A DNA stretch of 62,900 nt. Source: a virus. Under the pieces are notes generated by a model that saw only the letters and a program-made list of their open reading frames with translations, was not told the origin of the DNA and did no database searches. Position 1 is the stretch's first letter, and each line of letters opens with the position of its first letter. Shown piece after piece: positions 1-62,900 of this stretch. The translations under genes were made by a program, and so were the position numbers. The stretch spans positions 1-62,900 of IMG/VR virus record IMGVR_UViG_3300031857_000168. One strand, written 5' to 3'.

Positions 1-931
1 CAAGGTCGCCGACGAGAACCAATACAACCCGGTCGGGACTTGGATCATGAGTAAACCTTGGGACGGCACGTCAAGGCTGGAGGAGTTCTTCGACACCGTG
101 CAGTCCCCATCCCCACTGAAGAAAAAGCTGATGCGCAAGTGGCTGCTGCAAAGCGTGGCCGCAGCCATGTCGCCGGACGGTATCGCCGGGCAAGGGATTC
201 TGGTGTTCGTCGGACCGCAGAATATCGGCAAGACGACATGGTTTCAAAGACTGGCACCGACGGACCTTGACGTGATCATGACCGGGCACACGCTCGATTT
301 AAAAAGCAAAGACTCGACCTTCATCGCGCTGACCTACTGGATCGTGGAGTTGGGGGAGCTGGACGCGACATTCAAGAAGTCCGAGGTGTCGGCCATGAAG
401 GCGTTCGTCACGCAGCCGGTGGACAAGCTGAGGCGCCCATATGCGGCCGTCGAGTCGTCCTTCGGCCGGCGGACCGTGTTCGGCGGTTCGGTCAATGAGG
501 AACAGTTCCTGAACGACTCGACCGGGAACCGGCGGTACTTCACGATCCCCGTCGTGGGGTTCTCTTTCAATCACGGGATCGACATGCAGCAACTGTGGGC
601 CGAGGCCCTGCACCTGTGGCAAGGCGGGGAGGTGTTCTATCTGAACATGGACGAGGTCGCCGAGCTGAACGCCCATAACGAGTCGTTCTTGACCGTGGAC
701 CCGATCGAGGAGCGGGTGGCGGCAGGTTACGGGTGGGGTGATCACGTCACGATGTGGGACTGGATAACGGCCTCCGAAGCCCTGATTCGGGTGGGCGTGA
801 GAGAACCTACTAAGACGCAAACCATAACGGCGTCGGCGGCCCTGAGACGTTTGAACGGGGGTCAGCGCCGCCGTGCTAACGGTAAGACGCTGTTTGCGGT
901 GCCTTCTGGCACGAATGAGTTCTTGGAATGA
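1..931 (+). CDS. Primase-helicase, C-terminal part (cut by window start)
   Basis: The open frame starts at base 2 with no start codon, so this is the C-terminal ~310 residues of the protein encoded in full at 55824-58148. It includes the P-loop GPQNIGKTT of the VirE-like SF3-type helicase domain (near base 218-244). The two versions differ by only a few residues. An internal ATG at 47 exists, but the match to the full-length copy continues upstream of it, so it should not be used as the start. The product should unwind DNA at the replication fork. Confidence 0.93.
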   Translation, partial: KVADENQYNPVGTWIMSKPWDGTSRLEEFFDTVQSPSPLKKKLMRKWLLQSVAAAMSPDGIAGQGILVFVGPQNIGKTTWFQRLAPTDLDVIMTGHTLDLKSKDSTFIALTYWIVELGELDATFKKSEVSAMKAFVTQPVDKLRRPYAAVESSFGRRTVFGGSVNEEQFLNDSTGNRRYFTIPVVGFSFNHGIDMQQLWAEALHLWQGGEVFYLNMDEVAELNAHNESFLTVDPIEERVAAGYGWGDHVTMWDWITASEALIRVGVREPTKTQTITASAALRRLNGGQRRRANGKTLFAVPSGTNEFLE

Positions 932-945
932 GTGTATTAGCGGGG

Positions 946-1168
946 GTAATGCACTGGGTAATGCACTGGGGTAATGCACTGGTCAAAAGCCGCATGAATA
1001 CTAGCTTTTTCTTACTTACAGTGTATTAGTGTAATACTTACTAATACAACTGTAGTAAAGGTATATAAATAAAAAAAGGGGTTTTACCTAGTAAAGGTAT
1101 AGGAATTCATATGCACTGCACTGCACTAATGCACTGTACTGCCCTAATGCACTGGCCAAATGCACTGG
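946..1168. repeat. Iteron cluster, candidate replication origin
   Basis: ATGCACTG occurs seven times on the plus strand, starting at 949, 961, 974, 1111, 1129, 1147 and 1160. The first three are near-tandem 12-mers GTAATGCACTGG; the second group is spaced 18, 18 and 13 bp. Between the groups lie an inverted repeat TGTATTAG/CTAATACA (1022-1048), a direct repeat TAGTAAAGGTATA (1053, 1089) and an AT-rich stretch. It sits between the primase-helicase and a nuclease/helicase pair. Iterons flanking an AT-rich element next to replication genes are typical of origins; an operator array is the alternative. The right copy keeps the arrangement. Confidence 0.7.
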
Positions 1169-1175
1169 AGCTGGT

Positions 1176-1442
1176 ATGCGGGAGATAAGGGTCGAAGACC
1201 GGCTTAAGCAAAGAACAGAGGCCGCCGGAGGGATGTGTATCAAGCTTGTCATATTGGCTACAGCGGGGCTCCCCGACCGGCTGGTGCTTTTACCGGGAGA
1301 GAAGTTGATGTTTGTAGAAACGAAAGCCCCGAAGAGGGGGCCGACCGCCTTGCAGGAGTACATGCATCGCAAAATTAGGGCGTTGGGCTTTAAGGTCCAC
1401 GTCATCAATACCTTGGAGGGTGTCGATGCACTTTTCACCTGA
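1176..1442 (+). CDS. VRR-NUC family nuclease
   Basis: This 88-residue protein is a minimal virus-type VRR-NUC domain of the PD-(D/E)XK nuclease superfamily. The signature runs GLPDRLVL, then FVETKAPKRGPTALQ, giving the catalytic D-(E)xK pattern. Stand-alone phage VRR-NUC proteins are known to cut branched or flap DNA and usually sit beside an SNF2-type helicase, as here. It follows the iteron cluster, and its end overlaps the helicase start by 17 bp. The right-end allele (58393) differs by one K/R change. Confidence in the family is high; the substrate is inferred. Confidence 0.9.
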   Translation: MREIRVEDRLKQRTEAAGGMCIKLVILATAGLPDRLVLLPGEKLMFVETKAPKRGPTALQEYMHRKIRALGFKVHVINTLEGVDALFT

Positions 1443-2757
1443 ACCTTTTCAGCAGGCGGCGATCGACCGCATGTTGGGTATGGACTACCAGTTGCTGGCC
1501 CTGCGTATGGGTGGCGGCAAGACCGCGATCACCCTGACCGTGATTAATGAGTTGATGTTCAACCGGTTTGAGATCAGCAAGGTCTTAGTGGTCTGCCCGA
1601 AACGGGTGGCGGAGTTGGTCTGGCACACCGAGGCGGCGAAGTGGGACCACACGAAGCACCTGCGGGTGATCCGGGTTTTGGGTAGCCAGTATGAACGGAT
1701 CAAAGCCCTTGCATTGGCTGGCGAGGTTTACGTGATCAACCGGGAGAACTTTGTCTGGCTGGTCAATCTGTACAGGAACTCGAAAGCCCCTTGGCCATTT
1801 GATTGTGTGGTGATTGACGAGAACAGAGGTTTCAAGGACAGGACCAGCGAGAGCTGGAAGCATGTCAACAAGATCAGGTCGATGGTCAGCCGCATGTATC
1901 TACTGACCGGCACCCCGGCACCGAACACGTTGCTTGAGTTGTGGCCGCAGATCAGCATGCTGGACCGAGGGCAGAGGTTGGGCAAGACACTGGGCGGGTA
2001 TCGAGAGAAGTATTTTTTACCGGACAAACGAAACGGGAATGTGATTTACACGTGGCGCTTGCGGCAGGGTGCGGACAAGTTGATTTACAAACGGGTTGCT
2101 GACGTGATGTTCCACGTCGAGAGCGAGCATGAATTGCCGGAGCGGACTGACAACGTGATCAAAGTCAGTTTCGATATGAAGCGTTACAACGAGATCGAGG
2201 CGACGTACATCACAGGTTCCGTGGTTGCGGTGAACGCGGCCGTGCTGGCCGGCAAGCTGGCGCAGATGGCCAACGGCGCTGTGTACGATGATCAGGAAAA
2301 TGTTGTCTCGATACATGAAGCAAAGCTTGATGCATTGGGCGAGGTGTTGGACCAAGGTGAGCCGGTGCTTTGCTTTACGACGTACGTGCATGACCAGCAG
2401 AGGATCATGAAGCGTTTCCCCGAAGCGGTGAAGTTCGACGGCGAGAGAAGCATGAAGCTTTGGGCGCAGGGAAAGATCAAGCTTTTGTTGATGCACCCTG
2501 ATTCAGGTGGACATGGTGTGGATGGTTTGCAGGAGCACGGTAACGTGATCGTGTGGTTTGGTTTGCCATTCAGTCTGGACAAGTATGAGCAGGCCAGTGC
2601 AAGATTGCATCGCAAGGGACAAAAGAAGCCTGTCACAGTGCATCACATAGTGGCCGTCAATACAATCGACGAGCGGATTATGCAAGTGCTTGCGACCAAA
2701 GGCGACATGCAACAAGCACTGCTTGATGCAGTAAAACATTTACGGGAGAAGGCATGA
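1426..2757 (+). CDS. SNF2-type DEAD-box helicase/translocase
   Basis: This 443-residue SF2 ATPase has Walker A LRMGGGKTAITL near residues 26-37, a Walker B variant VVIDENRGFKD, motif III LLTGTPAPN and motif VI QASARLHRKGQ. It probably moves along DNA in replication or repair with the neighbouring nuclease. ATG 1426 is chosen because GGAGG at 1415-1419 lies six bases upstream; a GTG at 1420 has no room for an SD. The gene overlaps the VRR-NUC gene, and its stop overlaps the next start as ATGA. Family assignment is firm; the exact role is inferred from family and context. Confidence 0.93.
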   Translation: MHFSPEPFQQAAIDRMLGMDYQLLALRMGGGKTAITLTVINELMFNRFEISKVLVVCPKRVAELVWHTEAAKWDHTKHLRVIRVLGSQYERIKALALAGEVYVINRENFVWLVNLYRNSKAPWPFDCVVIDENRGFKDRTSESWKHVNKIRSMVSRMYLLTGTPAPNTLLELWPQISMLDRGQRLGKTLGGYREKYFLPDKRNGNVIYTWRLRQGADKLIYKRVADVMFHVESEHELPERTDNVIKVSFDMKRYNEIEATYITGSVVAVNAAVLAGKLAQMANGAVYDDQENVVSIHEAKLDALGEVLDQGEPVLCFTTYVHDQQRIMKRFPEAVKFDGERSMKLWAQGKIKLLLMHPDSGGHGVDGLQEHGNVIVWFGLPFSLDKYEQASARLHRKGQKKPVTVHHIVAVNTIDERIMQVLATKGDMQQALLDAVKHLREKA

Positions 2758-3242
2758 GTTTGAATGAAAAGATATCGTCGGCACAGGCGTCAGACAATCT
2801 CAGGGAAGTGCCTGCAGAAGACATCGGGGACGTTGACATCATAAGGGCCTGCGGAATGGTAGGCGTGCAGATGCCGCTGGGGCTGGCGCTTTGGCGTTTG
2901 AAGTACAGCGCAGCGCACAGGGAGTTTCCTACCGTCGTTGATGGTTTGCTGACGATGGTGCTGTCAAGGTTTCATAACACGGACGGATTAAAGACCACAC
3001 ATAAGGTGATCAGGCATTGGTTAGATGATCTGTGCAAACATTGTAATGGGAGGGGTTACGAAGTGATACCCGGCACGCCCGTACTGGATCAAAAACATTG
3101 CGAGCCGTGTAGTGGACAGGGACGCGTCAAACTGCCGGAGCCGGATGCCGCGTCCCTTTGGTTGATGGAAGAGATTGCAAGGATGGAGCGAGAGGTTGCC
3201 GCCGCGATATCACGAAAGCTTAATTCTCGACTTGATCTTTGA
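2754..3242 (+). CDS. Zinc-ribbon protein, possible antiterminator
   Basis: This 162-residue protein carries two knuckles, CKHCNGRGYE and CEPCSGQGR, about 20 residues apart. The CxxCxGxG pattern is that of a DnaJ-type zinc ribbon, followed by a charged C-terminal helix. The pattern also occurs in lambdoid Q-type late antiterminators (Antiterm family), which would suit the terminator-equipped late promoters of this phage, but no homology search supports it yet. It is last in the rightward early operon, and its 3' end overlaps the convergent HTH gene by 23 bp. The right-end copy is nearly identical. Confidence 0.8.
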   Translation: MSLNEKISSAQASDNLREVPAEDIGDVDIIRACGMVGVQMPLGLALWRLKYSAAHREFPTVVDGLLTMVLSRFHNTDGLKTTHKVIRHWLDDLCKHCNGRGYEVIPGTPVLDQKHCEPCSGQGRVKLPEPDAASLWLMEEIARMEREVAAAISRKLNSRLDL

Positions 3243-3654
3243 GTACTTCCCGGTTGATGTAAAAGCCTTCCTGAACGACTTGATTGCAGCATGGACAGAT
3301 CAATCGTTCTTCACGTCTTTTCAGCGCACGGTGCACCGCTGACGCGTTGATACCAACTTCCTTTGCAGCAGCATAGGCGGTATACCCGTCTTTCAAAACG
3401 AGGTCTACCGCTTGCATGGTTTTGGACTTTGTCTCTGCGAACGGGTCGTCGCCGTCTTTCGCCCACACAGCAATAATATCGTCCGGCCAATCAAGCGGCC
3501 GCCCGGTGTAGGCGGCGGCTGATAGCTTGCCGGCGTTATTCCATGCCACCAAATATTTTAAGTCTTCACGCATGACCATCGTCTGCAGTTTGTAACGAAC
3601 AGCTTCTGACCATGCATAGTCTTCGGTGAACGCTCTGAAGTTGACGAGTTTCAT
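3220..3654 (-). CDS. HTH plus CxxC zinc-knuckle regulator
   Basis: This 144-residue protein has a central helix-turn-helix-like segment (YAAAKEVGINASAVHRALKR) followed by ICPCCNQVV, a short zinc knuckle. It is probably a DNA-binding regulator. ATG 3654 is supported by the matching right-end copy (60437-60871), which has the same length. Reading further upstream would run through the neighbouring gene in another frame. The first ~32 residues differ strongly between the two copies, whereas the HTH half is nearly identical. It is the last gene of the leftward early operon. Confidence 0.85.
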   Translation of the reverse strand: MKLVNFRAFTEDYAWSEAVRYKLQTMVMREDLKYLVAWNNAGKLSAAAYTGRPLDWPDDIIAVWAKDGDDPFAETKSKTMQAVDLVLKDGYTAYAAAKEVGINASAVHRALKRREERLICPCCNQVVQEGFYINREVLKDQVEN

Positions 3655-3887
3655 AGCGGCCCTTCTTCCAAAGGTATCGGCCGCAAGCTCACAGCGTTTT
3701 GAATTACAAACGCAAGTTGCGAGAGTTCTTGACGGGTCAACGTCAAGTCGAGCTTTCGCTGCAACCCGTTGCGGTCTTTCGCACCCCACCACTGGGATTC
3801 GATTAGCAGGTTGTAGTGCCCGCCGGGTATCGGCTTGGCGGTGAAATGCAGCAAGTAGTCTTCTGCAGGTTGAACAGTGATTGTCAT
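3651..3887 (-). CDS. Unknown 78-residue early protein
   Basis: The frame starts MTITVQPAEDYLLHF. The start is fixed by a TAATG overlap with the upstream microprotein and a GGAGG four bases before it. It has a mixed alpha/beta composition with no recognised domain. Its last residues vary between the two window copies, in the same variable patch that covers the start of the next gene. The right-end homologue is 60868-61104. Function unknown. Confidence 0.8.
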   Translation of the reverse strand: MTITVQPAEDYLLHFTAKPIPGGHYNLLIESQWWGAKDRNGLQRKLDLTLTRQELSQLAFVIQNAVSLRPIPLEEGPL

Positions 3888-3973
3888 TACGGCCTCCATA
3901 GGAACAAATCAAGGGCGCCCACAATCAGGGCGGCTATGTATACAACGGTGAATACAAAAGTTTCTAGTTTCAT
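3887..3973 (-). CDS. 28-residue single-pass membrane microprotein
   Basis: The frame reads MKLETFVFTVVYIAALIVGA then LDLFLWRP. It is one hydrophobic helix with a charged N-terminus and a basic end. The stop is coupled to the next start as TAATG, and its start overlaps the end of the upstream gene. The homologous copy at 61424-61510 keeps the frame and length; most base changes are silent and the rest conservative (F to L), which supports real coding. It may be an inner-membrane effector of host takeover, but the function is unknown. Confidence 0.75.
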   Translation of the reverse strand: MKLETFVFTVVYIAALIVGALDLFLWRP

Positions 3974-4251
3974 GTGATGTCTTCCAATGCGATTGTGGGG
4001 AACACCAAATCCAATACGACGTCTGGGTCGTAGTAGCTCCACAGGTTTTTATCCGAGGACCCTTTCCAATCCCATATAGCGCACTTGTGGCCGTTGATTT
4101 TGAAAGCCCAGCTGTGCGTCACTTTGTCTGGATCGTCTTTGACATTCGGTTCAAAGCCTAGTCTTTCCACTATGTCTTTGTAGCTTGCCTTCAACACGCC
4201 TTGCTTGTATGAAGGTACGTAATCAATGCGTTCAATTTTTACGGCTACCAT
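3970..4251 (-). CDS. Unknown 93-residue early protein
   Basis: The protein starts MVAVKIERIDYVPSYKQG. The start is supported by GGGAGG six bases upstream. It is soluble and charged, with an aromatic-rich middle (WAFKINGHKCAIWDWKGSS) and no recognised fold. The right-end copy at 61507-61788 is almost identical. It lies in a chain of overlapping genes, its start overlapping the preceding 52-residue gene by seven bases. Confidence 0.82.
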   Translation of the reverse strand: MVAVKIERIDYVPSYKQGVLKASYKDIVERLGFEPNVKDDPDKVTHSWAFKINGHKCAIWDWKGSSDKNLWSYYDPDVVLDLVFPTIALEDIT

Positions 4252-4403
4252 AAAGCCTCCCCATGAGTTTCAGTTGTTGGCGCCTGTTTACGTTTTACAG
4301 GCACAAGTCTTGTGACAAACGGCCTGCCTGCCGCCGGCGGGTAGTCCCGCCAACAACAGACAAGGCCGTCGTCGTCTAACCAACCGTATTGCAGGCGGGT
4401 CAT
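4245..4403 (-). CDS. 52-residue overlapping early protein
   Basis: The frame begins MTRLQYGWLDDDGLVCCWRD and ends GEALW. Its ATG overlaps the stop of the 101-residue gene as ATGA, and its stop overlaps the next start. Comparison with 61782-61940 shows that differences such as CCG/CCT and GCG/GCT are silent in this frame, which supports it over the longer overlapping frame at 4288-4527. No known domain. Confidence 0.75.
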   Translation of the reverse strand: MTRLQYGWLDDDGLVCCWRDYPPAAGRPFVTRLVPVKRKQAPTTETHGEALW

Positions 4404-4705
4404 GTTGCGGCCATGTCATTGGCCCATTCAATACCGTTGCGTTCAGCAACGTAATCAAGACTGCCTGCAGCACCGGGCCGCACGTCGTCCCGGCTTGGTA
4501 TCGTGGTGCCCCAATAATCGACAGCACGTTCTTTACCGAGCAGGCAGTAGCCGTTCTTTATGGCGGCCATCATTTCGCGGCCATAACTGCCCTGCAGTTT
4601 CCACGCAACGCCGCTGTTGATGGCGGCCTGCACTACGTTGTAGTAGCTGAACTTGTCCAGTTCTACGTCGCCTTCCAAGGCGTCAATCAAGTCAAGGTCA
4701 ATCAT
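4400..4705 (-). CDS. Unknown 101-residue early protein
   Basis: The protein starts MIDLDLIDALEGDVELDK, with AGGAG seven bases before the start. It is acidic with mixed secondary structure and no recognised domain. The right-end copy (61937-62242) differs by only a few residues. In the right copy an extra gene is inserted immediately upstream, so this start is preceded by a different neighbour in each allele. Confidence 0.82.
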   Translation of the reverse strand: MIDLDLIDALEGDVELDKFSYYNVVQAAINSGVAWKLQGSYGREMMAAIKNGYCLLGKERAVDYWGTTIPSRDDVRPGAAGSLDYVAERNGIEWANDMAAT

Positions 4706-4714
4706 GGTGTTCTC

Positions 4715-4930
4715 CTAGTAAACAAGTGGCTGGCCGGTGTCTTCGATGTACTGCAGCCAACGAAACACGTCAGCTACAGCAATCCAATCACCGCGAGACC
4801 CGTCCGACTGAACGGGCGCAAACTTAGGTGAGAGCAGATGTTCGCGGAACTCTTGGATGCGTTCGGCGCGAGTGATGATCGCGTCCGTTAGTTCCGCCTT
4901 ATCGACTTCAAGCTGTTTGATGTAGTTCAT
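4715..4930 (-). CDS. Unknown 71-residue helical early protein
   Basis: ATG 4930 (MNYIKQLEVDKAELTDAI) is chosen because it overlaps the upstream stop as ATGA and has an upstream GGAAGA. The first half is a likely coiled coil; the second half contains RGDWIAVADVFRWLQYIED. The right-end copy is 62458-62673. Function unknown. Confidence 0.8.
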   Translation of the reverse strand: MNYIKQLEVDKAELTDAIITRAERIQEFREHLLSPKFAPVQSDGSRGDWIAVADVFRWLQYIEDTGQPLVY

Positions 4931-5226
4931 GACGTCTTCCTTGAAGTCACGCGAACGGTGTAGTAAGGATCGCCGACCGAGGTGTTGGCCGTGATCAGTT
5001 GACGTGATGGACTGAACTTCATCGCGATCGTTTTCCAGTCGATGAAAGTCTTGCCGCTGCATTCGCTGACGCTGGCTCTGTGCAACAGGCCATCAACCGA
5101 AGCCAGACCGCTGTCGATCAGCAGGCCCTTGAGTTCAGTTTCTTCTTTTTGCAAGTCAGCGATTTGCTGCTTGACGATTGCCAGACGGTCTACGATGCCG
5201 CCGAGGGTTTTGTCGTTTGCTTTCAT
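4927..5226 (-). CDS. Unknown 99-residue coiled-coil early protein
   Basis: MKANDKTLGGIVDRLAIVKQ starts a heptad-like N-terminal half, followed by a beta-rich C-terminal half (SPSRQLITANTSVGDPYYTV). It is the first gene downstream of the leftward promoter at 5282-5311. Its leader carries a hairpin (CCGCC/GGCGG, ~5250-5265) that resembles the one upstream of the DUF932 gene. Function unknown. Confidence 0.82.
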   Translation of the reverse strand: MKANDKTLGGIVDRLAIVKQQIADLQKEETELKGLLIDSGLASVDGLLHRASVSECSGKTFIDWKTIAMKFSPSRQLITANTSVGDPYYTVRVTSRKTS

Positions 5227-5281
5227 GTTGAACCCCTACTAAGTGGATACCGCCGGCCGGGCGGTGCGGTGCTACAAACGC

Positions 5282-5311
5282 ATTATATGTGACAGTGACT
5301 ATCATTGTCAC
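5282..5311 (-). promoter_or_regulatory. Leftward early promoter with operator
   Basis: On the minus strand, GTGACA (5306-5311), an 18-bp spacer and a perfect TATAAT (5282-5287) form a sigma70-like promoter for the 5226-3220 operon. An inverted repeat AGTGAC-N7-GTCACT (5294-5312) spans the spacer and -35 region. The motif GTGACAGTGAC (5289-5299) also occurs in the second leftward promoter at 7277-7305. A repressor binding here would block both. Confidence 0.75.
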
Positions 5312-5331
5312 TATCTAACTGCACTGCAGAA

Positions 5332-5347
5332 GGCACCCGAGGGTGCC
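5332..5347 (-). terminator. Hairpin terminator after DUF932 gene
   Basis: GGCACCC and GGGTGCC form a tight stem followed on the minus strand by TTCT. It lies 14 bases after the DUF932 stop and upstream of the next promoter, so it probably separates the two transcription units. The U-tract is weak. Confidence 0.5.
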
Positions 5348-5360
5348 CTCCACGCTACAG

Positions 5361-6329
5361 TCAGGCAGCCAGCAAGAGGCTTGCGGCTTTCTGCTTCAGA
5401 TCAGCACCAGCGCCCCACTGTGAGGACACGAAGCGGTTCTGATCGCTACGGGCACGGACGTGGTGATCAGCGTACTCAGTGACTGCATTGAGCAGGCCCC
5501 AAGCTGTACCGAACACGCCGTCGTTCGTGGCACCCATGCCGGAGCCGTTGAACAGGTCCAGAATTTTCGTGAACCCGGCAGACTCGCGAACCTTCTCGCC
5601 GCCACCCAGAAGCTTGGCAACGAAGTCGCCGGCCTCTTCTTCGTGAACCGCGACGTTTGCAAGACGCGTCACGTTGTGGCGGAAGGCTTCCCATGCCGCT
5701 TCGTTCAGGCCCATGAACTCCTTGACCTGATCAGGGCTGAACACCGAACGGTGAGAGACCTTGACCGAAGCCTTGGCATCAGCGAACGCCATGGCCAGCG
5801 TGTTCTTGCAGACTGTACGTACCGTGGTGCGGCGCACCTCAGTAGCCAAGCTGCCGTCGGCACTGGTCGAGATCAGCAGGTAGCCGCCGATCGTGTCGGT
5901 GATCGACGTGGGTGACGCTTCGCCGATCTTCGCTGTTGCCCAGAAACGCTTGCCGCCGTAGATCGTGCCGGCTGCAGACAGTTCCAAGCCACCGGCCTTG
6001 GCGATGTCGCGGAAGAACTCCAAGACTTCACCGGGCTGGACCACCTGATAACGCTTGGACACAACACCGAGCGCGTCGTTGTTGTCGCTGCGGAACAGGA
6101 CGTGCTGGTCAGGCAGCTTGATCAAGCTGTCGGTCGATGCGTCGCGTGAGACTGCGTAGCGAATCTCGCTGCGGCGAATTCTCCAGTCCATCCCTGCGGC
6201 AACGCGCCATGTATCGAGGTCGGTACCGTCAGCCAGTGCTTGGCCAAGACCGTGCCACGGTGTGCCGTCCGAAGCCAGATAAGCAAATTCGACGCGGCCA
6301 TCAGCGTGGGTAGTGAGTTCGTGTGACAT
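5361..6329 (-). CDS. DUF932 phage/plasmid protein
   Basis: This 322-residue protein has the DUF932 (phage/plasmid-like TIGR03299) signature: FAYLASDGTPWHGLGQAL near the start, DWRIRRSEIRY, and a conserved GGYLLISTSADGSLATEVRRTTVRTVCxNT core. The family is widespread in phages and plasmids, and its function is unresolved. The start ATG has GGAGA at the normal distance. It is the largest early leftward gene and lies between a hairpin leader and a downstream terminator. Confidence 0.9.
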   Translation of the reverse strand: MSHELTTHADGRVEFAYLASDGTPWHGLGQALADGTDLDTWRVAAGMDWRIRRSEIRYAVSRDASTDSLIKLPDQHVLFRSDNNDALGVVSKRYQVVQPGEVLEFFRDIAKAGGLELSAAGTIYGGKRFWATAKIGEASPTSITDTIGGYLLISTSADGSLATEVRRTTVRTVCKNTLAMAFADAKASVKVSHRSVFSPDQVKEFMGLNEAAWEAFRHNVTRLANVAVHEEEAGDFVAKLLGGGEKVRESAGFTKILDLFNGSGMGATNDGVFGTAWGLLNAVTEYADHHVRARSDQNRFVSSQWGAGADLKQKAASLLLAA

Positions 6330-6378
6330 GTGTATCTCCTAAGTGATTACTGCCATCCGGGCAGCACGGGTTTCCTAG

Positions 6379-6395
6379 ACCGTCCGGGGGACGGT
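6379..6395. other. Leader hairpin upstream of DUF932 gene
   Basis: ACCGTCC-GGG-GGACGGT is a perfect stem-loop in the 5' region of the DUF932 message. A second small hairpin (CTGCC/GGCAG, 6350-6363) lies next to the SD. No U-tract follows, so a regulatory or processing role is more likely than termination. Confidence 0.45.
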
Positions 6396-6419
6396 TTCGA
6401 CCGGTACCACCCGGTCTCA

Positions 6420-6614
6420 TCAGTAGGGGTCGCAAAACGAACAACCAACCTCACCGCATTTCCGTTCAATCGCGGTGTAAGCCCGAGCAAACGACTCGGC
6501 CTCGGCCTCGGTGGTGCAGCGTTCGAGCGTAGTGCCTCTGCCGCCCCGCCACTCGACCACGGCCCAAAAGGGCCGGCAGTCTTCGTCGTCGTAGTATTCG
6601 ACGGTGTATCTCAT
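6420..6614 (-). CDS. Unknown 64-residue early protein
   Basis: MRYTVEYYDDEDCRPFWAVV starts a beta-rich protein with a C-terminal CGEVGCSFC cysteine cluster that could bind metal. The start overlaps the upstream stop (ATGA). Function unknown. Confidence 0.75.
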   Translation of the reverse strand: MRYTVEYYDDEDCRPFWAVVEWRGGRGTTLERCTTEAEAESFARAYTAIERKCGEVGCSFCDPY

Positions 6615-6871
6615 ACGACCTCCGCAACAGGGTAAAGGTTTGAGCTTGTGCCGATCAGTTCGCCTTCCATCACTTTGAACAACAGATACTTGGCACGGTT
6701 GAGCGTTTTCCGAGCGCCTTCGACATCGTCGAACGCCATCTGTTCTTGGGCGTCTGACATCAGGCCGGCGATGATCATGTTTGCGCCAGACAGTTTGTAA
6801 CTGACGCAGCTAGTCACTGAATCAACGAACTTGGCCATGTCGCAGCCATACACTTGCATGTCCCTATTCAT
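6611..6871 (-). CDS. Unknown 86-residue early protein
   Basis: MNRDMQVYGCDMAKFVDSVT leads into a helical, TPR-like segment (DAQEQMAFDDVEGARKTLNR). It overlaps both neighbours by four bases, so translation is probably coupled. No recognised family. Confidence 0.75.
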   Translation of the reverse strand: MNRDMQVYGCDMAKFVDSVTSCVSYKLSGANMIIAGLMSDAQEQMAFDDVEGARKTLNRAKYLLFKVMEGELIGTSSNLYPVAEVV

Positions 6872-7047
6872 ATAACCTCCTCAATAGGTGCGAAAGCCAC
6901 GGTGTAGCCAAGGTCCTTGATCTTGTTAAGAACAGGCCGGGTCAGTGTCTTGGTGTTAGCGATGGCGGCGAACAGCTTTGCTTTCTCACAGACCGGGTAA
7001 TACTTGGTCTCGCCGTACACATCTTTGCGGCTGATGATGATTTCCAT
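6868..7047 (-). CDS. Unknown 59-residue early protein
   Basis: MEIIISRKDVYGETKYYPVC is chosen as the start because GAGGGGG precedes it at the right distance; upstream in-frame starts lie in the leader. It is first in the leftward operon from the 7277-7305 promoter, behind a 220-base leader with an attenuator-like hairpin. Function unknown. Confidence 0.75.
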   Translation of the reverse strand: MEIIISRKDVYGETKYYPVCEKAKLFAAIANTKTLTRPVLNKIKDLGYTVAFAPIEEVI

Positions 7048-7100
7048 AATGAACCCCCTCGTTTGGTCAGGCACTTGTCGGCAGCCTGTTACGCCGCGAA

Positions 7101-7120
7101 AAGCCAGCACGCTGGCCTTT
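7101..7120 (-). terminator. Attenuator-like hairpin in leftward leader
   Basis: Read on the minus strand, GCCAGC and GCTGGC flank a tight loop and are followed by TTTTC. The hairpin lies about 55 bases before the first start codon (7047) and after the promoter, so it would stop transcription before the operon unless overridden. Confidence 0.5.
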
Positions 7121-7168
7121 CGATCGCTTCGCACTCGCTGCACTTGCGGTACAGGTCCAAGCGGTCTG

Positions 7169-7242
7169 CCGGTGGTTCCTTGTGTTCATCACACCTAGAT
7201 CAGAACTCCGGTGGTTCCCTTTTTCTATCCCGCTGGTTCCTT
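7169..7242 (-). repeat. Three 13-bp leader repeats
   Basis: CCGGTGGTTCCTT (7169-7181), CCGGTGGTTCCCT (7208-7220) and CCGCTGGTTCCTT (7230-7242) lie in the leftward leader. In the transcript each reads A(A/G)GGAACCA, so they could be protein-binding boxes or decoy ribosome sites. Confidence 0.55.
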
Positions 7243-7276
7243 CGCGGCGCTACTGAATGCATCTACTACAGTTCCA

Positions 7277-7305
7277 ATGGTAGTGACAGTGACAGGCTGT
7301 GTCAA
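7277..7305 (-). promoter_or_regulatory. Leftward early promoter with shared operator
   Basis: TTGACA (7300-7305), a 17-bp spacer and TACCAT (7277-7282) on the minus strand. The spacer contains GTGACAGTGAC (7283-7293), identical to the motif beside the TATAAT of the 5282-5311 promoter and similarly placed next to the -10. Co-regulation is likely. Confidence 0.7.
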
Positions 7306-7392
7306 CTACTATTTCACATGTTGTTAAAAAACAACAACAGCTGTTTGTTTGACCCGCGTTTTTTGGGCCAAAAAATTTTTGAAAATCACCGC

Positions 7393-7421
7393 TTGACATG
7401 CAAAAACGAAAAGACTAGACT
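7393..7421 (+). promoter_or_regulatory. Late promoter 1 (packaging operon)
   Basis: TTGACA, 17 bp and TAGACT form a strong sigma70-like promoter. Ten bases after the -10 comes CCTTGCGCCC, also found at the same place in the promoters at 13837 and 32430. A terminator then follows before the first gene at 7509. Confidence 0.8.
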
Positions 7422-7467
7422 TTTTGCGGGACCTTGCGCCCAAAATTTCTTTGCAAAACCACTGAAA

Positions 7468-7492
7468 AGCCGCTCAACCGTAGCGGCTTTTT
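7468..7492 (+). terminator. Leader terminator of late operon 1
   Basis: AGCCGCT and AGCGGCT form a 7-bp stem followed by TTTTT. It lies ~45 bases after the expected transcript start and 17 bases before the first start codon, so downstream expression implies read-through or antitermination. Confidence 0.75.
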
Positions 7493-7508
7493 GCTTTTGG
7501 GAGCCATG

Positions 7509-7760
7509 ATGGAACGGATCACAATCGAAGTTGCTGACGATGGTCGCGTGACCGTCACGGCTGAGAGCCCCGGCGAAGCCGGAGACGAAATGGAAACGAT
7601 GGACTTTGACTCAGTCGAAGAAGCGGTTGGCGCTGTGCGTGAACTGATGACCGACGCAGTCGAAGACGCTGGCGAGATGGAAGGCGGCGAGCCTGACATG
7701 GAAACCATGTGGAACGAAGAGGCATCAAAGCGTCCGCCTCAATCAAACCTTATGACCTGA
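7509..7760 (+). CDS. Acidic 83-residue protein
   Basis: MERITIEVADDGRVTVTAES begins a beta-hairpin-like segment, followed by a strongly acidic helix rich in E, D and M. The second of two adjacent ATGs is chosen because GGGAG lies five bases upstream. It is first in the packaging operon. No known domain. Confidence 0.78.
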   Translation: MERITIEVADDGRVTVTAESPGEAGDEMETMDFDSVEEAVGAVRELMTDAVEDAGEMEGGEPDMETMWNEEASKRPPQSNLMT

Positions 7761-7774
7761 CCAAGGAGAACACC

Positions 7775-8014
7775 ATGCAAGATTATTCAAATCCAAAAAG
7801 CCGCAACGAAATGCGTGCTGTTGGCGAGAAGCTGAAGTCCGGCGCGCCAATCGGCGGTGGCGGTAACCAAAACCAAGGTAAGGGCGAACTGCCTGCCAAA
7901 GTGTCGGTGCCTATGCCCGGCACGAACGCAACGCAGCCCCCGTACAAAGGCGGCATGAAAAAGAACGTGCCCGGTTTTGGCGGCGGTGTGATCGAAGGCA
8001 AGATCAACGTCTAA
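7775..8014 (+). CDS. Gly/Pro-rich 79-residue protein
   Basis: MQDYSNPKSRNEMRAVGEKL, then a glycine-rich, low-complexity C-terminal half (KKNVPGFGGGVIEGKINV). AAGGAG precedes the start. Its stop overlaps the next start as TAATG. It is probably a small virion or accessory protein; function unknown. Confidence 0.78.
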   Translation: MQDYSNPKSRNEMRAVGEKLKSGAPIGGGGNQNQGKGELPAKVSVPMPGTNATQPPYKGGMKKNVPGFGGGVIEGKINV

Positions 8015-8196
8015 TGCCTAGCACATCTGCCAAGCAGGCCCGTCTCATGGCGGCCGCTGCGCACAATCCTGAGTTTGCCAAAAAGGTGGGCGTGCCACAA
8101 AAAGTGGCGCAGGATTTCAACGCGGCCGACAAGGGCGGCGGGCTTTTACGGAGCGCGATGCAAGATGGCCAGAAAAAAAGACGCGGCAAGGCTTGA
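8014..8196 (+). CDS. Basic 60-residue protein
   Basis: MPSTSAKQARLMAAAAHNPE leads a basic, helical protein ending in KKRRGKA. Similar short proteins are common beside phage terminase genes. Its end overlaps the small-terminase candidate by 32 bp. Function unknown. Confidence 0.75.
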   Translation: MPSTSAKQARLMAAAAHNPEFAKKVGVPQKVAQDFNAADKGGGLLRSAMQDGQKKRRGKA

Positions 8197-8626
8197 CGAG
8201 TTGAACGGTGCACCACCGAAGCTGGCTTCGTCTGCAGACCTGCAGGCTGCCGGCCCCAAGGGCAACCGTCGTCACGCCATCGAGTCCAGCACTGGCAACA
8301 AACATCCGCTAAAGATCAATCTCAAAGCAGTCTCCGAGGCTCTGGTGGAAGAGGGGCTCGATCCAGCGATCGAGTTCGCGCGCATTCTCAAAGGGCGCCC
8401 CCTTTTCGATGAGGACGGCAACCCGATAATTGACCCTGCCACAGGGCAACCGTTGCGCCGATACGCGATCGACGAAGATGTTCGAGCGCGCATGCTGTCA
8501 GAGATTTTGCAATACACGCAGCCGAAGCTGAAGGCAGTTGAAGTCAAGCTGTCCGGCAGTCTGGAGTTGACTAGCGAACAGCTGGACCAGCGACTGGGCG
8601 CGCTACTGCAAAAGGCGATGAAGTGA
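8165..8626 (+). CDS. Putative terminase small subunit
   Basis: This 153-residue protein starts MARKKDAARLDELNGAPPKL and ends in a helical tail (YTQPKLKAVEVKLSG, then EQLDQRLGALLQKAM) of the sort seen in phage packaging small subunits. It immediately precedes and overlaps (GTGA) the large terminase. It would bind phage DNA and load it onto the motor. No clear HTH is visible, so the call rests mainly on position and the C-terminal pattern. Confidence 0.72.
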   Translation: MARKKDAARLDELNGAPPKLASSADLQAAGPKGNRRHAIESSTGNKHPLKINLKAVSEALVEEGLDPAIEFARILKGRPLFDEDGNPIIDPATGQPLRRYAIDEDVRARMLSEILQYTQPKLKAVEVKLSGSLELTSEQLDQRLGALLQKAMK

Positions 8627-10089
8627 ATCTAGCAAACATCGACATCACGAAGCTGAGCGAAGACGACAAGCGCGAGTTGTATGATTTGCTGCGGTTGAAA
8701 GACATCCGCGCAAAACGCAATCGCCTGTCAACGTACAAGCCCTACGCCAAACAGATGGACTTCCACGCGGCCGGGGCGAGCTTTCGTGAGCGCTTGTTCA
8801 TGGCAGGTAACCAGCTAGGCAAGACGTGGGCCGGTGCGTTTGAAGCTGCGATGCACGCAACCGGGCGCTACCCTGCTTGGTGGACCGGCCGCCGCTTCCC
8901 ATATGCGACTCGAAGCATGGTTGGGTCCGAATCTGGCGAACTGACTCGAAAGGGCGTGCAGCGTTTGCTGCTTGGGCCGCCTGAGATTCGGGAAGAGTGG
9001 GGCACCGGCGCCATACCGTATGACTGCGTGCGCGATACCAGCATGAAGGCCGGCGTGCCTGACGCCGTGTCCAGCATTGTGGTGCGCCACGTGTGTGGCG
9101 AAGACAGCGTAATCCAATTTAACTCATACGATCAGGGCCGCACGAAGTGGCAGGCTGACACGGTCGACTTCGTCTGGTTTGACGAAGAACCGCCACCGTC
9201 GATTTACTCTGAAGGTTTGACGCGTACAAACGCAACCAACGGTCTGGTGTTTGTGACGTTCACGCCATTGCTGGGTATGTCCGAGGTCGTCAAGCGCTTC
9301 TTGCTGGAGAAGCCGCAGAGCGCTACGACGATCACGATGACGATCGACGATGCCGAGCACTACACGCCCGAGCAACGTGCAGCGATCATCGCGTCTTACC
9401 CTGAGCACGAACGTGAGGCCCGGGCCAAGGGCATTCCGATTCTGGGGTCTGGCCGGGTGTTCCCGATTGTCGAGGACGGCATCAAGGTGCAGGCGTTCCC
9501 GATCCCGCCCCACTGGCCGCGCATCGCTGGCATCGACTTCGGTATCGACCATCCCACCGCTGTGGTGTGGATGGCATGGGACCGTGACGCTGATGTGCTG
9601 TACGTGACTGATTGCTACCGCGTCAAAGACCAGTCGCCGATCATGCACGCCGCCGCTGTTCGTGCCCGGGGTGAGTGGGTGCCAGTGGCTTGGCCGCACG
9701 ACGGTCTGCAGCGCGACAAGGGTTCCGGCGAACAACTGGCAAAGCAATACCGTGATCAGGGCCTAAACCTGACCAAGGACCGCGCCACGTTCGACGATGG
9801 CAGTAACGGCCTTGAAGCCGGTGTGGCCGAGATGCTGGCCCGCATGCAGACCCAGCGCTTGAAGGTCTTCGCGCATTTGCAGGACTGGTTCGAGGAGTTC
9901 CGTCTGTATCACCGCAAGGATGGTTTGATTGTGCGGTTGACGGATGACTTGATGTCTGCAACCCGTTACGCGATGATGATGCGCAGATTTGCAAAGACGC
10001 AGGAAGAAGCAGAAACTCGTCTTCGCCGCAACACCATGCCCGCGCCAGACCTGTCGTTTGGCGTGCTTGATCAAGACATGGGGTATTGA
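8623..10089 (+). CDS. terL: Terminase large subunit
   Basis: This 488-residue packaging motor has Walker A AGNQLGKT (residues 61-68), Walker B FVWFDEE (D187, E188, E189) and an RNase H-fold nuclease start GIDFGIDHPT (D305). It pumps DNA into the prohead and cuts it. The GTG start overlaps the preceding stop as GTGA. Length is normal for the family. The headful or site-specific cutting mode cannot be told from the sequence. Confidence 0.96.
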   Translation: MNLANIDITKLSEDDKRELYDLLRLKDIRAKRNRLSTYKPYAKQMDFHAAGASFRERLFMAGNQLGKTWAGAFEAAMHATGRYPAWWTGRRFPYATRSMVGSESGELTRKGVQRLLLGPPEIREEWGTGAIPYDCVRDTSMKAGVPDAVSSIVVRHVCGEDSVIQFNSYDQGRTKWQADTVDFVWFDEEPPPSIYSEGLTRTNATNGLVFVTFTPLLGMSEVVKRFLLEKPQSATTITMTIDDAEHYTPEQRAAIIASYPEHEREARAKGIPILGSGRVFPIVEDGIKVQAFPIPPHWPRIAGIDFGIDHPTAVVWMAWDRDADVLYVTDCYRVKDQSPIMHAAAVRARGEWVPVAWPHDGLQRDKGSGEQLAKQYRDQGLNLTKDRATFDDGSNGLEAGVAEMLARMQTQRLKVFAHLQDWFEEFRLYHRKDGLIVRLTDDLMSATRYAMMMRRFAKTQEEAETRLRRNTMPAPDLSFGVLDQDMGY

Positions 10090-10090
10090 G

Positions 10091-10474
10091 ATGCCTGAAG
10101 CCAAAATCGCCAAAGACCCGCATGGGTATCCAGTCGATCTGAAACGCCCCATCGTCACTGACAAAGAAGGGGTTCACACTGAAGTGTCGATCACTGAAAA
10201 GATCGGCGACAAATACGTGAACCTGCCCAGCGTTTGGAATGGCAAGCGTTTGGACCCAAGGAAGAACGAAGACTATGCCGAGATCATGCGCAACTACGAA
10301 TCGGAGAAAAGCCGTGGCTGGAAATTCCCGGAATTCAAAGATGAAAAATCGGCTGTAGACGCAGCCATAGCCCGATCAAATTACATTGGCAAAGTTCGTC
10401 GCAAAGAAATTCTTGACGCAGAGAAGCGCATGTGGGATGACGAGGCTGCCAAACGCAAACAGGCAAAGGATTGA
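10091..10474 (+). CDS. Unknown 127-residue packaging-region protein
   Basis: MPEAKIAKDPHGYPVDLKRP starts a charged protein containing VNLPSVWNGKRLDPRKNEDY and a long C-terminal helix. Similar modules occur fused to or beside phage and polyvalent proteins. It starts one base after the terminase stop. Role unknown. Confidence 0.82.
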   Translation: MPEAKIAKDPHGYPVDLKRPIVTDKEGVHTEVSITEKIGDKYVNLPSVWNGKRLDPRKNEDYAEIMRNYESEKSRGWKFPEFKDEKSAVDAAIARSNYIGKVRRKEILDAEKRMWDDEAAKRKQAKD

Positions 10475-10476
10475 CC

Positions 10477-10863
10477 ATGGCACAGAATCCATTTAACCCG
10501 GCCACCAACACGGCCAACATCATGTCATCAATGACACCGCAAACGGATCAGTTTGCGAACTTTAGCGGCCAGAACAACCCCTTCAATCCGCAGCCGCCAA
10601 AGCCCACCAGTATTGCAAACGTCAGCGGCAATCAGTTCAAGCTGAACATGCCGGGGGTCTCTGAACAGCCGGACCTGTCGCGCGCCCCTTCAGCGGAACC
10701 TACGGTCAAACCGGTGTCGATGGATGCCGGGGTATCCAGCGGTATGGCTGCGCCGAATCCTAGCGCCCCAGCGCCGGCCATGGCACCGCAGGCGTACTCC
10801 ACCCAGTCAACCCAAGCAGCACAGCAGACAGGCTTGATCCGTGGCGCTGTGAGGCCCGTATAA
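10477..10863 (+). CDS. Disordered Pro/Asn/Ala-rich 128-residue protein
   Basis: MAQNPFNPATNTANIMSSMT begins a low-complexity protein with two NPFNP motifs and a Pro/Ala/Gln-rich tail. AAAGGA lies just upstream of ATG 10477. It sits between terminase and portal, so a structural or assembly role is plausible. Confidence 0.78.
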   Translation: MAQNPFNPATNTANIMSSMTPQTDQFANFSGQNNPFNPQPPKPTSIANVSGNQFKLNMPGVSEQPDLSRAPSAEPTVKPVSMDAGVSSGMAAPNPSAPAPAMAPQAYSTQSTQAAQQTGLIRGAVRPV

Positions 10864-10878
10864 CCAAGGAAGCACCCT

Positions 10879-13263
10879 ATGCAAAACCAAATTGAAGCCG
10901 TGGACGTCGACATCGAAGTTGAGTACGAAGACCCGGAAGAGCAGCGCGCCAAACTGGAGGAGCGGCTTCAGGTGTTCGGGCACAACCTGTCCAAGCAACG
11001 GGATGAATGGGTTCGCAGCCGCTACGCCTATGGCGTAGACAAGCGCTGGCTGCAAGATGAGGATCAGTACAACGCGAAAGACAACATCAACAAAGCCGCC
11101 AGCCAGATGATGACATCGGTTGAGCAAGGTTATCCAGTTACAACGCAAGGCGCTAAGCCGCATCGTTCGACGGTCTTTATCGGTATGACGCGTCAAAAGA
11201 CGAACGCCGCCGAAGCACGACTGGCCGACATCCTGTTGCCCACAGATGACCGCAACTGGGGCATTCAGCCTACGCCAGACCCGTACTTGTCACAGATGGC
11301 CAAGGACAGCCGACTGGTTGACCAACTGCCACCACAGATCAGTGCCCGGTTCGGCCAACACCTTGGGATGGGGGCGCCGATGCAAATGCAAGCGCCTATG
11401 CCACAGGGCCCGATGCCTACGCCGGCTGCAGCACCGATAACGGTCCCCGGTCAACCGCCTGAGCAAGGTATGCCAATGCCGGGCAATGTCACACAGATGC
11501 AGCCGCCACAAAAGCTGCGGATGAAAGACATCGCGCGGGAAGTGATGGACTTGGCCCAACGTAAAGCCGATGCGATGACCCGCGAGATCGACGACCAGCT
11601 AGTCGAGTGCGACTTCAACGGCGAGCAGCGCAAAATGATCCACGACGCTGCCGTGTTGGGCACCGGCGTGCTGAAGGGCCCGATCGTGATCAACCGCGTG
11701 CGGCGTGCATGGCGCCCATACACCGACATGTCGGGCGCTACCATCCACCAAATCGAGGTCGTCGAAGAGCGCAGCCCAGCTACCTTCCGTGTCGATCCTC
11801 GCAACGTGTGGCCTGATCCTGCATGCGGTGAATCAATCCACAACGGCAAGGGCGTTTACGAACGCGAGCAGCTGACCGCCAAGCAGATTCGCGATCTGGC
11901 CAAGCAGCCCGGGTACATGAAAAATCAACTGCGCAAGGTGTTGGAAGAAGGCCCGAAGAAGTCTGCCACCATGGAAGAGCTGAAGGATGAAGATCAGCGC
12001 GACATGACCAAAGACATCTATGAGCAGTGGACTTATTGGGGTGAGGTTGAATACGATGACATGATTGCCGCAGGCGTAAACCCCGGCGAGCATGACGAGC
12101 TGCGCACCATCAGTGCTTGCGTGGTAATGATCAACAGCACCGTGGTTAAAGCATTTTTGAACCCGCTTGAAGGCGGCGACCTGCCGTACGACTTCTACGT
12201 TTGGGAGAAGGTTGCCGGCTCAGTGTGGGGTTACGGCATCCCTTACCTGATGCGCAGCCAACAGAAGGTCCTGAACGCTGCATGGCGTCAAATGATGGAC
12301 AACTCCGGCGTCAGTTCAGGCCCGCAGATTGTCGTCAAACCCAGCGTCATACGGCCTGCCGACAAACAGTGGCAGCTGTCAGCGCGAAAGATTTGGTACG
12401 CGACAGACGACATGGACGACGTGCGCAAAGCGTTCGCGACGTTCGAGTTCAACAGCCACCAGACAGAGCTGGCCGGCATCATCAAGATGGCCACCGAGTT
12501 GGCAGACGCCGAGACCGGTGTGCCGACCATCACGCAAGGCGAGAAGGGCGCAGCGCCAGACACGGTTGGCGGTATGCAGATGCTGATGAACTCTGCAAAC
12601 GTCGTGCTGCGTCGATTGGTCAAGCAGTTTGATGACATGGTGACCAAGCCACACATCCGTCGCTATTACGACTACAACATGCTTTACAACGAAGACGAAG
12701 AGATCAAAGGTGATTTCACCGTCGACGCGCGCGGTACCAGCGCTCTGTTGGTGCGCGACATCCAGAATCAGGCATTCCTAAACCTGCTGGCCGCCGGTGC
12801 AAACCCTGTGTATGGCATCTATCTCGACACGAAGAAGCTGTTTGAGAAAGCACTGCAAGCGCAGCACATCGACCCGGCCGAAGTTTTCAAACCTGAAGAA
12901 GAGATCGACCAGATCATGGAAGCGCAGAAGAAAGCAGCTGAACAAGGCCCGGGCCCAGACCCGCGCATCGAAGCTGCGAAGCTGCGCGCTCAGGCGGATA
13001 TGCAGAAGGTCCAAGTACAGAACCAAGGCGACCTGCAAGAGCTGCAGCTGCGTCAGGCAATTGCAGAGCAAGAAGCGCAAATGCGCATGGCTGAGATGCA
13101 GATGATGCGTGAGATCGAGATGCTGAAGATGGCCAACCAGCAGAACATCACACTGGAAACCATCAAGGCCCAGCTGGCTGACACTGCGATGAAAGAACGC
13201 AGCAAGAAGGAGCTGTTTGCAGCTGAACAGCAGCTGCGAATTCAGACCGGAGCAGGCATCTGA
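10879..13263 (+). CDS. Portal protein
   Basis: This 794-residue protein has the composition and position of a podovirus-type portal: an N-terminal helical segment, a Pro/Met/Gln-rich insert (~residues 165-215), a core containing WRPYTDMSGATIHQIEVVEE and FRVDPRNVWPDPA, and a Gln-rich coiled-coil tail from ~residue 700. Twelve copies would form the head vertex through which DNA enters and leaves. A good SD (AAGGAAG) precedes the start, and its stop overlaps the next gene as TGATG. Confidence 0.9.
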   Translation: MQNQIEAVDVDIEVEYEDPEEQRAKLEERLQVFGHNLSKQRDEWVRSRYAYGVDKRWLQDEDQYNAKDNINKAASQMMTSVEQGYPVTTQGAKPHRSTVFIGMTRQKTNAAEARLADILLPTDDRNWGIQPTPDPYLSQMAKDSRLVDQLPPQISARFGQHLGMGAPMQMQAPMPQGPMPTPAAAPITVPGQPPEQGMPMPGNVTQMQPPQKLRMKDIAREVMDLAQRKADAMTREIDDQLVECDFNGEQRKMIHDAAVLGTGVLKGPIVINRVRRAWRPYTDMSGATIHQIEVVEERSPATFRVDPRNVWPDPACGESIHNGKGVYEREQLTAKQIRDLAKQPGYMKNQLRKVLEEGPKKSATMEELKDEDQRDMTKDIYEQWTYWGEVEYDDMIAAGVNPGEHDELRTISACVVMINSTVVKAFLNPLEGGDLPYDFYVWEKVAGSVWGYGIPYLMRSQQKVLNAAWRQMMDNSGVSSGPQIVVKPSVIRPADKQWQLSARKIWYATDDMDDVRKAFATFEFNSHQTELAGIIKMATELADAETGVPTITQGEKGAAPDTVGGMQMLMNSANVVLRRLVKQFDDMVTKPHIRRYYDYNMLYNEDEEIKGDFTVDARGTSALLVRDIQNQAFLNLLAAGANPVYGIYLDTKKLFEKALQAQHIDPAEVFKPEEEIDQIMEAQKKAAEQGPGPDPRIEAAKLRAQADMQKVQVQNQGDLQELQLRQAIAEQEAQMRMAEMQMMREIEMLKMANQQNITLETIKAQLADTAMKERSKKELFAAEQQLRIQTGAGI

Positions 13264-13823
13264 TGGGCGGCAAAGTTCTCAAGCGCGAACTGGAAAGCTA
13301 CGAAAAGGCTTACCAGCAATATTTGCGCCGCGTCCGCGACTACAACAAAGAGTCGAAGGAATACAACAAAGCGGTCGAGTATTACAACGCGTCATTCGTG
13401 ATGGACGAGAATGGGAACAAGCTGGTCTATACGCCGGACAATCAGCTGATGGCGATCAACAGCGAAGGCAATATTGTTTCGGCCAAGTTGCCCAAACCTG
13501 AACCGGTGCAGACCACTACACAGAATCAGTACGGCATGGGGCAAACGCAGACCACGTATACGCCGCCGAATCCATACGAGCCTACCAGCGGTGCCTACGG
13601 TTCTCGTTCGCTTCCTGCGGGTGTTCAAACACTGGACGTCGGCGGCGGTTACAAAGCGCCACGGTCCTATGCGGCTGAAGCGCCCGGCGAGATGCCGGCG
13701 CAGCCGGCACCGCTAAGTATGCAAGCGCCGGACCCCACCCGGGCCCAGCTGCAAAAAGTAAATCAAGCCAATTGGTCCGACATAGAGCGCGGCCTGATTG
13801 GCCAAGTCATCAGGTCTAGATAA
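13263..13823 (+). CDS. Unknown 186-residue head-region protein
   Basis: The N-terminal ~45 residues form a Tyr/Lys-rich coiled coil (KRELESYEKAYQQYLRRV), then a Pro/Gln/Thr-rich region, then a short helix at the end. Translation is coupled to the portal gene. It may be a minor head or assembly protein; no family recognised. Confidence 0.8.
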   Translation: MGGKVLKRELESYEKAYQQYLRRVRDYNKESKEYNKAVEYYNASFVMDENGNKLVYTPDNQLMAINSEGNIVSAKLPKPEPVQTTTQNQYGMGQTQTTYTPPNPYEPTSGAYGSRSLPAGVQTLDVGGGYKAPRSYAAEAPGEMPAQPAPLSMQAPDPTRAQLQKVNQANWSDIERGLIGQVIRSR

Positions 13824-13836
13824 CAAAAAAATAATG

Positions 13837-13864
13837 TTGCATAAATCTGACACTTGGATATAGA
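13837..13864 (+). promoter_or_regulatory. Late promoter 2 (scaffold/capsid operon)
   Basis: TTGCAT (13837-13842) and TATAGA (13859-13864, 16-bp spacer) or overlapping TAGAAT (13861-13866, 18-bp spacer). The initially transcribed stretch again contains CCTTGCGCCC, 11 bases after the TAGAAT, as in the other two late promoters. Confidence 0.72.
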
Positions 13865-13867
13865 ATT

Positions 13868-13924
13868 GGCGCAGGGCCCTTGCGCCCTAATTTTTTGAGG
13901 GAGCCGGTGAAAGCCGGCTTTTTT
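13868..13924 (+). terminator. Double hairpin leader of late operon 2
   Basis: The first hairpin is GGCGCA/TGCGCC (13868-13886), followed by CTAATTTTTT. The second is GCCGG/CCGGC (13903-13918), followed by TTTTTT. Both lie between the promoter and the next start codon at 13930, an arrangement that calls for antitermination or only partial termination. Confidence 0.75.
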
Positions 13925-13929
13925 ATTGC

Positions 13930-14133
13930 ATGAGCGATTATCAATCTGCTACGTGGCACATGTTGCGCCGCTGGGCTGAAGCCCAGCTGCAGGCTTGCCG
14001 CGAAAAGAACGACGCTGTGGGGCTCTCCGACCTAGACACAGCTGTCCTGCGGGGCGAGATTCGCATGCTGAAAAGATTTCTCGACTTGCCCAATGCGGCA
14101 ACTCGGGGTGTGGTGGCTGAGCCGGACGAATAG
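13930..14133 (+). CDS. Unknown 67-residue helical protein
   Basis: MSDYQSATWHMLRRWAEAQL is helical and ends in an acidic tail. Such short proteins often precede scaffold genes in related phages. No obvious SD: the start lies in the 3' side of the terminator, so a weak or structure-dependent start is possible. Confidence 0.7.
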   Translation: MSDYQSATWHMLRRWAEAQLQACREKNDAVGLSDLDTAVLRGEIRMLKRFLDLPNAATRGVVAEPDE

Positions 14134-14155
14134 TCCCGCTTGGTCGTATGAAGTA

Positions 14156-14175
14156 AACCGCCTCGGCGGTTTTTA
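14156..14175 (+). terminator. Short terminator before scaffold gene
   Basis: ACCGC and GCGGT with a short loop are followed by TTTT, 13 bases before the chosen GTG start of the scaffold gene. It would reduce read-through into the capsid genes unless overridden. Confidence 0.6.
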
Positions 14176-14188
14176 AATGGAGAGCAAT

Positions 14189-15112
14189 GTGGAAAATCAA
14201 AATCTGACAACGGAGGAAGCGCAGGATATTTGGAATGAAGAGGCCGCAAAACTCGAAGCCGACGATACGTCGTCCGCTGTAGGGGCATTGGCCAATGTGC
14301 CGGATGAAGAACCGCCACAGATTCAAACCGAAGAACCTGAAAATGCTGTTGAGGCAGCAGCTGAACCCGAGCCGGAAGCTGATCCACTGGCTGGACTTCC
14401 TGAAGTCGTCAAAGCCAAATTGGCAGAGATCGATTTATTGAAGCAAGCCAATGCTCAACTGCTGCACCACGTTAAGACTACTGAAGGTCGCGTGGCCGCA
14501 ATGCAGCGTGAGGCCGAGCAAGCGCGACGTGCCCAACAAGTTGTTGGTGACACGGCAGCGCCAACGCAAGGACAGATCGCTGCCGCTGCAAAGAACCCTG
14601 AAAAATGGGAGCAGCTCAAGCAGGATTTCCCTGAATGGGGTGATGCAGTTGAGGAGTTTGTAAATTCACGTCTTGGTAATGTGCAACAGCAACAGGCTCT
14701 GTCACCGGAACAGGTTGCGAACTTTGTGCAAGCAAAGGTTGCTGAGACCAAAGCTGAAATGTCCAAACTTATGGAAGAGGCCCGAATCGAGGGTAAGTAC
14801 GAGAACTGGAAAACGGTCGTTAACACGCCAGAATTCGCCCAGTGGTATGCCGTACAAAACCCGGAGATTCGTGCTTTGGCTGACAGCACTTCGTCACGGG
14901 ACGCAATTCGCATGCTGGACATGTTCCACGAAACGAAGAAGCGTTCCGCAGCGGATATCAAGCAAGAGCGGGAGCAGCGTCTAGCTGCAGCTGCGACAGG
15001 TAAACCCGGTAACACACCGCCGCCCAAAACTTTGGACGACATGTCACCGGAAGAACTTTGGAACTATGAAGCCGCAAAGCGCGAGAAAACCCGAGCGCAA
15101 CGCGGATTTTAA
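14189..15112 (+). CDS. Putative scaffold protein
   Basis: This 307-residue protein has an acidic N-terminal third, a central coiled coil (EIDLLKQANAQLLHHVKTTE) and a C-terminal basic helical end, and lies directly before the capsid gene. These are standard features of phage scaffold proteins, which shape the prohead. GTG 14189 is chosen because GGAG lies six bases upstream; an in-frame ATG at 14177 abuts a terminator stem and has no SD. Function is inferred. Confidence 0.82.
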   Translation: MENQNLTTEEAQDIWNEEAAKLEADDTSSAVGALANVPDEEPPQIQTEEPENAVEAAAEPEPEADPLAGLPEVVKAKLAEIDLLKQANAQLLHHVKTTEGRVAAMQREAEQARRAQQVVGDTAAPTQGQIAAAAKNPEKWEQLKQDFPEWGDAVEEFVNSRLGNVQQQQALSPEQVANFVQAKVAETKAEMSKLMEEARIEGKYENWKTVVNTPEFAQWYAVQNPEIRALADSTSSRDAIRMLDMFHETKKRSAADIKQEREQRLAAAATGKPGNTPPPKTLDDMSPEELWNYEAAKREKTRAQRGF

Positions 15113-15131
15113 TCATTGAAAGGAAATAGCA

Positions 15132-16190
15132 ATGACTATTCAAAATTACTCCACCGTAGCGTCGCGAAACCTAATTCGCGCCGCACAAGGCATGCTGGAG
15201 CATGCACAACCCATCACCGTTCTGGGCGACTTCGGTACCCAGCGCGAGATGCCTCAGAACTCGACAGACACGCTGGTCTTCCGTCGTACGCTGCCGTTCG
15301 GCGCATCGACCACTGGCACCGTGATCGAGGGCTCCAACCGCTACGTCGGCACCCCAAACATCCAAGCATCGAACTTCGTGCTGGCTGAAGGCGTGACCCC
15401 GAACGCCAACACGATCAGCTTCCAAGACGTGTCGGTGCAACTGCAGCAGTACGGTATTCTGTTCAAGTACAGCTCGAAAGTTGAGCAGCTGTACGAAGAC
15501 GACATCCCCGGCGAAATGGTCAAGCTGACTGGCGAGACCCTTGCTGAAGTTATGGAGATGGTCCGTTACGGCGTTCTGAAAGCAGGTTCGACTGTTATCT
15601 ACGCAAACGGTTCCAGCCGTTCTGGTATCAACACCGCTATCAGCCTGAACGCTCTGCGTAAAGCAGCTCGTACACTGGAATCGAACCGTTCGCGTCGCGT
15701 GACTTCGCGTCTCGCCCCCGGCGTGAACTTCGGTACTCGCGCAGTGCAGCCTGCTTACATCGTGTTCGTGCACACCGATGCAGTGTCTGACATTCGTAAT
15801 CTGGCCGGCTTTACCCGAGTCGAAGAGTATGGCTCGTTCAAGCCCATCCACGACCGCGAGATCGGCGCTTGTGAAGACTTCCGCTTCATCAGCTCGCCCC
15901 TGCTGGTTCCGTTCACTGCCGCTGGTTCCAGCACTTTGAATGGCATGCTGTCGGTCGGCGCAGCAAACGTCGACGTGTATCCGTTCATCATCATCGGTGA
16001 AGATGCTTGGGGTCAGGTTGCACTGAAAGGCATGCAGGCTGTTAAGCCGGTCGTCCTGAAAGCTTCCCAGACCAACCACGCCAACCCGCTGGGCCAGTTT
16101 GGCTACGTCGGTGCTTCGACTTGGTTCGCGACTGTGCGTCTGAACGACGCCTTCATGGCCCGTATCGAAGCTGGTGTGACCGCTCTGTAA
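15132..16190 (+). CDS. Major capsid protein, N4-gp56 family
   Basis: This 352-residue protein matches the N4-gp56 type of HK97-fold capsid proteins: an early GDFGTQREMPQNSTDTLVFR-like segment, FQDVSVQLQQYG, and the conserved VFVHTDAVSDIRNL and SSPLLVPF blocks. It forms the icosahedral shell. AAAGGA precedes the ATG. Codon use is markedly C-ending, as expected for the most highly expressed gene. A strong hairpin follows. Confidence 0.93.
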   Translation: MTIQNYSTVASRNLIRAAQGMLEHAQPITVLGDFGTQREMPQNSTDTLVFRRTLPFGASTTGTVIEGSNRYVGTPNIQASNFVLAEGVTPNANTISFQDVSVQLQQYGILFKYSSKVEQLYEDDIPGEMVKLTGETLAEVMEMVRYGVLKAGSTVIYANGSSRSGINTAISLNALRKAARTLESNRSRRVTSRLAPGVNFGTRAVQPAYIVFVHTDAVSDIRNLAGFTRVEEYGSFKPIHDREIGACEDFRFISSPLLVPFTAAGSSTLNGMLSVGAANVDVYPFIIIGEDAWGQVALKGMQAVKPVVLKASQTNHANPLGQFGYVGASTWFATVRLNDAFMARIEAGVTAL

Positions 16191-16196
16191 TCGAAC

Positions 16197-16215
16197 GCCG
16201 GGGCTTTGCCCCGGC
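16197..16215 (+). terminator. GC-rich hairpin after capsid gene
   Basis: GCCGGGGC-TTT-GCCCCGGC is a perfect 8-bp stem, five bases after the capsid stop. The U-tract is poor, so it may stabilise the capsid mRNA 3' end or only partly terminate. Confidence 0.6.
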
Positions 16216-16236
16216 ATCATTTGAAAGGAATACACC

Positions 16237-16431
16237 ATGGCTGAAAGCATCAATGCCCGCGTAAATCGGTTGGCGGATGGCATTGATCGTCAGGAACTGG
16301 CGCTTTTGTTAGCGTCCATTCTGACTGATCTGACTGCTATCAAAACCAGCCTGAATCAGTTGCGCACCGACTATAACGCTGCAACCACGCCGACCACGGC
16401 TGCTGCGGTGACTTTGAATACCACTTCCTAA
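16237..16431 (+). CDS. Unknown 64-residue capsid-adjacent protein
   Basis: MAESINARVNRLADGIDRQE is followed by helices and a Thr/Ala-rich tail. GAAAGGA precedes the start. Possibly a minor head protein; no family recognised. Confidence 0.72.
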   Translation: MAESINARVNRLADGIDRQELALLLASILTDLTAIKTSLNQLRTDYNAATTPTTAAAVTLNTTS

Positions 16432-16446
16432 AGAAGGAGAAGGAAC

Positions 16447-16884
16447 ATGTCTTATAATCTTGAGCAATTTAACAGCGGCTACGTGTCGCTGACCTCCGGT
16501 GCAATCGCCATTACCACCAATAAGGCGAAATTCAAAACCACCGCAACCATCACCTTTCTGTTGAACGGCCTGTTTTACTCGAAGGCTGCTACCGACAATC
16601 TGGTGTTCTCGTCGGGCCACACCTCGCTGGGCGCAAGCCAAGCTTGCCTGTTTGGCTTGTGGCTCGATGCAAGCGGCAACGTGACGACCACCCAAGGTCC
16701 GATCGTTAACGCTGGCGACCCCTGCCCAGTTCCTTCGAACCCGGGCAACCGCGCACTGTTCGGCCTGATCAAGGTTGTGACTGGCGCATCTGGCGCGTTC
16801 GTACCCAATACGACCGAGTTTGATGCTTCCGGCGTTACCACGACCTACATCAACGCTGCAGCAATGCCCGGCACCGCGCAGTAA
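16447..16884 (+). CDS. Possible head decoration or tail protein
   Basis: This 145-residue beta-rich protein starts MSYNLEQFNSGYVSLTSGAI, with many small polar residues and capsid-like codon use. AGAAGGAGAAGG provides a very strong SD. Its place just behind the capsid suggests an abundant virion protein such as a decoration protein. No family recognised. Confidence 0.72.
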   Translation: MSYNLEQFNSGYVSLTSGAIAITTNKAKFKTTATITFLLNGLFYSKAATDNLVFSSGHTSLGASQACLFGLWLDASGNVTTTQGPIVNAGDPCPVPSNPGNRALFGLIKVVTGASGAFVPNTTEFDASGVTTTYINAAAMPGTAQ

Positions 16885-16919
16885 CTTAGCTGTTGCCGTC
16901 CTCTCTAACCAGAGGGTTT

Positions 16920-16954
16920 GCAGGCCGTCCATTTTTTGGGCGGCCTGCTTTTTT
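16920..16954 (+). terminator. Strong intrinsic terminator
   Basis: GCAGGCCG and CGGCCTGC, extended by a few further pairs, form a long stem closed by ATTTTTT and followed by TTTTTT. It separates the capsid unit from the connector genes. Confidence 0.88.
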
Positions 16955-16984
16955 GGCAGTCACTTCAACATAAGGAAAATAACG

Positions 16985-17407
16985 ATGGCAAAGAAACCAG
17001 CAGTACAAGGCATTGAAATTCTTGATGACGAGCCTGTCGTCGAAACCGTGGCTGAAAGCAAAGACTTTAATCAGCTTGCTTCTGATGAGTCTTTTATGAA
17101 CGAGCACGTTACAGTGCTTGTGCATTCAACTACTGACGAGAACCAAGCCCCGCATATCATCGTTAATTGCAACGGTGTAAATCAGCCGATTGTTCGCGGT
17201 GTACCTACTCAGATCCGCCGCAAGTATCTGGAAATCTTGGCCCGCATGAAAGAAACCAAGTATACCCAGCGTACGCTAAATCCGGCTGCACCTGATCAAA
17301 TAGAAATGATTGCGCGTCATGGTCTTGCCTACCCTTTTGAAGTTGTGGAAGACAAGAACCCTCGTGGCCGTGCTTGGCTATCAAACGTAATGGCTGAACC
17401 CGCTTAA
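16985..17407 (+). CDS. Unknown 140-residue virion-region protein
   Basis: The start MAKKPAVQGIEILDDEPVVE has AAGGA upstream. An acidic N-terminus is followed by an alpha/beta domain (VLVHSTTDENQAPHIIVNCN). Its position between capsid and connector genes suggests a head-completion or assembly role, inferred only from context. Confidence 0.8.
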   Translation: MAKKPAVQGIEILDDEPVVETVAESKDFNQLASDESFMNEHVTVLVHSTTDENQAPHIIVNCNGVNQPIVRGVPTQIRRKYLEILARMKETKYTQRTLNPAAPDQIEMIARHGLAYPFEVVEDKNPRGRAWLSNVMAEPA

Positions 17408-17419
17408 TCAGGAGCCAAC

Positions 17420-18112
17420 GTGAATTTTCTACAGCTTATCAATCGCACGCGAGTAGAGTGTGGCGTGTCTGGCGCCAGCGTGCCATTGACAAGCGTCACT
17501 AATCTTACCGGTGAATCTGCAAGGGTCGCTGGCTGGGTTAATAGTGCTTGGATGGATATCCAGACAGTGAAAGGCGATTGGCAGTGGATGCGCCAGCCGT
17601 TTGAATTTAACACTGTATCCCAGCAGCAGTTTTACACTGCAGCACAAGCCGGGGTAGGAAGTTCATTTGCAAACTGGAAGCGTGATTCATTCCGCTGCTC
17701 ATCGGTCGGTAATTTTTACCGCGATGAGCAGTTGATGAATTACATGGACTACACCGTTTTTCGTAATCTGTACATGTACGCCAACATGCGAACTACGTAC
17801 ACGCGGCCGGTCGTAGTCACTATTGATCCGACAAAACGCCTTGGCTTTGGCGCCATACCTGATATCCCTTACGTAATCAGCGGTGAGTATTACATCAAGC
17901 CAACAGAGTTTGTGCTTGAAACAGATGCGCCTCCTGATGCATTCCCTGATCGCTACCATATGACTATCGTTTATCGCGCGATGATGTTCTACGCCGGTTA
18001 CGAAGCCGCGCCAGAAGTTTTCCAAAAAGGCGAAATGGAATTTAAGCGGATGATGAATAACCTTGATATTGATCAATTGCCGGATACGGTAAGCGGACCA
18101 CCGCTGGCTTAA
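17420..18112 (+). CDS. Putative head-tail adaptor
   Basis: This 230-residue protein from a GTG start (AGGAG upstream) begins with a helical region (FLQLINRTRVECGVSG, then WVNSAWMDIQTVKGDWQWMR) typical of adaptor rings below phage portals. A C-terminal segment (YHMTIVYRAMMFYAGYEAAP) follows. By order it should join the portal to the tail. The call rests on position and composition. Confidence 0.72.
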   Translation: MNFLQLINRTRVECGVSGASVPLTSVTNLTGESARVAGWVNSAWMDIQTVKGDWQWMRQPFEFNTVSQQQFYTAAQAGVGSSFANWKRDSFRCSSVGNFYRDEQLMNYMDYTVFRNLYMYANMRTTYTRPVVVTIDPTKRLGFGAIPDIPYVISGEYYIKPTEFVLETDAPPDAFPDRYHMTIVYRAMMFYAGYEAAPEVFQKGEMEFKRMMNNLDIDQLPDTVSGPPLA

Positions 18113-18121
18113 GGACATAAC

Positions 18122-20167
18122 ATGCCGTTGAAGACTCCTCCAGTCAATTACGATTTAATAAGGCTTGCAGGGGGGTTGGATCAAGTCACGCCTACGTTGT
18201 CGTTGCCTCCCGGGGTTGCGCGCCGCGCGGCTAATTTTGAATGTTCTATTACCGGCGGCTACACTCGCATAGCTGGATACGAACGATATGACGGCCGGCC
18301 TAATCCTTCCGACGCTAACTACAATTTATTGAATTGCGCGCTTACCGGAACTGTAGCAGTAGGTGACACTATTACCGGCAGCGCCTCTGCTGCAACCGGC
18401 AAGGTCATAGCTTTATCAGGAAGCAACGTAATCATTACCCGTGAAGTCGGTAGTTTTTTATCAGGTGAACAGATTACGGTAGGCGCAACAGTAGTCGGAA
18501 CAATTACCTTAGTTCAAGGTGTATCAGCTGACGGTTTAGAAGATGCCACTTACAAAGCTTTAGCAGCTAATGATTACAGAACTGATATACAGACCGTTCC
18601 GGGGTCAGGGTCAGTCTGGGGGGTTGCCTATTACAAAGGCTACGTTTATGCATGGCGTAATGTCGTTGGTGGCGCAAGCGCAAAAATATACAAATCCAGC
18701 CCAGCTGGATGGGTTGAAGTAGCGCTCGGTAAAGAGCTTGGTTTTGATACTGGCAGTTCGCAGATATTTGACGGCGAAACAGTTACTGGCCTTACCAGCG
18801 GTGCCACCGGGGTTGTTGCCAGAGTAGTTCATGAAACAGGAACTTGGGGCTCGAATAACGCCGCAGGCAGGCTTATTTTATCTAGCACTACAGGTACTTT
18901 TGTTAACGGCGAGCATTTGTATATTAGCGGCTCTAAACACGCGCATGCTGTAGGAACTCAAACGCAAATAACTTTACTTCCTAATGGCCACGTAGAAACT
19001 GTCATCGCCAACTTTGGCGGCGGCACACAAAACTACAAACTATATGGCACTGATCAAGTCAACCGCGCATTTGAGTTTGATGGCACGACGTATGTGCCAA
19101 TAAGAACCGGCATGGCGGTAGATAAACCAAAGCATCTTGCTTTTCATAAGCAACATCTGTTTCTATCTTTTGATGCTTCGTTGCAGTTTTCTTCCCTCGG
19201 CGATCCCTACAAATGGACTACGCTACTTGGCGCCGGTGAACTCGCAATGAACGCTGACATTACTAATCTAATAGTTTTGCCGGGCGACCAATCGTCCGGT
19301 GCGCTTGGCGTTTACACAAGAAACGACACGTCAGTTCTTTACGGCACTGATTCCAGTACGTTTTCTTTGTCCACATTCAACACCGGTACCGGCGCCATCG
19401 CTCACACCGCGCAGAACATGGACACCGCTTATGTGCTTGATGATCGCGGCGTGATGAGCCTCGGCACATCGCTGAACTTTGGTAACTTCCTGCCGGCTTC
19501 GCTGTCTATGAACATTCGCCCGTTTATACAAGCCCGCAGAAACCTTGCTACCGCTAGTTTGGTGAACCGCGAAAAAGGTCAATACAGAATTTTCTTTTCG
19601 GATAAGTCCGCGCTTTACATGACCATATTGAACGGCAAAGTTTTAGGTGCCATGCCTATTCAGTTTTCGCACGCAGTAACTTGCGCAATCGAAGGCGAAT
19701 CGCCGGATGGGACTGCTACATCATTTTTCGGTTCTACCGATGGTTATGTATACCGACTTGACGCCGGCACAAGCTTTGATGGGTCTCCGATCCCAGCAAA
19801 CTTTAACCTTGTCTACAACAGCACTAAATCGCCGCGCATGCTTAAGCGCTATCGTAAAGCCAGCGTTGAAATGACAGGCGATTCGTATGCTGAAATCGCT
19901 TTTGGTTATGACCTTGCCTATCGGTCTATTTATTTAGCCCAGCCTTCTGATGCTGACTATGATGCCGACTTGCGTGCGACGTTTTGGGACAGCATGAGCT
20001 GGGATAATTTTGTTTGGGATGGCGCCGACATCTCGCCTACTGAAATATCAGTAGAAGGTTCTGCAGAAAATATGGCGATACGAATTTCTTCTGTGTCGGC
20101 AATTCTTGAGCCGTTCACTGTAAACAACATCATCTTGCATTACACAATGCGTAGAGGACTGCGATAA
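18122..20167 (+). CDS. Putative tail nozzle/tubular protein
   Basis: This 681-residue beta-rich protein begins MPLKTPPVNYDLIRLAGGLD and contains propeller-like segments (YKGYVYAWRNVVGG; VNRAFEFDGTTYVPIR). It follows the adaptor gene and precedes the fibre, the usual place of a T7 gp12-like nozzle. Its stop overlaps the next start as TAATG. The N-terminal third is more AT-rich than the capsid genes. Confidence 0.7.
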   Translation: MPLKTPPVNYDLIRLAGGLDQVTPTLSLPPGVARRAANFECSITGGYTRIAGYERYDGRPNPSDANYNLLNCALTGTVAVGDTITGSASAATGKVIALSGSNVIITREVGSFLSGEQITVGATVVGTITLVQGVSADGLEDATYKALAANDYRTDIQTVPGSGSVWGVAYYKGYVYAWRNVVGGASAKIYKSSPAGWVEVALGKELGFDTGSSQIFDGETVTGLTSGATGVVARVVHETGTWGSNNAAGRLILSSTTGTFVNGEHLYISGSKHAHAVGTQTQITLLPNGHVETVIANFGGGTQNYKLYGTDQVNRAFEFDGTTYVPIRTGMAVDKPKHLAFHKQHLFLSFDASLQFSSLGDPYKWTTLLGAGELAMNADITNLIVLPGDQSSGALGVYTRNDTSVLYGTDSSTFSLSTFNTGTGAIAHTAQNMDTAYVLDDRGVMSLGTSLNFGNFLPASLSMNIRPFIQARRNLATASLVNREKGQYRIFFSDKSALYMTILNGKVLGAMPIQFSHAVTCAIEGESPDGTATSFFGSTDGYVYRLDAGTSFDGSPIPANFNLVYNSTKSPRMLKRYRKASVEMTGDSYAEIAFGYDLAYRSIYLAQPSDADYDADLRATFWDSMSWDNFVWDGADISPTEISVEGSAENMAIRISSVSAILEPFTVNNIILHYTMRRGLR

Positions 20168-22476
20168 TGCCGAACAGCTACTACAACCACGCTACTTACC
20201 CAACACCAAACTCTCCCGGCTCGTCCGCCCAGCTGCGGGCGGAGCTTGAGCTGATTACCGATGGTTTCGACAAGCTGCCTACACTTACGGGCAACGGCTA
20301 CAAGGTAGCTATGATTAATGCCGCAGGCGATGCGATCATCGCGTCATCGGCGCTACAAAGCCTTGCCATCACCGGCAGTACTATAAACAGTACGGTAATT
20401 GGCGGCGTATCGGCCGCAGCCGGTACATTCACCAACCTGACAGCCACAGGTACGGTAAACCTTGGCACCGGTCTGGTTGTCACAGGCGGGTCGATAAACA
20501 ACACCGTCATCGGCAATACGACCCCGGCCGCTGGCTCGTTTACGACACTCTCCGCCAGTGGTGGCATCACCGGCACGCTGACCGGCAACGTGACAGGCAA
20601 TCTGACTGGTAATGTCACCGGCAACGTGGCTGGCAATCTGACGGGTAATGTTACGTCGACCGGCACTTCGTCTTTTGCAAACGTCACCATCTCCGGCACG
20701 CTGAACATGGATGCCGGCTCTTCGGCGACCATCGAGAATTTGAGCACGCCGGTGAACAGCGGTGACGCTGCAAACAAAGGCTACGTAGACACACAGATCG
20801 CTACCCGATTGGCATTGTCCGGCGGCACGATGTCCGGCGCTATCGCAATGGGCACGAACAAGATCACCGGAATGGGTGATCCTACGCTGGCCCAAGACGC
20901 GGCTACTAAGAATTACGTAGACACAGGTTTGGCGTTGAAGCTGAACTTGTCCGGCGGCACGATGTCTGGCGCCATCGCCATGGCCACCAATAAGATTACC
21001 GGCCTTGGCGACCCGACCAATGCACAGGACGCCGCTACCAAAAACTACGTTGATAGCGTCGCACAAGGTCTGGACGTCAAAGCATCTGTCCGCGCCGCGA
21101 CTACGGCCAACATCACGCTGTCTGGCACGCAGACGGTCGACGGCGTTGCCCTGTCTATTAACGACCGGGTTCTCGTCAAAGATCAATCGACGCAAGCTGA
21201 CAACGGTATCTATCTGGTCGCTTCCAGTTCTTGGACCCGTACTGCAGACGCTGATGCTTGGACTGAACTGCCGGGCGCGTTCGTGTTTGTTGAAAGCGGT
21301 ACGGTAAATGACAACAGCGGCTGGGTCTGTACGGTTGCCCCGGGCGGCACGCTAGGTAGCACCGCCATTACATTCGAGCAGTTCTCCGGCGCCGGCCAAG
21401 TTATCGCTGGCACCGGTATGACGAAGACCGGCAATACGCTGAACGTCAATACAGCTTCCAGTGCGCGCATCGTGGTTGGCGCCGATGAGATTGATTTGGC
21501 TTCCACCGGGATCGTGGCCGGCACCTACCGGTCAGTTACCGTGGACCAGTGGGGCCGTGCTACGGCCGGTACAAACCCTACCACGGTTGCTGGATATGGC
21601 CTCACTGACGTGTACACCAAGACCGAGGTCGACAACGCACTGGCTCTGAAGCTGAATCTGTCCGGCGGCACAATGTCCGGTGCTATCGCAATGGGCACCA
21701 ACAAGATCACCGGCATGGGCGATCCTACATTGGCCCAAGACGCGGCTACAAAAAATTATGTAGACAACGGTCTTGCTGCAAAGTTGTCGTTGTCTGGCGG
21801 TACGATGACTGGCGCCATTGCAATGGGCGGGTTCAAAATCACAGGTCTTGGCGACCCTACTGCAAACCAAGATGCCGTCACATTAATCTACCTGACCACT
21901 CTTTTTGGCAGCACCGCTTCAGCCGCTGCTTCAGCTTCGGCTGCGGCCATCAGCGCGTCAAACGCGGCTACAAGTGAAAGCAACGCGGCTACTAGCGCCA
22001 GCAACGCTTTGACTAGCGCTAACAACGCAGCAGCCAGCTACGACGCTTTTGATGACCGTTATCTCGGCAGCAAAAGCAGCGATCCATCTGTTGACAATGA
22101 TGGCAACCCATTACTGACCGGGGCGCTATATTGGAACACGTCTTTAAACCAAATGCGTGTCTATTCAGGAACTGCTTGGCAAGCAGCGTATTTACCTGCA
22201 GGGTCGTATTTACTGCTTACCGGCGGCACGATGACCGGCGACTTAACAATGAGCGCACAAACAGACCTTCGGTTTGCTGATGCGGATTCATCTAATTGGG
22301 TTGCTTTTCAAGCTCCGGCTACCATAGCTTCAAATGTAACTTGGACGTTACCAAACGCGGATGGTACTAACGGCCAAATGTTAACTACTAACGGTTCAGG
22401 CGGTTTATCTTTTACAACCCCGGCAGGCGTTACCACCGGTAAAGCTATCGCAATGGCGATAGTCTTTGGATTCTAA
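20167..22476 (+). CDS. Tail fibre with repeats
   Basis: This 769-residue fibre has four copies of a phage tail repeat (SGGTMSGAIAM or close variants, then NKITGxGDP..QDAATKNYVD), at roughly residues 217-300 and 495-580, plus GNVTGNLTGNVTGN-type triple-helix-like stretches and an Ala/Ser coiled region (~580-620). It probably trimerises and contacts the host surface. It is the first of several receptor-binding candidates in a row. Confidence 0.9.
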   Translation: MPNSYYNHATYPTPNSPGSSAQLRAELELITDGFDKLPTLTGNGYKVAMINAAGDAIIASSALQSLAITGSTINSTVIGGVSAAAGTFTNLTATGTVNLGTGLVVTGGSINNTVIGNTTPAAGSFTTLSASGGITGTLTGNVTGNLTGNVTGNVAGNLTGNVTSTGTSSFANVTISGTLNMDAGSSATIENLSTPVNSGDAANKGYVDTQIATRLALSGGTMSGAIAMGTNKITGMGDPTLAQDAATKNYVDTGLALKLNLSGGTMSGAIAMATNKITGLGDPTNAQDAATKNYVDSVAQGLDVKASVRAATTANITLSGTQTVDGVALSINDRVLVKDQSTQADNGIYLVASSSWTRTADADAWTELPGAFVFVESGTVNDNSGWVCTVAPGGTLGSTAITFEQFSGAGQVIAGTGMTKTGNTLNVNTASSARIVVGADEIDLASTGIVAGTYRSVTVDQWGRATAGTNPTTVAGYGLTDVYTKTEVDNALALKLNLSGGTMSGAIAMGTNKITGMGDPTLAQDAATKNYVDNGLAAKLSLSGGTMTGAIAMGGFKITGLGDPTANQDAVTLIYLTTLFGSTASAAASASAAAISASNAATSESNAATSASNALTSANNAAASYDAFDDRYLGSKSSDPSVDNDGNPLLTGALYWNTSLNQMRVYSGTAWQAAYLPAGSYLLLTGGTMTGDLTMSAQTDLRFADADSSNWVAFQAPATIASNVTWTLPNADGTNGQMLTTNGSGGLSFTTPAGVTTGKAIAMAIVFGF

Positions 22477-22486
22477 GGAGCATTAA

Positions 22487-22861
22487 ATGGCGAACCCAAA
22501 CATCGTCAACGTAGCTGCTATTTACGGCAATACGTCAAGTACATCACTTACAGGAACTTCAGCTACTTCTGTTGCGAGCAACGCGGCAAGCAGTGGAAAA
22601 GTCTACAAAATTGGTAGCTTAGTTGTTGCTAACGTATCTGGTTCTGCAGCAACGATAACGATCAACTTGTATTCAGCTGCAGCTCTTGGCGGTACGGGCG
22701 TAGCAATCGCGTATCAAATCAGCGTGCCGGCTAATGCTTCATTAGTTGTCATTGACAAAACCACACCGATGTATCTTCTTGAAGACAAGTCGATTGGCGC
22801 CATCGCTGGTACGGCAAACGCCTTAACAGTTACGGCCTCATGGGAAGAGCTTAACGCTTAA
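22487..22861 (+). CDS. Unknown 124-residue tail-associated protein
   Basis: MANPNIVNVAAIYGNTSSTS begins a beta-sandwich-like protein (VVANVSGSAATITINLYSAA). AAGGAG precedes the start. It lies between fibre genes, so a fibre tip or adaptor role is likely. Confidence 0.75.
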   Translation: MANPNIVNVAAIYGNTSSTSLTGTSATSVASNAASSGKVYKIGSLVVANVSGSAATITINLYSAAALGGTGVAIAYQISVPANASLVVIDKTTPMYLLEDKSIGAIAGTANALTVTASWEELNA

Positions 22862-22871
22862 TAGGTGACGC

Positions 22872-23285
22872 ATGCTTTATAGCAAAAACGGATCGATACC
22901 TTCACCGCAAACAGATGGGTCTGATGGCTGGATCATTGTGCCTGATAAACCTGAACCTCCTGAAGGTAAAGAGGTTGTTTGGTGGTTTCCGCCCGGCTGG
23001 GTTATTCGTGATCCAAAACCTGAAGCGCAGGAAGGTTATGCTTGGTCATGGTCTCAATCTGAGGAAAAATGGGTTGAGTACAAAATACCTGAACCTGAGC
23101 CAGTCGTTGAGCTTGTGCTGGCCCCAACGCCTATAGCTACTACCGAAGGCGAAACGCTTACCTCTGCACAAATAGAGGCCGTAGCTTCTTCGCAAATAGT
23201 TGCGCTATCTTCTGAACAAACGGAGACTTTGTCTTCTTTACAGATAGAGACGCTTACTACTTCGCAAATTTCTGGACTGGAGTAA
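22872..23285 (+). CDS. Short tail protein with SSQIxxLSS repeats
   Basis: This 137-residue protein has an N-terminal Trp/Pro-rich segment ([17 protein letters not shown]) and a C-terminal run of about six units of the form (T/S)SxQIxxLS. Units of this kind build solenoids in secreted adhesins. It is probably a tail-fibre accessory; no exact family assigned. Confidence 0.75.
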
Positions 23286-23287
23286 TC

Positions 23288-26248
23288 ATGGGTCTGCGGT
23301 TTGTTGGTAACGTGATGAAGCCGGGGTACAACCCACTGGCAGCTAATATAACTTCCGGCGTAAACACGGTTCAACATCAAGGTATCTTTACGCTACAACA
23401 ACAAGCCCGCGCAATCGCAAATCAGCAGTGGGCTACCGATCCTTATTTCGATTACACAACCCTGTTGATTCAAGCTGACAACGCTGCAAACGGTTTACAA
23501 AACGGCGCGTTCCTAGACAGCAGCACCGGTAGAACTGCAACAGGAACTTCATCTTCTATATCAGGCAATACACTTACTGTTGGCGGCACTGTCACCGGGT
23601 CATTCGCTGCAGGCATGACGCTGTCTGGCACAGGCGTGACGTCCGGCACTACCATCGTTGGTTATGGCACAGGCACTGGCGGCGCGGGTACATACATCGT
23701 CAATATTAGCCAGACAGTTTCAGCTACTAGCATATCGGGTTCAGGTGGGAATTACGTTACACGTAATGGCGGCGCGCCGGGGATGGTGCAAGGCAGTTTT
23801 TCTCCGTTTAGCGCAACAGGCTGGAGTAATTTTTTTGATGGGAATGATTATTTAACAGTCGCTGGTGGTTCTTCGCTTGCTTTTGGTAGTGGTGATTTTT
23901 CACTTGAGGCTTTTGTGTATCCGACAACAGCAAGTGGGACAAGAAAAATATACGACGGGCGACCAAATACGACAGCAGGAAATTACCCTGTTCTTCACAT
24001 AGATGGTAATAATGCAGTATTTTTTGTTGATACAACAGCGTTAATTACTGGAACAACTGTAATACCAGCAAACGCATGGACACACGTTCTAGTGTCAAGG
24101 GTTAGCGGCAATCTTCGTTTATTTATAAACGGTGTGCAGGACGGTTCTACAGTTTCAAATTCAATTAACTTCGCAAATGGAACTGCAAGACCAGCCATCG
24201 GTGTTCGTGGCTCTAGCCTAGCAAATGATTTTTTTACTGGCTACATTTCTAATGTTAGGGTAATTACAGGATCGGGTTTTACTTCGGTTACTGTACCAAC
24301 AACACCATTAACGGCAGTTTCAGGTACGTTACTTCTGACCTGCCAATCAAATCGGTTTTTTGATAGCGGAACAGCAAATTCAGGGTCAGGCTTTGCCGTT
24401 ACCACCGCAGGCAACCCATCCGTCCAAGCCTTCTCGCCATTCGCGCCACAGTATCAATATACGGCAGCAGGAGCAACTTCGTGGAGTGCTTCATTCGGAA
24501 CGTCGAATTATCTAGACTCTACATTCAACCAAGCATTTACTGGCACTACCAATTTCTGCTTTGAGACTTGGATGTATCTCACTGCCATGCCGACACAGGA
24601 GCAATTTTGGTTCTTAGGTGTTCAAAGCGGCATATTTTTTGATTCATGGGTTAACAGTTCGTTGGGCGTTGAAGTACGTATTAGTTCAAGCACTAATGCT
24701 ACACTGACAAGTACCTCCACAGTGTCGGTAAATGCATGGAACCACGTTGCTGTAACATTTGATGGTACGACTTTAAGAATCTTCATCAACGGTGTGCCTT
24801 CTGGTTCAACATCTTTTACGATGCCCACTGGCACTACTACCAGATACTTCGTTGGCTATAACGACTATTCTCCAGCCGCAAGATATTTTACTGGTTACCT
24901 TTCAAATTGGAGGGTATCCGTAGGAACTCCGCGTTATACAACCACTTTCACACCTCCTATCTCACCGTTATCTTCGGATGTGTATACGATAATTTTGCTG
25001 TTGCAGTCTGGTACCTTTATTGACACTAGTGGCAATAACAGAACGGTGGTAGTTAATGGTACACCAACTACGCAGTCTTTTTCTCCTTTCAATCGAATAG
25101 CAACAGGCGGGTCTGGGTACTTTGATGGGACGGGGGATTATTTAACACTTCCAAACAATGCCACTACAACTATAGGAACATCAGATTTTACTTTTGAGGG
25201 TTGGTTCTATACTCCAAGTGTCGCAACGCTTCAAACTTTGATGACGTATGGTTCTAGTGGTTGGCGAGTATTTATGAACGCCGCTGCTATTTGGTTTTTA
25301 AATGGATCAACTTCAATAATTAACACTGGCACTATTCAACCAAACTCGTGGATTCACATTGTTTTAGTTCGCAGTGGGTCTGGAAGTAACAACACAGCTT
25401 TGTGGATAAACGGATCAAGAATTACGCAAGCAACAAATACGACAAATTTTGCGGCTGGCGCTCCGCAGATTGGAATGGAGGGAACTACATCAAGTCCATA
25501 CACTGGCTATATGAGCAATGTTCGTTTAGTGAAATCTGCACTATACAACCCCGCAAATTCAACTATTACCGTTCCATCGCTTCCTTTTAGTAATGTCACA
25601 AATACAGCATTCCTCCTCAACTTCACCAACGCTGGTATTAGCGACGCATCTATGCGCAGTGTTCTTGATACGATAGGCAATGCGCAAGTAAGTACCGCCG
25701 TGGTGAAATATGGTTCAGGTGCCATGCTGTTTGATGGCACTGACGACCGGGTGTCAATTCCTACCAGTCAGTTTTTAGATTTGGGTGTTGGGGACTTTAC
25801 CATCGAATGCTGGGCCTATAACACCAATTGGGATACTGACCAGAATCAACTTTTTGAGCGCGGTCGATTTACCGTAGGTAAGTCTTATCGCGCTTGGATG
25901 AAGACAAATCAGATTGTCTTTGAAGTTAATTTAAGCGGCACCGCTACGGGCGGATATACCACTATTACTGCGACTATCAGAAACAACGTATTTCAGTGGT
26001 ACCACCTCGCTTTTGTTCGCAGCGGACCAAACTTTTATATTTATCGAGACGGTGTGCAAGTAGCCAGTGCTACGTCTACAGCAGCTGTATTTACAACTAC
26101 CGAAGCTTTGGCTGTCGGTGGTGCTGCTGATGGCAACAACAACATCATGATGAACGGTTACATTGATGACTTCAGAATAACTCGCGGTATCGCTCGATAC
26201 ACTGGATTAACTTTCACACCACCACAAGTAGCTTTACCGAGGCAATAA
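23288..26248 (+). CDS. LamG-array adhesin 1
   Basis: This 986-residue protein has about four LamG/concanavalin-like jelly-roll domains, each marked by a F(D/E)xWxY strand and a WxHVxxxR..GxxxxFINGV core (e.g. [37 protein letters not shown]). Such domains bind glycans, so this is a likely receptor-binding or appendage protein. About 65 residues near position 83-150 ([20 protein letters not shown] onward) look inserted into the first linker. The gene becomes AT-rich after ~23800. Confidence 0.85.
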
Positions 26249-26249
26249 C

Positions 26250-29096
26250 ATGAGCAACTACCCGGGAAAGATAATCACTAACAACGCTGATATCGGCTAT
26301 TCCGTTGTGTTTGACGGGACGGGGGATTATCTCTTTACAACAGGTGCCGCACTCGACACGGGCGCTGGAACAGCGGATATTACTTTTGAGTGTTGGGTGT
26401 ATAACAGAGGGTATTCCGGAAGCCAATATGGACGAGGCATTTTAGTTTTTTACCCATCTGCTGCTTATAATACAGACCGTTTGATGGTACGACTGGACTT
26501 TAACTCAAACGCGATTAACTGTTATTTAATTGTTGGTAGCGCCGCACAGTGGGGGATTAGCGGGACTAATTCGACTAGTTTGGCTACAGTTAACGCATGG
26601 ACGCATGTAGCACTTGTTCGTTCTTCACAGACTTTCAGGTTGTATATCAACGGAGTACTTGATACTACACTGCCAGCAACCACTGTAAGTCTTAATACCT
26701 TTGACACTTTTAATATTGGTAGAACGCAAGATGGGACGGTTCCTGATTTCGACGGCTATATATCTAATTTTAGATATGTCAAAAACACCGCCCTTTACAC
26801 CGCTGCGTTCACGCCTCCAACCCAGCTACTAAACATCACCAACACACAACTACTTACCTGCAACTCTCCGGCAATAGTTGACCAGAGTACCAACGCATTT
26901 GTCATCACAGCCAACGGCAACGCAGCAGTCAGCACCTTCACGCCCTTTGCCGCTTACAACCCTTACACCCCGGAACTTGGTTCAGCCTCGTCGGGGATAT
27001 GGTCTCTGAACGAGTTGATGGAACAAACACTGACTCGTCGTTCAAATAATTATGACCCTTACTTTACGTACAACTCACTTCTAATCCATGGAGCCGGTAC
27101 TGACGGTGCGCAGAACAATACTTTCTTGGACAGCAGCACCGCGAATAGCGGTAGTCCTTGGTCGCTAACGCGTAACGGTAATGTATACCAAGGTGCATTC
27201 ACTCCGTTCACTCGCACGGGCTGGAGCGTATACCTTGACGGTAACGTAAATATAAACAATCCAGCTGGATTGCCTACTGCTTTTGCTGGCTGGGGTGGGC
27301 GGACCAGAACTTTTGAGATGTGGTTATACAGAGAAGATTCTACTGCTGGGTGCAATTTACAGACGGCCTATGCTGCTGTTGTTGCTAACGGCCGCTGGAC
27401 AATAACTATAGACGCTAGTAGCCGACTTGATTTTGGTTGGACAACTAGCACAAGCAGCCAAGAAAGTGTTCAAACCGTAAACACCGTCCCTGTAGGTTCT
27501 TGGTGTCACATAGCCGTAGTAGTAGATTCTACGACTTCTACAAACACTACTATTCGCTTGTTTATAAACGGAGCGATGGAAACTTTTACTGGTAAAAATC
27601 TATCTACTCAAACATCTACCTACGGTTGGCAAAGTCTTTTTGGTTATGCGAGTTACACTTACGGCGCACCGGCGGGTTATTTCTCTAATTTGCGTTGGAG
27701 CAACAATCTTCGCTATACCTCGTCTTTTGCGCCCCCTACAGCAAATTTTACAAACGATGCAAATACGCTATACCTGATTGCCCAAGATTACAGATTAAGA
27801 GATAGAAGCAGCAACGCTTACACAGTTACTGTGGCTGCGGGAACCCCGCGCATAATGCCATTTGGTCCGTTTAACGCAAATACTTTAACTGCCTATCGCG
27901 ACACTACTGTTGGAGGAAGCGGCTTTTTCCCGGGCAGCGGTTCAAGCTATGTGGTTACAACGGATAGTTCAACCGCGTTTTTGCCGCAAACCACTACTAC
28001 GCCGTTCACTATTGAGTGCTGGGTTTATAACACGGGCACTAGCTCGACAGTGCTGTACGCTGCTATAGCCGTTGACAATTATGCTTACACCCTTGGTTTC
28101 GGTAGTGCCGTAGGAACCTATGACTCTACGCAAACACCGTGGTTTGGCGTGTACGGCTTTGGTTGGTCTGGTCTTCGATCCACGACACCAATACCGCTAA
28201 ATGCTTGGACTCACATTGCTTGTGTATTCACCGGCTCCACTTGCTACATATATCAAGACGGTGTCATGACTGCTTCGGGCGGCCCGAGTACATGGGAAGT
28301 TAAAACCGCTGGTAAAGTTCGTATTGGTTGTCGCCCCGACGCTGGTACCGATACATTTACCGGGTACATAGCTGGCGCGCGAGTTGTCATAGGCAGTAAC
28401 TTATACCCAAGTGGCACCACGTTCACTCCGCCTACCGCGCCGCCTACAAACATCACAAACACTAAGCTGCTGCTGAACTTTACTAACGCAGCAGTTATAG
28501 ATTCCACAGGGTTGAACATAATTGATACTGTCGGGCAAGGACAGATATCAACGTCGCAAAGCCGTTTCGGTCGTGGAAGCCTGTTTTCAGGGTCATCCAG
28601 CGGGGGGTTTATTGTTAGAGGCGAAGGGCTAAGTATCGCTTTTGGAAACGGTGATTTTACTATTGAGTTTTATGCGTATTTAACTTCCCTTGGTACTTGG
28701 GTGTTTGATACGTGCCCGGCCGGGGTTGTGGCTCCTACGAACCGAATATTATTGCAGGTTCAAAGCAGTGGTTCTGTAGACTATCTCACTTATCAGGGCG
28801 TCACTACTTTAATATCTTCAGGCGGTGGTGTTTTTTCTACTAACCGTTGGCACCACATAGCCTTGTGCAAAGCTAGTTCGCAAACCAGATTGTTTGTGGA
28901 TGGCATACAGAGAGGTTCTACTTACAGTGACACTTTAGATTATCCGGCACAATTAAATCGGCCAATTTTGTGCGCAGATGGTTACGCTGAAGGTTTTAGC
29001 GGCAACATTCGTATCGATGAACTTCGTATTACCCGTGGGTACGCGCGGTACAAAACTAATTTTAAACCCCAAACTTCTCGTTGGCAGGATCAATAA
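26250..29096 (+). CDS. LamG-array adhesin 2
   Basis: This 948-residue relative of the preceding gene starts two bases after it and also has about four LamG units (TFECWVYNR, FEMWLYRED, TIECWVYNT, TIEFYAYLT). A linker near residue 267-300 (DPYFTYNSLLIHGAG, then NTFLDSSTANSG) matches the linker near the N-terminus of adhesin 1, where the insertion sits. The pair probably arose by duplication. Role as for adhesin 1. Confidence 0.85.
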   Translation: MSNYPGKIITNNADIGYSVVFDGTGDYLFTTGAALDTGAGTADITFECWVYNRGYSGSQYGRGILVFYPSAAYNTDRLMVRLDFNSNAINCYLIVGSAAQWGISGTNSTSLATVNAWTHVALVRSSQTFRLYINGVLDTTLPATTVSLNTFDTFNIGRTQDGTVPDFDGYISNFRYVKNTALYTAAFTPPTQLLNITNTQLLTCNSPAIVDQSTNAFVITANGNAAVSTFTPFAAYNPYTPELGSASSGIWSLNELMEQTLTRRSNNYDPYFTYNSLLIHGAGTDGAQNNTFLDSSTANSGSPWSLTRNGNVYQGAFTPFTRTGWSVYLDGNVNINNPAGLPTAFAGWGGRTRTFEMWLYREDSTAGCNLQTAYAAVVANGRWTITIDASSRLDFGWTTSTSSQESVQTVNTVPVGSWCHIAVVVDSTTSTNTTIRLFINGAMETFTGKNLSTQTSTYGWQSLFGYASYTYGAPAGYFSNLRWSNNLRYTSSFAPPTANFTNDANTLYLIAQDYRLRDRSSNAYTVTVAAGTPRIMPFGPFNANTLTAYRDTTVGGSGFFPGSGSSYVVTTDSSTAFLPQTTTTPFTIECWVYNTGTSSTVLYAAIAVDNYAYTLGFGSAVGTYDSTQTPWFGVYGFGWSGLRSTTPIPLNAWTHIACVFTGSTCYIYQDGVMTASGGPSTWEVKTAGKVRIGCRPDAGTDTFTGYIAGARVVIGSNLYPSGTTFTPPTAPPTNITNTKLLLNFTNAAVIDSTGLNIIDTVGQGQISTSQSRFGRGSLFSGSSSGGFIVRGEGLSIAFGNGDFTIEFYAYLTSLGTWVFDTCPAGVVAPTNRILLQVQSSGSVDYLTYQGVTTLISSGGGVFSTNRWHHIALCKASSQTRLFVDGIQRGSTYSDTLDYPAQLNRPILCADGYAEGFSGNIRIDELRITRGYARYKTNFKPQTSRWQDQ

Positions 29097-29099
29097 GTC

Positions 29100-29438
29100 A
29101 TGCTTGAAGAAAACAAAGAAATGTCTATCGAAACTTCACTGGCGCTTCTGAATCACCGTGTAGAGGTTATGCACGACGATTTTACTGAAATGCGTGCAGT
29201 TCTTAAAGAACTGACTACAGCTATAAATAAGTTGACCGTAGTTGAAGAAAGGCAAACGCAATTTGCTGAAGCCCAAGAGCGGGCTTTTAACGTGATAGCA
29301 AAAATAGAAGAGCGGCTTACTGCTCTTGAAAAACGCGTTCCAGAAAATGACCGCGTAAAAGTTTGGGTCGATCGTAGCGTGATAGCTGTTCTTGGTGTAG
29401 TGTTTTTATTTGTTGTTAAGAAAATCGGGTTGATGTAG
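29100..29438 (+). CDS. XhlA-like coiled-coil membrane protein
   Basis: This 112-residue protein has an N-terminal coiled coil (VEERQTQFAEAQERAFNVIA) and a C-terminal membrane helix (SVIAVLGVVFLFVVKKIGLM). The layout matches XhlA-type holin partners. It opens the lysis and membrane-protein stretch. ATG 29121 is an alternative start. Confidence 0.7.
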   Translation: MLEENKEMSIETSLALLNHRVEVMHDDFTEMRAVLKELTTAINKLTVVEERQTQFAEAQERAFNVIAKIEERLTALEKRVPENDRVKVWVDRSVIAVLGVVFLFVVKKIGLM

Positions 29439-29450
29439 GAGGTTCCCAGT

Positions 29451-30170
29451 GTGGACCCAATCACCATTGCCGCCGCCTTTAAAGCCGCAACCACGGCCAT
29501 CGATATGGCGAAAAAGGGCGTGGCCCTATACAAAGAAATCAAACAAACCGGCGGAGATGTAAAAGACGTATTGCTTGATCTTAAAGATCAATTTAGTAAA
29601 TTAACCAACCCGTCGCAAGAACAGAAAAAGCAATACAACGAAGAAGTAAAAAGAATTCAAGAAATATCTACGGCAGACCCAAGACAAGTTCTTGACGATA
29701 TATGGGAGCATCTAGGAACTTTTGTAGATAAATACGACATCATGGTTAAAGCCTATGTGGCGTCCGAAGTATCTGCAAAAAAAGTATACAAAGGTGAAAA
29801 ATCTTTAGGTCGACGCGCACTGGAAAGATTAAAGATAAAACATCAATTAGATTCTATGCTGGCTGAAGTACGCGAAGAAATGGTGTACAACACCCCCAGT
29901 GAGCTTGGTGATTTGTGGACACGTTTTGAAGCAATGTGGACTACCATTGTTCGTGAACAGAACATAGCTCTCGCCGAAGAGATGCGGAAAGAACAGGTGG
30001 CGCGGTGGCAACGGGAAAGGGAGTGGGAGGAGGTAAAAGCAAAGGCGGTATGGATTGGGGCGGTAGTGTTCGTCCTGACATGGTTCAGCGGCCTCCTAAT
30101 CCTCCTGCGTCTGAGTCACACATACCGTGGTCTTTACTCATCACCTTGGTGGTCTTGTGTATTGTGTTAG
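29451..30170 (+). CDS. Unknown 239-residue protein, C-terminal membrane helix
   Basis: A GTG start behind AGGAGG encodes MDPITIAAAFKAATTAIDMA, then long charged helices and a terminal membrane segment (AVWIGAVVFVLTWFSGLLIL). Its last ~120 bases overlap another small membrane protein in a different frame. No family recognised; a lysis or membrane role is suggested by neighbours. Confidence 0.78.
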   Translation: MDPITIAAAFKAATTAIDMAKKGVALYKEIKQTGGDVKDVLLDLKDQFSKLTNPSQEQKKQYNEEVKRIQEISTADPRQVLDDIWEHLGTFVDKYDIMVKAYVASEVSAKKVYKGEKSLGRRALERLKIKHQLDSMLAEVREEMVYNTPSELGDLWTRFEAMWTTIVREQNIALAEEMRKEQVARWQREREWEEVKAKAVWIGAVVFVLTWFSGLLILLRLSHTYRGLYSSPWWSCVLC

Positions 30171-30343
30171 TAATCGCGCTCCCAGTAATGGGGGTTATGT
30201 ACATGGATATGAATAACGCTACTACGGCAGCAATTGCTGAGCTTGAAAGATTGAAAGAAGCACGCAGACGTTACATTAAAGAACTAAGAGGATTACAAGA
30301 TGCTTACGAAAACCCAACTCGCCCAAATGATAAAGGGCAATAA
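30050..30343 (+). CDS. Overlapping small membrane protein
   Basis: A 97-residue frame (MDWGGSVRPDMVQRPPNPPA) overlaps the end of the previous gene. It has one membrane helix (SLLITLVVLCIVLVIALPVM) and a coiled coil (AAIAELERLKEARRRYIKEL). A GTG start at 30005 would add 15 residues. Its end overlaps the endolysin gene by 44 bp. Holin-like or a spanin-type accessory. Confidence 0.7.
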   Translation: MDWGGSVRPDMVQRPPNPPASESHIPWSLLITLVVLCIVLVIALPVMGVMYMDMNNATTAAIAELERLKEARRRYIKELRGLQDAYENPTRPNDKGQ

Positions 30344-30929
30344 GTATGTTGATAATTGGTACGATGCTCTTTCTATTCTTTTGCCTGAGTACGATATTGA
30401 TTCTCCGAAACGTATTGCGGCTTTTATCGCCCAGTGCGCCCACGAATCCACTCATCGCGGGGTACCTTTCGCCGCGCTTGAAGAAAACCTCAATTACTCG
30501 GCGCAAGGTTTGCGCAAAACTTTCGGCAAGTACTTTCCGACAGATGAACTGGCAAAAGCTTACGAACGCAAACCTGAAAAGATTGCCAATCGTGTCTACG
30601 CTAATCGCTATGGAAACGGTCCAGAATCTAGCGGAGATGGATGGACCCACCGTGGACAAGGTTTAATCCAGCTGACTTTTTACGACAACTATAGAGACTT
30701 TGGTGAAAGTCTCGACCCAACGCTTTCGCCTAAAGAAGTGTCCGAATATTTAAAAACTTTCGAGGGGGCGTCCCAGAGCGCTTGCTGGTTTTGGGAGAAG
30801 TCAAACTTAAACCGATTCGCCGATAAAGGTGATATTCGCGGCATGACCCGCGTGATTAACGGCGGAGAAAACGGACTTGCAGACAGAGAGAAACACTATG
30901 CGCACAATCTTCATATTATGGGCGTTTAG
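30300..30929 (+). CDS. GH19-type endolysin (chitinase-like lysozyme)
   Basis: This 209-residue enzyme has the GH19 phage-lysozyme layout: FIAQCAHESTHR with catalytic Glu49, the downstream YANRYGNG, then THRGQGLIQLT and INGG. It cuts cell-wall glycan strands. No signal peptide is visible, so holin-dependent release is expected. AGAGGA precedes ATG 30300. It lies among holin-like genes and spanins. Confidence 0.93.
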   Translation: MLTKTQLAQMIKGNKYVDNWYDALSILLPEYDIDSPKRIAAFIAQCAHESTHRGVPFAALEENLNYSAQGLRKTFGKYFPTDELAKAYERKPEKIANRVYANRYGNGPESSGDGWTHRGQGLIQLTFYDNYRDFGESLDPTLSPKEVSEYLKTFEGASQSACWFWEKSNLNRFADKGDIRGMTRVINGGENGLADREKHYAHNLHIMGV

Positions 30930-31104
30930 TCTGGCATTAGCCGGGTGCGAACGCTACAGGTACCCTTGTCAGGACCCCGACAATTGGGAAAAGAAAGAAT
31001 GTAAAAAACCATATTGCACTACTACTGGAACTTGTCCTGAAGATGTAATGACTACTGACGATATGAAAGTGGACAACAATGAACCCGTTCAAACTAATCG
31101 ATAA
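30898..31104 (+). CDS. Cys-rich small lipoprotein
   Basis: MRTIFILWAFSLALAGC gives a signal peptide with lipobox LAGC (Cys17), followed by a Cys-rich mature part (PCQDPDNWEKKECKKPYC). The start overlaps the endolysin end. It is expected in the outer or inner membrane; its position suggests a lysis or superinfection role. Function unknown. Confidence 0.8.
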   Translation: MRTIFILWAFSLALAGCERYRYPCQDPDNWEKKECKKPYCTTTGTCPEDVMTTDDMKVDNNEPVQTNR

Positions 31105-31531
31105 GTTTTTAAGTCTGTCACAAGAACAGCATGACGCGGTTATTAAGTTTTGTATTGCGTTCACGTTCTGTTGCACAGTAGTGATTATGGTTGCCATCAG
31201 TCTGTATAGTGTCGTTTTTGTAACACAACCTATGCGGGGCATGGCGCCGGCGGACAAGCAGTTTTTTCTAATTCTGTCCGATATGTCGAAATACATACTG
31301 GGCTCGCTTGCAACTCTGCTTGCGGTCAAAGGGAAAGATGCTTTGCCCAAGTTCGTACCTGAAGGGTTGTCTACTGAAAAGGAACGACTGGCTGCCAGCG
31401 AACCGACAGCTACAGATAAGCCGAAGCGCAAAGAACCGCAGCTTGATCCTGTACCTGAAACCTTTATCATTACCGGGTTCCGTGGCAAAGCTGCCCCGGC
31501 ACCAGTTCAACATGACGTCCGCGACGAATAG
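31079..31531 (+). CDS. Holin-like membrane protein
   Basis: This 150-residue protein has two predicted membrane helices (VIKFCIAFTFCCTVVIMVAI and SKYILGSLATLLAVKG) and a charged cytosolic tail. Adjacent to endolysin and spanins, it is the best holin candidate, which would permeabilise the inner membrane. Other membrane proteins at 29100 and 30050 compete for this role. Confidence 0.65.
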   Translation: MNPFKLIDKFLSLSQEQHDAVIKFCIAFTFCCTVVIMVAISLYSVVFVTQPMRGMAPADKQFFLILSDMSKYILGSLATLLAVKGKDALPKFVPEGLSTEKERLAASEPTATDKPKRKEPQLDPVPETFIITGFRGKAAPAPVQHDVRDE

Positions 31532-31540
31532 GAGACTGTG

Positions 31541-31729
31541 ATGGAAAAATTACTTTGGGCTCGTATGGTGGTAACCGCAATCGCAAGCCTTGTGCTGGCA
31601 ACCAGCGTGCATGCCGGTGGCGAAATGAAAAAGGTCTGCCGCAAAGAAAATAAAAAGGGCAAAGAAGTTGAGACTTGCCGCATGGTCAAAGTCCATAAAA
31701 AGCTCGAAGGTACGGTTGTTCCAAAATGA
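31541..31729 (+). CDS. Secreted basic 62-residue protein
   Basis: MEKLLWARMVVTAIASLVLA then TSVHA is a signal peptide, followed by a Lys-rich, two-Cys mature part. GGAG lies six bases before ATG 31541. The stop overlaps the Rz start as ATGA. Periplasmic; role unknown. Confidence 0.75.
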   Translation: MEKLLWARMVVTAIASLVLATSVHAGGEMKKVCRKENKKGKEVETCRMVKVHKKLEGTVVPK

Positions 31730-32208
31730 ACCCGTACTTTATAGCCGGTAGTGTTATCGCTGTCGTGCTGGCGTACGGCGCCGGCCATTGGCAGGGAGAC
31801 ACTGCAGGGCAGGCGAAAGTCCAACAGGCTTGGGATAAGCAAGCCAAGGAACTGGCTGAAGCGCACGCGGTGGCGGTAGCCGCCGCGCGCGAGCGCGAAC
31901 AAGAACTTCAGCAAGGAGCGAACAATGACCGCGAAGAAAAGAATAAACAGCTGCGTGAAGCTAACGCTCGCGTTGCTGCCCTTACTAACGTCGTGCGCGA
32001 GCGTGCCGACCGTCCCGCCGAAACCGGTTCCGTGCCCGGTACCCCCAGCACTGGACCCGCTTCCGCCGGATGTACTGGAGCGGGACTATATAGGCCGGAT
32101 GGAGAATTTCTTATCGGGGAAGCTGCCGCCGGGCGCCAATGCCAAGCCCTCCTCAAAGAATGCCGAGCAGGGTACGAAAGATTTGAAAAATTGAGGAGAG
32201 ACCCATGA
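31726..32208 (+). CDS. Rz: i-spanin (Rz-like)
   Basis: This 160-residue protein has an N-terminal signal-anchor (FIAGSVIAVVLAYGAGHW) and a long periplasmic coiled coil (AWDKQAKELAEAHAVAVAAA onward). A smaller lipoprotein gene lies wholly inside it in the +1 frame, the hallmark of Rz/Rz1. With Rz1 it fuses the two membranes in the last step of lysis. This shows a Gram-negative host. Confidence 0.9.
   Translation: MNPYFIAGSVIAVVLAYGAGHWQGDTAGQAKVQQAWDKQAKELAEAHAVAVAAAREREQELQQGANNDREEKNKQLREANARVAALTNVVRERADRPAETGSVPGTPSTGPASAGCTGAGLYRPDGEFLIGEAAAGRQCQALLKECRAGYERFEKLRRDP
31925..32194 (+). CDS. Rz1: o-spanin (Rz1-like), nested in Rz
   Basis: This 89-residue frame is nested in Rz (+1). It has a signal peptide with lipobox LTSC and a Pro-rich mature part (VPPKPVPCPVPPALDPLPPD), both typical of Rz1 outer-membrane lipoproteins. 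AAGGAG precedes its start. Confidence 0.9.
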   Translation: MTAKKRINSCVKLTLALLPLLTSCASVPTVPPKPVPCPVPPALDPLPPDVLERDYIGRMENFLSGKLPPGANAKPSSKNAEQGTKDLKN

Positions 32209-32450
32209 CCGGCGCTTGGACCCGTAAAGAAGGCAAGAGCGAAGCTGGCGGCCTGAACGAGAAAGGGCGCCGGAGTTATGAGAGGCAGAACCCGGGCAGC
32301 GACCTCAAGGCCCCGCAGCCAGAGGGCGGCCCACGGAAGAAATCTTTCTGCGCCCGCATGCGCGGAATGAAAGCAAAATTGACAAGTGCCAAAACAGCAA
32401 GAGACCCGGACAGCCGCATCAACAAAGCGTTGCGGGTTTGGAAATGTTAA
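32205..32450 (+). CDS. DUF6321-like 81-residue protein
   Basis: The protein shows the phage family pattern AWTRKEGKSEAGGLNEKGR, then SFCARMRGMKAKLTSAKTAR and a Cys end. The family is common in phages and its function is unknown. It overlaps the Rz stop and ends eight bases before the TAGAAT of the third late promoter, so that promoter's -35 lies in its coding sequence. Confidence 0.82.
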   Translation: MTGAWTRKEGKSEAGGLNEKGRRSYERQNPGSDLKAPQPEGGPRKKSFCARMRGMKAKLTSAKTARDPDSRINKALRVWKC

Positions 32451-32458
32451 GGTAGAAT
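32430..32458 (+). promoter_or_regulatory. Late promoter 3 (ejection-protein operon)
   Basis: TTGCGG, 17 bp and TAGAAT. The CCTTGCGCCC motif starts 11 bases after the -10, as in late promoters 1 and 2. The -35 lies inside the end of the upstream gene. Confidence 0.75.
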
Positions 32459-32483
32459 TTTTGAGGGGCCCTTGCGCCCTTAA

Positions 32484-32508
32484 AAAAGCCGCCGTTTGGG
32501 CGGCTTTT
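32484..32508 (+). terminator. Leader terminator of late operon 3
   Basis: AAAAGCCGCC-GTTTG-GGCGGCTTTT is a perfect 10-bp stem with a T-rich 3' arm, 18 bases before the next start codon. The promoter-motif-terminator-gene order is the same as in the two other late operons. Confidence 0.78.
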
Positions 32509-32525
32509 CTATTTGTGGAGTCACC

Positions 32526-34775
32526 ATGCCAACTACGACAGCGCAACCTGCAGCACTGACCAGCAGTCAACCATCTGCGCTTACTACAAGTCAGCTGTCC
32601 ACGATGGGTGTTACTGCGGCCAATCCGTACGATCTGAACGCCAATACCCCCGCTGGCCTTGCAACGTCTGCAGCAGCCGGAATGACGAAAGCGGACGTCA
32701 CCGGTTATAAGCCGACAGACGTAACTGCCACTGGATATAAGACCACTGACTGGGCTGATACAGAAAAGCAGACCGTTGCTGGCCAAGTGCAAGGTCTGAT
32801 CAAGTCAGAGTCTCCGCTGATGCAGTTGGCAGAAACTCAGGCCAAGCAGCAGATGAATCAGCGCGGCCTGCTTAATACCAGCATGGCTGTTGGCGCTGGC
32901 CAAGAAGCAGTCATCAAGCAGGCACTCCCGATCGCCCAGCAAGATGCTACGGTGTACGCCAACATGGCGAAATACAATGCGCAAATCGCCAATGAGCAAG
33001 CTGCGTTTGAAGCGGCTGCAAAGAACAAAGCTGTAGCTGACAATGCGGCTGCAGCAAACGCCGCCGCAAGCTTTGAGGCTGCGGCCAAAAATACGGCAAG
33101 CGCAAACTACGCTAAAGATTTAAATGCGTCTGTGTCTCAGATGATGGACATCGCATTTAAGACGGCTACCGCAAATGCAGATAACGTAACTAAAGTTCTT
33201 ACCCAACAGATTGACGCCGATACACGTAAGTATCTTATTGACGTAGAAGCTACTTACAAAAACCAGATGCAAGCATCAGCTTCTGCGAACGAGTTGTACC
33301 AGCAGGTAACTAAAAATATCGCAGACATCATGGCCAACCCAGACCTAGATGTCAAAGCTAAACAGTCGGCCGTAGATATACAAAAAGGTTACCTTAATAG
33401 CGGCATGCAAATACTTAGCGCTACGTCCGGCGTGCAAGGGCTTGATAAGCTAATTGATTTTTCTGGCGGCACCGGCAACACGGTGGAAACACCTACAACA
33501 CCAACCCCGGGATATAAACCTCCAGCGGCCTTAACTGGCGGCGCAAACTTCCAAAGTGTTTCAAAACAATTCGGTGATACGTTAAATACCGGCGGAGGCG
33601 TTACTGTTGATGCTAAAGGTGTTGCTACCTTAAATTACAAAGACCCTATTAGCGGCGCAGCTAACAAATTCACTTTGCCTTCGGGTTCATATTACGACCC
33701 AGATAAAAACCAAATTGTTGATTCGACAGGCAAACAGGTCGCTGTACCCAGCGGGTTGCTTTCTGGCGCAATGTCAGCAGAACAGCGAAGAGCTTTGTCG
33801 CCGGGAATTCAAGTCGGTGACTCTTTGGTTGAAGTTGAAGAGACGTTTAGCCCAACTGGAGCGAATACGGCCGGGGCTAAAATTGATGCAAAAGGACAGA
33901 TTACGCTTAAAGGCGGCACCGTCATACCTCCCGGCTCGGTTGTTGTTGGGGACAAAATTTATAAAGCGGATGGCACTCCTGTTGCACTTAAGCCAGCGGA
34001 TGATGTTAACTACCGTGATCGCATAACCTCAGCTATGGACGCTGGCGGGGCGAACCTTACCGGCGCTACATATAACGCTGATGGCAGTGTCAAGCTTAAG
34101 AATGGCACCGTTATACCGGCTAACGCTTACGCTAAAGACGGTGTGCTTTACGATTCGGCAAATAAACCGATTGCTATTAAACCGGCGGACGATGCTAGAT
34201 ATCGTGAGCGTATAGATACAGCAATGAACAACGCTAACGTAATGCTTGACAGTGCTACTTACAACACTGACGGTACTGTTAAATTGCAAAGCGGCACAGT
34301 AATACCAGCGGGCGCTAAATTCGTTAACGGCAAATTAGTTAATGCCGCTGGCGCTGCGATTACTTTAAAACCAAATGATGTAAACGGCTATCAAGAAAAC
34401 TATAGTTCAGCGCTTGAACAAGCCGGGCTTTATTTAGAGGGTGCTACGTATGACCCTAAAGCCGGAACGATGAAACTTAAGACAGGGACCGTCATACCGG
34501 CTGGCGCTAAGTTTGTTAACGGTAAATTGGTTAATGCTGCCGGCGCGGCTATCGCGATTGCTGCGAATGACAACGTCAACATCCGCAACGCAACGAACGA
34601 AAAGTTTGGCGGCTCTCTCAACATGGCTAACGTCAAAACGTACAACGCGGATGGTTCATTTACTATGACCAGCGGCACTGTAATTCCTAAAACAGCGGTC
34701 ATAAAAGAAGATGGAAAAGTGTATAAGACTGCTGCGGATAAGACGCCTATCGTTTTGAAAAAAGGTGATACTTAA
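32526..34775 (+). CDS. Large virion protein with C-terminal repeats
   Basis: This 750-residue protein starts MPTTTAQPAALTSSQPSALT (GGAG upstream). Its middle is long and helical with Ala-rich coils (residues ~90-280). The C-terminal half has about five ~55-residue repeats, each with (S)GTVIPAGAKFVNGK or a variant; the last two share KFVNGKLVNAAGAA although their DNA differs at third positions. First in the third late operon, it is probably a structural or ejected protein. Confidence 0.82.
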   Translation: MPTTTAQPAALTSSQPSALTTSQLSTMGVTAANPYDLNANTPAGLATSAAAGMTKADVTGYKPTDVTATGYKTTDWADTEKQTVAGQVQGLIKSESPLMQLAETQAKQQMNQRGLLNTSMAVGAGQEAVIKQALPIAQQDATVYANMAKYNAQIANEQAAFEAAAKNKAVADNAAAANAAASFEAAAKNTASANYAKDLNASVSQMMDIAFKTATANADNVTKVLTQQIDADTRKYLIDVEATYKNQMQASASANELYQQVTKNIADIMANPDLDVKAKQSAVDIQKGYLNSGMQILSATSGVQGLDKLIDFSGGTGNTVETPTTPTPGYKPPAALTGGANFQSVSKQFGDTLNTGGGVTVDAKGVATLNYKDPISGAANKFTLPSGSYYDPDKNQIVDSTGKQVAVPSGLLSGAMSAEQRRALSPGIQVGDSLVEVEETFSPTGANTAGAKIDAKGQITLKGGTVIPPGSVVVGDKIYKADGTPVALKPADDVNYRDRITSAMDAGGANLTGATYNADGSVKLKNGTVIPANAYAKDGVLYDSANKPIAIKPADDARYRERIDTAMNNANVMLDSATYNTDGTVKLQSGTVIPAGAKFVNGKLVNAAGAAITLKPNDVNGYQENYSSALEQAGLYLEGATYDPKAGTMKLKTGTVIPAGAKFVNGKLVNAAGAAIAIAANDNVNIRNATNEKFGGSLNMANVKTYNADGSFTMTSGTVIPKTAVIKEDGKVYKTAADKTPIVLKKGDT

Positions 34776-34777
34776 AA

Positions 34778-35167
34778 ATGCGCGAAGCGTTGCTTGAGCC
34801 GATCATATCCGCGATCAGGAAAGGCACTGCTTTACCGCGCCAAGAAATAGAGAAGTACTTAGCTGACTGGGATGTGATCCCGGTAGAAGCTGATGATAAA
34901 CACGCAGCAACAGTGATAGCCAAAGGCACTGAAATACACATAGCGCTTGCCAACGGTTATCAACCAAAAACTTGCAAACGCGGAGTTATAAAGCAGTTTC
35001 TAAAACCGCTGTTTGATAAGTACGGTTTTGTTACAACACGGGTTTCCCATAACCGTCTAAATGAGAAAAGGTTTGTAGAGCGGGTCGGATTCAAACCGAC
35101 ATGGAGCGATACAGAGTTCCAATATTACTTCCTCGGCTCAATGCCGTTTGAAAGGAAAGCTAAATGA
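34778..35167 (+). CDS. GNAT-like protein
   Basis: This 129-residue protein has a C-terminal VTTRVSHNRLNEKRFVERVG then FKP, resembling the end of GNAT acetyltransferase folds and of phage GNAT-like internal proteins such as T7 gp13. The acetyl-CoA-binding loop is not obvious, so it may be a non-enzymatic relative. Its stop overlaps the next start as ATGA. Confidence 0.68.
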   Translation: MREALLEPIISAIRKGTALPRQEIEKYLADWDVIPVEADDKHAATVIAKGTEIHIALANGYQPKTCKRGVIKQFLKPLFDKYGFVTTRVSHNRLNEKRFVERVGFKPTWSDTEFQYYFLGSMPFERKAK

Positions 35168-36330
35168 ATTTTCAAAAAACGTACATGTCTCGCGCAGTAA
35201 CCCGCGCGATGGCCGCAGAACATCCTATCGGCGATCCTTTTGGCGGTCCAGCTTTTGGTGAGCGCAATGACCCTATAAGCGCCGCGATCTCTATCGGTAC
35301 GATGTTTGCCACCGGCAGCGCTATGATGGCTGGCTCAGTGATGGCCGGTATCGCTTTTGCTGGTGCAGCGGTTAGCCTTGTTGGCAATATCACAGGCAAT
35401 AAAACGCTGATGCAGTTAGGCGCGGTAGCCGGTATTGTCGGCGGCCTTGGCAGTATGGGTGCGTTCGGTGAAGGCGCGAAAAGCGCTACTTGGTCAAGCC
35501 TTGGTTCTAGCGGCAGTGCAGCTGCCGGCGGAGCTAATGTCGCGCCTCTAGCGTCGACTTCTTCAGCCGCCCCTTCGATAGATGTTTCAGCTGGCGGGGC
35601 AGGGCCAAACACCACTATGTTTGGCGGAACGTCATCAGCTGCAGCAGCTCCCTCGGCGGCGGCCCCAGTTACATCTGCTGTTCCAACACCTAACATCACC
35701 TCTGCTCCGATTAACGCTCAAGGCGTCCCATCGGCTTACGGCCAAGACATATTTAAAACGGCCAGCATGCCGGGCAGTGCAACTGCGGCGGGCACAAGCG
35801 CTACCGCCGCTGGTAACCTCGGCAGCGCTACGACGCAGGCAGCGGATGCTTACAGCGACATTGTTTCTGCCGCTGATCTTGGTTCTCAAAATACAGCTTT
35901 TGGAAATAACATTACTGCTACTGGCGCGGCAGGCGGTACAACTTCTGCTATTCAACCGCAGACCATGTTTGAAAAGGCGATGGGCTACGGCAAAGGCGTC
36001 ATGGATTTTACAAAGGAAAATCCCATGGGTGCCTACCTGCTTGGTAACACTGCCGGCGGCGTTGCGGATTGGTTGTCTGGTAAAACAGACGCAGAACTTG
36101 AAATGCTAAAAGCTGCAACCGCTGCAAAACGAGCTGAAGAAGAAGTGTATGGTGTGCGCGCCGATGCCATGCGGGCTGAAATTGAAAGAGAAAAACAGCG
36201 CCGTGCAAACCTTAATGCCGGCTATCAGCAAGTCAACGCCGGCGTCAACGTAAACCCTAACGCCTACGTTCAACAGCCTTGGGGACAACAACAGCAACCA
36301 GCTGGCCTGATCGCTGGCGCACGTACGTAA
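35164..36330 (+). CDS. Putative internal/ejection protein
   Basis: This 388-residue protein contains glycine/alanine-rich hydrophobic stretches (SAMMAGSVMAGIAFAGAAVS; GAVAGIVGGLGSMGAFG), an Ala/Ser/Thr-rich linker, and a C-terminal charged helix (AEEEVYGVRADAMRAEIERE). The layout recalls short-tail phage inner proteins that enter the envelope during DNA ejection (T7 gp14-like). Assignment is by composition and position. Confidence 0.7.
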   Translation: MNFQKTYMSRAVTRAMAAEHPIGDPFGGPAFGERNDPISAAISIGTMFATGSAMMAGSVMAGIAFAGAAVSLVGNITGNKTLMQLGAVAGIVGGLGSMGAFGEGAKSATWSSLGSSGSAAAGGANVAPLASTSSAAPSIDVSAGGAGPNTTMFGGTSSAAAAPSAAAPVTSAVPTPNITSAPINAQGVPSAYGQDIFKTASMPGSATAAGTSATAAGNLGSATTQAADAYSDIVSAADLGSQNTAFGNNITATGAAGGTTSAIQPQTMFEKAMGYGKGVMDFTKENPMGAYLLGNTAGGVADWLSGKTDAELEMLKAATAAKRAEEEVYGVRADAMRAEIEREKQRRANLNAGYQQVNAGVNVNPNAYVQQPWGQQQQPAGLIAGART

Positions 36331-36343
36331 TAAGGAGAACATC

Positions 36344-36853
36344 ATGGCTGACGGACTTATTCAAGACAATATGGCCCAACCGGGCAATGACTCGCAGATT
36401 AATTCGCAAGTCATTAAGCAAAACATAAAGATGCCTCCAGAATTACAAGAAGCCTATGAGCGCGTCGTGATCGCGGGGATGAAAGTAATGTTCTCTAAAG
36501 AGAGCCACGACTTTATGCTGCGCCAGTTACAGCAAGGCGGTTCTCTAGGTGAAAAGCTTGGCAAAGGTGTAGCCGGTCTTCTGCTTGTATTGTTCAAGCA
36601 ATCAAACGAAACAATGCCCCCACAGGTGATCATCCCCGCCGGCGTTGAGCTAGTAGCTCAAGCAGCTGACTTCCTGAAGGAGGCCGGCATGGAACAGCCG
36701 ACTAACGACGACATCGGTCAGGGTATCCAAATTATGATCTCCATTATCTTGGAGAAGTTTGGTGTCCAGCCTGAGCAAATGCAGCAAATGCTAAATCAGT
36801 ACAGCAATCAAAACATCCCGGCACAAAACGAAATGGGAGGTCAGAATGCCTAG
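36344..36853 (+). CDS. Unknown 169-residue virion-region protein
   Basis: MADGLIQDNMAQPGNDSQIN begins a helical protein with a hydrophobic centre (GKGVAGLLLVLFKQSNETMP). AAGGAG precedes the start. It lies among ejection-type genes and overlaps the next start by eight bases. No family recognised. Confidence 0.8.
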   Translation: MADGLIQDNMAQPGNDSQINSQVIKQNIKMPPELQEAYERVVIAGMKVMFSKESHDFMLRQLQQGGSLGEKLGKGVAGLLLVLFKQSNETMPPQVIIPAGVELVAQAADFLKEAGMEQPTNDDIGQGIQIMISIILEKFGVQPEQMQQMLNQYSNQNIPAQNEMGGQNA

Positions 36854-37661
36854 CCTTAGCGGCCTTATCGGCGGCGTTATTGGCGGCGCTGCTGGAGCGT
36901 ATGGCGAAGTCGCGCTTTCTGAATTGAAAAACAAACAGCGTATTGATATTGAGAAAGCGCTGTCTGAAGTAATGTTTGAACGCGACCAGCGTATTAAAGA
37001 AGCGGACTTGATGCGCTCACGCGGTGAAGAAGAGCGCAAACTGTCGCCGGAATACATTCAAAGAGTTGGCGCGGCTGATCTAGAGAAGGGCAAAGTAAGT
37101 CTTAAAAACCGTGAACAACTTGCACCGGAGACTGGGCGTGTTGGTGCGATTGAAGCGACAGCCGCTATCCCGGCAAAAGACATCGAAGCTCAAGGTGAGA
37201 CAAGCCGTAAGATGACACAGACCAAAACGATGGCCGGTGATAAAGGGTTTGTCAAAGGCGTCGAAACGCTGGACATTGCGCAGAAAGCTGGCGATATCGT
37301 AGCCGCGCGCGAGAAGGCAAAGATCAGATTGGAAGGCGGTGGCGGTGGTGGCGGTGTTGGAAAAGTGCGGTCTACATACACGGATGACCAAGGAAACAAA
37401 GTGGCCGTTATGTCAGACGGCAGCACTAAAGTGCTGGGCCGTGCAGCTGACTTTGATAAAAGCGTTGCTGGCATCGTTACTAAGCTTAGTAAAGAAGACC
37501 CGAAATATGATGGCACTGCTTTCAGCAAATTGCCAATTAGCCGCCAGCGTGAGATCGCTACTCAAATTCTTACAGGCCAAGGTAGCAGCACAGGCGGCGG
37601 TGGTACGGGCGGCGGTAATAAACGGGACCTATCTGGTCTGTCAAAGTTTGAGCGTCAATAA
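36846..37661 (+). CDS. Unknown 271-residue virion-region protein
   Basis: MPSLSGLIGGVIGGAAGAYG is a glycine-rich hydrophobic N-terminus; long charged helices and two Gly-rich linkers follow (EGGGGGGGVGK and STGGGGTGGG). It probably belongs to the internal/ejected protein set. No family recognised. Confidence 0.8.
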   Translation: MPSLSGLIGGVIGGAAGAYGEVALSELKNKQRIDIEKALSEVMFERDQRIKEADLMRSRGEEERKLSPEYIQRVGAADLEKGKVSLKNREQLAPETGRVGAIEATAAIPAKDIEAQGETSRKMTQTKTMAGDKGFVKGVETLDIAQKAGDIVAAREKAKIRLEGGGGGGGVGKVRSTYTDDQGNKVAVMSDGSTKVLGRAADFDKSVAGIVTKLSKEDPKYDGTAFSKLPISRQREIATQILTGQGSSTGGGGTGGGNKRDLSGLSKFERQ

Positions 37662-37670
37662 GGACAAGCT

Positions 37671-40600
37671 ATGGCGTTTGACGTCGAAGGTGCACTCGCG
37701 GCTGGCTACAGCCGCGCAGACATTGCTGAGTATCTGGCATCGAAGAAAAACTTCGACGTCGCCGGTGCCCGCGAAGCAGGATATACGGACGAGGATATCG
37801 TTTCTTACCTGTTGCCTGAAAAACCTTTGGCCAAAGCAGCGCCAGTAAGCGCGCCAAAAACTGACACCGTACAAAACCCGCTTGCTGCCAAAGAGCCGGG
37901 GATCATTGACCGTTTAGTCACCGCTGTCAAAGACGTTGGAAAACCTTCCAGCGTTATGGACACCTACACACCAACCGCCGAAGATCAGCAAAAGGCTATC
38001 GACAAACGGCTATCGCTGGGCCAAGGGCCCGTCAGTGAAACAGCAGTAGCCAAAGCGCAGGACGTCCGTACCGGCCGATTGAAGACTGAAGATCAAGGTC
38101 TGATTCGGCTTGCAAAAGCTTTAGAACAGCAACAAGCCCCCACTTTAGAAGGTGTAGCTCAGCGAGTTACCGAAGACGAACGTCTTGCTGATGAAGCCGA
38201 GACCGCCCGTCGCCGGGCGCTTGCCCGCGAAAACCCTTTATTGGGTAGCCTGCAATCAGGTCTTGCCAGCATGACCGCTGGCGGTTTGAATCTTCCCAGT
38301 GTTGCTGCCGATGCTTTCAATCAAACCTTCGTCAACCCGGTTCTTGAAGCCGCTGGCTTTTCTCCGCTTGACCGCGTATCCACTGCATACGGCACCGAGT
38401 ATTTAGCCAAAGCCGCTGAAGACTACATGCCGTCAGTCGGCCGGCAGGGCATGGCTGAAGCGTACGATAAAGGGCAATTCGGCCAATGGTTGTTCAGCAA
38501 CATGGCTGCCAACTCTCCGCAAATTGCGATGTCTTTGGCGGCCGCGTATTTCCCGCCTTTGCGTGCCAGCATTCTGCCAGCTATGGGGTCAACGACCGCT
38601 GGCCAGAGCTTTGCCGCTGGCGATGACTCCCGGGTTGCGGCTGCCAAGGGCGCGGTCGAAGTCGTCACCGAGATGCTGCCACTGGGCGTGTTCGACAAAG
38701 TAGGCGACGTCCTGCGCGGCATGTCTGTGCCCAAGCAGAAAGCTGTTCTTGCGATCGCTGGCCAGCGGCTTCTGCAGTCGGGCGCCCAGATCAGCGCGGA
38801 CATGCTGACGAATGCCGTCGAAGAAGCGGCCGCGCAGTTCGGCGGCAATGTGCTGGACAGGTATTTCCAAGGCAAAGACGTTGAGTTGACTCAGGGTCTG
38901 GCTGATGCATCTGTACTCGGTGCAGCCACTGGCGGCGCTATGGGCGCCCCCCGTTCCGCTGGTATTTTGGCTGGCAAGTTTGAACCGGTTACGCCTGAAC
39001 AGCAGATCGCAGATGCTATCAATCAAAACGTCCAGCAGATGCAACCCGTCGGTGCCGAACTGGAAGCTGTCGCGGCGCTTAGCCCGACACCGATAGACCC
39101 GGCGGTCCTTGCCCAACGGATTCTGCAATCCCGTACGGTAGACGACGCTATCTCAGCGGCTGAGCAAGCCGCCGGCGGTATCCCTCAAGTAAGTTACGCG
39201 CCATCTTTGGCGCCGGCTGCGGCTGCGCCTTTGCCAGCCCCAGCCCCAATCCAAAATCTGCCAACAATCCCTAGTGTTGCAGAAATACAACAGGAGCAGC
39301 CGACCCTGAACATGGGTCGAGTAGAGCCTACGCTTGGGCCCGTGCCAGAGACAGGCACTGTCACACTACCAGAACCCAGCGTTGCGGTTGAACAACAGTT
39401 CGGCCTTGATAAGTTGCGGCTGGCCCCACGCCCACAGCGGATTCAAGGGCAATCTGTGGCAGACTTGTCAGACGACCAGCTGCGCGCTGTGGTTGAAGAC
39501 GAGGCCGCCCCCGCCATCACCCGCAGGGGCGCGCAGATTGAACTGGACGCACGCCGCTCTGAACAAGGACCCGCCCGTGTCGAACCAACCCTCACCCCTA
39601 CAACGGAAGTGCCTGCAGCCGCAGCTGAACCTGTGGCTGGCGCGCTTGAGCCCAGTGCGGTCCGAGCAGATGCGCAAAGATATCTTGATGAGCAGGCAGC
39701 TACCGAAGGAATCGAATCCCCGGTCCAGCTGAACCCGGCCCCGGCGGAAGAGCAGACCGCAGTCAGCGAAATAGCGCAGGCGCTGGGTAGCCAGTTCGGC
39801 ACCAAGATCGAAGCTTACAGCGACGCCCGGGATACGGCGGTGAACGGCTTTGCGTTTAAGGGCACAGCCTTCGTCAATGTAGCCAACGTGCCGATGAACA
39901 TCACGCGCACGACCTTGCATGAGTTCAAACATACCGTCGAGCAGATTGCCCAAGCTGAGACCGAGGCAGGTTTAACCGGTACGGCGGCCCAGCAGTTTGT
40001 CGCTGACATTGACAGCATATTCGACGACATCACGGAAGAAGGTCGCCGCGCGTACGCAGAGAATTTCCTGTTTAAGGAAGAGCTGGATAATCTGACTGGC
40101 GCCAAACGCGAGAAGCGTTTACGGCAACTGTTGGCCAGTCCGACTTTGCGCTCCGAAATGACCGCCGACTTTATCGGCAACCGCGCCACGGACAAAGCCT
40201 TCTGGCAAGACATCGCCGCGCAGGACCCGGAAGGCTTTAAGGGTTTTGTCGAGAAGTGGTTGAAGATCATCGACAACCTGTTGGCTACGCTGCGCGGTAC
40301 CAAAACTCAGACTAGAAAAGAATCGGCCAAGGTCGATAAGTACATCCGCGATCTGAACACCGCGAAGATGATTGCCCGCGACGCCCTTATAGAGTATCGT
40401 CGGGGAGCTTTGACAGAATCGCAAAGGGCAGCCCCCGAGGGCAAACCGGCTGCCAGCCTGAGAGAAGGAGAAGGTCGTGAAACAAATATCCCCGCCGGAG
40501 GTGAAAGCGTACAGCCGGCTGCAGAGCGAGCTGGACCGCCAGTTGGTGAAGCTGGGCGCGGTGAAGTCCCAAGCTACGGAGAAGCCCGTGAAGGCGCTAT

Positions 40601-43118
40601 CTCCGTCATCGGACGACACTACTCGCCCAGAGTCCAGACAAGCTTAAGCAGTGGCTACTATGGATCAGGTCTGCGCGGTGCTGAAGCCGGCCGGCTGCGG
40701 GAAAGCAACGACCCCCGTATCTCCAAACGCATCTACTTCTACGTCGACACCGGCAAAGGTATCCGCCCCGAATCGGGCGTTGGCCGCTTTGCTCACGAAG
40801 TCCGTCTCGATAATATCTACGATCCCGCGTCCCGCCTGATCCCACCACAAGGTAATGCAAATGCATTCGAGTCGGCGGTAATCGACGCCGGGTTCGACGG
40901 CTACATCGCGCCCTTCGGTAACGGTGCGGCGGTTGTCGTGCTAGGTCCGCAGCACAACGCTGTCCCAGTTAAGTCGCTGGAGCAGGTTGCTTTTGCAAAG
41001 CGCGAGAAGACAACCGCGATCGGGGATTTCGAGACCGTGCCGCAGAAAGACGGCGGAATCAAGGTGCTTGGGGCGGCTGATGAAATTCGAGCTGTCATGC
41101 CAGAGGGGGTGGTCGGGCGGCCGGTTGAAGGTGGCATCCTGTTTACCCCGGCAAACGCTCCCCGCGTGCGCGCGGCACTGGAAGGTAGGAAGCTGGCATA
41201 CAGCCGGGCAGGTGCGGTCGTTACTAATCTACCGATGAAAAACGGGGTGTATGTTGGCGCGCCACCGAAGTACAACACGCCTGCCAAAATCGCTACTCTG
41301 CGCAAGAACTTACGCAAGCTAACCTTTGAAGGCGCGCCCGGCAAGTATTGGTATGAGAACAGCGGTAAAGAAGTTTTGAAGATGGTCGGTGGTGACGTGC
41401 AGGAGGCGCGTAAATTCGTCGCGTTGTTGGCGATCTACTCGCCACAAGCTAAGGTTGATGCTAACTCCACTTTCGCCCTGCGCGCGTGGGCCCAATACAA
41501 AGCCGGCCAGCCGATTAGCGTTAAGACCGGAGTCATGGATAAGAAAGCAAAAGCGGCACTGGAAGATGTCGATGCCTTCTGGTCAGGTGAAAAGACTGGC
41601 AATTTCTTCAATAACCTGTTGCGCATGATCGACCCCAGCACGGCCGGCAAGCAGGGTGCGACGATTGACATGTGGATGATGCGCGCTGCCGAATATCCGA
41701 CTGACGCCCCGACCGCTACGCAATACGCGTTTATGGAGAATGAGACCAACGCGATTGCAAAGGAACTCGGCTGGGAACCCCAGCAAGTACAGGCTGCAAT
41801 CTGGGTAGCGATGAAAGCCCGGATGGAAAACTCCGGCGTCAAAAAACGTACTGAAGAGTCTAGCGAAAAGAAAGGCTGGATTCGGTACGACTACCCATTG
41901 AAAAACGGAAAGCCGACAAAGACCCGCGTCATCCTTGACGCGCAGAAGCACCGAGACAATTGGCTGCAAAAAGCTTTTGCGCACGACCCTTCGGGAAGTG
42001 ATACCGCACAAGCGAAGTTTGATTTCGGTGATGGGTTGAAGCGGCACCTTGGCCAGATTTCGTTCGAGGCTAGACCCGGGCGTACAACTAACGTGCTGCC
42101 CGGAATTCATACCGCGCCGTATGCGCAGCAAGTTGAATTCCAGCAGGCGGTGCAGGCTGCTTTCTTGGACGACACCGGCGCTGATCGGCTGGCGCAACTG
42201 CTTGGCCTGCTTGTTGATACGAATGACATTTTGGTGCCCGGTATATGGCAGGGGGATGTATCGCCTAGTTCCCAGAAGCTGGTCGCCATGGCGCCGGCAA
42301 AAGGTGAAGCGGGTAAGACTGAAGTTGATCCAGCTCAAGCCGAGGCCCTCGATCTATACGCCGCCGTAGCGGGTCTGGTGGCCCGGCAGGAAGGCGTCGG
42401 CTGGCACCGGCCATTCTTTGCTGGCACGAAGCGCGATTCAAACGGTTTGGATATCGATCTTGGTCGGGCGATTAACCCGGCGGAAGCGGCCGATCTTGAG
42501 CGGGCGCTTGGCGTGTGGATGGAAAACAACAAAAAGGCAAATTGGCAAGACAGCTTTGCCTTGATCAGTTCCCCGGAAGGCATCCGTCTGGTAAATTTTG
42601 GGGTAGTCTCGAACGAGACTTTACAGTCTGATATTGTCAAGGTTGCCGAATCGGTGCTGCCCGATTTCGACTACCGGGTGTTCGCTTCGAGCGGTAATTT
42701 GGTTGGAAATAATTGGAAGGAAAATCCTAATGGGGAAGGCTACGTACAAAGGCTTAGTGCCGCCGGGCGATCCGATGTTCTCGACTGGGCCCGAACTGTA
42801 CTCGCGCCCAGAGTCCAGTCCGTCTTCGATGAGTACAGCAAGAAGTATGACTGGGGAGACCCCGGAAAAATCAGCTTCAGCAAACGAGAAGCTGAAGGAA
42901 GAAATAAAGAAATTGCAAGAGAGATTCAAGAAGTAGTCCAGCCTGATTTAGAATCCCTTTTCAGAAGTTTGAACGGCCGTGGCCTTAAACGCACCCGTGC
43001 AGAGGCTACGGTATCCGCACGTCCCGATGCAGCCCGCATCAACTACATACAAGAAAATTTCCTTGATATCTTGTCGGAGCTTGAAGACTCAGGCAAAGTC
43101 AAGATTAACTGTGATTGA
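37671..43118 (+). CDS. Giant polyvalent protein with metallopeptidase and ART-like domains
   Basis: This 1815-residue multidomain protein has two short N-terminal repeats (FDVEGALAAGYSRADIAEYL and FDVAGAREAGYTDEDIVSYL) and a hydrophobic Ala-rich region (~residues 270-330). It also has a zinc-metallopeptidase motif LHEFKHT (H750, E751, H754) and an ADP-ribosyltransferase-like domain of the polyvalent type (HYS at 983, KRIYFYVDTGKG ~50 on). A DUF7178-like domain (~1190-1320) follows. FAKRE (1108) and FSKRE (1736) mark linkers. Large polyvalent proteins are thought to be injected with DNA and to act on host targets; catalytic activity here is inferred. Confidence 0.83.
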   Translation: MAFDVEGALAAGYSRADIAEYLASKKNFDVAGAREAGYTDEDIVSYLLPEKPLAKAAPVSAPKTDTVQNPLAAKEPGIIDRLVTAVKDVGKPSSVMDTYTPTAEDQQKAIDKRLSLGQGPVSETAVAKAQDVRTGRLKTEDQGLIRLAKALEQQQAPTLEGVAQRVTEDERLADEAETARRRALARENPLLGSLQSGLASMTAGGLNLPSVAADAFNQTFVNPVLEAAGFSPLDRVSTAYGTEYLAKAAEDYMPSVGRQGMAEAYDKGQFGQWLFSNMAANSPQIAMSLAAAYFPPLRASILPAMGSTTAGQSFAAGDDSRVAAAKGAVEVVTEMLPLGVFDKVGDVLRGMSVPKQKAVLAIAGQRLLQSGAQISADMLTNAVEEAAAQFGGNVLDRYFQGKDVELTQGLADASVLGAATGGAMGAPRSAGILAGKFEPVTPEQQIADAINQNVQQMQPVGAELEAVAALSPTPIDPAVLAQRILQSRTVDDAISAAEQAAGGIPQVSYAPSLAPAAAAPLPAPAPIQNLPTIPSVAEIQQEQPTLNMGRVEPTLGPVPETGTVTLPEPSVAVEQQFGLDKLRLAPRPQRIQGQSVADLSDDQLRAVVEDEAAPAITRRGAQIELDARRSEQGPARVEPTLTPTTEVPAAAAEPVAGALEPSAVRADAQRYLDEQAATEGIESPVQLNPAPAEEQTAVSEIAQALGSQFGTKIEAYSDARDTAVNGFAFKGTAFVNVANVPMNITRTTLHEFKHTVEQIAQAETEAGLTGTAAQQFVADIDSIFDDITEEGRRAYAENFLFKEELDNLTGAKREKRLRQLLASPTLRSEMTADFIGNRATDKAFWQDIAAQDPEGFKGFVEKWLKIIDNLLATLRGTKTQTRKESAKVDKYIRDLNTAKMIARDALIEYRRGALTESQRAAPEGKPAASLREGEGRETNIPAGGESVQPAAERAGPPVGEAGRGEVPSYGEAREGAISVIGRHYSPRVQTSLSSGYYGSGLRGAEAGRLRESNDPRISKRIYFYVDTGKGIRPESGVGRFAHEVRLDNIYDPASRLIPPQGNANAFESAVIDAGFDGYIAPFGNGAAVVVLGPQHNAVPVKSLEQVAFAKREKTTAIGDFETVPQKDGGIKVLGAADEIRAVMPEGVVGRPVEGGILFTPANAPRVRAALEGRKLAYSRAGAVVTNLPMKNGVYVGAPPKYNTPAKIATLRKNLRKLTFEGAPGKYWYENSGKEVLKMVGGDVQEARKFVALLAIYSPQAKVDANSTFALRAWAQYKAGQPISVKTGVMDKKAKAALEDVDAFWSGEKTGNFFNNLLRMIDPSTAGKQGATIDMWMMRAAEYPTDAPTATQYAFMENETNAIAKELGWEPQQVQAAIWVAMKARMENSGVKKRTEESSEKKGWIRYDYPLKNGKPTKTRVILDAQKHRDNWLQKAFAHDPSGSDTAQAKFDFGDGLKRHLGQISFEARPGRTTNVLPGIHTAPYAQQVEFQQAVQAAFLDDTGADRLAQLLGLLVDTNDILVPGIWQGDVSPSSQKLVAMAPAKGEAGKTEVDPAQAEALDLYAAVAGLVARQEGVGWHRPFFAGTKRDSNGLDIDLGRAINPAEAADLERALGVWMENNKKANWQDSFALISSPEGIRLVNFGVVSNETLQSDIVKVAESVLPDFDYRVFASSGNLVGNNWKENPNGEGYVQRLSAAGRSDVLDWARTVLAPRVQSVFDEYSKKYDWGDPGKISFSKREAEGRNKEIAREIQEVVQPDLESLFRSLNGRGLKRTRAEATVSARPDAARINYIQENFLDILSELEDSGKVKINCD

Positions 43119-43126
43119 GGTAGCCC

Positions 43127-43618
43127 ATGAAACCTACAATGATTATCGCTGGCAATATAAAAGCTTTGCTAGATGACGCCATCCATTCAGAATTGTATGC
43201 GTCAAATCTATACAAGCACATTGCTAATTCAATGCAGAAGCAAGGATACTTTGGCGCGCAGAAATTCTTTTTGAAAGAAAGCGCCTCGGAGCTGGAGCAT
43301 TATCAATCGCACGTTCAGTTTCAAAACGATGTTGGTGCTCAAGCTAAAGTGCCGGCAATCGAAGCCATGACCGAAGAAGTCAATGGTTTGATTGACGCGA
43401 TTGAACTTGGCTACGAAACAGAACTCGAACTATATAACGACTACAAAAAGTGGTACTCAGCAGCCGGGGTCGACCCCGTAGTACAGCAATTCCTTTTGCA
43501 GTTTTTAGAGTTGCAGCGAACTAGTGTTGGTGAGTATGGTGATTTGCTGGCGCGTTTGGCTTTGGTCGCTGATGACAAAGCCGGCATCCTGTTGATAGAT
43601 CAAGAACTAGGTGGTTAA
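43127..43618 (+). CDS. Ferritin
   Basis: This 163-residue four-helix protein has all the usual ferroxidase ligands: E22 (HSELYASNLY), Y29, E55 and H58 (SELEH), E93 and Q130 (LELQR), in the spacing of classical ferritins. It should oxidise and store iron as a cage. It begins eight bases after the first giant gene's stop, has an SD-like GAGG upstream, and ends two bases before the next giant gene, so it is co-expressed late. A phage-borne ferritin may deplete or store host iron, or become part of the virion. Confidence 0.9.
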   Translation: MKPTMIIAGNIKALLDDAIHSELYASNLYKHIANSMQKQGYFGAQKFFLKESASELEHYQSHVQFQNDVGAQAKVPAIEAMTEEVNGLIDAIELGYETELELYNDYKKWYSAAGVDPVVQQFLLQFLELQRTSVGEYGDLLARLALVADDKAGILLIDQELGG

Positions 43619-43620
43619 TC

Positions 43621-46600
43621 ATGACATGTACTTACCGGTTTACAGACACTGACGGTAAGCAAGTAGTCATTCAAGGACAGGCTGCGTTCAAAGCTTTTTT
43701 AGCTGAAGGCGGTTTGGAGCGACTGGGAATTACTGCTCCTCAAAAACCTGTTTCTTTCCAGCGGCGTCAAGGCAATGTGCTTGATAGAATACCGGAACTT
43801 GATTTGCGTGACGCTGCAGACGCCATCGCAAAGATGGACCCCGACGTTCGGGATGACACCATGCTTGGCGATTTCCCCGGGGGCGCCGATGGGTACAACC
43901 TATACGAAGCCAGAACACTGCTTAAAAAACCTAGCGAAAAACTAAAGCGCGTTACTGAAAGCAATAGTTTTTCGTTGTGGCAACAGTATGATTACATTGC
44001 TAACGCAGACGGTGAATACTTCGGTGTAACCAAAGAGGAAGACCCGGACGAACCGGATGACGAAACGAAATTTGTATATTCGTTTTCTCCGCTTGATAAC
44101 CCAAGAACCGGCACTACAACAACGACTGATCAGACTGACGAGCTATTCAGAGAGATGCGCGCATCACTCGGTGAAGCGCCAAAATTTCAACGCCGCCAAG
44201 TTGATATTGGCGCAGCTCTTCAAGACAGAGTAGATAATGATTTTGATGCGTTGGTTGAAGAGTACAATCGGCTTGAAGGTACAGATAACGGCGTAGTTCT
44301 TGACGCTGATATCGCCCGCGAGCTTTCTCCTGAATACCGCGCGGATCGGTCCAGAGCTGGTGAGGTGCATGAAGCTGTCGGTAATTTTATCGATAAGCTT
44401 TACGAACAGCGGATGCAAGAAACCAGTCCAGATGGTTTGGTTGTGTTGATGGCTGGCGGCGGTGGTGCCGGCAAATCTAGTTCAAAAAATCTTCTTGCTG
44501 ACGCCTATAGCCTTGCCGACATTATTCTTGACGGCACCTTGTCTACTTACAAAAGCGCCAAACAGCGCGTGCAGGCAGCGCTTGACGCCGGTCAAGATGT
44601 AAACATTGCCTACATATACCGTGACCCAGTAGACGCTGTAAAAAACGGTGTGCTACCACGCGCCATGCGGACTGGGCGCGTCGTGCCTGTTGACGGTTTG
44701 GTCAAAGGCCATGCAGGATCAAACGAAACCATACGCAAACTGCAGGAAGACTACGGCGACAATCCGGCGTTTAAGATATTTGCTGTAGATAACTCTAGGG
44801 GTGAAGGTAACGCGGCGCTGATTAATGTAGATGAAATCCCCCGCGTTGAACGAGAAGGTTTAAAAGAGGAGTTGATAAATGCAATCAATGAAGAATACAA
44901 AGCAGGACGAATCAGCGAAAAAATCTATCGCGCCTCGCTCGGACAAAGTACCAGAGAAGGTGCTGCTGCGACGCAAAATGTTCGAGAACAGATTGAAGAA
45001 GGCGTTCGCGAACGGAGGGGACCTGTCGGGCAAAGAAACGCCGTAGCATTTCAAAGACGGCAGCGCGGCCGTGAGACTGAAGGCTGGGTTCTCAGCCGCG
45101 ATGAGGTAGGTCGTTTCCGTTTCGGCGCTGGCGCAAAAGCGTACCGCTACGCTGCGGACGTCGCTAACCTAGTGCTCGATAAGATTGGCATGAAGCCGGT
45201 CAGCGAGGACCTTGGCCGCGCGATGCGCAAGATGAAGGCGGAAGTAGAGCGCGCTCAACGTCTAACCGTAGACGTGGCTGCCAAGATGAAAGACCTGCCG
45301 GAACAAGAACGGCAAATGATTAGCGACGTGATCGAGGGTGAATTAAAGCGCGGAGTCAAACCGCCACAACACGTGCTGATGTTGGCAGCGTCTCTGCAGT
45401 CAATCATGTCTGAACAATCTGCAGAACTGGTGCGCTTAGGTATGTTGTCGCCCGAAGCAGCCGGCCGTTGGGATGGTAAATACCTGCCACGCTTCTACGA
45501 ACAGAAGCTAGGTGATGAAGTTAAGGCGTGGTCAAAGGCAGCCAAAGCTTTGCTTGGCCGTAAGAAAACCATGCAGGGCATCGGCGGGTCTAGCCTAAAG
45601 TCTCGCGGCATGTTTGAACTAATCAACACCGACGACCTGCAGGACTGGTTGGATGAAGGCTGGGAGATTAGGGATAAAGATTTCGACCCGGCTGTTGATG
45701 ACACAGTGATGGTGTGGCGGGACTACACCCGCAAAGAACGTGACGACATGGGCGAAATCAGAGACGCCATGTTCCGCTTCGTGATGGGCTACAACAAATC
45801 CCAGCGGGACATTGCGCTTGGCCGCCTGTACGAATCGCTCGCCGATAACTTCGCCAGCAAAAGAGAACTGCCGGGGTATGTGAAAGTACCGGATACTTTA
45901 GTCGAGGATACGTTTGCCCGCAGATACGGCAAGCTGGCAGGTAAATGGGTGCCGGCTGAAGTCATGGACCACCTATCTGCATTCGACCAGTCGCAACAAA
46001 ATGAGCTGCTGAAAATGTATCTCAAAGGTTTGTCGATGTGGAAGGAAGGTAAAACTGTTCTGAATCCGGTGTCGCATGCCAACAACGTAATGTCTAACGT
46101 GACCATGGCGCACTTCGCCGGCGTGTCTTATTGGGACCTTCACAAGTACGCTGGCGCCATGCGTGATCTGCTGAAGAATACTCCGATGGTGCAGGAAGCG
46201 TTAGACGCCGGCCTGTTTGGCGGTACGTTTAACCGCGCCGAACTGTTGGATCAGATGCCGCCGCAGCTAAAAGCTTTGGCTGGCATGAGCGAGTCTCGCC
46301 TGAAAAAAGGCGTCGATACAGTTTGGAACGCGTTGAGCTGGTTCCTGCGCAAGCCTGCAGCCACAGCATACCAAGCTGAAGATCAGTTCTTCCGGTACCT
46401 TATCTACAAAGACGCTCGCGATCGTGGGTTAGATGTTGACGACGCGATAGATTATTCTCAGCGCTACATCTTCACCTATGATGATCTGCCAAGAGGCGCA
46501 CGCGTGGCCAGAGATTTTGCGCTGCCATTCTTTGCCTACACTTACAAAGTTGTGCCGCCTATCGTAAACACAGCCCTAGAAAAACCATGGCGCTATGCTG

Positions 46601-47454
46601 CCCCGGCGGCAGCTTTGTACGCCATCAATGCCGCCATGTACGCTATGGCCGCAGGGCTTGGCGGCGGTGAGGATGAAGACTGGTGGACGGTCATCCGGCG
46701 CTATGTAACGGACCCGGAGTTCCGCGACAAAGCAAAAAAGATGGAAGAGCAGGAGCGAGAAAACCTACCGCCGTGGATGAAGGGCGCCAGCTTTACATTA
46801 GGTACTCCGAAAGCAATCCGCATGGGCATGGACGACGTGACAAACTTGCCGCTGTTCCTTGACGTCAGCCGAATTTTCCCGGGCGGTGACCTGCTTGACG
46901 CGCATGCAAACGCTGGGGGCGTACCGTTGCTACAACCAATAACACCTAGCAACCCAGTGCTCAATACTGTCGGCGCCATGATCTGGAATAAGGACAGTTT
47001 CTTCGGCAAGGAAATAGTTGATAAGAACGACACGGCTGCCGAGGCGGCTGAGAAGCGTGGCCAGTGGATATGGAAGCAGTTCAGTCCTGCCGTCGCCGTG
47101 GGTAACTATCACTGGGACCGCGCCATGAATGTCATCGCCAACCAGACAGGCCAACCGGTTTTCGGTTATACCGGCATCGGTAAGGACGGCCTCCCGGTAC
47201 AGCTCCCCTACGCCGCCGCTCAAACTGTCGGTATTAAGATCAGGCCGATCGATCTCGAACTGTCTGAACAAATCTCCAAATCCGAGCGGGAGAAAACTAT
47301 TCGTGACCTTGACGCCGAGATCAGACAGATCAAGCGGCTGGAGAAGAAAGGCGCCATAACCGAGAGCGCAGCAGAGAAGCAGATCGAACTTCAGAAAGAA
47401 AAGAAATCGAGACTTAAAGAAGGTCTTACGGTTGAAGGCGAGAAGCCTAAATAA
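43621..47454 (+). CDS. Giant polyvalent protein with zeta-like kinase and LPD38-like domains
   Basis: This 1277-residue protein has a short N-terminal domain and a P-loop kinase resembling zeta toxins (Walker A GGGGAGKSS with K285; later IYRDPVDAVKNGVLPRAM). A long C-terminal region includes a polyvalent-protein LPD38-like segment (~residues 900-1010: AAATAYQAEDQFFRYLIYKD-type helices). The pentapeptide FQRRQ occurs at 46-50, 189-193 and 477-481, bracketing the kinase. Zeta toxins phosphorylate UDP-GlcNAc; a role against host wall synthesis is inference. Confidence 0.83.
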   Translation: MTCTYRFTDTDGKQVVIQGQAAFKAFLAEGGLERLGITAPQKPVSFQRRQGNVLDRIPELDLRDAADAIAKMDPDVRDDTMLGDFPGGADGYNLYEARTLLKKPSEKLKRVTESNSFSLWQQYDYIANADGEYFGVTKEEDPDEPDDETKFVYSFSPLDNPRTGTTTTTDQTDELFREMRASLGEAPKFQRRQVDIGAALQDRVDNDFDALVEEYNRLEGTDNGVVLDADIARELSPEYRADRSRAGEVHEAVGNFIDKLYEQRMQETSPDGLVVLMAGGGGAGKSSSKNLLADAYSLADIILDGTLSTYKSAKQRVQAALDAGQDVNIAYIYRDPVDAVKNGVLPRAMRTGRVVPVDGLVKGHAGSNETIRKLQEDYGDNPAFKIFAVDNSRGEGNAALINVDEIPRVEREGLKEELINAINEEYKAGRISEKIYRASLGQSTREGAAATQNVREQIEEGVRERRGPVGQRNAVAFQRRQRGRETEGWVLSRDEVGRFRFGAGAKAYRYAADVANLVLDKIGMKPVSEDLGRAMRKMKAEVERAQRLTVDVAAKMKDLPEQERQMISDVIEGELKRGVKPPQHVLMLAASLQSIMSEQSAELVRLGMLSPEAAGRWDGKYLPRFYEQKLGDEVKAWSKAAKALLGRKKTMQGIGGSSLKSRGMFELINTDDLQDWLDEGWEIRDKDFDPAVDDTVMVWRDYTRKERDDMGEIRDAMFRFVMGYNKSQRDIALGRLYESLADNFASKRELPGYVKVPDTLVEDTFARRYGKLAGKWVPAEVMDHLSAFDQSQQNELLKMYLKGLSMWKEGKTVLNPVSHANNVMSNVTMAHFAGVSYWDLHKYAGAMRDLLKNTPMVQEALDAGLFGGTFNRAELLDQMPPQLKALAGMSESRLKKGVDTVWNALSWFLRKPAATAYQAEDQFFRYLIYKDARDRGLDVDDAIDYSQRYIFTYDDLPRGARVARDFALPFFAYTYKVVPPIVNTALEKPWRYAAPAAALYAINAAMYAMAAGLGGGEDEDWWTVIRRYVTDPEFRDKAKKMEEQERENLPPWMKGASFTLGTPKAIRMGMDDVTNLPLFLDVSRIFPGGDLLDAHANAGGVPLLQPITPSNPVLNTVGAMIWNKDSFFGKEIVDKNDTAAEAAEKRGQWIWKQFSPAVAVGNYHWDRAMNVIANQTGQPVFGYTGIGKDGLPVQLPYAAAQTVGIKIRPIDLELSEQISKSEREKTIRDLDAEIRQIKRLEKKGAITESAAEKQIELQKEKKSRLKEGLTVEGEKPK

Positions 47455-47455
47455 T

Positions 47456-48097
47456 TTACTCACCGCGACCGTCATAGGTGACATCTTCGGTGTCACCTAG
47501 TCTCCACTTTGCTTTATTCTCCACGCGAAATTTTTTAGTCGCAACTTTAAAGTCCGGCGTCTTCATGTCCTGCGGATTCAATGCCGCGTCAAAAAATAAG
47601 CACCGATTGTTTGGCTGCAGAGCGAACTGACCATTGTGTAGTTTCAATAGATTGAAACTTTTGTGTTCGTCCATGCTTTCGCTGAAACCAAAGTCAGGTA
47701 TCCGTGGATCAGGCGAACAACAGTCCAGTGTAAACATGTACTCGCCGTCATGTAGTTTGCGGTCTTTGCCAAAAAATTGCGCGCGCAATCCTTTCAACAG
47801 CGGTTTCTCTACGACCGTCACATCGTAGCTCATGGCGTCCCAAATCTGCAGAACATCCAACGGGAGATCGCCGCCCAACTGGCTGGCATCGTCGTGTTTG
47901 AAGGCGCTGATTGGTAACTTGTCAAACAGCGCGCCGTACTCAGGTAAGTAGGTTTCAAAACGAAACGCTTCACCGCGTATAGACTTCACACTACACCACA
48001 CACCTTGCACAAAGTCATCGTGTCCGCGTTCAAAGTCGTACAAGTATTCAGCTCGGACTAGTACTTTGACTGGCGGCAGAGGACATATGAAGCTCAT
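47456..48097 (-). CDS. Unknown 213-residue protein
   Basis: MSFICPLPPVKVLVRAEYLY begins a soluble alpha/beta protein with VQGVWCSVKSIRGEAFRFET and LPLDVLQIWDAMSYDVTVVE. Similar proteins occur near phage replication genes. Its stop lies one base from that of the convergent late operon; its start overlaps the preceding stop (TAATG). Function unknown. Confidence 0.82.
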   Translation of the reverse strand: MSFICPLPPVKVLVRAEYLYDFERGHDDFVQGVWCSVKSIRGEAFRFETYLPEYGALFDKLPISAFKHDDASQLGGDLPLDVLQIWDAMSYDVTVVEKPLLKGLRAQFFGKDRKLHDGEYMFTLDCCSPDPRIPDFGFSESMDEHKSFNLLKLHNGQFALQPNNRCLFFDAALNPQDMKTPDFKVATKKFRVENKAKWRLGDTEDVTYDGRGE

Positions 48098-48285
48098 TAG
48101 AATCTAGCCTTTTCTCTGGTTTTGTTTCTCTGAACACAGTCAGCGCACTTCCATCTCCTGCGCAAACCCTTCATTATGGATACCCACTCCCCGCCTTGAA
48201 TCGGGTGCGCCCAGTTACACTGACTGCACCAGCGCTTACCAGTTATTAACTCTACGCTCCGATGAAACTTGTCCTTGGTCTTCAT
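48097..48285 (-). CDS. Small zinc-knuckle protein
   Basis: The 62-residue frame from MKTKDKFHRSVELITGKRWC has CSQC and CADC pairs separated by ~26 residues, an HNH- or zinc-ribbon-like layout without clear catalytic residues. A longer start at 48336 is possible. It overlaps the XRE-type gene by 50 bp in another frame. Confidence 0.68.
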   Translation of the reverse strand: MKTKDKFHRSVELITGKRWCSQCNWAHPIQGGEWVSIMKGLRRRWKCADCVQRNKTREKARF

Positions 48286-48505
48286 CCTCAGCCGCCATCT
48301 GTCTGATTTTTTCAATCGACAACCCTGTCTTATCATAGATAATCAGGATCATTTTTGCCGTCAGATTTTTATGGTCATTTCTAATTCTACTCAAAGCCGC
48401 CGGAGATGAGTAAAGAATTTCTGCCAGTTCTACGTCGCTTTTTACTTTGAATTTTTTGAATAGATACGCAAACAGTTTTCTTTCCGGTACTTTTAAATTC
48501 CTCAT
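48236..48505 (-). CDS. XRE/Cro-type HTH regulator
   Basis: This 89-residue protein contains a Cro/CI-like helix-turn-helix (SDVELAEILYSSPAALSRIR) and a following helix (KMILIIYDKTGLSIEKIRQM). It should bind an operator; the paired GTGACAGTGAC promoters are possible targets. Its start overlaps the upstream stop as ATGA. Confidence 0.8.
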   Translation of the reverse strand: MRNLKVPERKLFAYLFKKFKVKSDVELAEILYSSPAALSRIRNDHKNLTAKMILIIYDKTGLSIEKIRQMAAEDEDQGQVSSERRVNNW

Positions 48506-48693
48506 AGTGCTTCTCTTTTTTCTTTCATCCAGCTGACTACGTCCTCTTCTAGCCACAATAGTTTTCTTGTTTTTGGTATGCGCAGCACCGGCGGTAAAGT
48601 TCCCGGTCGGCGGCGTGCGTCAGAGCGGATTGTTTCAGGTGTTCTGTGTAACAACTTTGCCAGCTCTTCGACACCAATAGTTTTAAGGTTCAT
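48502..48693 (-). CDS. AlpA/excisionase-like HTH protein
   Basis: This 63-residue protein MNLKTIGVEELAKLLHRTPE then TIRSDARRRPG has the winged-helix MerR/AlpA (HTH_17) layout, with LLWLEEDVVSWMKEK at the end. Such proteins regulate transcription or excision; no integrase is present, so regulation is more likely. ATG 48693 overlaps the polymerase stop as TGATG. Confidence 0.8.
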   Translation of the reverse strand: MNLKTIGVEELAKLLHRTPETIRSDARRRPGTLPPVLRIPKTRKLLWLEEDVVSWMKEKREAL

Positions 48694-50711
48694 CAATCAA
48701 TCTCCTTCATGTAATACGGTGTCTCGAATCCATCCCCACGCAGTGGAAGCCCGGGCGCCCAATGGATCGGCCGCCCCATAACTTCTTCAGCGGTCTTTAC
48801 GTTTCGTGGGCCGTTTATCAATTCCTCCATGACGATCTCATCATGTACCGTAGTCAGCATGGTGTAGCCTTCTTGATGTAGACGGTGCATGGATTCAGCC
48901 AGACAGTCGCGGGCGATAGCTTGTGTGATGTTTTCCACCAGCTTGCCGCCATAAGTCGGCACGCGGGTCCATTGCTTCGTCTTCTGGTCCATGCCTTCGT
49001 AAGTCAATGAGCCCGCTCTGGCTACGGCAAACTTTGAACCATCACTTTTCTCTCGGTACAGTTCTTCTTTTTCTATTCGAGGTTTGACGTAGGACAACCG
49101 CCGTCCACTGGGCAGCGTGATAAACAGGAACCCAGACTCCCACTTAAATATCAATTTGGATTTCCCGCCAGCGATCGGCAGGGCTATCTCGCAATGATTG
49201 CCGACAGCCTGCTTGGCCGCCCCTTCACAGTCATACCAGAGGTGCACAATCTCCGGGTTGGCTTCACGCCAAGCTTCTTTAATCGGGTCCAGCTCGTCCT
49301 CACGAAGGCCCATATCAAGTGCACCCATGGTCTTCAGTGCGCCGGCTCCGCCTTGATATCCCAGCGCCAGCTCGGCCACCTTCCCTTTGAATCGATACGG
49401 TGATTTCTTATCGACGCTCCCGGGCGGCAGCTTGAACATTTGCTCAGCTGATGCTTCGTAGATTTTGCCGTGCGTATTGAACACATCGAGACGCCACCGG
49501 CACCAAGCCAGCCAAGCAACAACCCGGGCTTCAATCGCGCTGAAGTCAACGATCACAAACTTATGCCCGGGGCGCGCGACGAACGCGGTTCTGATCAGCT
49601 GTGACAGCGTATCGAACACGCTGCCAAACAGCATTTCAATATCAGCGAATCGACCATCACGCATTAGCCTGCGGGCTAGATCGATGTCACGTAATTTATT
49701 TTGCGGAAGGTTCTGTACCTGTACCAGACGCCCGGCCCAGCGTCCGGTGCGGTTGGCCCCATAGAATTGCGTTAGCCCACGCACGGCGCCGTCTGGGCAC
49801 ATTGCCCGCTGCATCGCGTGATACTTTGACACGCTGGTCTTGGCCAGCTCTTGACGCAGCTCAAGTACCCTACGCACTGTGTCGCTGTCAGTGCCGGTTA
49901 GAATTTTCGGTATGGTCTTTTTTGTTATGTCGGATATCTCGACATCCTCATTGACTTGCAACCACGATAGAAGTTGGTTCCGGCTATTTGGGTTTGATAG
50001 CCCGGTCAATGCGATCGCTTCGTTAGTAAGTTTCTGTTTGAAAGTCTCATCGCAAATGATCGCGTGGTCTACTAGGTCTTGATCAATCATGATGCCATGT
50101 TGGTTCATCTGTTGATCAATCGCCCACAGGTCAAGTTCTTTGGCAGGCACAGGGAACTTAGCCAGCTTCAAAGCAATTTCTCTTTCTGACTCTACGTCAC
50201 GAATGCAGTACTCTCTGAACAAGCTCCATTTCTCTGGATCGTGATGCGGTAGATTCCTTGTGCGGCCGCCGTTCTTCTGGGTCGGTTTGCAAGGCAAACA
50301 AAAATACCTGACCAAGGATGACCCCTGATTCATTTTCTGTTTGTCGGTAGCAAGCCTGAGAACTTTACCGACGTCGGCCAAGTTGCCCGGCAGTCCAAGG
50401 TATAACGCATGAACGCTAGTGCACCGCCAGTGTTTGGGGTCCACCTTGCATTTATAGTGCGCGGCTATACAAGCTATTTCAAACGCGGCGTTGTATGCGG
50501 TTTTAATTACATTCGGGTCGTCGATTGCGTCAATCACATCGTCCGGTAATTCTTCGCCTTGTTTCAGATCGACCAGCTTTACAGGCTGGTCGTCGAAAGC
50601 ATAAGCAAACAACATGATTTCAAAGTCTAAACTAGATACATACTTATGCATCCCCGCTTTCTTCAGGTCGATGCTGCTGTAAGTCTCTAAGTCTATTCTT
50701 AATGTGGTCAT
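48693..50711 (-). CDS. Family A DNA polymerase
   Basis: This 672-residue polymerase has an N-terminal 3'-5' exonuclease (D7 and E9 in RIDLET; D172 in YCIRD), motif A VDFSAIEAR (D389, E394), motif B KGKVAELALGYQGG (~residue 442-455) and motif C VHDE (H623, D624, E625). It is the phage replicase. It belongs to the phage type that travels with DUF2800, DUF2815, VRR-NUC and SNF2 genes, all found here. Its 5' end overlaps the next small gene by 68 bp. Confidence 0.96.
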   Translation of the reverse strand: MTTLRIDLETYSSIDLKKAGMHKYVSSLDFEIMLFAYAFDDQPVKLVDLKQGEELPDDVIDAIDDPNVIKTAYNAAFEIACIAAHYKCKVDPKHWRCTSVHALYLGLPGNLADVGKVLRLATDKQKMNQGSSLVRYFCLPCKPTQKNGGRTRNLPHHDPEKWSLFREYCIRDVESEREIALKLAKFPVPAKELDLWAIDQQMNQHGIMIDQDLVDHAIICDETFKQKLTNEAIALTGLSNPNSRNQLLSWLQVNEDVEISDITKKTIPKILTGTDSDTVRRVLELRQELAKTSVSKYHAMQRAMCPDGAVRGLTQFYGANRTGRWAGRLVQVQNLPQNKLRDIDLARRLMRDGRFADIEMLFGSVFDTLSQLIRTAFVARPGHKFVIVDFSAIEARVVAWLAWCRWRLDVFNTHGKIYEASAEQMFKLPPGSVDKKSPYRFKGKVAELALGYQGGAGALKTMGALDMGLREDELDPIKEAWREANPEIVHLWYDCEGAAKQAVGNHCEIALPIAGGKSKLIFKWESGFLFITLPSGRRLSYVKPRIEKEELYREKSDGSKFAVARAGSLTYEGMDQKTKQWTRVPTYGGKLVENITQAIARDCLAESMHRLHQEGYTMLTTVHDEIVMEELINGPRNVKTAEEVMGRPIHWAPGLPLRGDGFETPYYMKEID

Positions 50712-50832
50712 GTTCTTTTTCTGCGGCTTCTAGTCTGGTCAACACTTTATCAATAAGCTGTTCAGCTCTTCGCAATAGAATGACTAACTCTTCACGCGTG
50801 AGGTCGTCAAGCTTCTGCTTGCTCTGGTGCAT
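50644..50832 (-). CDS. Small coiled-coil protein
   Basis: The 62-residue frame MHQSKQKLDDLTREELVILL is a continuous coiled coil (AEQLIDKVLTRLEAAEKEHD) overlapping both neighbours. The overlap with the polymerase start suggests translational coupling. Function unknown. Confidence 0.7.
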   Translation of the reverse strand: MHQSKQKLDDLTREELVILLRRAEQLIDKVLTRLEAAEKEHDHIKNRLRDLQQHRPEESGDA

Positions 50833-51013
50833 CGGGCTTCTCGCTATCAGCTGATTTTGCTAGGCTCATAGATTGCAGTTGATACAGGTACTGTCCTCGA
50901 ATCTCATTAAACAAACCGTCGCTTTCTTCTCTCGGCATTTTGTTTAATGCTTTTAACACCAGCTCAACACCGGCTGGCACCATTTGTATATTGAGTATGA
51001 TTGGTTTATTCAT
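50807..51013 (-). CDS. Unknown 68-residue protein
   Basis: MNKPIILNIQMVPAGVELVL, with AGGTGA upstream, encodes a helical protein with an acidic C-terminus. It overlaps the next gene by 26 bases. No recognised domain; it is in the replication operon. Confidence 0.7.
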   Translation of the reverse strand: MNKPIILNIQMVPAGVELVLKALNKMPREESDGLFNEIRGQYLYQLQSMSLAKSADSEKPDAPEQAEA

Positions 51014-51103
51014 TGGTCACCTATAAAAAGTGGGGTACTCGCTGCGTCTGCAAGCGCCATGCATCCACATTCGGTTCACAGCATCCGCTTTCCCCCGTAA
51101 CGA

Positions 51104-51667
51104 TTAACTCATGAAGTCTTCGTCGTCATCGCTGAAGTCAGAGTCTGCATTGGTGCGGCCAGACAACGGCTCACCGTCTTCGACTTTCTGAACATTCTGC
51201 AAACCCGCGCCGATACCTCGGTTCCCTTTCGCGTTGAATGGGAAGAAGTTAACCGACACGCGGGCATAGCAGCCGCTGTACACGTCAGATTCGCCGAGTG
51301 GGATCAGCTTGCCTTCGATGTCACGTTCTTTGCCAACGACACCCGGCTTATCCTTTGAGTTCGTGTTGATGAACCAATGGCCTTTGTACTCCGGGCTATC
51401 ACGCTCAGCATCACCGTCGCGTAGAGGCATCTTCAAACCCGCAGGAACTTTACCGCCCCACAGATCAGCGCCTTTAACCTTGGCTGCCTCAACAGCTGCC
51501 TTGATTTTAGCGACGGTCTCTGTGTCTCCCTTTGGAATCAAAAGGCACACGCTGTACTTCGGCTCTTGCCCTGCTTCTTGCGCGCGGGGCTTGAACAGAT
51601 TGGCGTACGAAAGGCGCACCTTACCGGTGATGATTTTGGTACCTGCATCTTTTGCTACTGTGGACAT
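51104..51667 (-). CDS. DUF2815 ssDNA-binding-type protein
   Basis: This 187-residue DUF2815 member (ITGKVRLSYANLFKPRA; KYSVCLLIPKGDTETVAKIK) has a highly acidic C-terminal tail (DSDFSDDDEDFMS) of the sort seen in SSB proteins. Family members are regarded as phage ssDNA-binding proteins. It lies beside the DUF2800 nuclease, as in many phages. Confidence 0.88.
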   Translation of the reverse strand: MSTVAKDAGTKIITGKVRLSYANLFKPRAQEAGQEPKYSVCLLIPKGDTETVAKIKAAVEAAKVKGADLWGGKVPAGLKMPLRDGDAERDSPEYKGHWFINTNSKDKPGVVGKERDIEGKLIPLGESDVYSGCYARVSVNFFPFNAKGNRGIGAGLQNVQKVEDGEPLSGRTNADSDFSDDDEDFMS

Positions 51668-51688
51668 ACGGTCCTCCTATTTACTGAG

Positions 51689-52870
51689 TTACGAAAAATC
51701 TGCATCGACTGAATTCGATACAGGGATCGCCGGTCTTTTATCGCTGTCCGGCACCAGCGTTGGTTTACCCGCAGGCTTGGTAATCAGGTCACCAAGTATG
51801 CGAGTAAAGTCTTTGCCAAGAACTTTTTCCATGGCAGTAATCCCAAGCAACGACCGCTCATAAACAACAGCGTCATCGATGCCGTGGTTCTTTAATCTCA
51901 GTGCAACTTCATCTGCGTTTGTATACCGACGGTTGCTTCTGCCCTCAACCAACTTAAACCCGGGCACAAGATTACCTTTTGCTGCTTGCTTAAGTGAGTG
52001 CTCTTTGATGTCGTTCAACCACGCAATCACACTGTCAGCCTTCGGCAGGATTTCGGCGATCTGTTCCATCGTCAGCTGCTCCGCTGGCTTCAACGCGAAC
52101 TCGCTTTGCGCGACGGCCAAGGAAGCTTCCGCTCGCTTTGGGCAGGTAAATCGTGCCCGGCAAAAGCCGTCCTTGCAATGATCGCCTGCAACCAATTCAC
52201 CTTCACCGTTCCATGCAAGCTTCGCACGCGGGGCAACAAAGTTATTTGCCCAGTCTAACAGCTCATCGATCGCCAACTCTTCGCCGGTGTAATTATTCAA
52301 TCGCGGTTGTAGCACTAGCGTTCTAACTCGGAAGATGTCATACAGCATGCCGAACTGGTTATAAGCACCGAGACCGTACAGCCGCATTTGAGAATTGTTT
52401 GCGCCATCAACATAGATGCCTTTGCCGTATTTTAAATCGATGACTTCAACCAAGCCGTCAGTAATTATCACAAGATCACCAGTGCCAAAACCTTGAGGTA
52501 CCCAAGGGCTGAAGTCCAGTCGTTGCTCGACCATAAAGATCGGGTCTTTGCACCGCTTCCTTGCTTCTTTAATTAGCTCAAGTGAACGTGTATGCGCAGC
52601 CAGCACATTGTCCAAAAGACTCTTGGACCAAAACTCATGCGCCTCTTGTTCCTTGCGTTTGGTTTTGTATTCCTTGTCGCTTATTAAACCTAATTCAAAC
52701 TTCAACATGTTCTCGAATACATCATGCGCGAACGTGCCTTCACGTGCGAAGTCTGTATCTGAATCAGCAAACGGCTCTTCCATCCGCATGCTGGGTGTAC
52801 ATGTCAACCACTTCTCTGAACCAGAAGCAGAAAGCTTTGCATGCAATTTTACTGGCGCGATATTAGCCAT
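51689..52870 (-). CDS. DUF2800 Cas4/RecB-like nuclease
   Basis: This 393-residue protein begins MANIAPVKLHAKLSASGSEK (AGGAGA upstream). It has the PD-(D/E)XK core GFGTGDLVIITDG, then EVIDLKYGKG, and a C-terminal cysteine group (CKDGFCRARFTCPKR) that could hold an iron-sulphur or zinc site. DUF2800 proteins act as recombination exonucleases together with a DUF2815 partner. Confidence 0.9.
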   Translation of the reverse strand: MANIAPVKLHAKLSASGSEKWLTCTPSMRMEEPFADSDTDFAREGTFAHDVFENMLKFELGLISDKEYKTKRKEQEAHEFWSKSLLDNVLAAHTRSLELIKEARKRCKDPIFMVEQRLDFSPWVPQGFGTGDLVIITDGLVEVIDLKYGKGIYVDGANNSQMRLYGLGAYNQFGMLYDIFRVRTLVLQPRLNNYTGEELAIDELLDWANNFVAPRAKLAWNGEGELVAGDHCKDGFCRARFTCPKRAEASLAVAQSEFALKPAEQLTMEQIAEILPKADSVIAWLNDIKEHSLKQAAKGNLVPGFKLVEGRSNRRYTNADEVALRLKNHGIDDAVVYERSLLGITAMEKVLGKDFTRILGDLITKPAGKPTLVPDSDKRPAIPVSNSVDADFS

Positions 52871-53024
52871 TGAATTTCTCCTGCTTAACCATCCCCTCGG
52901 CAATAGAGAAAGCTTCTTTTTGTAGCTCTTCGTTAGTGTTCTTTTTGTTCTTTGCGATTAGACCGATCAAAGCAAAAGCAGCATACAGTCGCAGCCAGTC
53001 TTGCTTATCCGAACCGGAAGTCAT
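52863..53024 (-). CDS. Unknown 53-residue protein
   Basis: MTSGSDKQDWLRLYAAFALI has a hydrophobic N-terminal helix and a charged rest. The start overlaps the upstream stop as ATGA; its 3' end overlaps the DUF2800 start by eight bases and carries that gene's SD. Function unknown. Confidence 0.72.
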   Translation of the reverse strand: MTSGSDKQDWLRLYAAFALIGLIAKNKKNTNEELQKEAFSIAEGMVKQEKFNG

Positions 53025-53158
53025 GTCAACCACCGGTACACGTTGCGACCAAAAACAAATACCAAAGCTGTCCAAGTACCCACTGCCGCAGCACTGCCGA
53101 CGATGGCAAGAATCAAGGCGATGATTGTCAGCGCGCCTTTCGCAAGCTCCTCACCCAT
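53021..53158 (-). CDS. 45-residue single-pass membrane protein
   Basis: MGEELAKGALTIIALILAIV leads a long hydrophobic stretch ending at RNVYRWLT. GGGAGG precedes the start, and the stop overlaps the next start as ATGA. Both features make a real gene likely. Function unknown. Confidence 0.75.
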   Translation of the reverse strand: MGEELAKGALTIIALILAIVGSAAAVGTWTALVFVFGRNVYRWLT

Positions 53159-53399
53159 TTAAACCTCCCTCTGGCACTATGAGTTTAGGCGCTGCTATTG
53201 GCGGCTCATCTTCAGTCTGCGGGGTGCTGGCCCAGCGGATCGCTTCGCTGTATACGTTAGCCATATGCGAGTGCAAGAACAGACCGATGATGGTGGCAGG
53301 CGTAACGTCCAATTGATCGGGGCCCACCGGCGGATCAATCTTGCCTATGGTTTTTATCTCGCCGTCCTCGTCCCATATTTCGATAATGACTTTAGCCAT
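53151..53399 (-). CDS. Unknown 82-residue protein
   Basis: MAKVIIEIWDEDGEIKTIGK starts a small beta-rich domain, then DVTPATIIGLFLHSHMANVY and a Pro-rich tail. GGAGG precedes the start. Function unknown. Confidence 0.78.
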   Translation of the reverse strand: MAKVIIEIWDEDGEIKTIGKIDPPVGPDQLDVTPATIIGLFLHSHMANVYSEAIRWASTPQTEDEPPIAAPKLIVPEGGLNG

Positions 53400-53862
53400 G
53401 GAGTGCCTCCACTTCATCCAAGAACAAGCCGTACATGTCAGACGAAAGGCTGCTCAGGTTTGCCGCCCCGTATTTTTTCAGCAGCTCACGGATCGCGTTG
53501 CCGTGGCCAGCCTGTGACAGGTGGGCGGTCTTTGCGCGGATGTCTTCAAGGGTGATTTTGGTAGCCGGCTTCTCAGCCGGGGCGGCTTCTTCCGATGCCA
53601 CAGCTTCGGGCTCAGGTGCAGCCTTGCGGCGGCGCTTCTTTACTACTTGCTCGCCCTCGTCAACAACCGGCGCGGGTTCGCTTGTCTGCTCTGGGAAGCT
53701 TGTTGCGATATTCGCCTGCCCGTAGTTCGCTGGGGCCAGTGCGCCAAAGTGTTTCATCCGCTGTTCGCGGGCCTGCTCATACGCGTTTGCCATGGCCAGC
53801 AGGTACTCTGCGGTGGCGCGCATCTCTTCGGGGTCCCGAATGTCGAGTTTCATTTCAATCAT
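53392..53862 (-). CDS. Unknown 156-residue protein with disordered linker
   Basis: An N-terminal helical segment (MIEMKLDIRDPEEMRATAEY) is joined by a Pro/Glu/Ala/Lys-rich linker (KKRRRKAAPEPEAVASEEAA) to a C-terminal domain (LEDIRAKTAHLSQAGHGNAI) that resembles C-terminal modules of phage recombination accessory proteins. The call is weak. Confidence 0.75.
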   Translation of the reverse strand: MIEMKLDIRDPEEMRATAEYLLAMANAYEQAREQRMKHFGALAPANYGQANIATSFPEQTSEPAPVVDEGEQVVKKRRRKAAPEPEAVASEEAAPAEKPATKITLEDIRAKTAHLSQAGHGNAIRELLKKYGAANLSSLSSDMYGLFLDEVEALHG

Positions 53863-53890
53863 GTTGCCGTCCTCTTGTTGTTGGTGAATT

Positions 53891-54031
53891 CTATTGGTCA
53901 GTCCAGCTGGCCAGTGCGTCGATCTTTTCTTCTAGCCGCTTGGCTAGTTCAGTAATCAACGGGTTTGCGTAATAAGCGTCGCACTCTTTCAAAAGCTCTT
54001 CGTCTGTTAGGTGGTCGTAGCTGGGTCTCAT
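53891..54031 (-). CDS. 46-residue helical protein
   Basis: MRPSYDHLTDEELLKECDAY, then NPLITELAKRLEEKIDALAS. AGGAGG lies upstream and the start overlaps the preceding stop as ATGA. Similar YDHLTDEEL proteins occur in many phages. Function unknown. Confidence 0.75.
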   Translation of the reverse strand: MRPSYDHLTDEELLKECDAYYANPLITELAKRLEEKIDALASWTDQ

Positions 54032-54228
54032 CCCATCCTCCTGAATTGTCGAACCTTGTCCGGTTGCTGGGACTTGGCGGCCTCGTCCTCGGCCTTCTGT
54101 TTCAACTCGCGCTTGATGGCTTTAAATTTCTTGGCCAAGTCAGTGCTTGCGGAGTCGGTGTACTTAAAGCGTTGGTCCAAGATGGACGTCGGCTTCTCCA
54201 CGTTTTCAATCTTCGATTTAGGTTTCAT
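54028..54228 (-). CDS. Basic 66-residue helical protein
   Basis: The start MKPKSKIENVEKPTSILDQR has AAAGGA upstream and lies ~25 bases after the expected transcript start. It is a basic helix with no recognised family. It is first in the leftward replication operon. Confidence 0.72.
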   Translation of the reverse strand: MKPKSKIENVEKPTSILDQRFKYTDSASTDLAKKFKAIKRELKQKAEDEAAKSQQPDKVRQFRRMG

Positions 54229-54256
54229 GCTGGTCCTTTCATGCACCCGCCGGCGG

Positions 54257-54285
54257 ATGCTACCATCGGTTTCACAAGCGTGCAA
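54257..54285 (-). promoter_or_regulatory. Promoter of the leftward replication operon
   Basis: On the minus strand, TTGCAC (54280-54285), 17 bp and TAGCAT (54257-54262). It lies back-to-back with the rightward promoter at 54338 and drives the polymerase operon. Confidence 0.68.
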
Positions 54286-54337
54286 GATACACGTTTAAAC
54301 TATTTTGTGCGGCACAGGACGGCAAAACACGGACTAC

Positions 54338-54366
54338 TTGCGCCTGCCGATTAAGGCGGATATTAT
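54338..54366 (+). promoter_or_regulatory. Rightward early promoter, possibly leaderless
   Basis: TTGCGC, 17 bp and TATTAT. The first start codon (54373) is only six bases after the -10, where transcription should begin, so the first message may be leaderless. Confidence 0.65.
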
Positions 54367-54372
54367 CAGCCC

Positions 54373-54570
54373 ATGGACCACATCACACTCGTTTTGGATT
54401 TGCATTCTTTACAGAACCTAATCCACGGTAAAGACATCGTCTTTCATTCTGACGATGGCACCGGCGTTCCCATCGTGGTTACCTGTGACGTAAATACAAC
54501 ACACGCCATGCGCAGTGCCGTGCATTTGGCGATGCTGAACCTGCTTCCCCCGGCGCCCGGGGTTCACTAG
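54373..54570 (+). CDS. Unknown 65-residue early protein
   Basis: MDHITLVLDLHSLQNLIHGK then DIVFHSDDGTGVPIVVT encodes a small alpha/beta protein. No SD is visible; the start coincides with the expected transcript start, as in leaderless mRNAs. Function unknown. Confidence 0.7.
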   Translation: MDHITLVLDLHSLQNLIHGKDIVFHSDDGTGVPIVVTCDVNTTHAMRSAVHLAMLNLLPPAPGVH

Positions 54571-54580
54571 GAGACTGTTA

Positions 54581-54736
54581 ATGGAAAAGAAATTTTGGGA
54601 CACGCCTTCCCCTGAAGGGAAGCCGAAGAAGCTGACCGCCGCTCAGAAGCTGGCCGCCAAGAAGCGCGCCGCTGACGCCGGCCGTCCTTACCCGAATCTG
54701 GTTGACAACGCCGCCGTTGCAAGGCGTAGCAAATAG
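54581..54736 (+). CDS. Conserved basic 51-residue phage protein
   Basis: MEKKFWDTPSPEGKPKKLTA, then AGRPYPNLVDNAAVARRSK. The pattern is common in small phage proteins. TAGGAG lies upstream. The basic composition suggests nucleic acid or protein binding. Function unknown. Confidence 0.78.
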   Translation: MEKKFWDTPSPEGKPKKLTAAQKLAAKKRAADAGRPYPNLVDNAAVARRSK

Positions 54737-54995
54737 GCAACGCACGCGCGTAGCGCCCAGCGGTGGGTGGCGCGGAGCGCTCATGCAGTAACCCCCGCAG
54801 TTGGGGCCGGGTTGCCCCTCGCAAGCTCGTACCCGGTGACCCAGCGGACACCCCGGAAAGACGGGGGCTAACACGGAAGGGCAGCGAAGAGTGACAGTGG
54901 CATATCGCACACGGCTGATGGGGAACGCCGCTGCTCTTCCGTGTTGGTGAGATGGCAGATCGCACCACTGCCAACGAGAGAGAGAGAGAACCAAC
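54737..54995 (+). ncRNA. Structured GC-rich non-coding region (candidate RNA)
   Basis: No plus-strand gene fits here. A 16-bp stem with one G-U pair joins 54871-54886 and 54929-54944. Smaller stems include AGCGC/GCGCT (54752-54781) and CCGGGT/ACCCGG (54807-54836). GACACCCCGGAAAGACGGGG occurs at 54847-54866 and again at 54998-55017, each able to fold, and GGCA-NATCGCAC is also duplicated. This could be a regulatory RNA or a long leader of the rightward operon. Confidence 0.5.
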
Positions 54996-55064
54996 ATGAC
55001 ACCCCGGAAAGACGGGGACTATCAATCTGCCGCCGAAAGGCGGCATTCACACATAGGGGGTCTT

Positions 55065-55229
55065 ATGACAGACAGAGCTTTGCTGCAGGTCGCCCTGCAT
55101 GCATTAGAAAAACACGCGCTCACAAAAGAAGAGAAGCTCATAGCGTTGATTCGAGAACAACTAAAAAAACCTGAACGGCAAAAAACAGTTTATGTGCTCG
55201 ACACAGTCAAAAGAAAGATGTACGCATGA
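55065..55229 (+). CDS. Unknown 54-residue early protein
   Basis: MTDRALLQVALHALEKHALT is helical and charged. AGGGGG precedes ATG 55065 at good distance. A start at 54996 (after GAGAGAG) would add 23 residues encoded by the duplicated hairpin sequence, and is less likely. Function unknown. Confidence 0.7.
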   Translation: MTDRALLQVALHALEKHALTKEEKLIALIREQLKKPERQKTVYVLDTVKRKMYA

Positions 55230-55244
55230 CACGCGGAGATAACA

Positions 55245-55439
55245 ATGGCTAAATTACCGTACACCATCACGATCTGCCCAGACGAGCCAAACCCTAAGCA
55301 GTTCACCGCGATGACGCCACAGTTGATCAACGCTATGCGGTTTGGTTACGACATGACGATTGATCAGCGGCAGCAAATGTACCCCTCAGCACCGCAGGGT
55401 ATAACGCAGATCAATAATCACAAGGAGAAGAACACATGA
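55245..55439 (+). CDS. Unknown 64-residue early protein
   Basis: MAKLPYTITICPDEPNPKQF, with GGAGA upstream. It is a soluble protein with no recognised domain. Its 3' end carries the AAGGAG of the next tiny gene and overlaps it as ATGA. Confidence 0.75.
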   Translation: MAKLPYTITICPDEPNPKQFTAMTPQLINAMRFGYDMTIDQRQQMYPSAPQGITQINNHKEKNT

Positions 55440-55504
55440 AGCCGACAGCATGGCTTTCACCCGAAGGGCTTTTGATTCCGCACGACCGGTGGGGGCAGGG
55501 ATGA
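55436..55504 (+). CDS. 22-residue micro-ORF
   Basis: MKPTAWLSPEGLLIPHDRWG then QG. AAGGAG lies eight bases before its ATG, its start overlaps the previous stop (ATGA), and its stop overlaps the next start. The good SD and double coupling favour translation, though it could serve only to feed ribosomes to the next gene. Confidence 0.55.
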   Translation: MKPTAWLSPEGLLIPHDRWGQG

Positions 55505-55797
55505 ATGACCTAATATTATTTATAGCTGGCGGACTTTGGGTTTTTGTAATGGCGTGTTTATTTGCTTTTATCGAACACTTGCACCGAAAAATAAAACTTC
55601 GGGAGAAAATCATGATAAGAAACTGGTTTGCTATGAAATGGTGTGACCTATTCCATGTAGGCGGAGATATAAAGCTTGATTGCCATGATCGAATAAATTG
55701 GCAGTGCCGATCTTGCGGTCGATGGGCTGAGCCAGTAGACAAGCAAGTCGAGCGTTTAATGACTGAGCAGGCGATTAAGAACAAAGCCCGGCAGTAA
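55501..55797 (+). CDS. 98-residue membrane protein with zinc knuckle
   Basis: MNDLILFIAGGLWVFVMACL is an N-terminal membrane helix; the rest contains C-x8-H and CRSCGRW, a zinc-ribbon-like end. ATG 55501 is chosen over an upstream start because it overlaps the preceding stop and GGGGG is close by. Function unknown. Confidence 0.7.
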   Translation: MNDLILFIAGGLWVFVMACLFAFIEHLHRKIKLREKIMIRNWFAMKWCDLFHVGGDIKLDCHDRINWQCRSCGRWAEPVDKQVERLMTEQAIKNKARQ

Positions 55798-55823
55798 AAA
55801 TTTATAACGAGGGAAAAAACGTG

Positions 55824-58148
55824 ATGGACACAAAGCCAAGCGTCTTGCCGGTGAAGCTTGAAAACATACCTGACAGTTTGAAGCAGATGAATTGCTGGGT
55901 GATGTGGGCTTACACCAAGAGACGCAACAAGAATACGGGTGAAGAGAAGTGGGCGAAGGTACCGTACAAGATCGATGGCCAACCGGCGAGTAGCACGAAC
56001 GCTGCGACATGGTGCAGTTACGGTGATGCAGTTGATGCGTTGGTGTTAGGTGATATCGAGTTCGACGGCATCGGTTTCATGCTCGGGCCAGAGGTGCAGG
56101 GGATAGACCTTGATGATTGTTTGAATGAAGACGGGCTATCTGATCTTGCGAAAGAGACGTTGGAGCGGGTGCAGGGATACGCCGAGGTGTCACCGTCCGG
56201 TACCGGGATCAAGATATTCAGTCGCACGAACCTTGACGGCGGGCGTGCGGACAAACAGCAAGGTGTTGAGCTATACCGCGAGGGAAGATATTTCACAGTG
56301 ACCGGCCATCTGATTGGTGAGGATCACAAAGACCTACCTGTTGGCGTGCAGGACATTGATTGGTTAGTGCAGAAGGTATGGGGCGAGAAGATGGCCGGCG
56401 CAGTGCTGACGGCCGACAAAGAAGAGCTGGAGTTAATGCTCTACCGCGCACCACTAGAAGATTGGGACGCCGACAGAATCCGCGACGAGGTCGCACCTTA
56501 CCTTGATCTGGACATGCACTATGAGGATTGGATCAGGGTCGGGCAGGCACTGTACCACCAGTTCGACGGGGAGCTAGAAGGGTTTGAGTTGTGGGACGAG
56601 ATGTTCCAAGACAGCCCGAAATACGGTGGCAGTGATTACGGGTGGGAGCGCTGGCGTTCGTTCAAGTCGCAGCGTGCGTCAGGCAGAGGGCCGGTGACGT
56701 TGGCGTCGGTGCTGAAGATGGTCAAAGGCAAACGTCAGGAGGTCAAGCGCAGCGAGCGCGACAAGCTGATGTCTGAGCTGATGCAGAAGATTGAAGACAC
56801 GACCGACCCCCGGGACTTGCAGGAACAGGTCGCTGCCAAGGTGGCGAACGAGTCTGAGTTGTCAGACGTCGAGCGGGAACAGGTCGCCGGCGCTATCCAA
56901 GCGAGGGGCCGCGCACTGGGCGTGAAGCTTGAGATATCAACCGTCCGTGGCTGGGTCCGTGCTCGCGTCAGGGGTGCCAAAGGTTTCGTGCATCTAAACG
57001 ACGACGGGCATCCGCTGTGCACACTTGAAAACTTCCGGGCCCTAATCGAACGACTGGACTGGATCGTGCGGTACAACGTGATCAAGAAGTCGATCGAGGT
57101 CCTGATCCCGGGTGCCGAGTTCACGCGGGACAACCGAGACAATGCCGCACTGGCGTGCGTCCTGTCTGAATGCGAGAAGGTCCGCATGCCGACCAAGCAC
57201 GTGGCGCAGTACCTGATCAAGGTCGCCGACGAGAACCAATACAACCCGGTCGGGACTTGGATCATGAGTAAACCTTGGGACGGCACGTCAAGGCTGGAGG
57301 AGTTCTTCGACACCGTGCAGTCCCCGTCCCCTCTAAAGAAAAAGCTGATGCGCAAGTGGTTGCTGCAAAGCGTGGCCGCAGCCATGTCGCCGGACGGTAT
57401 CGCCGGGCAAGGGATTCTGGTGTTCGTCGGACCGCAGAATATCGGCAAGACGACATGGTTTCAAAGGCTGGCACCGACGGACCTTGACGTGATCATGACC
57501 GGACACACGCTCGACTTGAAGAGCAAGGACTCGACCTTCATCGCGTTGACCTACTGGATCGTGGAGTTGGGGGAACTGGACGCGACATTCAAGAAGTCCG
57601 AAGTGTCAGCCATGAAGGCGTTCGTCACGCAGCCCGTGGACAAGCTAAGACGCCCATATGCGGCCGTCGAGTCGTCCTTCGGCCGGCGGACCGTGTTCGG
57701 CGGTTCGGTCAATGAGGAACAGTTCCTGAACGACTCGACCGGGAACCGGCGCTATTTCACGATCCCCGTCGTCGGGTTCTCTTTCAATCACGGGATCGAC
57801 ATGCAGCAGCTGTGGGCCGAGGCGATGTACCTGTGGCAAGGCGGGGAGGTGTTCTATCTGAACATGGACGAGGTCGCCGAGCTGAACGCCCATAACGAGT
57901 CGTTCCTGACCGTAGACCCGATCGAAGAACGGGTGGCGGCAGGTTACGGGTGGGGTGATCACGTCACGATGTGGGATTGGATAACGGCCTCTGAAGCCCT
58001 GATTCGGGTGGGCGTGAGAGAACCTACTAAGACGCAAACCATAACGGCGTCGGCGGCCCTGAGACGTTTGAACGGGGATCAGCGCCGCCGTGCTAACGGT
58101 AAGACGCTGTTTGCGGTGCCTTCTGGTACGAATGAGTTCTTAGAATGA
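55824..58148 (+). CDS. Primase-helicase (PriPol/PriCT/VirE-type)
   Basis: This 774-residue replication protein has an N-terminal primase-polymerase-like domain (EVQGIDLDDCLNEDG; SPSGTGIKIF) and a PriCT-2-like segment (~residues 215-290: YEDWIRVGQALYHQF, GWERWRSFKSQRASG). A VirE/SF3-like helicase carries Walker A GPQNIGKTT (K542). It should prime and unwind DNA. ATG 55824 is used; GTG 55821 is equally possible. The iteron cluster lies directly downstream. Confidence 0.93.
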   Translation: MDTKPSVLPVKLENIPDSLKQMNCWVMWAYTKRRNKNTGEEKWAKVPYKIDGQPASSTNAATWCSYGDAVDALVLGDIEFDGIGFMLGPEVQGIDLDDCLNEDGLSDLAKETLERVQGYAEVSPSGTGIKIFSRTNLDGGRADKQQGVELYREGRYFTVTGHLIGEDHKDLPVGVQDIDWLVQKVWGEKMAGAVLTADKEELELMLYRAPLEDWDADRIRDEVAPYLDLDMHYEDWIRVGQALYHQFDGELEGFELWDEMFQDSPKYGGSDYGWERWRSFKSQRASGRGPVTLASVLKMVKGKRQEVKRSERDKLMSELMQKIEDTTDPRDLQEQVAAKVANESELSDVEREQVAGAIQARGRALGVKLEISTVRGWVRARVRGAKGFVHLNDDGHPLCTLENFRALIERLDWIVRYNVIKKSIEVLIPGAEFTRDNRDNAALACVLSECEKVRMPTKHVAQYLIKVADENQYNPVGTWIMSKPWDGTSRLEEFFDTVQSPSPLKKKLMRKWLLQSVAAAMSPDGIAGQGILVFVGPQNIGKTTWFQRLAPTDLDVIMTGHTLDLKSKDSTFIALTYWIVELGELDATFKKSEVSAMKAFVTQPVDKLRRPYAAVESSFGRRTVFGGSVNEEQFLNDSTGNRRYFTIPVVGFSFNHGIDMQQLWAEAMYLWQGGEVFYLNMDEVAELNAHNESFLTVDPIEERVAAGYGWGDHVTMWDWITASEALIRVGVREPTKTQTITASAALRRLNGDQRRRANGKTLFAVPSGTNEFLE

Positions 58149-58162
58149 GTGCATTAGAGGGG

Positions 58163-58385
58163 GTAATGCACTGGGTAATGCACGGGGGTAATGCACTGGT
58201 CAAAAGCCGCATGAATACTAGCTTTTTCTTAGTTATAGTGTATTAGTGTAATACTTACTAATACAACTGTAGTAAAGGTATATAAATAAAAAAAGGGGTT
58301 TTACCTAGTAAAGGTATAGGAATTCATATGCACTGCACTGCACTAATGCACTGTACTGCCCTAATGCACTGGCCAAATGCACTGG
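58163..58385. repeat. Iteron cluster, right copy
   Basis: Same layout as 946-1168: three near-tandem GTAATGCACTGG-type units (the middle one reads GTAATGCACGGG), a TGTATTAG/CTAATACA inverted repeat, an AT-rich stretch and four further ATGCACTG units. Spacing is preserved in spite of sequence drift nearby. Confidence 0.7.
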
Positions 58386-58392
58386 AAGGGCT

Positions 58393-58659
58393 ATGCGGGA
58401 AATAAGGGTCGAAGACCGGCTGAGGCAAAGAACTGAAGCGGCCGGCGGGATGTGTATTAAGCTTGTCATATTGGCTACAGCGGGGCTCCCCGACCGACTG
58501 GTGCTTTTACCGGGAGAGAAGTTGATGTTTGTAGAAACAAAAGCCCCGAAGAGGGGGCCGACTGCTTTGCAGGAATACATGCATCGCAAAATCAGGGCGT
58601 TGGGATTTAAGGTCCACGTCATCAATACCTTGGAGGGGGTCGATGCACTTTTCACCTGA
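58393..58659 (+). CDS. VRR-NUC family nuclease, right copy
   Basis: 88 residues, one K/R difference from 1176-1442, with the same GLPDRLVL and VETKAPKRG motifs. Most base differences are silent, indicating purifying selection between the alleles. Confidence 0.9.
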   Translation: MREIRVEDRLRQRTEAAGGMCIKLVILATAGLPDRLVLLPGEKLMFVETKAPKRGPTALQEYMHRKIRALGFKVHVINTLEGVDALFT

Positions 58660-59974
58660 ACCTTTTCAGCAGGCGGCGATCGACCGCATGTTGGGTATGG
58701 ACTACCAGTTGCTGGCCTTGCGGATGGGTGGCGGCAAGACCGCGATCACGTTGACCGTGATCAATGAGTTGATGTTCAACCGGTTTGAGATCAGCAAGGT
58801 CTTGGTGGTCTGCCCGAAACGAGTAGCGGAGTTGGTCTGGCATACAGAGGCGGCGAAGTGGGACCACACGAAGCACCTGCGGGTGATCCGGGTTTTGGGT
58901 AGCCAGTATGAACGGATCAAGGCCCTTGCATTGGCTGGCGAGGTCTATGTGATCAACCGGGAGAATTTTGTTTGGTTGGTCAACCTGTACAAGAACTCGA
59001 AAGCGCCTTGGCCATTTGATTGTGTAGTGATTGACGAGAACCGAGGTTTCAAAGACAGGACCAGCGAGAGCTGGAAGCACGTCAATAAAGTCAGGCCGAT
59101 GGTTAGCCGCATGTATCTACTGACCGGCACCCCAGCGCCGAATACGTTGCTTGAGTTGTGGCCGCAAGTCAGCATGTTGGACCGAGGGCAGCGGTTGGGC
59201 AAGACGTTGGGCGGGTATCGAGAGAAGTATTTTTTACCGGATAAACGAAACGGGAATGTGATCTACACGTGGCGCCTGCGGCAAGGTGCGGACAAGTTGA
59301 TTTACAAACAGGTTGCTGACGTGATGTTTCACGTCGAGAGCGAACACGAATTACCAGAGCGGACTGACAATGTAATCAGAGTTAGTTTCGATATGAAACG
59401 GTACAACGAAATCGAAGCGACGTACATCACGGGTTCGGTGGTTGCGGTGAATGCGGCCGTGCTGGCTGGCAAGCTGGCGCAGATGGCCAACGGTGCGGTT
59501 TACGATGATCAAGAAAACGTCGTGCCAATACATGACGCGAAGTTGGATGCATTGGGTGAAGTATTGGATCAGGGCGAGCCTGTGCTTTGCTTTACGACGT
59601 ACGTGCATGACCAGCAGAGAATCATGAAACGGTTCCCTGAAGCGGTGAAGTTCGACGGCGAAAGAAGCATGAAGCTTTGGGCGCAAGGGAAGATCAAGCT
59701 TTTGCTGATGCACCCTGATTCAGGTGGGCATGGTGTGGATGGTTTGCAGGAGCACGGTAATGTGATCGTGTGGTTTGGTTTGCCGTTTAGTCTGGACAAG
59801 TATGAGCAGGCCAGTGCAAGATTGCACCGCAAGGGACAAAAGAAGCCTGTCACAGTGCATCACATAGTGGCCGTCAATACAATCGACGAGCGGATTATGC
59901 AGGTGCTTGCGACCAAAGGCGACATGCAACAAGCTTTGCTTGATGCAGTAAAACATTTACGGGAGAAGGCATGA
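58643..59974 (+). CDS. SNF2-type helicase, right copy
   Basis: 443 residues, with a handful of substitutions relative to 1426-2757 and all ATPase motifs intact. The overlap with the nuclease and the ATGA overlap at the end are conserved. Confidence 0.93.
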   Translation: MHFSPEPFQQAAIDRMLGMDYQLLALRMGGGKTAITLTVINELMFNRFEISKVLVVCPKRVAELVWHTEAAKWDHTKHLRVIRVLGSQYERIKALALAGEVYVINRENFVWLVNLYKNSKAPWPFDCVVIDENRGFKDRTSESWKHVNKVRPMVSRMYLLTGTPAPNTLLELWPQVSMLDRGQRLGKTLGGYREKYFLPDKRNGNVIYTWRLRQGADKLIYKQVADVMFHVESEHELPERTDNVIRVSFDMKRYNEIEATYITGSVVAVNAAVLAGKLAQMANGAVYDDQENVVPIHDAKLDALGEVLDQGEPVLCFTTYVHDQQRIMKRFPEAVKFDGERSMKLWAQGKIKLLLMHPDSGGHGVDGLQEHGNVIVWFGLPFSLDKYEQASARLHRKGQKKPVTVHHIVAVNTIDERIMQVLATKGDMQQALLDAVKHLREKA

Positions 59975-60459
59975 GTTTGAATGAAAAGATATCGTCGGCA
60001 CAGACGTCAGACAATCTTAGGGAAGTGCCTGCGGAGGACATCGGGGACGTTGACATCATAAGGGCCTGCGGAATGGTAGGCGTGCAGATGCCATTGGGAT
60101 TGGCGCTTTGGCGTTTGAAGTACAGCGCAGCACACAGAGAGTTTCCTACAGTCGTTGACGGCCTGTTGACGATGGTGCTGTCAAGGTTTCATGCGGTGGA
60201 TGGTTTGAAGACTACACACAAGGTGATCAGGCATTGGTTGGATGATGTGTGCAAGCATTGCAATGGGAGGGGCTACGAAGTGATACCCGGCACGCCTGTA
60301 TTGGATCAAAAGCATTGCCAGCCATGTAGTGGACAGGGACGCGTCAAGCTGCCGGAGCCGGATGCCGCGTCCCTTTGGTTGATGGAAGAGATTGCAAGGA
60401 TGGAGCGAGAGGTCGCTGCCGCGATATCGCGAAAGCTTAATTCTCGACTTGATCTTTGA
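59971..60459 (+). CDS. Zinc-ribbon protein, right copy
   Basis: 162 residues. CKHCNGRGYE is unchanged and the second knuckle reads CQPCSGQGR, so the four cysteines are conserved. Otherwise as described for 2754-3242. Confidence 0.8.
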   Translation: MSLNEKISSAQTSDNLREVPAEDIGDVDIIRACGMVGVQMPLGLALWRLKYSAAHREFPTVVDGLLTMVLSRFHAVDGLKTTHKVIRHWLDDVCKHCNGRGYEVIPGTPVLDQKHCQPCSGQGRVKLPEPDAASLWLMEEIARMEREVAAAISRKLNSRLDL

Positions 60460-60871
60460 GTGCTTCCCGGTTGATGTAAAAGCCTTCTTGAACGACTTGA
60501 TTGCAGCACGGACAGATTAGTCGTTCTTCACGTCTTTTCAGTGCACGGTGTACCGCTGACGCGTTGATACCTACTTCCTTTGCAGCAGCATAGGCGGTAT
60601 ACCCGTCTTTCAAAACGAGGTCTACCGCTTGCATGGTTTTAGACTTTGTCTCTGCAAAAGGATCGTCACCGTCTCTTGACCATACGACGACGATGTCATC
60701 CGGCCAATCGATCGGCCGCCCGGTGTAAGCAGCCGCCGATAGTTTGCCGGCGTTGTTCCACGCCACTAAGTATTTCAAGTCTTGATTTGTAGACATGGTT
60801 CTTAGCTTATGCCGGACAGACTCCGACCACGCGAAGTCGTCAATAAAACGATCAAGGTCGACGAGCGTCAT
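60437..60871 (-). CDS. HTH plus zinc-knuckle regulator, right copy
   Basis: 144 residues. The HTH and CPCC parts match 3220-3654 closely, but the N-terminus (MTLVDLDRFIDDFAWSESVR) is clearly diverged, which suggests recombination or selection limited to that half. Confidence 0.85.
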   Translation of the reverse strand: MTLVDLDRFIDDFAWSESVRHKLRTMSTNQDLKYLVAWNNAGKLSAAAYTGRPIDWPDDIVVVWSRDGDDPFAETKSKTMQAVDLVLKDGYTAYAAAKEVGINASAVHRALKRREERLICPCCNQVVQEGFYINREALKDQVEN

Positions 60872-61104
60872 GTCTGCAACTCCTCTAAACCCAGCGGCCT
60901 TAGACTCACAGCGTTTTGAATTACAAACGCAAGCTGTGATAGTTCTTGACGGGTCAACGTCAAGTCAAGCTTTCGCTGCAAGCCGTTGCGGTCCCGTGCG
61001 CCCCACCACTGGGATTCGATAAGCAGGTTGTAGTGGCCGCCGGGTATTGGCTTGGCGGTGAAATGCAGCAGGTAGTCTGCTGCCGGTTGAATTGTGATTG
61101 TCAT
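60868..61104 (-). CDS. Unknown early protein, right copy
   Basis: The 78-residue homologue of 3651-3887 (MTITIQPAADYLLHFTAKPI). Here its start overlaps the stop of the extra gene at 61101 as ATGA instead of the microprotein stop. Confidence 0.8.
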   Translation of the reverse strand: MTITIQPAADYLLHFTAKPIPGGHYNLLIESQWWGARDRNGLQRKLDLTLTRQELSQLAFVIQNAVSLRPLGLEELQT

Positions 61105-61424
61105 ACTTCCTCCATTTCAAAATTGCGTTTTTCTTCATCAGTCATTCGTTCATAACATAAGCCCCACAGGTCACCATCTTGATGTAGGTAATACACGCTG
61201 CCATCCTTGTCAGTGTATTTTGCATTGTTAAGTATCCATTCCCAGTCTTCCCAATAGTTTTCTGATTCAGGGTTCGCGGCATCAATCCAAAAGCTTTTGT
61301 TTTCTTCTGTGAGCCCCCATGCATTGCAATGGTCCCAAGCTATTTCGTTTTGGGCGTCTGTTAAAAAATCCCGAGGGATATAAATCCCACGGGCGTCAGA
61401 AAGAATTAACACTACAGCGTCCAT
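61101..61424 (-). CDS. Extra 107-residue early gene (right copy only)
   Basis: MDAVVLILSDARGIYIPRDF, then AWDHCNAWGLTEENKSFWID, a Trp/Tyr/Glu-rich soluble protein. It is absent from the left copy. ATG 61424 overlaps the microprotein stop as TGATG, preferred over an ATG at 61436. The inserted stretch is one gene with its SD, and ATGGAGG lies at both borders. Function unknown. Confidence 0.78.
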   Translation of the reverse strand: MDAVVLILSDARGIYIPRDFLTDAQNEIAWDHCNAWGLTEENKSFWIDAANPESENYWEDWEWILNNAKYTDKDGSVYYLHQDGDLWGLCYERMTDEEKRNFEMEEV

Positions 61425-61510
61425 CACGGCCTCCATAAAAACAAATCAAGGGCGCCCACAATCAGGGCGGCTATGTATACAACGGTGAACACAAGGGTTT
61501 CTAGTTTCAT
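61424..61510 (-). CDS. 28-residue membrane microprotein, right copy
   Basis: MKLETLVFTVVYIAALIVGA then LDLFLWRP, with one residue different from 3887-3973. The reading frame and the coupling of its stop to the next start are kept although the next gene is different, which supports real coding. Confidence 0.75.
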   Translation of the reverse strand: MKLETLVFTVVYIAALIVGALDLFLWRP

Positions 61511-61788
61511 GTGATGTCTTCCAATGCGATTGTGGGAAACACTAAATCCAACACGACGTCTGGGTCGTAGTAGCTCCACATGTTTTTATCTGAGGACCCT
61601 TTCCAATCCCATATAGCGCACTTGTGGCCATTGATTTTGAAAGCCCAGCTGTGTGTTACTTTGTCCGGGTCATCTTTTACATTAGGTTCAAAGCCTAGTC
61701 TTTCTACTATGTCCTTGTAGCTTGCCTTCAACACGCCTTGCTTGTATGAAGGTACGTAATCAATGCGTTCAATTTTTATGGCTACCAT
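61507..61788 (-). CDS. Unknown 93-residue early protein, right copy
   Basis: Near-identical to 3970-4251 (one or two residue changes). Same SD and neighbours. Confidence 0.82.
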   Translation of the reverse strand: MVAIKIERIDYVPSYKQGVLKASYKDIVERLGFEPNVKDDPDKVTHSWAFKINGHKCAIWDWKGSSDKNMWSYYDPDVVLDLVFPTIALEDIT

Positions 61789-61940
61789 AAAGCCTCCCCA
61801 TGAGTTTCAGTTGTTGGCGCCTGTTTACGTTTTACAGGCACAGGTCTTGTGACAAACGGCCTGCCTGCAGCAGGCGGGTAGTCCCGCCAACAGCAGACAA
61901 GGCCGTCGTCGTCTAACCAACCGTATTGCAGGCGGGTCAT
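61782..61940 (-). CDS. 52-residue overlapping protein, right copy
   Basis: Same frame and length as 4245-4403. Differences are mostly silent, with one L to P change near residue 33. ATGA overlap with the upstream gene is kept. Confidence 0.75.
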   Translation of the reverse strand: MTRLQYGWLDDDGLVCCWRDYPPAAGRPFVTRPVPVKRKQAPTTETHGEALW

Positions 61941-62242
61941 GTTGCGGCCATGTCATTGGCCCATTCAATACCATTGCGTTCAGCAACGTATTCGAGACTG
62001 CCTGCAGCACCGGGCCGCACGTCGTCTCTGCTTGGTATCGTGGTGCCCCAATAATCGACAGCACGTTCTTTACCGAGCAGGCAGTAGCCGTTCTTTATGG
62101 CGGCCATCATTTCGCGGCCGTAGCTGCCCTGCAGTTTCCACGCAACGCCGTTGTTGATGGCGGCCTGCACTACGTTGTAGTAGCTGAACTTGTCCAGTTC
62201 TACGTCGCCTTCCAAGGCGTCAATCAAGTCAAGGTCAATCAT
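61937..62242 (-). CDS. Unknown 101-residue early protein, right copy
   Basis: Homologue of 4400-4705 with two or three changes. Its start overlaps the stop of the extra gene 62239-62448 as ATGA. Confidence 0.82.
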   Translation of the reverse strand: MIDLDLIDALEGDVELDKFSYYNVVQAAINNGVAWKLQGSYGREMMAAIKNGYCLLGKERAVDYWGTTIPSRDDVRPGAAGSLEYVAERNGIEWANDMAAT

Positions 62243-62448
62243 GGTGTTCTCCTAATTTGAAAAACATTTGAACCGCAAGTGATAACAATCTCACCAATCT
62301 CTAACATCCATTGGAATTGTTCTTTCACCCATTCGTTTTTAATCTCATCGATGGTTGAATACTCAACTACCGAACCGTCAGTGCGAGTTGCAGCAGACCA
62401 ATCATTGCTGCGAACCCATTCGCCAGTGTTGTGGTGTACAAACTTCAT
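62239..62448 (-). CDS. Extra 69-residue early gene (right copy only)
   Basis: MKFVHHNTGEWVRSNDWSAA, a small beta-rich protein with a helical part (IKNEWVKEQFQWMLEIGEIV), missing from the left copy. The insertion is one gene bounded on each side by TTAGGAG, the SD of the flanking gene. Function unknown. Confidence 0.78.
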   Translation of the reverse strand: MKFVHHNTGEWVRSNDWSAATRTDGSVVEYSTIDEIKNEWVKEQFQWMLEIGEIVITCGSNVFQIRRTP

Positions 62449-62457
62449 GAGCGCCTC

Positions 62458-62673
62458 CTAATAAACAAGTGGCTGGCCGGTGTCTTCGATGTACTGCAGC
62501 CAGCGAAACACGTCAGCTACAGCAATCCAATCACCGCGAGACCCGTCCGATTGAACGGGCGCAAATTTAGGTGAGAGCAGATGTTCGCGGAACTCTTGGA
62601 TGCGTTCGGCGCGAGTGATGATCGCGTCCGTCAGTTCTGCCTTATCAACTTCAAGTTGTTTGATGTAGTTCAT
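62458..62673 (-). CDS. Unknown helical early protein, right copy
   Basis: 71 residues, matching 4715-4930. ATGA overlap with the upstream coiled-coil gene is conserved. Confidence 0.8.
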   Translation of the reverse strand: MNYIKQLEVDKAELTDAIITRAERIQEFREHLLSPKFAPVQSDGSRGDWIAVADVFRWLQYIEDTGQPLVY

Positions 62674-62900
62674 GATGTCTTCCTTGAAGTCACGCGAACG
62701 GTGTAGTAAGGATCGCCGACCGAGGTATTGGCCGTGATCAGTTGACGTGATGGACTGAACTTCATTGCGATCTTTTTCCAGTCGATGAAAGTCTTGCCGC
62801 TGCATTCGCTGACGCTGGCTCTGTGCAACAGGCCATCAACCGAAGCCAGACCGCTGTCGATCAGCAGGCCCTTGAGTTCAGTTTCTTCTTTTTGCAAGTC
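62670..62900 (-). CDS. Coiled-coil early protein, right copy, cut by window end
   Basis: This is the C-terminal ~76 residues of the homologue of 4927-5226; the N-terminus lies beyond the window. It matches the left copy apart from a few changes. Confidence 0.82.
   Translation of the reverse strand, partial: DLQKEETELKGLLIDSGLASVDGLLHRASVSECSGKTFIDWKKIAMKFSPSRQLITANTSVGDPYYTVRVTSRKTS

Follow-up and report, generated by a model that had tools for sequence, protein, structure and literature searches.

A candidate Q-type antitermination system at three late operons of a podovirus-like phage

INTRODUCTION

How are late genes expressed from operons that each carry an intrinsic terminator between the promoter and the first start codon? 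The question is raised by a 62.9-kb IMG/VR record (the whole stretch of DNA analyzed here, called "the window" below), which represents a phage that is podovirus-like and about 57.2 kb long; the first 5.2 kb of the window recur at its end with 92 to 97% identity and with indels. Three promoters head, respectively, a terminase-portal operon, a capsid and tail operon, and a third operon starting with the gene for a 749-amino-acid (aa) protein. A first-pass annotation of the sequence proposed that these operons share an antitermination system. Q proteins are the textbook agents of processive antitermination, and work on them has dealt with single promoters of lambdoid phages.

A near-DNA search of the window against phage records gave no match, and the nearest isolate by portal protein is Pseudoalteromonas phage vB_Pun_Y3 (OR779980), at 32.5% identity. 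Portal relatives were found in 289 IMG/VR stretches. Judging from sequence anatomy, conservation, and remote homology, we consider it probable that late transcription in this phage is governed by Q-type processive antitermination of all three late operons.

RESULTS

The sigma70-like promoters that the first-pass annotation had placed at 7393, 13837, and 32430, each with the 10-mer CCTTGCGCCC 10 to 11 nt after the -10 box, were all recovered on the plus strand, and at every site an intrinsic terminator lies directly before the first start codon. Promoter 1 (TTGACA-N17-TAGACT, 7393 to 7421) heads the terminase operon and occupies the same place in relatives. Its -10 box (7416 to 7421) is separated by 10 nt from the 10-mer at 7432 to 7441, which lies within element 1, GGGACCTTGCGCCC (7428 to 7441); leader terminator 1 (approximately 7465 to 7499), also retained in relatives, directly precedes the terminase operon and its ATG at 7506. 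Promoter 2 (TTGCAT-N18-TAGAAT, 13837 to 13866; -10 box at 13861 to 13866) heads the capsid operon and is followed after 11 nt by the 10-mer at 13878 to 13887, within element 2, AGGGCCCTTGCGCCC (13873 to 13887), and then by leader terminator 2 (approximately 13898 to 13923), directly 5' of the ATG at 13930. Promoter 3 (TTGCGG-N17-TAGAAT, 32430 to 32458; -10 box at 32453 to 32458) serves the operon that starts with the 749-aa protein; again 11 nt intervene before the 10-mer (32470 to 32479, within element 3, GGGGCCCTTGCGCCC, 32465 to 32479), and leader terminator 3 (32484 to 32509) lies directly 5' of the ATG at 32526. Promoters and starts are predicted from sequence, with +1 assumed to lie seven bases after the -10 box. 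The -35 boxes are weak at sites 2 and 3, and a plain consensus scan reports promoter 1 alone. Elsewhere in the 62.9 kb, CCTTGCGCCC recurs exactly just once, on the minus strand at 59679, within the second helicase copy.

RNA folding gave the same layout for each of the three leaders, a 5' hairpin and then the terminator (z scores of -2.0, -2.6, and -2.9). The motif had been suggested to pair with upstream G-rich bases, and a hairpin does fold in all three leaders, but at site 1 it is weak and amounts to just 3 bp (GGG/CCC), the next position being an A-G mismatch. At site 2 the sequence is a near-palindrome, GGCGCA-GGGCCCT-TGCGCC.

In IMG/VR relatives, promoter, element, terminator, and start codon are retained at the same three operon heads despite sequence divergence. 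For the capsid operon, upstream regions were selected solely through homology of the gene that follows: this gene, which lies behind promoter 2, was located in 66 portal loci, and these yielded 49 distinct upstream regions. A -10 box with the element was present in 47 of the 49 (0.5 expected in shuffles) and a terminator in 43 of the 49 (0.07 expected in shuffles), and chance is therefore excluded as an explanation. No terminator without an element was seen among the 49 regions; two phages (L172 and L174) have neither at the capsid operon, and there are four distinct cases of an element without a terminator. Relatives with this arrangement include L138 to L141 and L203.

Wider scans gave a consistent picture. 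When 81 loci were scanned for a promoter, a start-proximal hairpin, and a terminator, all 91 matches were on the gene strand, and in the longer records the pattern marks the heads of the terminase, capsid, and third operons and nothing else. A scan blind to the element returned 58 distinct pairs of promoter and terminator. Every pair lies on the gene strand and none on the opposite strand; 56 of these carry the element, the remaining two being one near miss and one false pair at an internal terminator. Loci fetched solely through a relative of the Q-like protein described below contained 31 sense and no antisense matches in 827 kb; among the 42 such loci with enough downstream DNA, 28 had a match to the strict pattern and 14 did not. 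Element and terminator are kept together at the same three heads. An IMG/VR pattern search with a -10 box plus CCTTGCGCC alone hit at least 120 stretches, which were left out of the analysis.

Short units running from promoter to terminator, with identical 10-mers in the window and a folding layout like that of a small RNA, could also be read as small regulatory RNAs with the common seed CCUUGCGCCC. We regard this as very unlikely: the seed varies between operons within one phage (relatives G003, G004, and G005), the units always lie directly 5' of late genes, and short leader RNAs are expected in any case, lambda 6S RNA being an example.

The capsid operon contains a further, internal terminator (16920 to 16953, plus strand), which is strong, lies between the capsid genes and the remainder of the operon, and is kept in 29 of 33 relatives while its stem sequence changes. 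A promoter behind this terminator was considered; the T run is followed by TTGGCA or TTGACG, without a conserved -10 box. Since the genes past the internal terminator need read-through, an antitermination state lasting over kilobases accounts for the arrangement better than a local attenuator does.

The first-pass annotation had nominated a zinc protein encoded at 2754 as a candidate factor. This protein (2754 to 3242, plus strand; 162 aa, with a CxxC(x18)CxxC zinc motif), which has a second gene copy at 59971 to 60459 that is 97% identical, matched PHROG 127 ("anti-termination protein Q-like") with an E value of 4e-7, as did all 11 of its aligned relatives; lambda Q is matched by the same family at E = 7.6e-83. 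A profile of the 11 members, compared with PDB sequences, ranked lambda Q (7ubm/7ubn) first (E = 7e-5). An AlphaFold2 model (pLDDT of 77) gave a sole significant match in the PDB, 7ubn_Q (E = 2.9e-4), which is lambda Q as found in the engaged loading complex. The protein is about 20% identical to lambda Q; the hhalign alignment spans lambda Q residues 27 to 170, and the C-terminal part differs. Against the Pfam Q families (PF03589 and others) there was no match, only a weak hit to the DnaJ CXXCXGXG zinc motif below the curated cutoff, and a tblastn search of phage records with one Q relative found no match; a genome scan with the Q profile found one metagenome-assembled (MAG) contig only. Profile comparison and modeled fold nonetheless agree in identifying the 2754 product as a remote lambda Q homologue, which strengthens its nomination as the putative antiterminator. 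Each of the seven records longer than 50 kb carries the gene, which, where gene order can be read, lies a few kilobases upstream of the terminase operon.

We next consider the element itself. In a core alignment of 30 elements from 13 phages, G-10, T/C-3, Y-1, and G+1 were each present in 30 of 30 and G-2 in 29 of 30, although the third-operon copies were collected with a search pattern in which G-10, Y-1, and G+1 are preset, so that the set is partly pattern selected. A set of 28 element rows, from a scan that did not fix those positions, gave the same consensus. G+1 is followed by C/T, C, and C, and what stays constant in the element is the asymmetric stretch TGCGYCC together with a G upstream of it. 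The consensus elemental pause is G-10 Y-1 G+1 (PMC7876045). At the level of sequence, the invariant positions of the element, including those of all three copies in the window, match this consensus RNA polymerase pause. The layout is also that of the lambda pR' pause, GGGTTAATTCG; lambda pR' reads AACGATGGGTTAATTCG, that is, GGG-N6-CG, and the counterpart in the window is GGG-CCCTTG-CG. With a start seven bases after the -10 box, the predicted pause would fall at +10 or +11.

Most copies of the element can form a 5'-terminal hairpin. Arms were scored in free register rather than in a static covariation alignment, which is unsuitable since the register of the 5' arm shifts by one or two bases against the fixed pause; complementarity exceeded that of shuffled arms (7.36 versus 6.57; P = 6e-4, a significance inflated by phylogenetic relatedness). 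The arms change in compensatory fashion (GGGC/GCCC, GGAC/GTCC, GAGC/GCTC, and GGGAC/GTCCC). Some copies, including window site 1, the L167 capsid site, and several at Q-fetched loci, pair weakly or not at all, and we therefore regard the pause as the constant feature of the element and the hairpin as a frequent one. Elements from different operons of one phage resemble each other more than elements from different phages do (10.1 versus 9.2 of 14 positions; permutation P = 6e-4, likewise inflated by relatedness), as would be expected for a common trans-acting factor. As a separate observation, element types differ by clade, the window type being distinct from a GGGCGAAGTGCGCCC type.

Two other readings of the element can be weighed against these features. 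A dyad at +1 to +15 might be a DNA operator bound by a repressor or activator of the late promoters, with the terminators serving otherwise. The near-palindrome at site 2 and the overlap of the dyad with the transcription start fit such an operator; the dyad, however, is inconstant across sites and relatives, the constant part being the asymmetric TGCGYCC and the upstream G, and the tight link between element and terminator would be left unexplained. We give this reading very little credence. Somewhat better placed, but still unlikely, is a 5' mRNA-stabilizing hairpin combined with a separate, partly leaky attenuator (the leader terminator) that would tune the level of expression, and with no dedicated antitermination. 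The hairpin does start at the predicted +1, and the relatives that retain the element without a terminator would be accommodated. A stabilizing hairpin, however, needs neither a fixed distance from the -10 box nor invariant G-10, G-2, Y-1, and G+1; the hairpin is not formed in every copy, no terminator lacking an element was seen, and the phage encodes a Q homologue.

Known Q proteins require a binding element in the promoter spacer together with a -10-like box (PMC9371919). Among the three promoters of the window, no word of at least 4 bases at a fixed place upstream of the -10 box is common to all, compared with the ten bases shared in the element; therefore, no conventional Q-binding element is seen. 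Across operon classes in the 30 aligned elements, the only columns kept were the TTG of the -35 box and a purine at -4, a comparison that a degenerate site could escape. Direct repeats and spacer sites were also considered as Q-binding elements, and the promoters had nothing of the kind in common. Inspection of the 30 elements by eye revealed no -10-like box directly before the pause. Given a ten-base match in the element and no common word in the spacer, the loading signal is most likely the element itself, within the first ~15 transcribed bases.

The first-pass annotation had left two forms of signal side by side, a put-like RNA and a Q-type loading site; our results favor the latter and speak against the former. 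A put-like cis-acting RNA, in which a nascent 5' hairpin binds RNA polymerase and confers terminator resistance with no phage protein, draws on the 5'-terminal hairpin of most copies, on the excess arm complementarity, and on the compensatory pairs. The Q-type reading is preferred because the element spans only ~15 nt with a single short hairpin, whereas put is ~70 nt long and has two stem-loops (PMC9378689), because pairing is poor or lacking in copies such as window site 1 and the L167 capsid site, and because a lambda Q homologue is encoded. Moreover, a leader terminator would be pointless if the cis element were constitutive, and Rfam gave no match. We thus consider a put-like mechanism improbable.

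DISCUSSION

We propose the following course for late transcription. Host sigma70 RNA polymerase would initiate at the three late promoters and would encounter the consensus pause within the first ~10 to 11 transcribed bases. If no phage factor were engaged, transcription would end about 45 to 70 bases on, at the leader terminator, giving a short leader RNA. The early gene at 2754 would supply the lambda Q-like zinc protein, which would load onto the polymerase paused at the promoter-proximal element, making it terminator resistant. Polymerase would then read past the leader terminators, and past the internal one in the capsid operon, and the terminase, capsid/tail, and third operons would be turned on together. 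The joint conservation of motif and terminator and the encoded lambda Q homologue support the original proposal of an antitermination system at these operons.

If this model is correct, a widespread uncultivated clade (289 portal relatives) relies on a short Q homologue to serve three late promoters, and the sole signal that these have in common lies after the start. A Q regulon could then extend to several operons without each promoter being rebuilt, the clade would offer natural variants of a pause/loading element in the hundreds, and the question of how Q finds its promoters would become testable through sequence swaps.

The proposed system resembles lambda Q/pR'/tR' in its remote Q homologue, in the position of the Q gene upstream of the late operons, and in the order of sigma70 promoter, promoter-proximal pause sequence (GGG-N6-YG), leader terminator, and long late operon. 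It differs in having three late promoters rather than one, leaders of about 45 to 70 nt rather than about 190 nt, and a shorter Q with a different C terminus. No common Q-binding element was found in the -35/-10 spacer, and inspection revealed no counterpart of AACGAT, the -10-like box that lies before GGG in lambda. The lambda pause is at +16/+17, and the pause here is predicted about 6 bases earlier.

The isolate vB_Pun_Y3 shares part of the arrangement: it encodes a PHROG 127 protein (E = 1e-13) annotated as "molecular chaperone DnaJ" and has a promoter, GGTAATTCACG, and a terminator at 2682. It differs in that only one such promoter was found and the TGCGYCC hairpin element is lacking.

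Other antitermination systems offer partial parallels. Phage 21 Q, for which loading at a promoter-proximal pause is followed by antitermination of the nozzle type (PMC6606751), resembles the proposed system in this respect but has an unrelated fold and a direct-repeat DNA site. In HK022, the put RNA, of about 70 nt with two stem-loops, needs no phage protein (PMC9378689); it shares with the element a nascent 5' RNA structure just past the promoter that is tied to antitermination, but its two stem-loops bind the beta' zinc domain, whereas the element has one short hairpin of ~15 nt. At ops, a consensus pause with a non-template strand able to fold into a hairpin recruits the antitermination factor RfaH (PMC5995543). 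Among recruitment sites that join a pause to a hairpin, ops/RfaH comes closest by analogy, although ops works in elongation with a NusG paralogue and the element here is tied to the promoter start.

As a functional analogy, the nearest parallel is AlpA of Pseudomonas aeruginosa, a Q-like antiterminator that serves two promoters, those of alpB and PA0807, with terminators that begin 54 and 26 nt past the start and precede the first gene (PMC7969949). In sequence, AlpA is not homologous to lambda Q; it binds GGGACG in the spacer and needs a -10-like box (PMC9371919, PMC7969949). Both systems have a promoter, a very short leader, a terminator before the first gene, and more than one promoter per antiterminator. 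The first-pass statement that no such element had been described thus holds for the element itself, for which we found no published description in the open-licence literature, but not for the general architecture, which is known from AlpA. The AlpA site lies in the spacer, whereas the common element here lies at about +1 to +15, and a common signal in the first ~15 transcribed bases rather than in the spacer is what appears, from these sequences, to be unusual about the present system.

Structure of the capsid operon in the window and its relatives

Related phages differ at the head of the late operon that encodes the capsid genes. Upstream of this operon, loci L172 and L174 lack both the element (the short conserved sequence that follows each late promoter) and the leader terminator, so that the promoter nearly abuts the start codon; these two operon heads serve as a natural control. 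At L138-L141 and L203, the element is present and the leader terminator is absent. Between the terminator U run and the first start codon (ATG at 13930), no clear Shine-Dalgarno sequence was found in the window or in most relatives. Within the operon, a strong terminator (16920-16953) is kept in 29 of 33 relatives and may have an additional role in setting the ratio of capsid to tail gene expression. A second, smaller hairpin often precedes it.

Genome form and annotation of Q-like proteins

One region recurs at both ends of the window (1-5157 and 57218-62900); the copies share 92-97% identity and also differ by indels, and each end carries its own, nonidentical copy of the genes for the helicase and Q, the proposed antiterminator, and of the genes that follow. 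The window probably represents two strains merged during assembly, with a circularly permuted genome of ~57.2 kb. Elsewhere, 47456-48097 (minus strand) encodes a PHROG 3704 protein (E=4e-86), a family described as ferredoxin (auxiliary metabolic category). In Pseudoalteromonas phage vB_Pun_Y3 (OR779980), the gene at L258:552-1136, annotated “molecular chaperone DnaJ,” adjoins a Holliday junction resolvase gene, and its product matches PHROG 127 (E=1e-13), the Q-like family that includes lambda Q itself; given the match and the resolvase neighbor, this protein is likely a misannotated Q.
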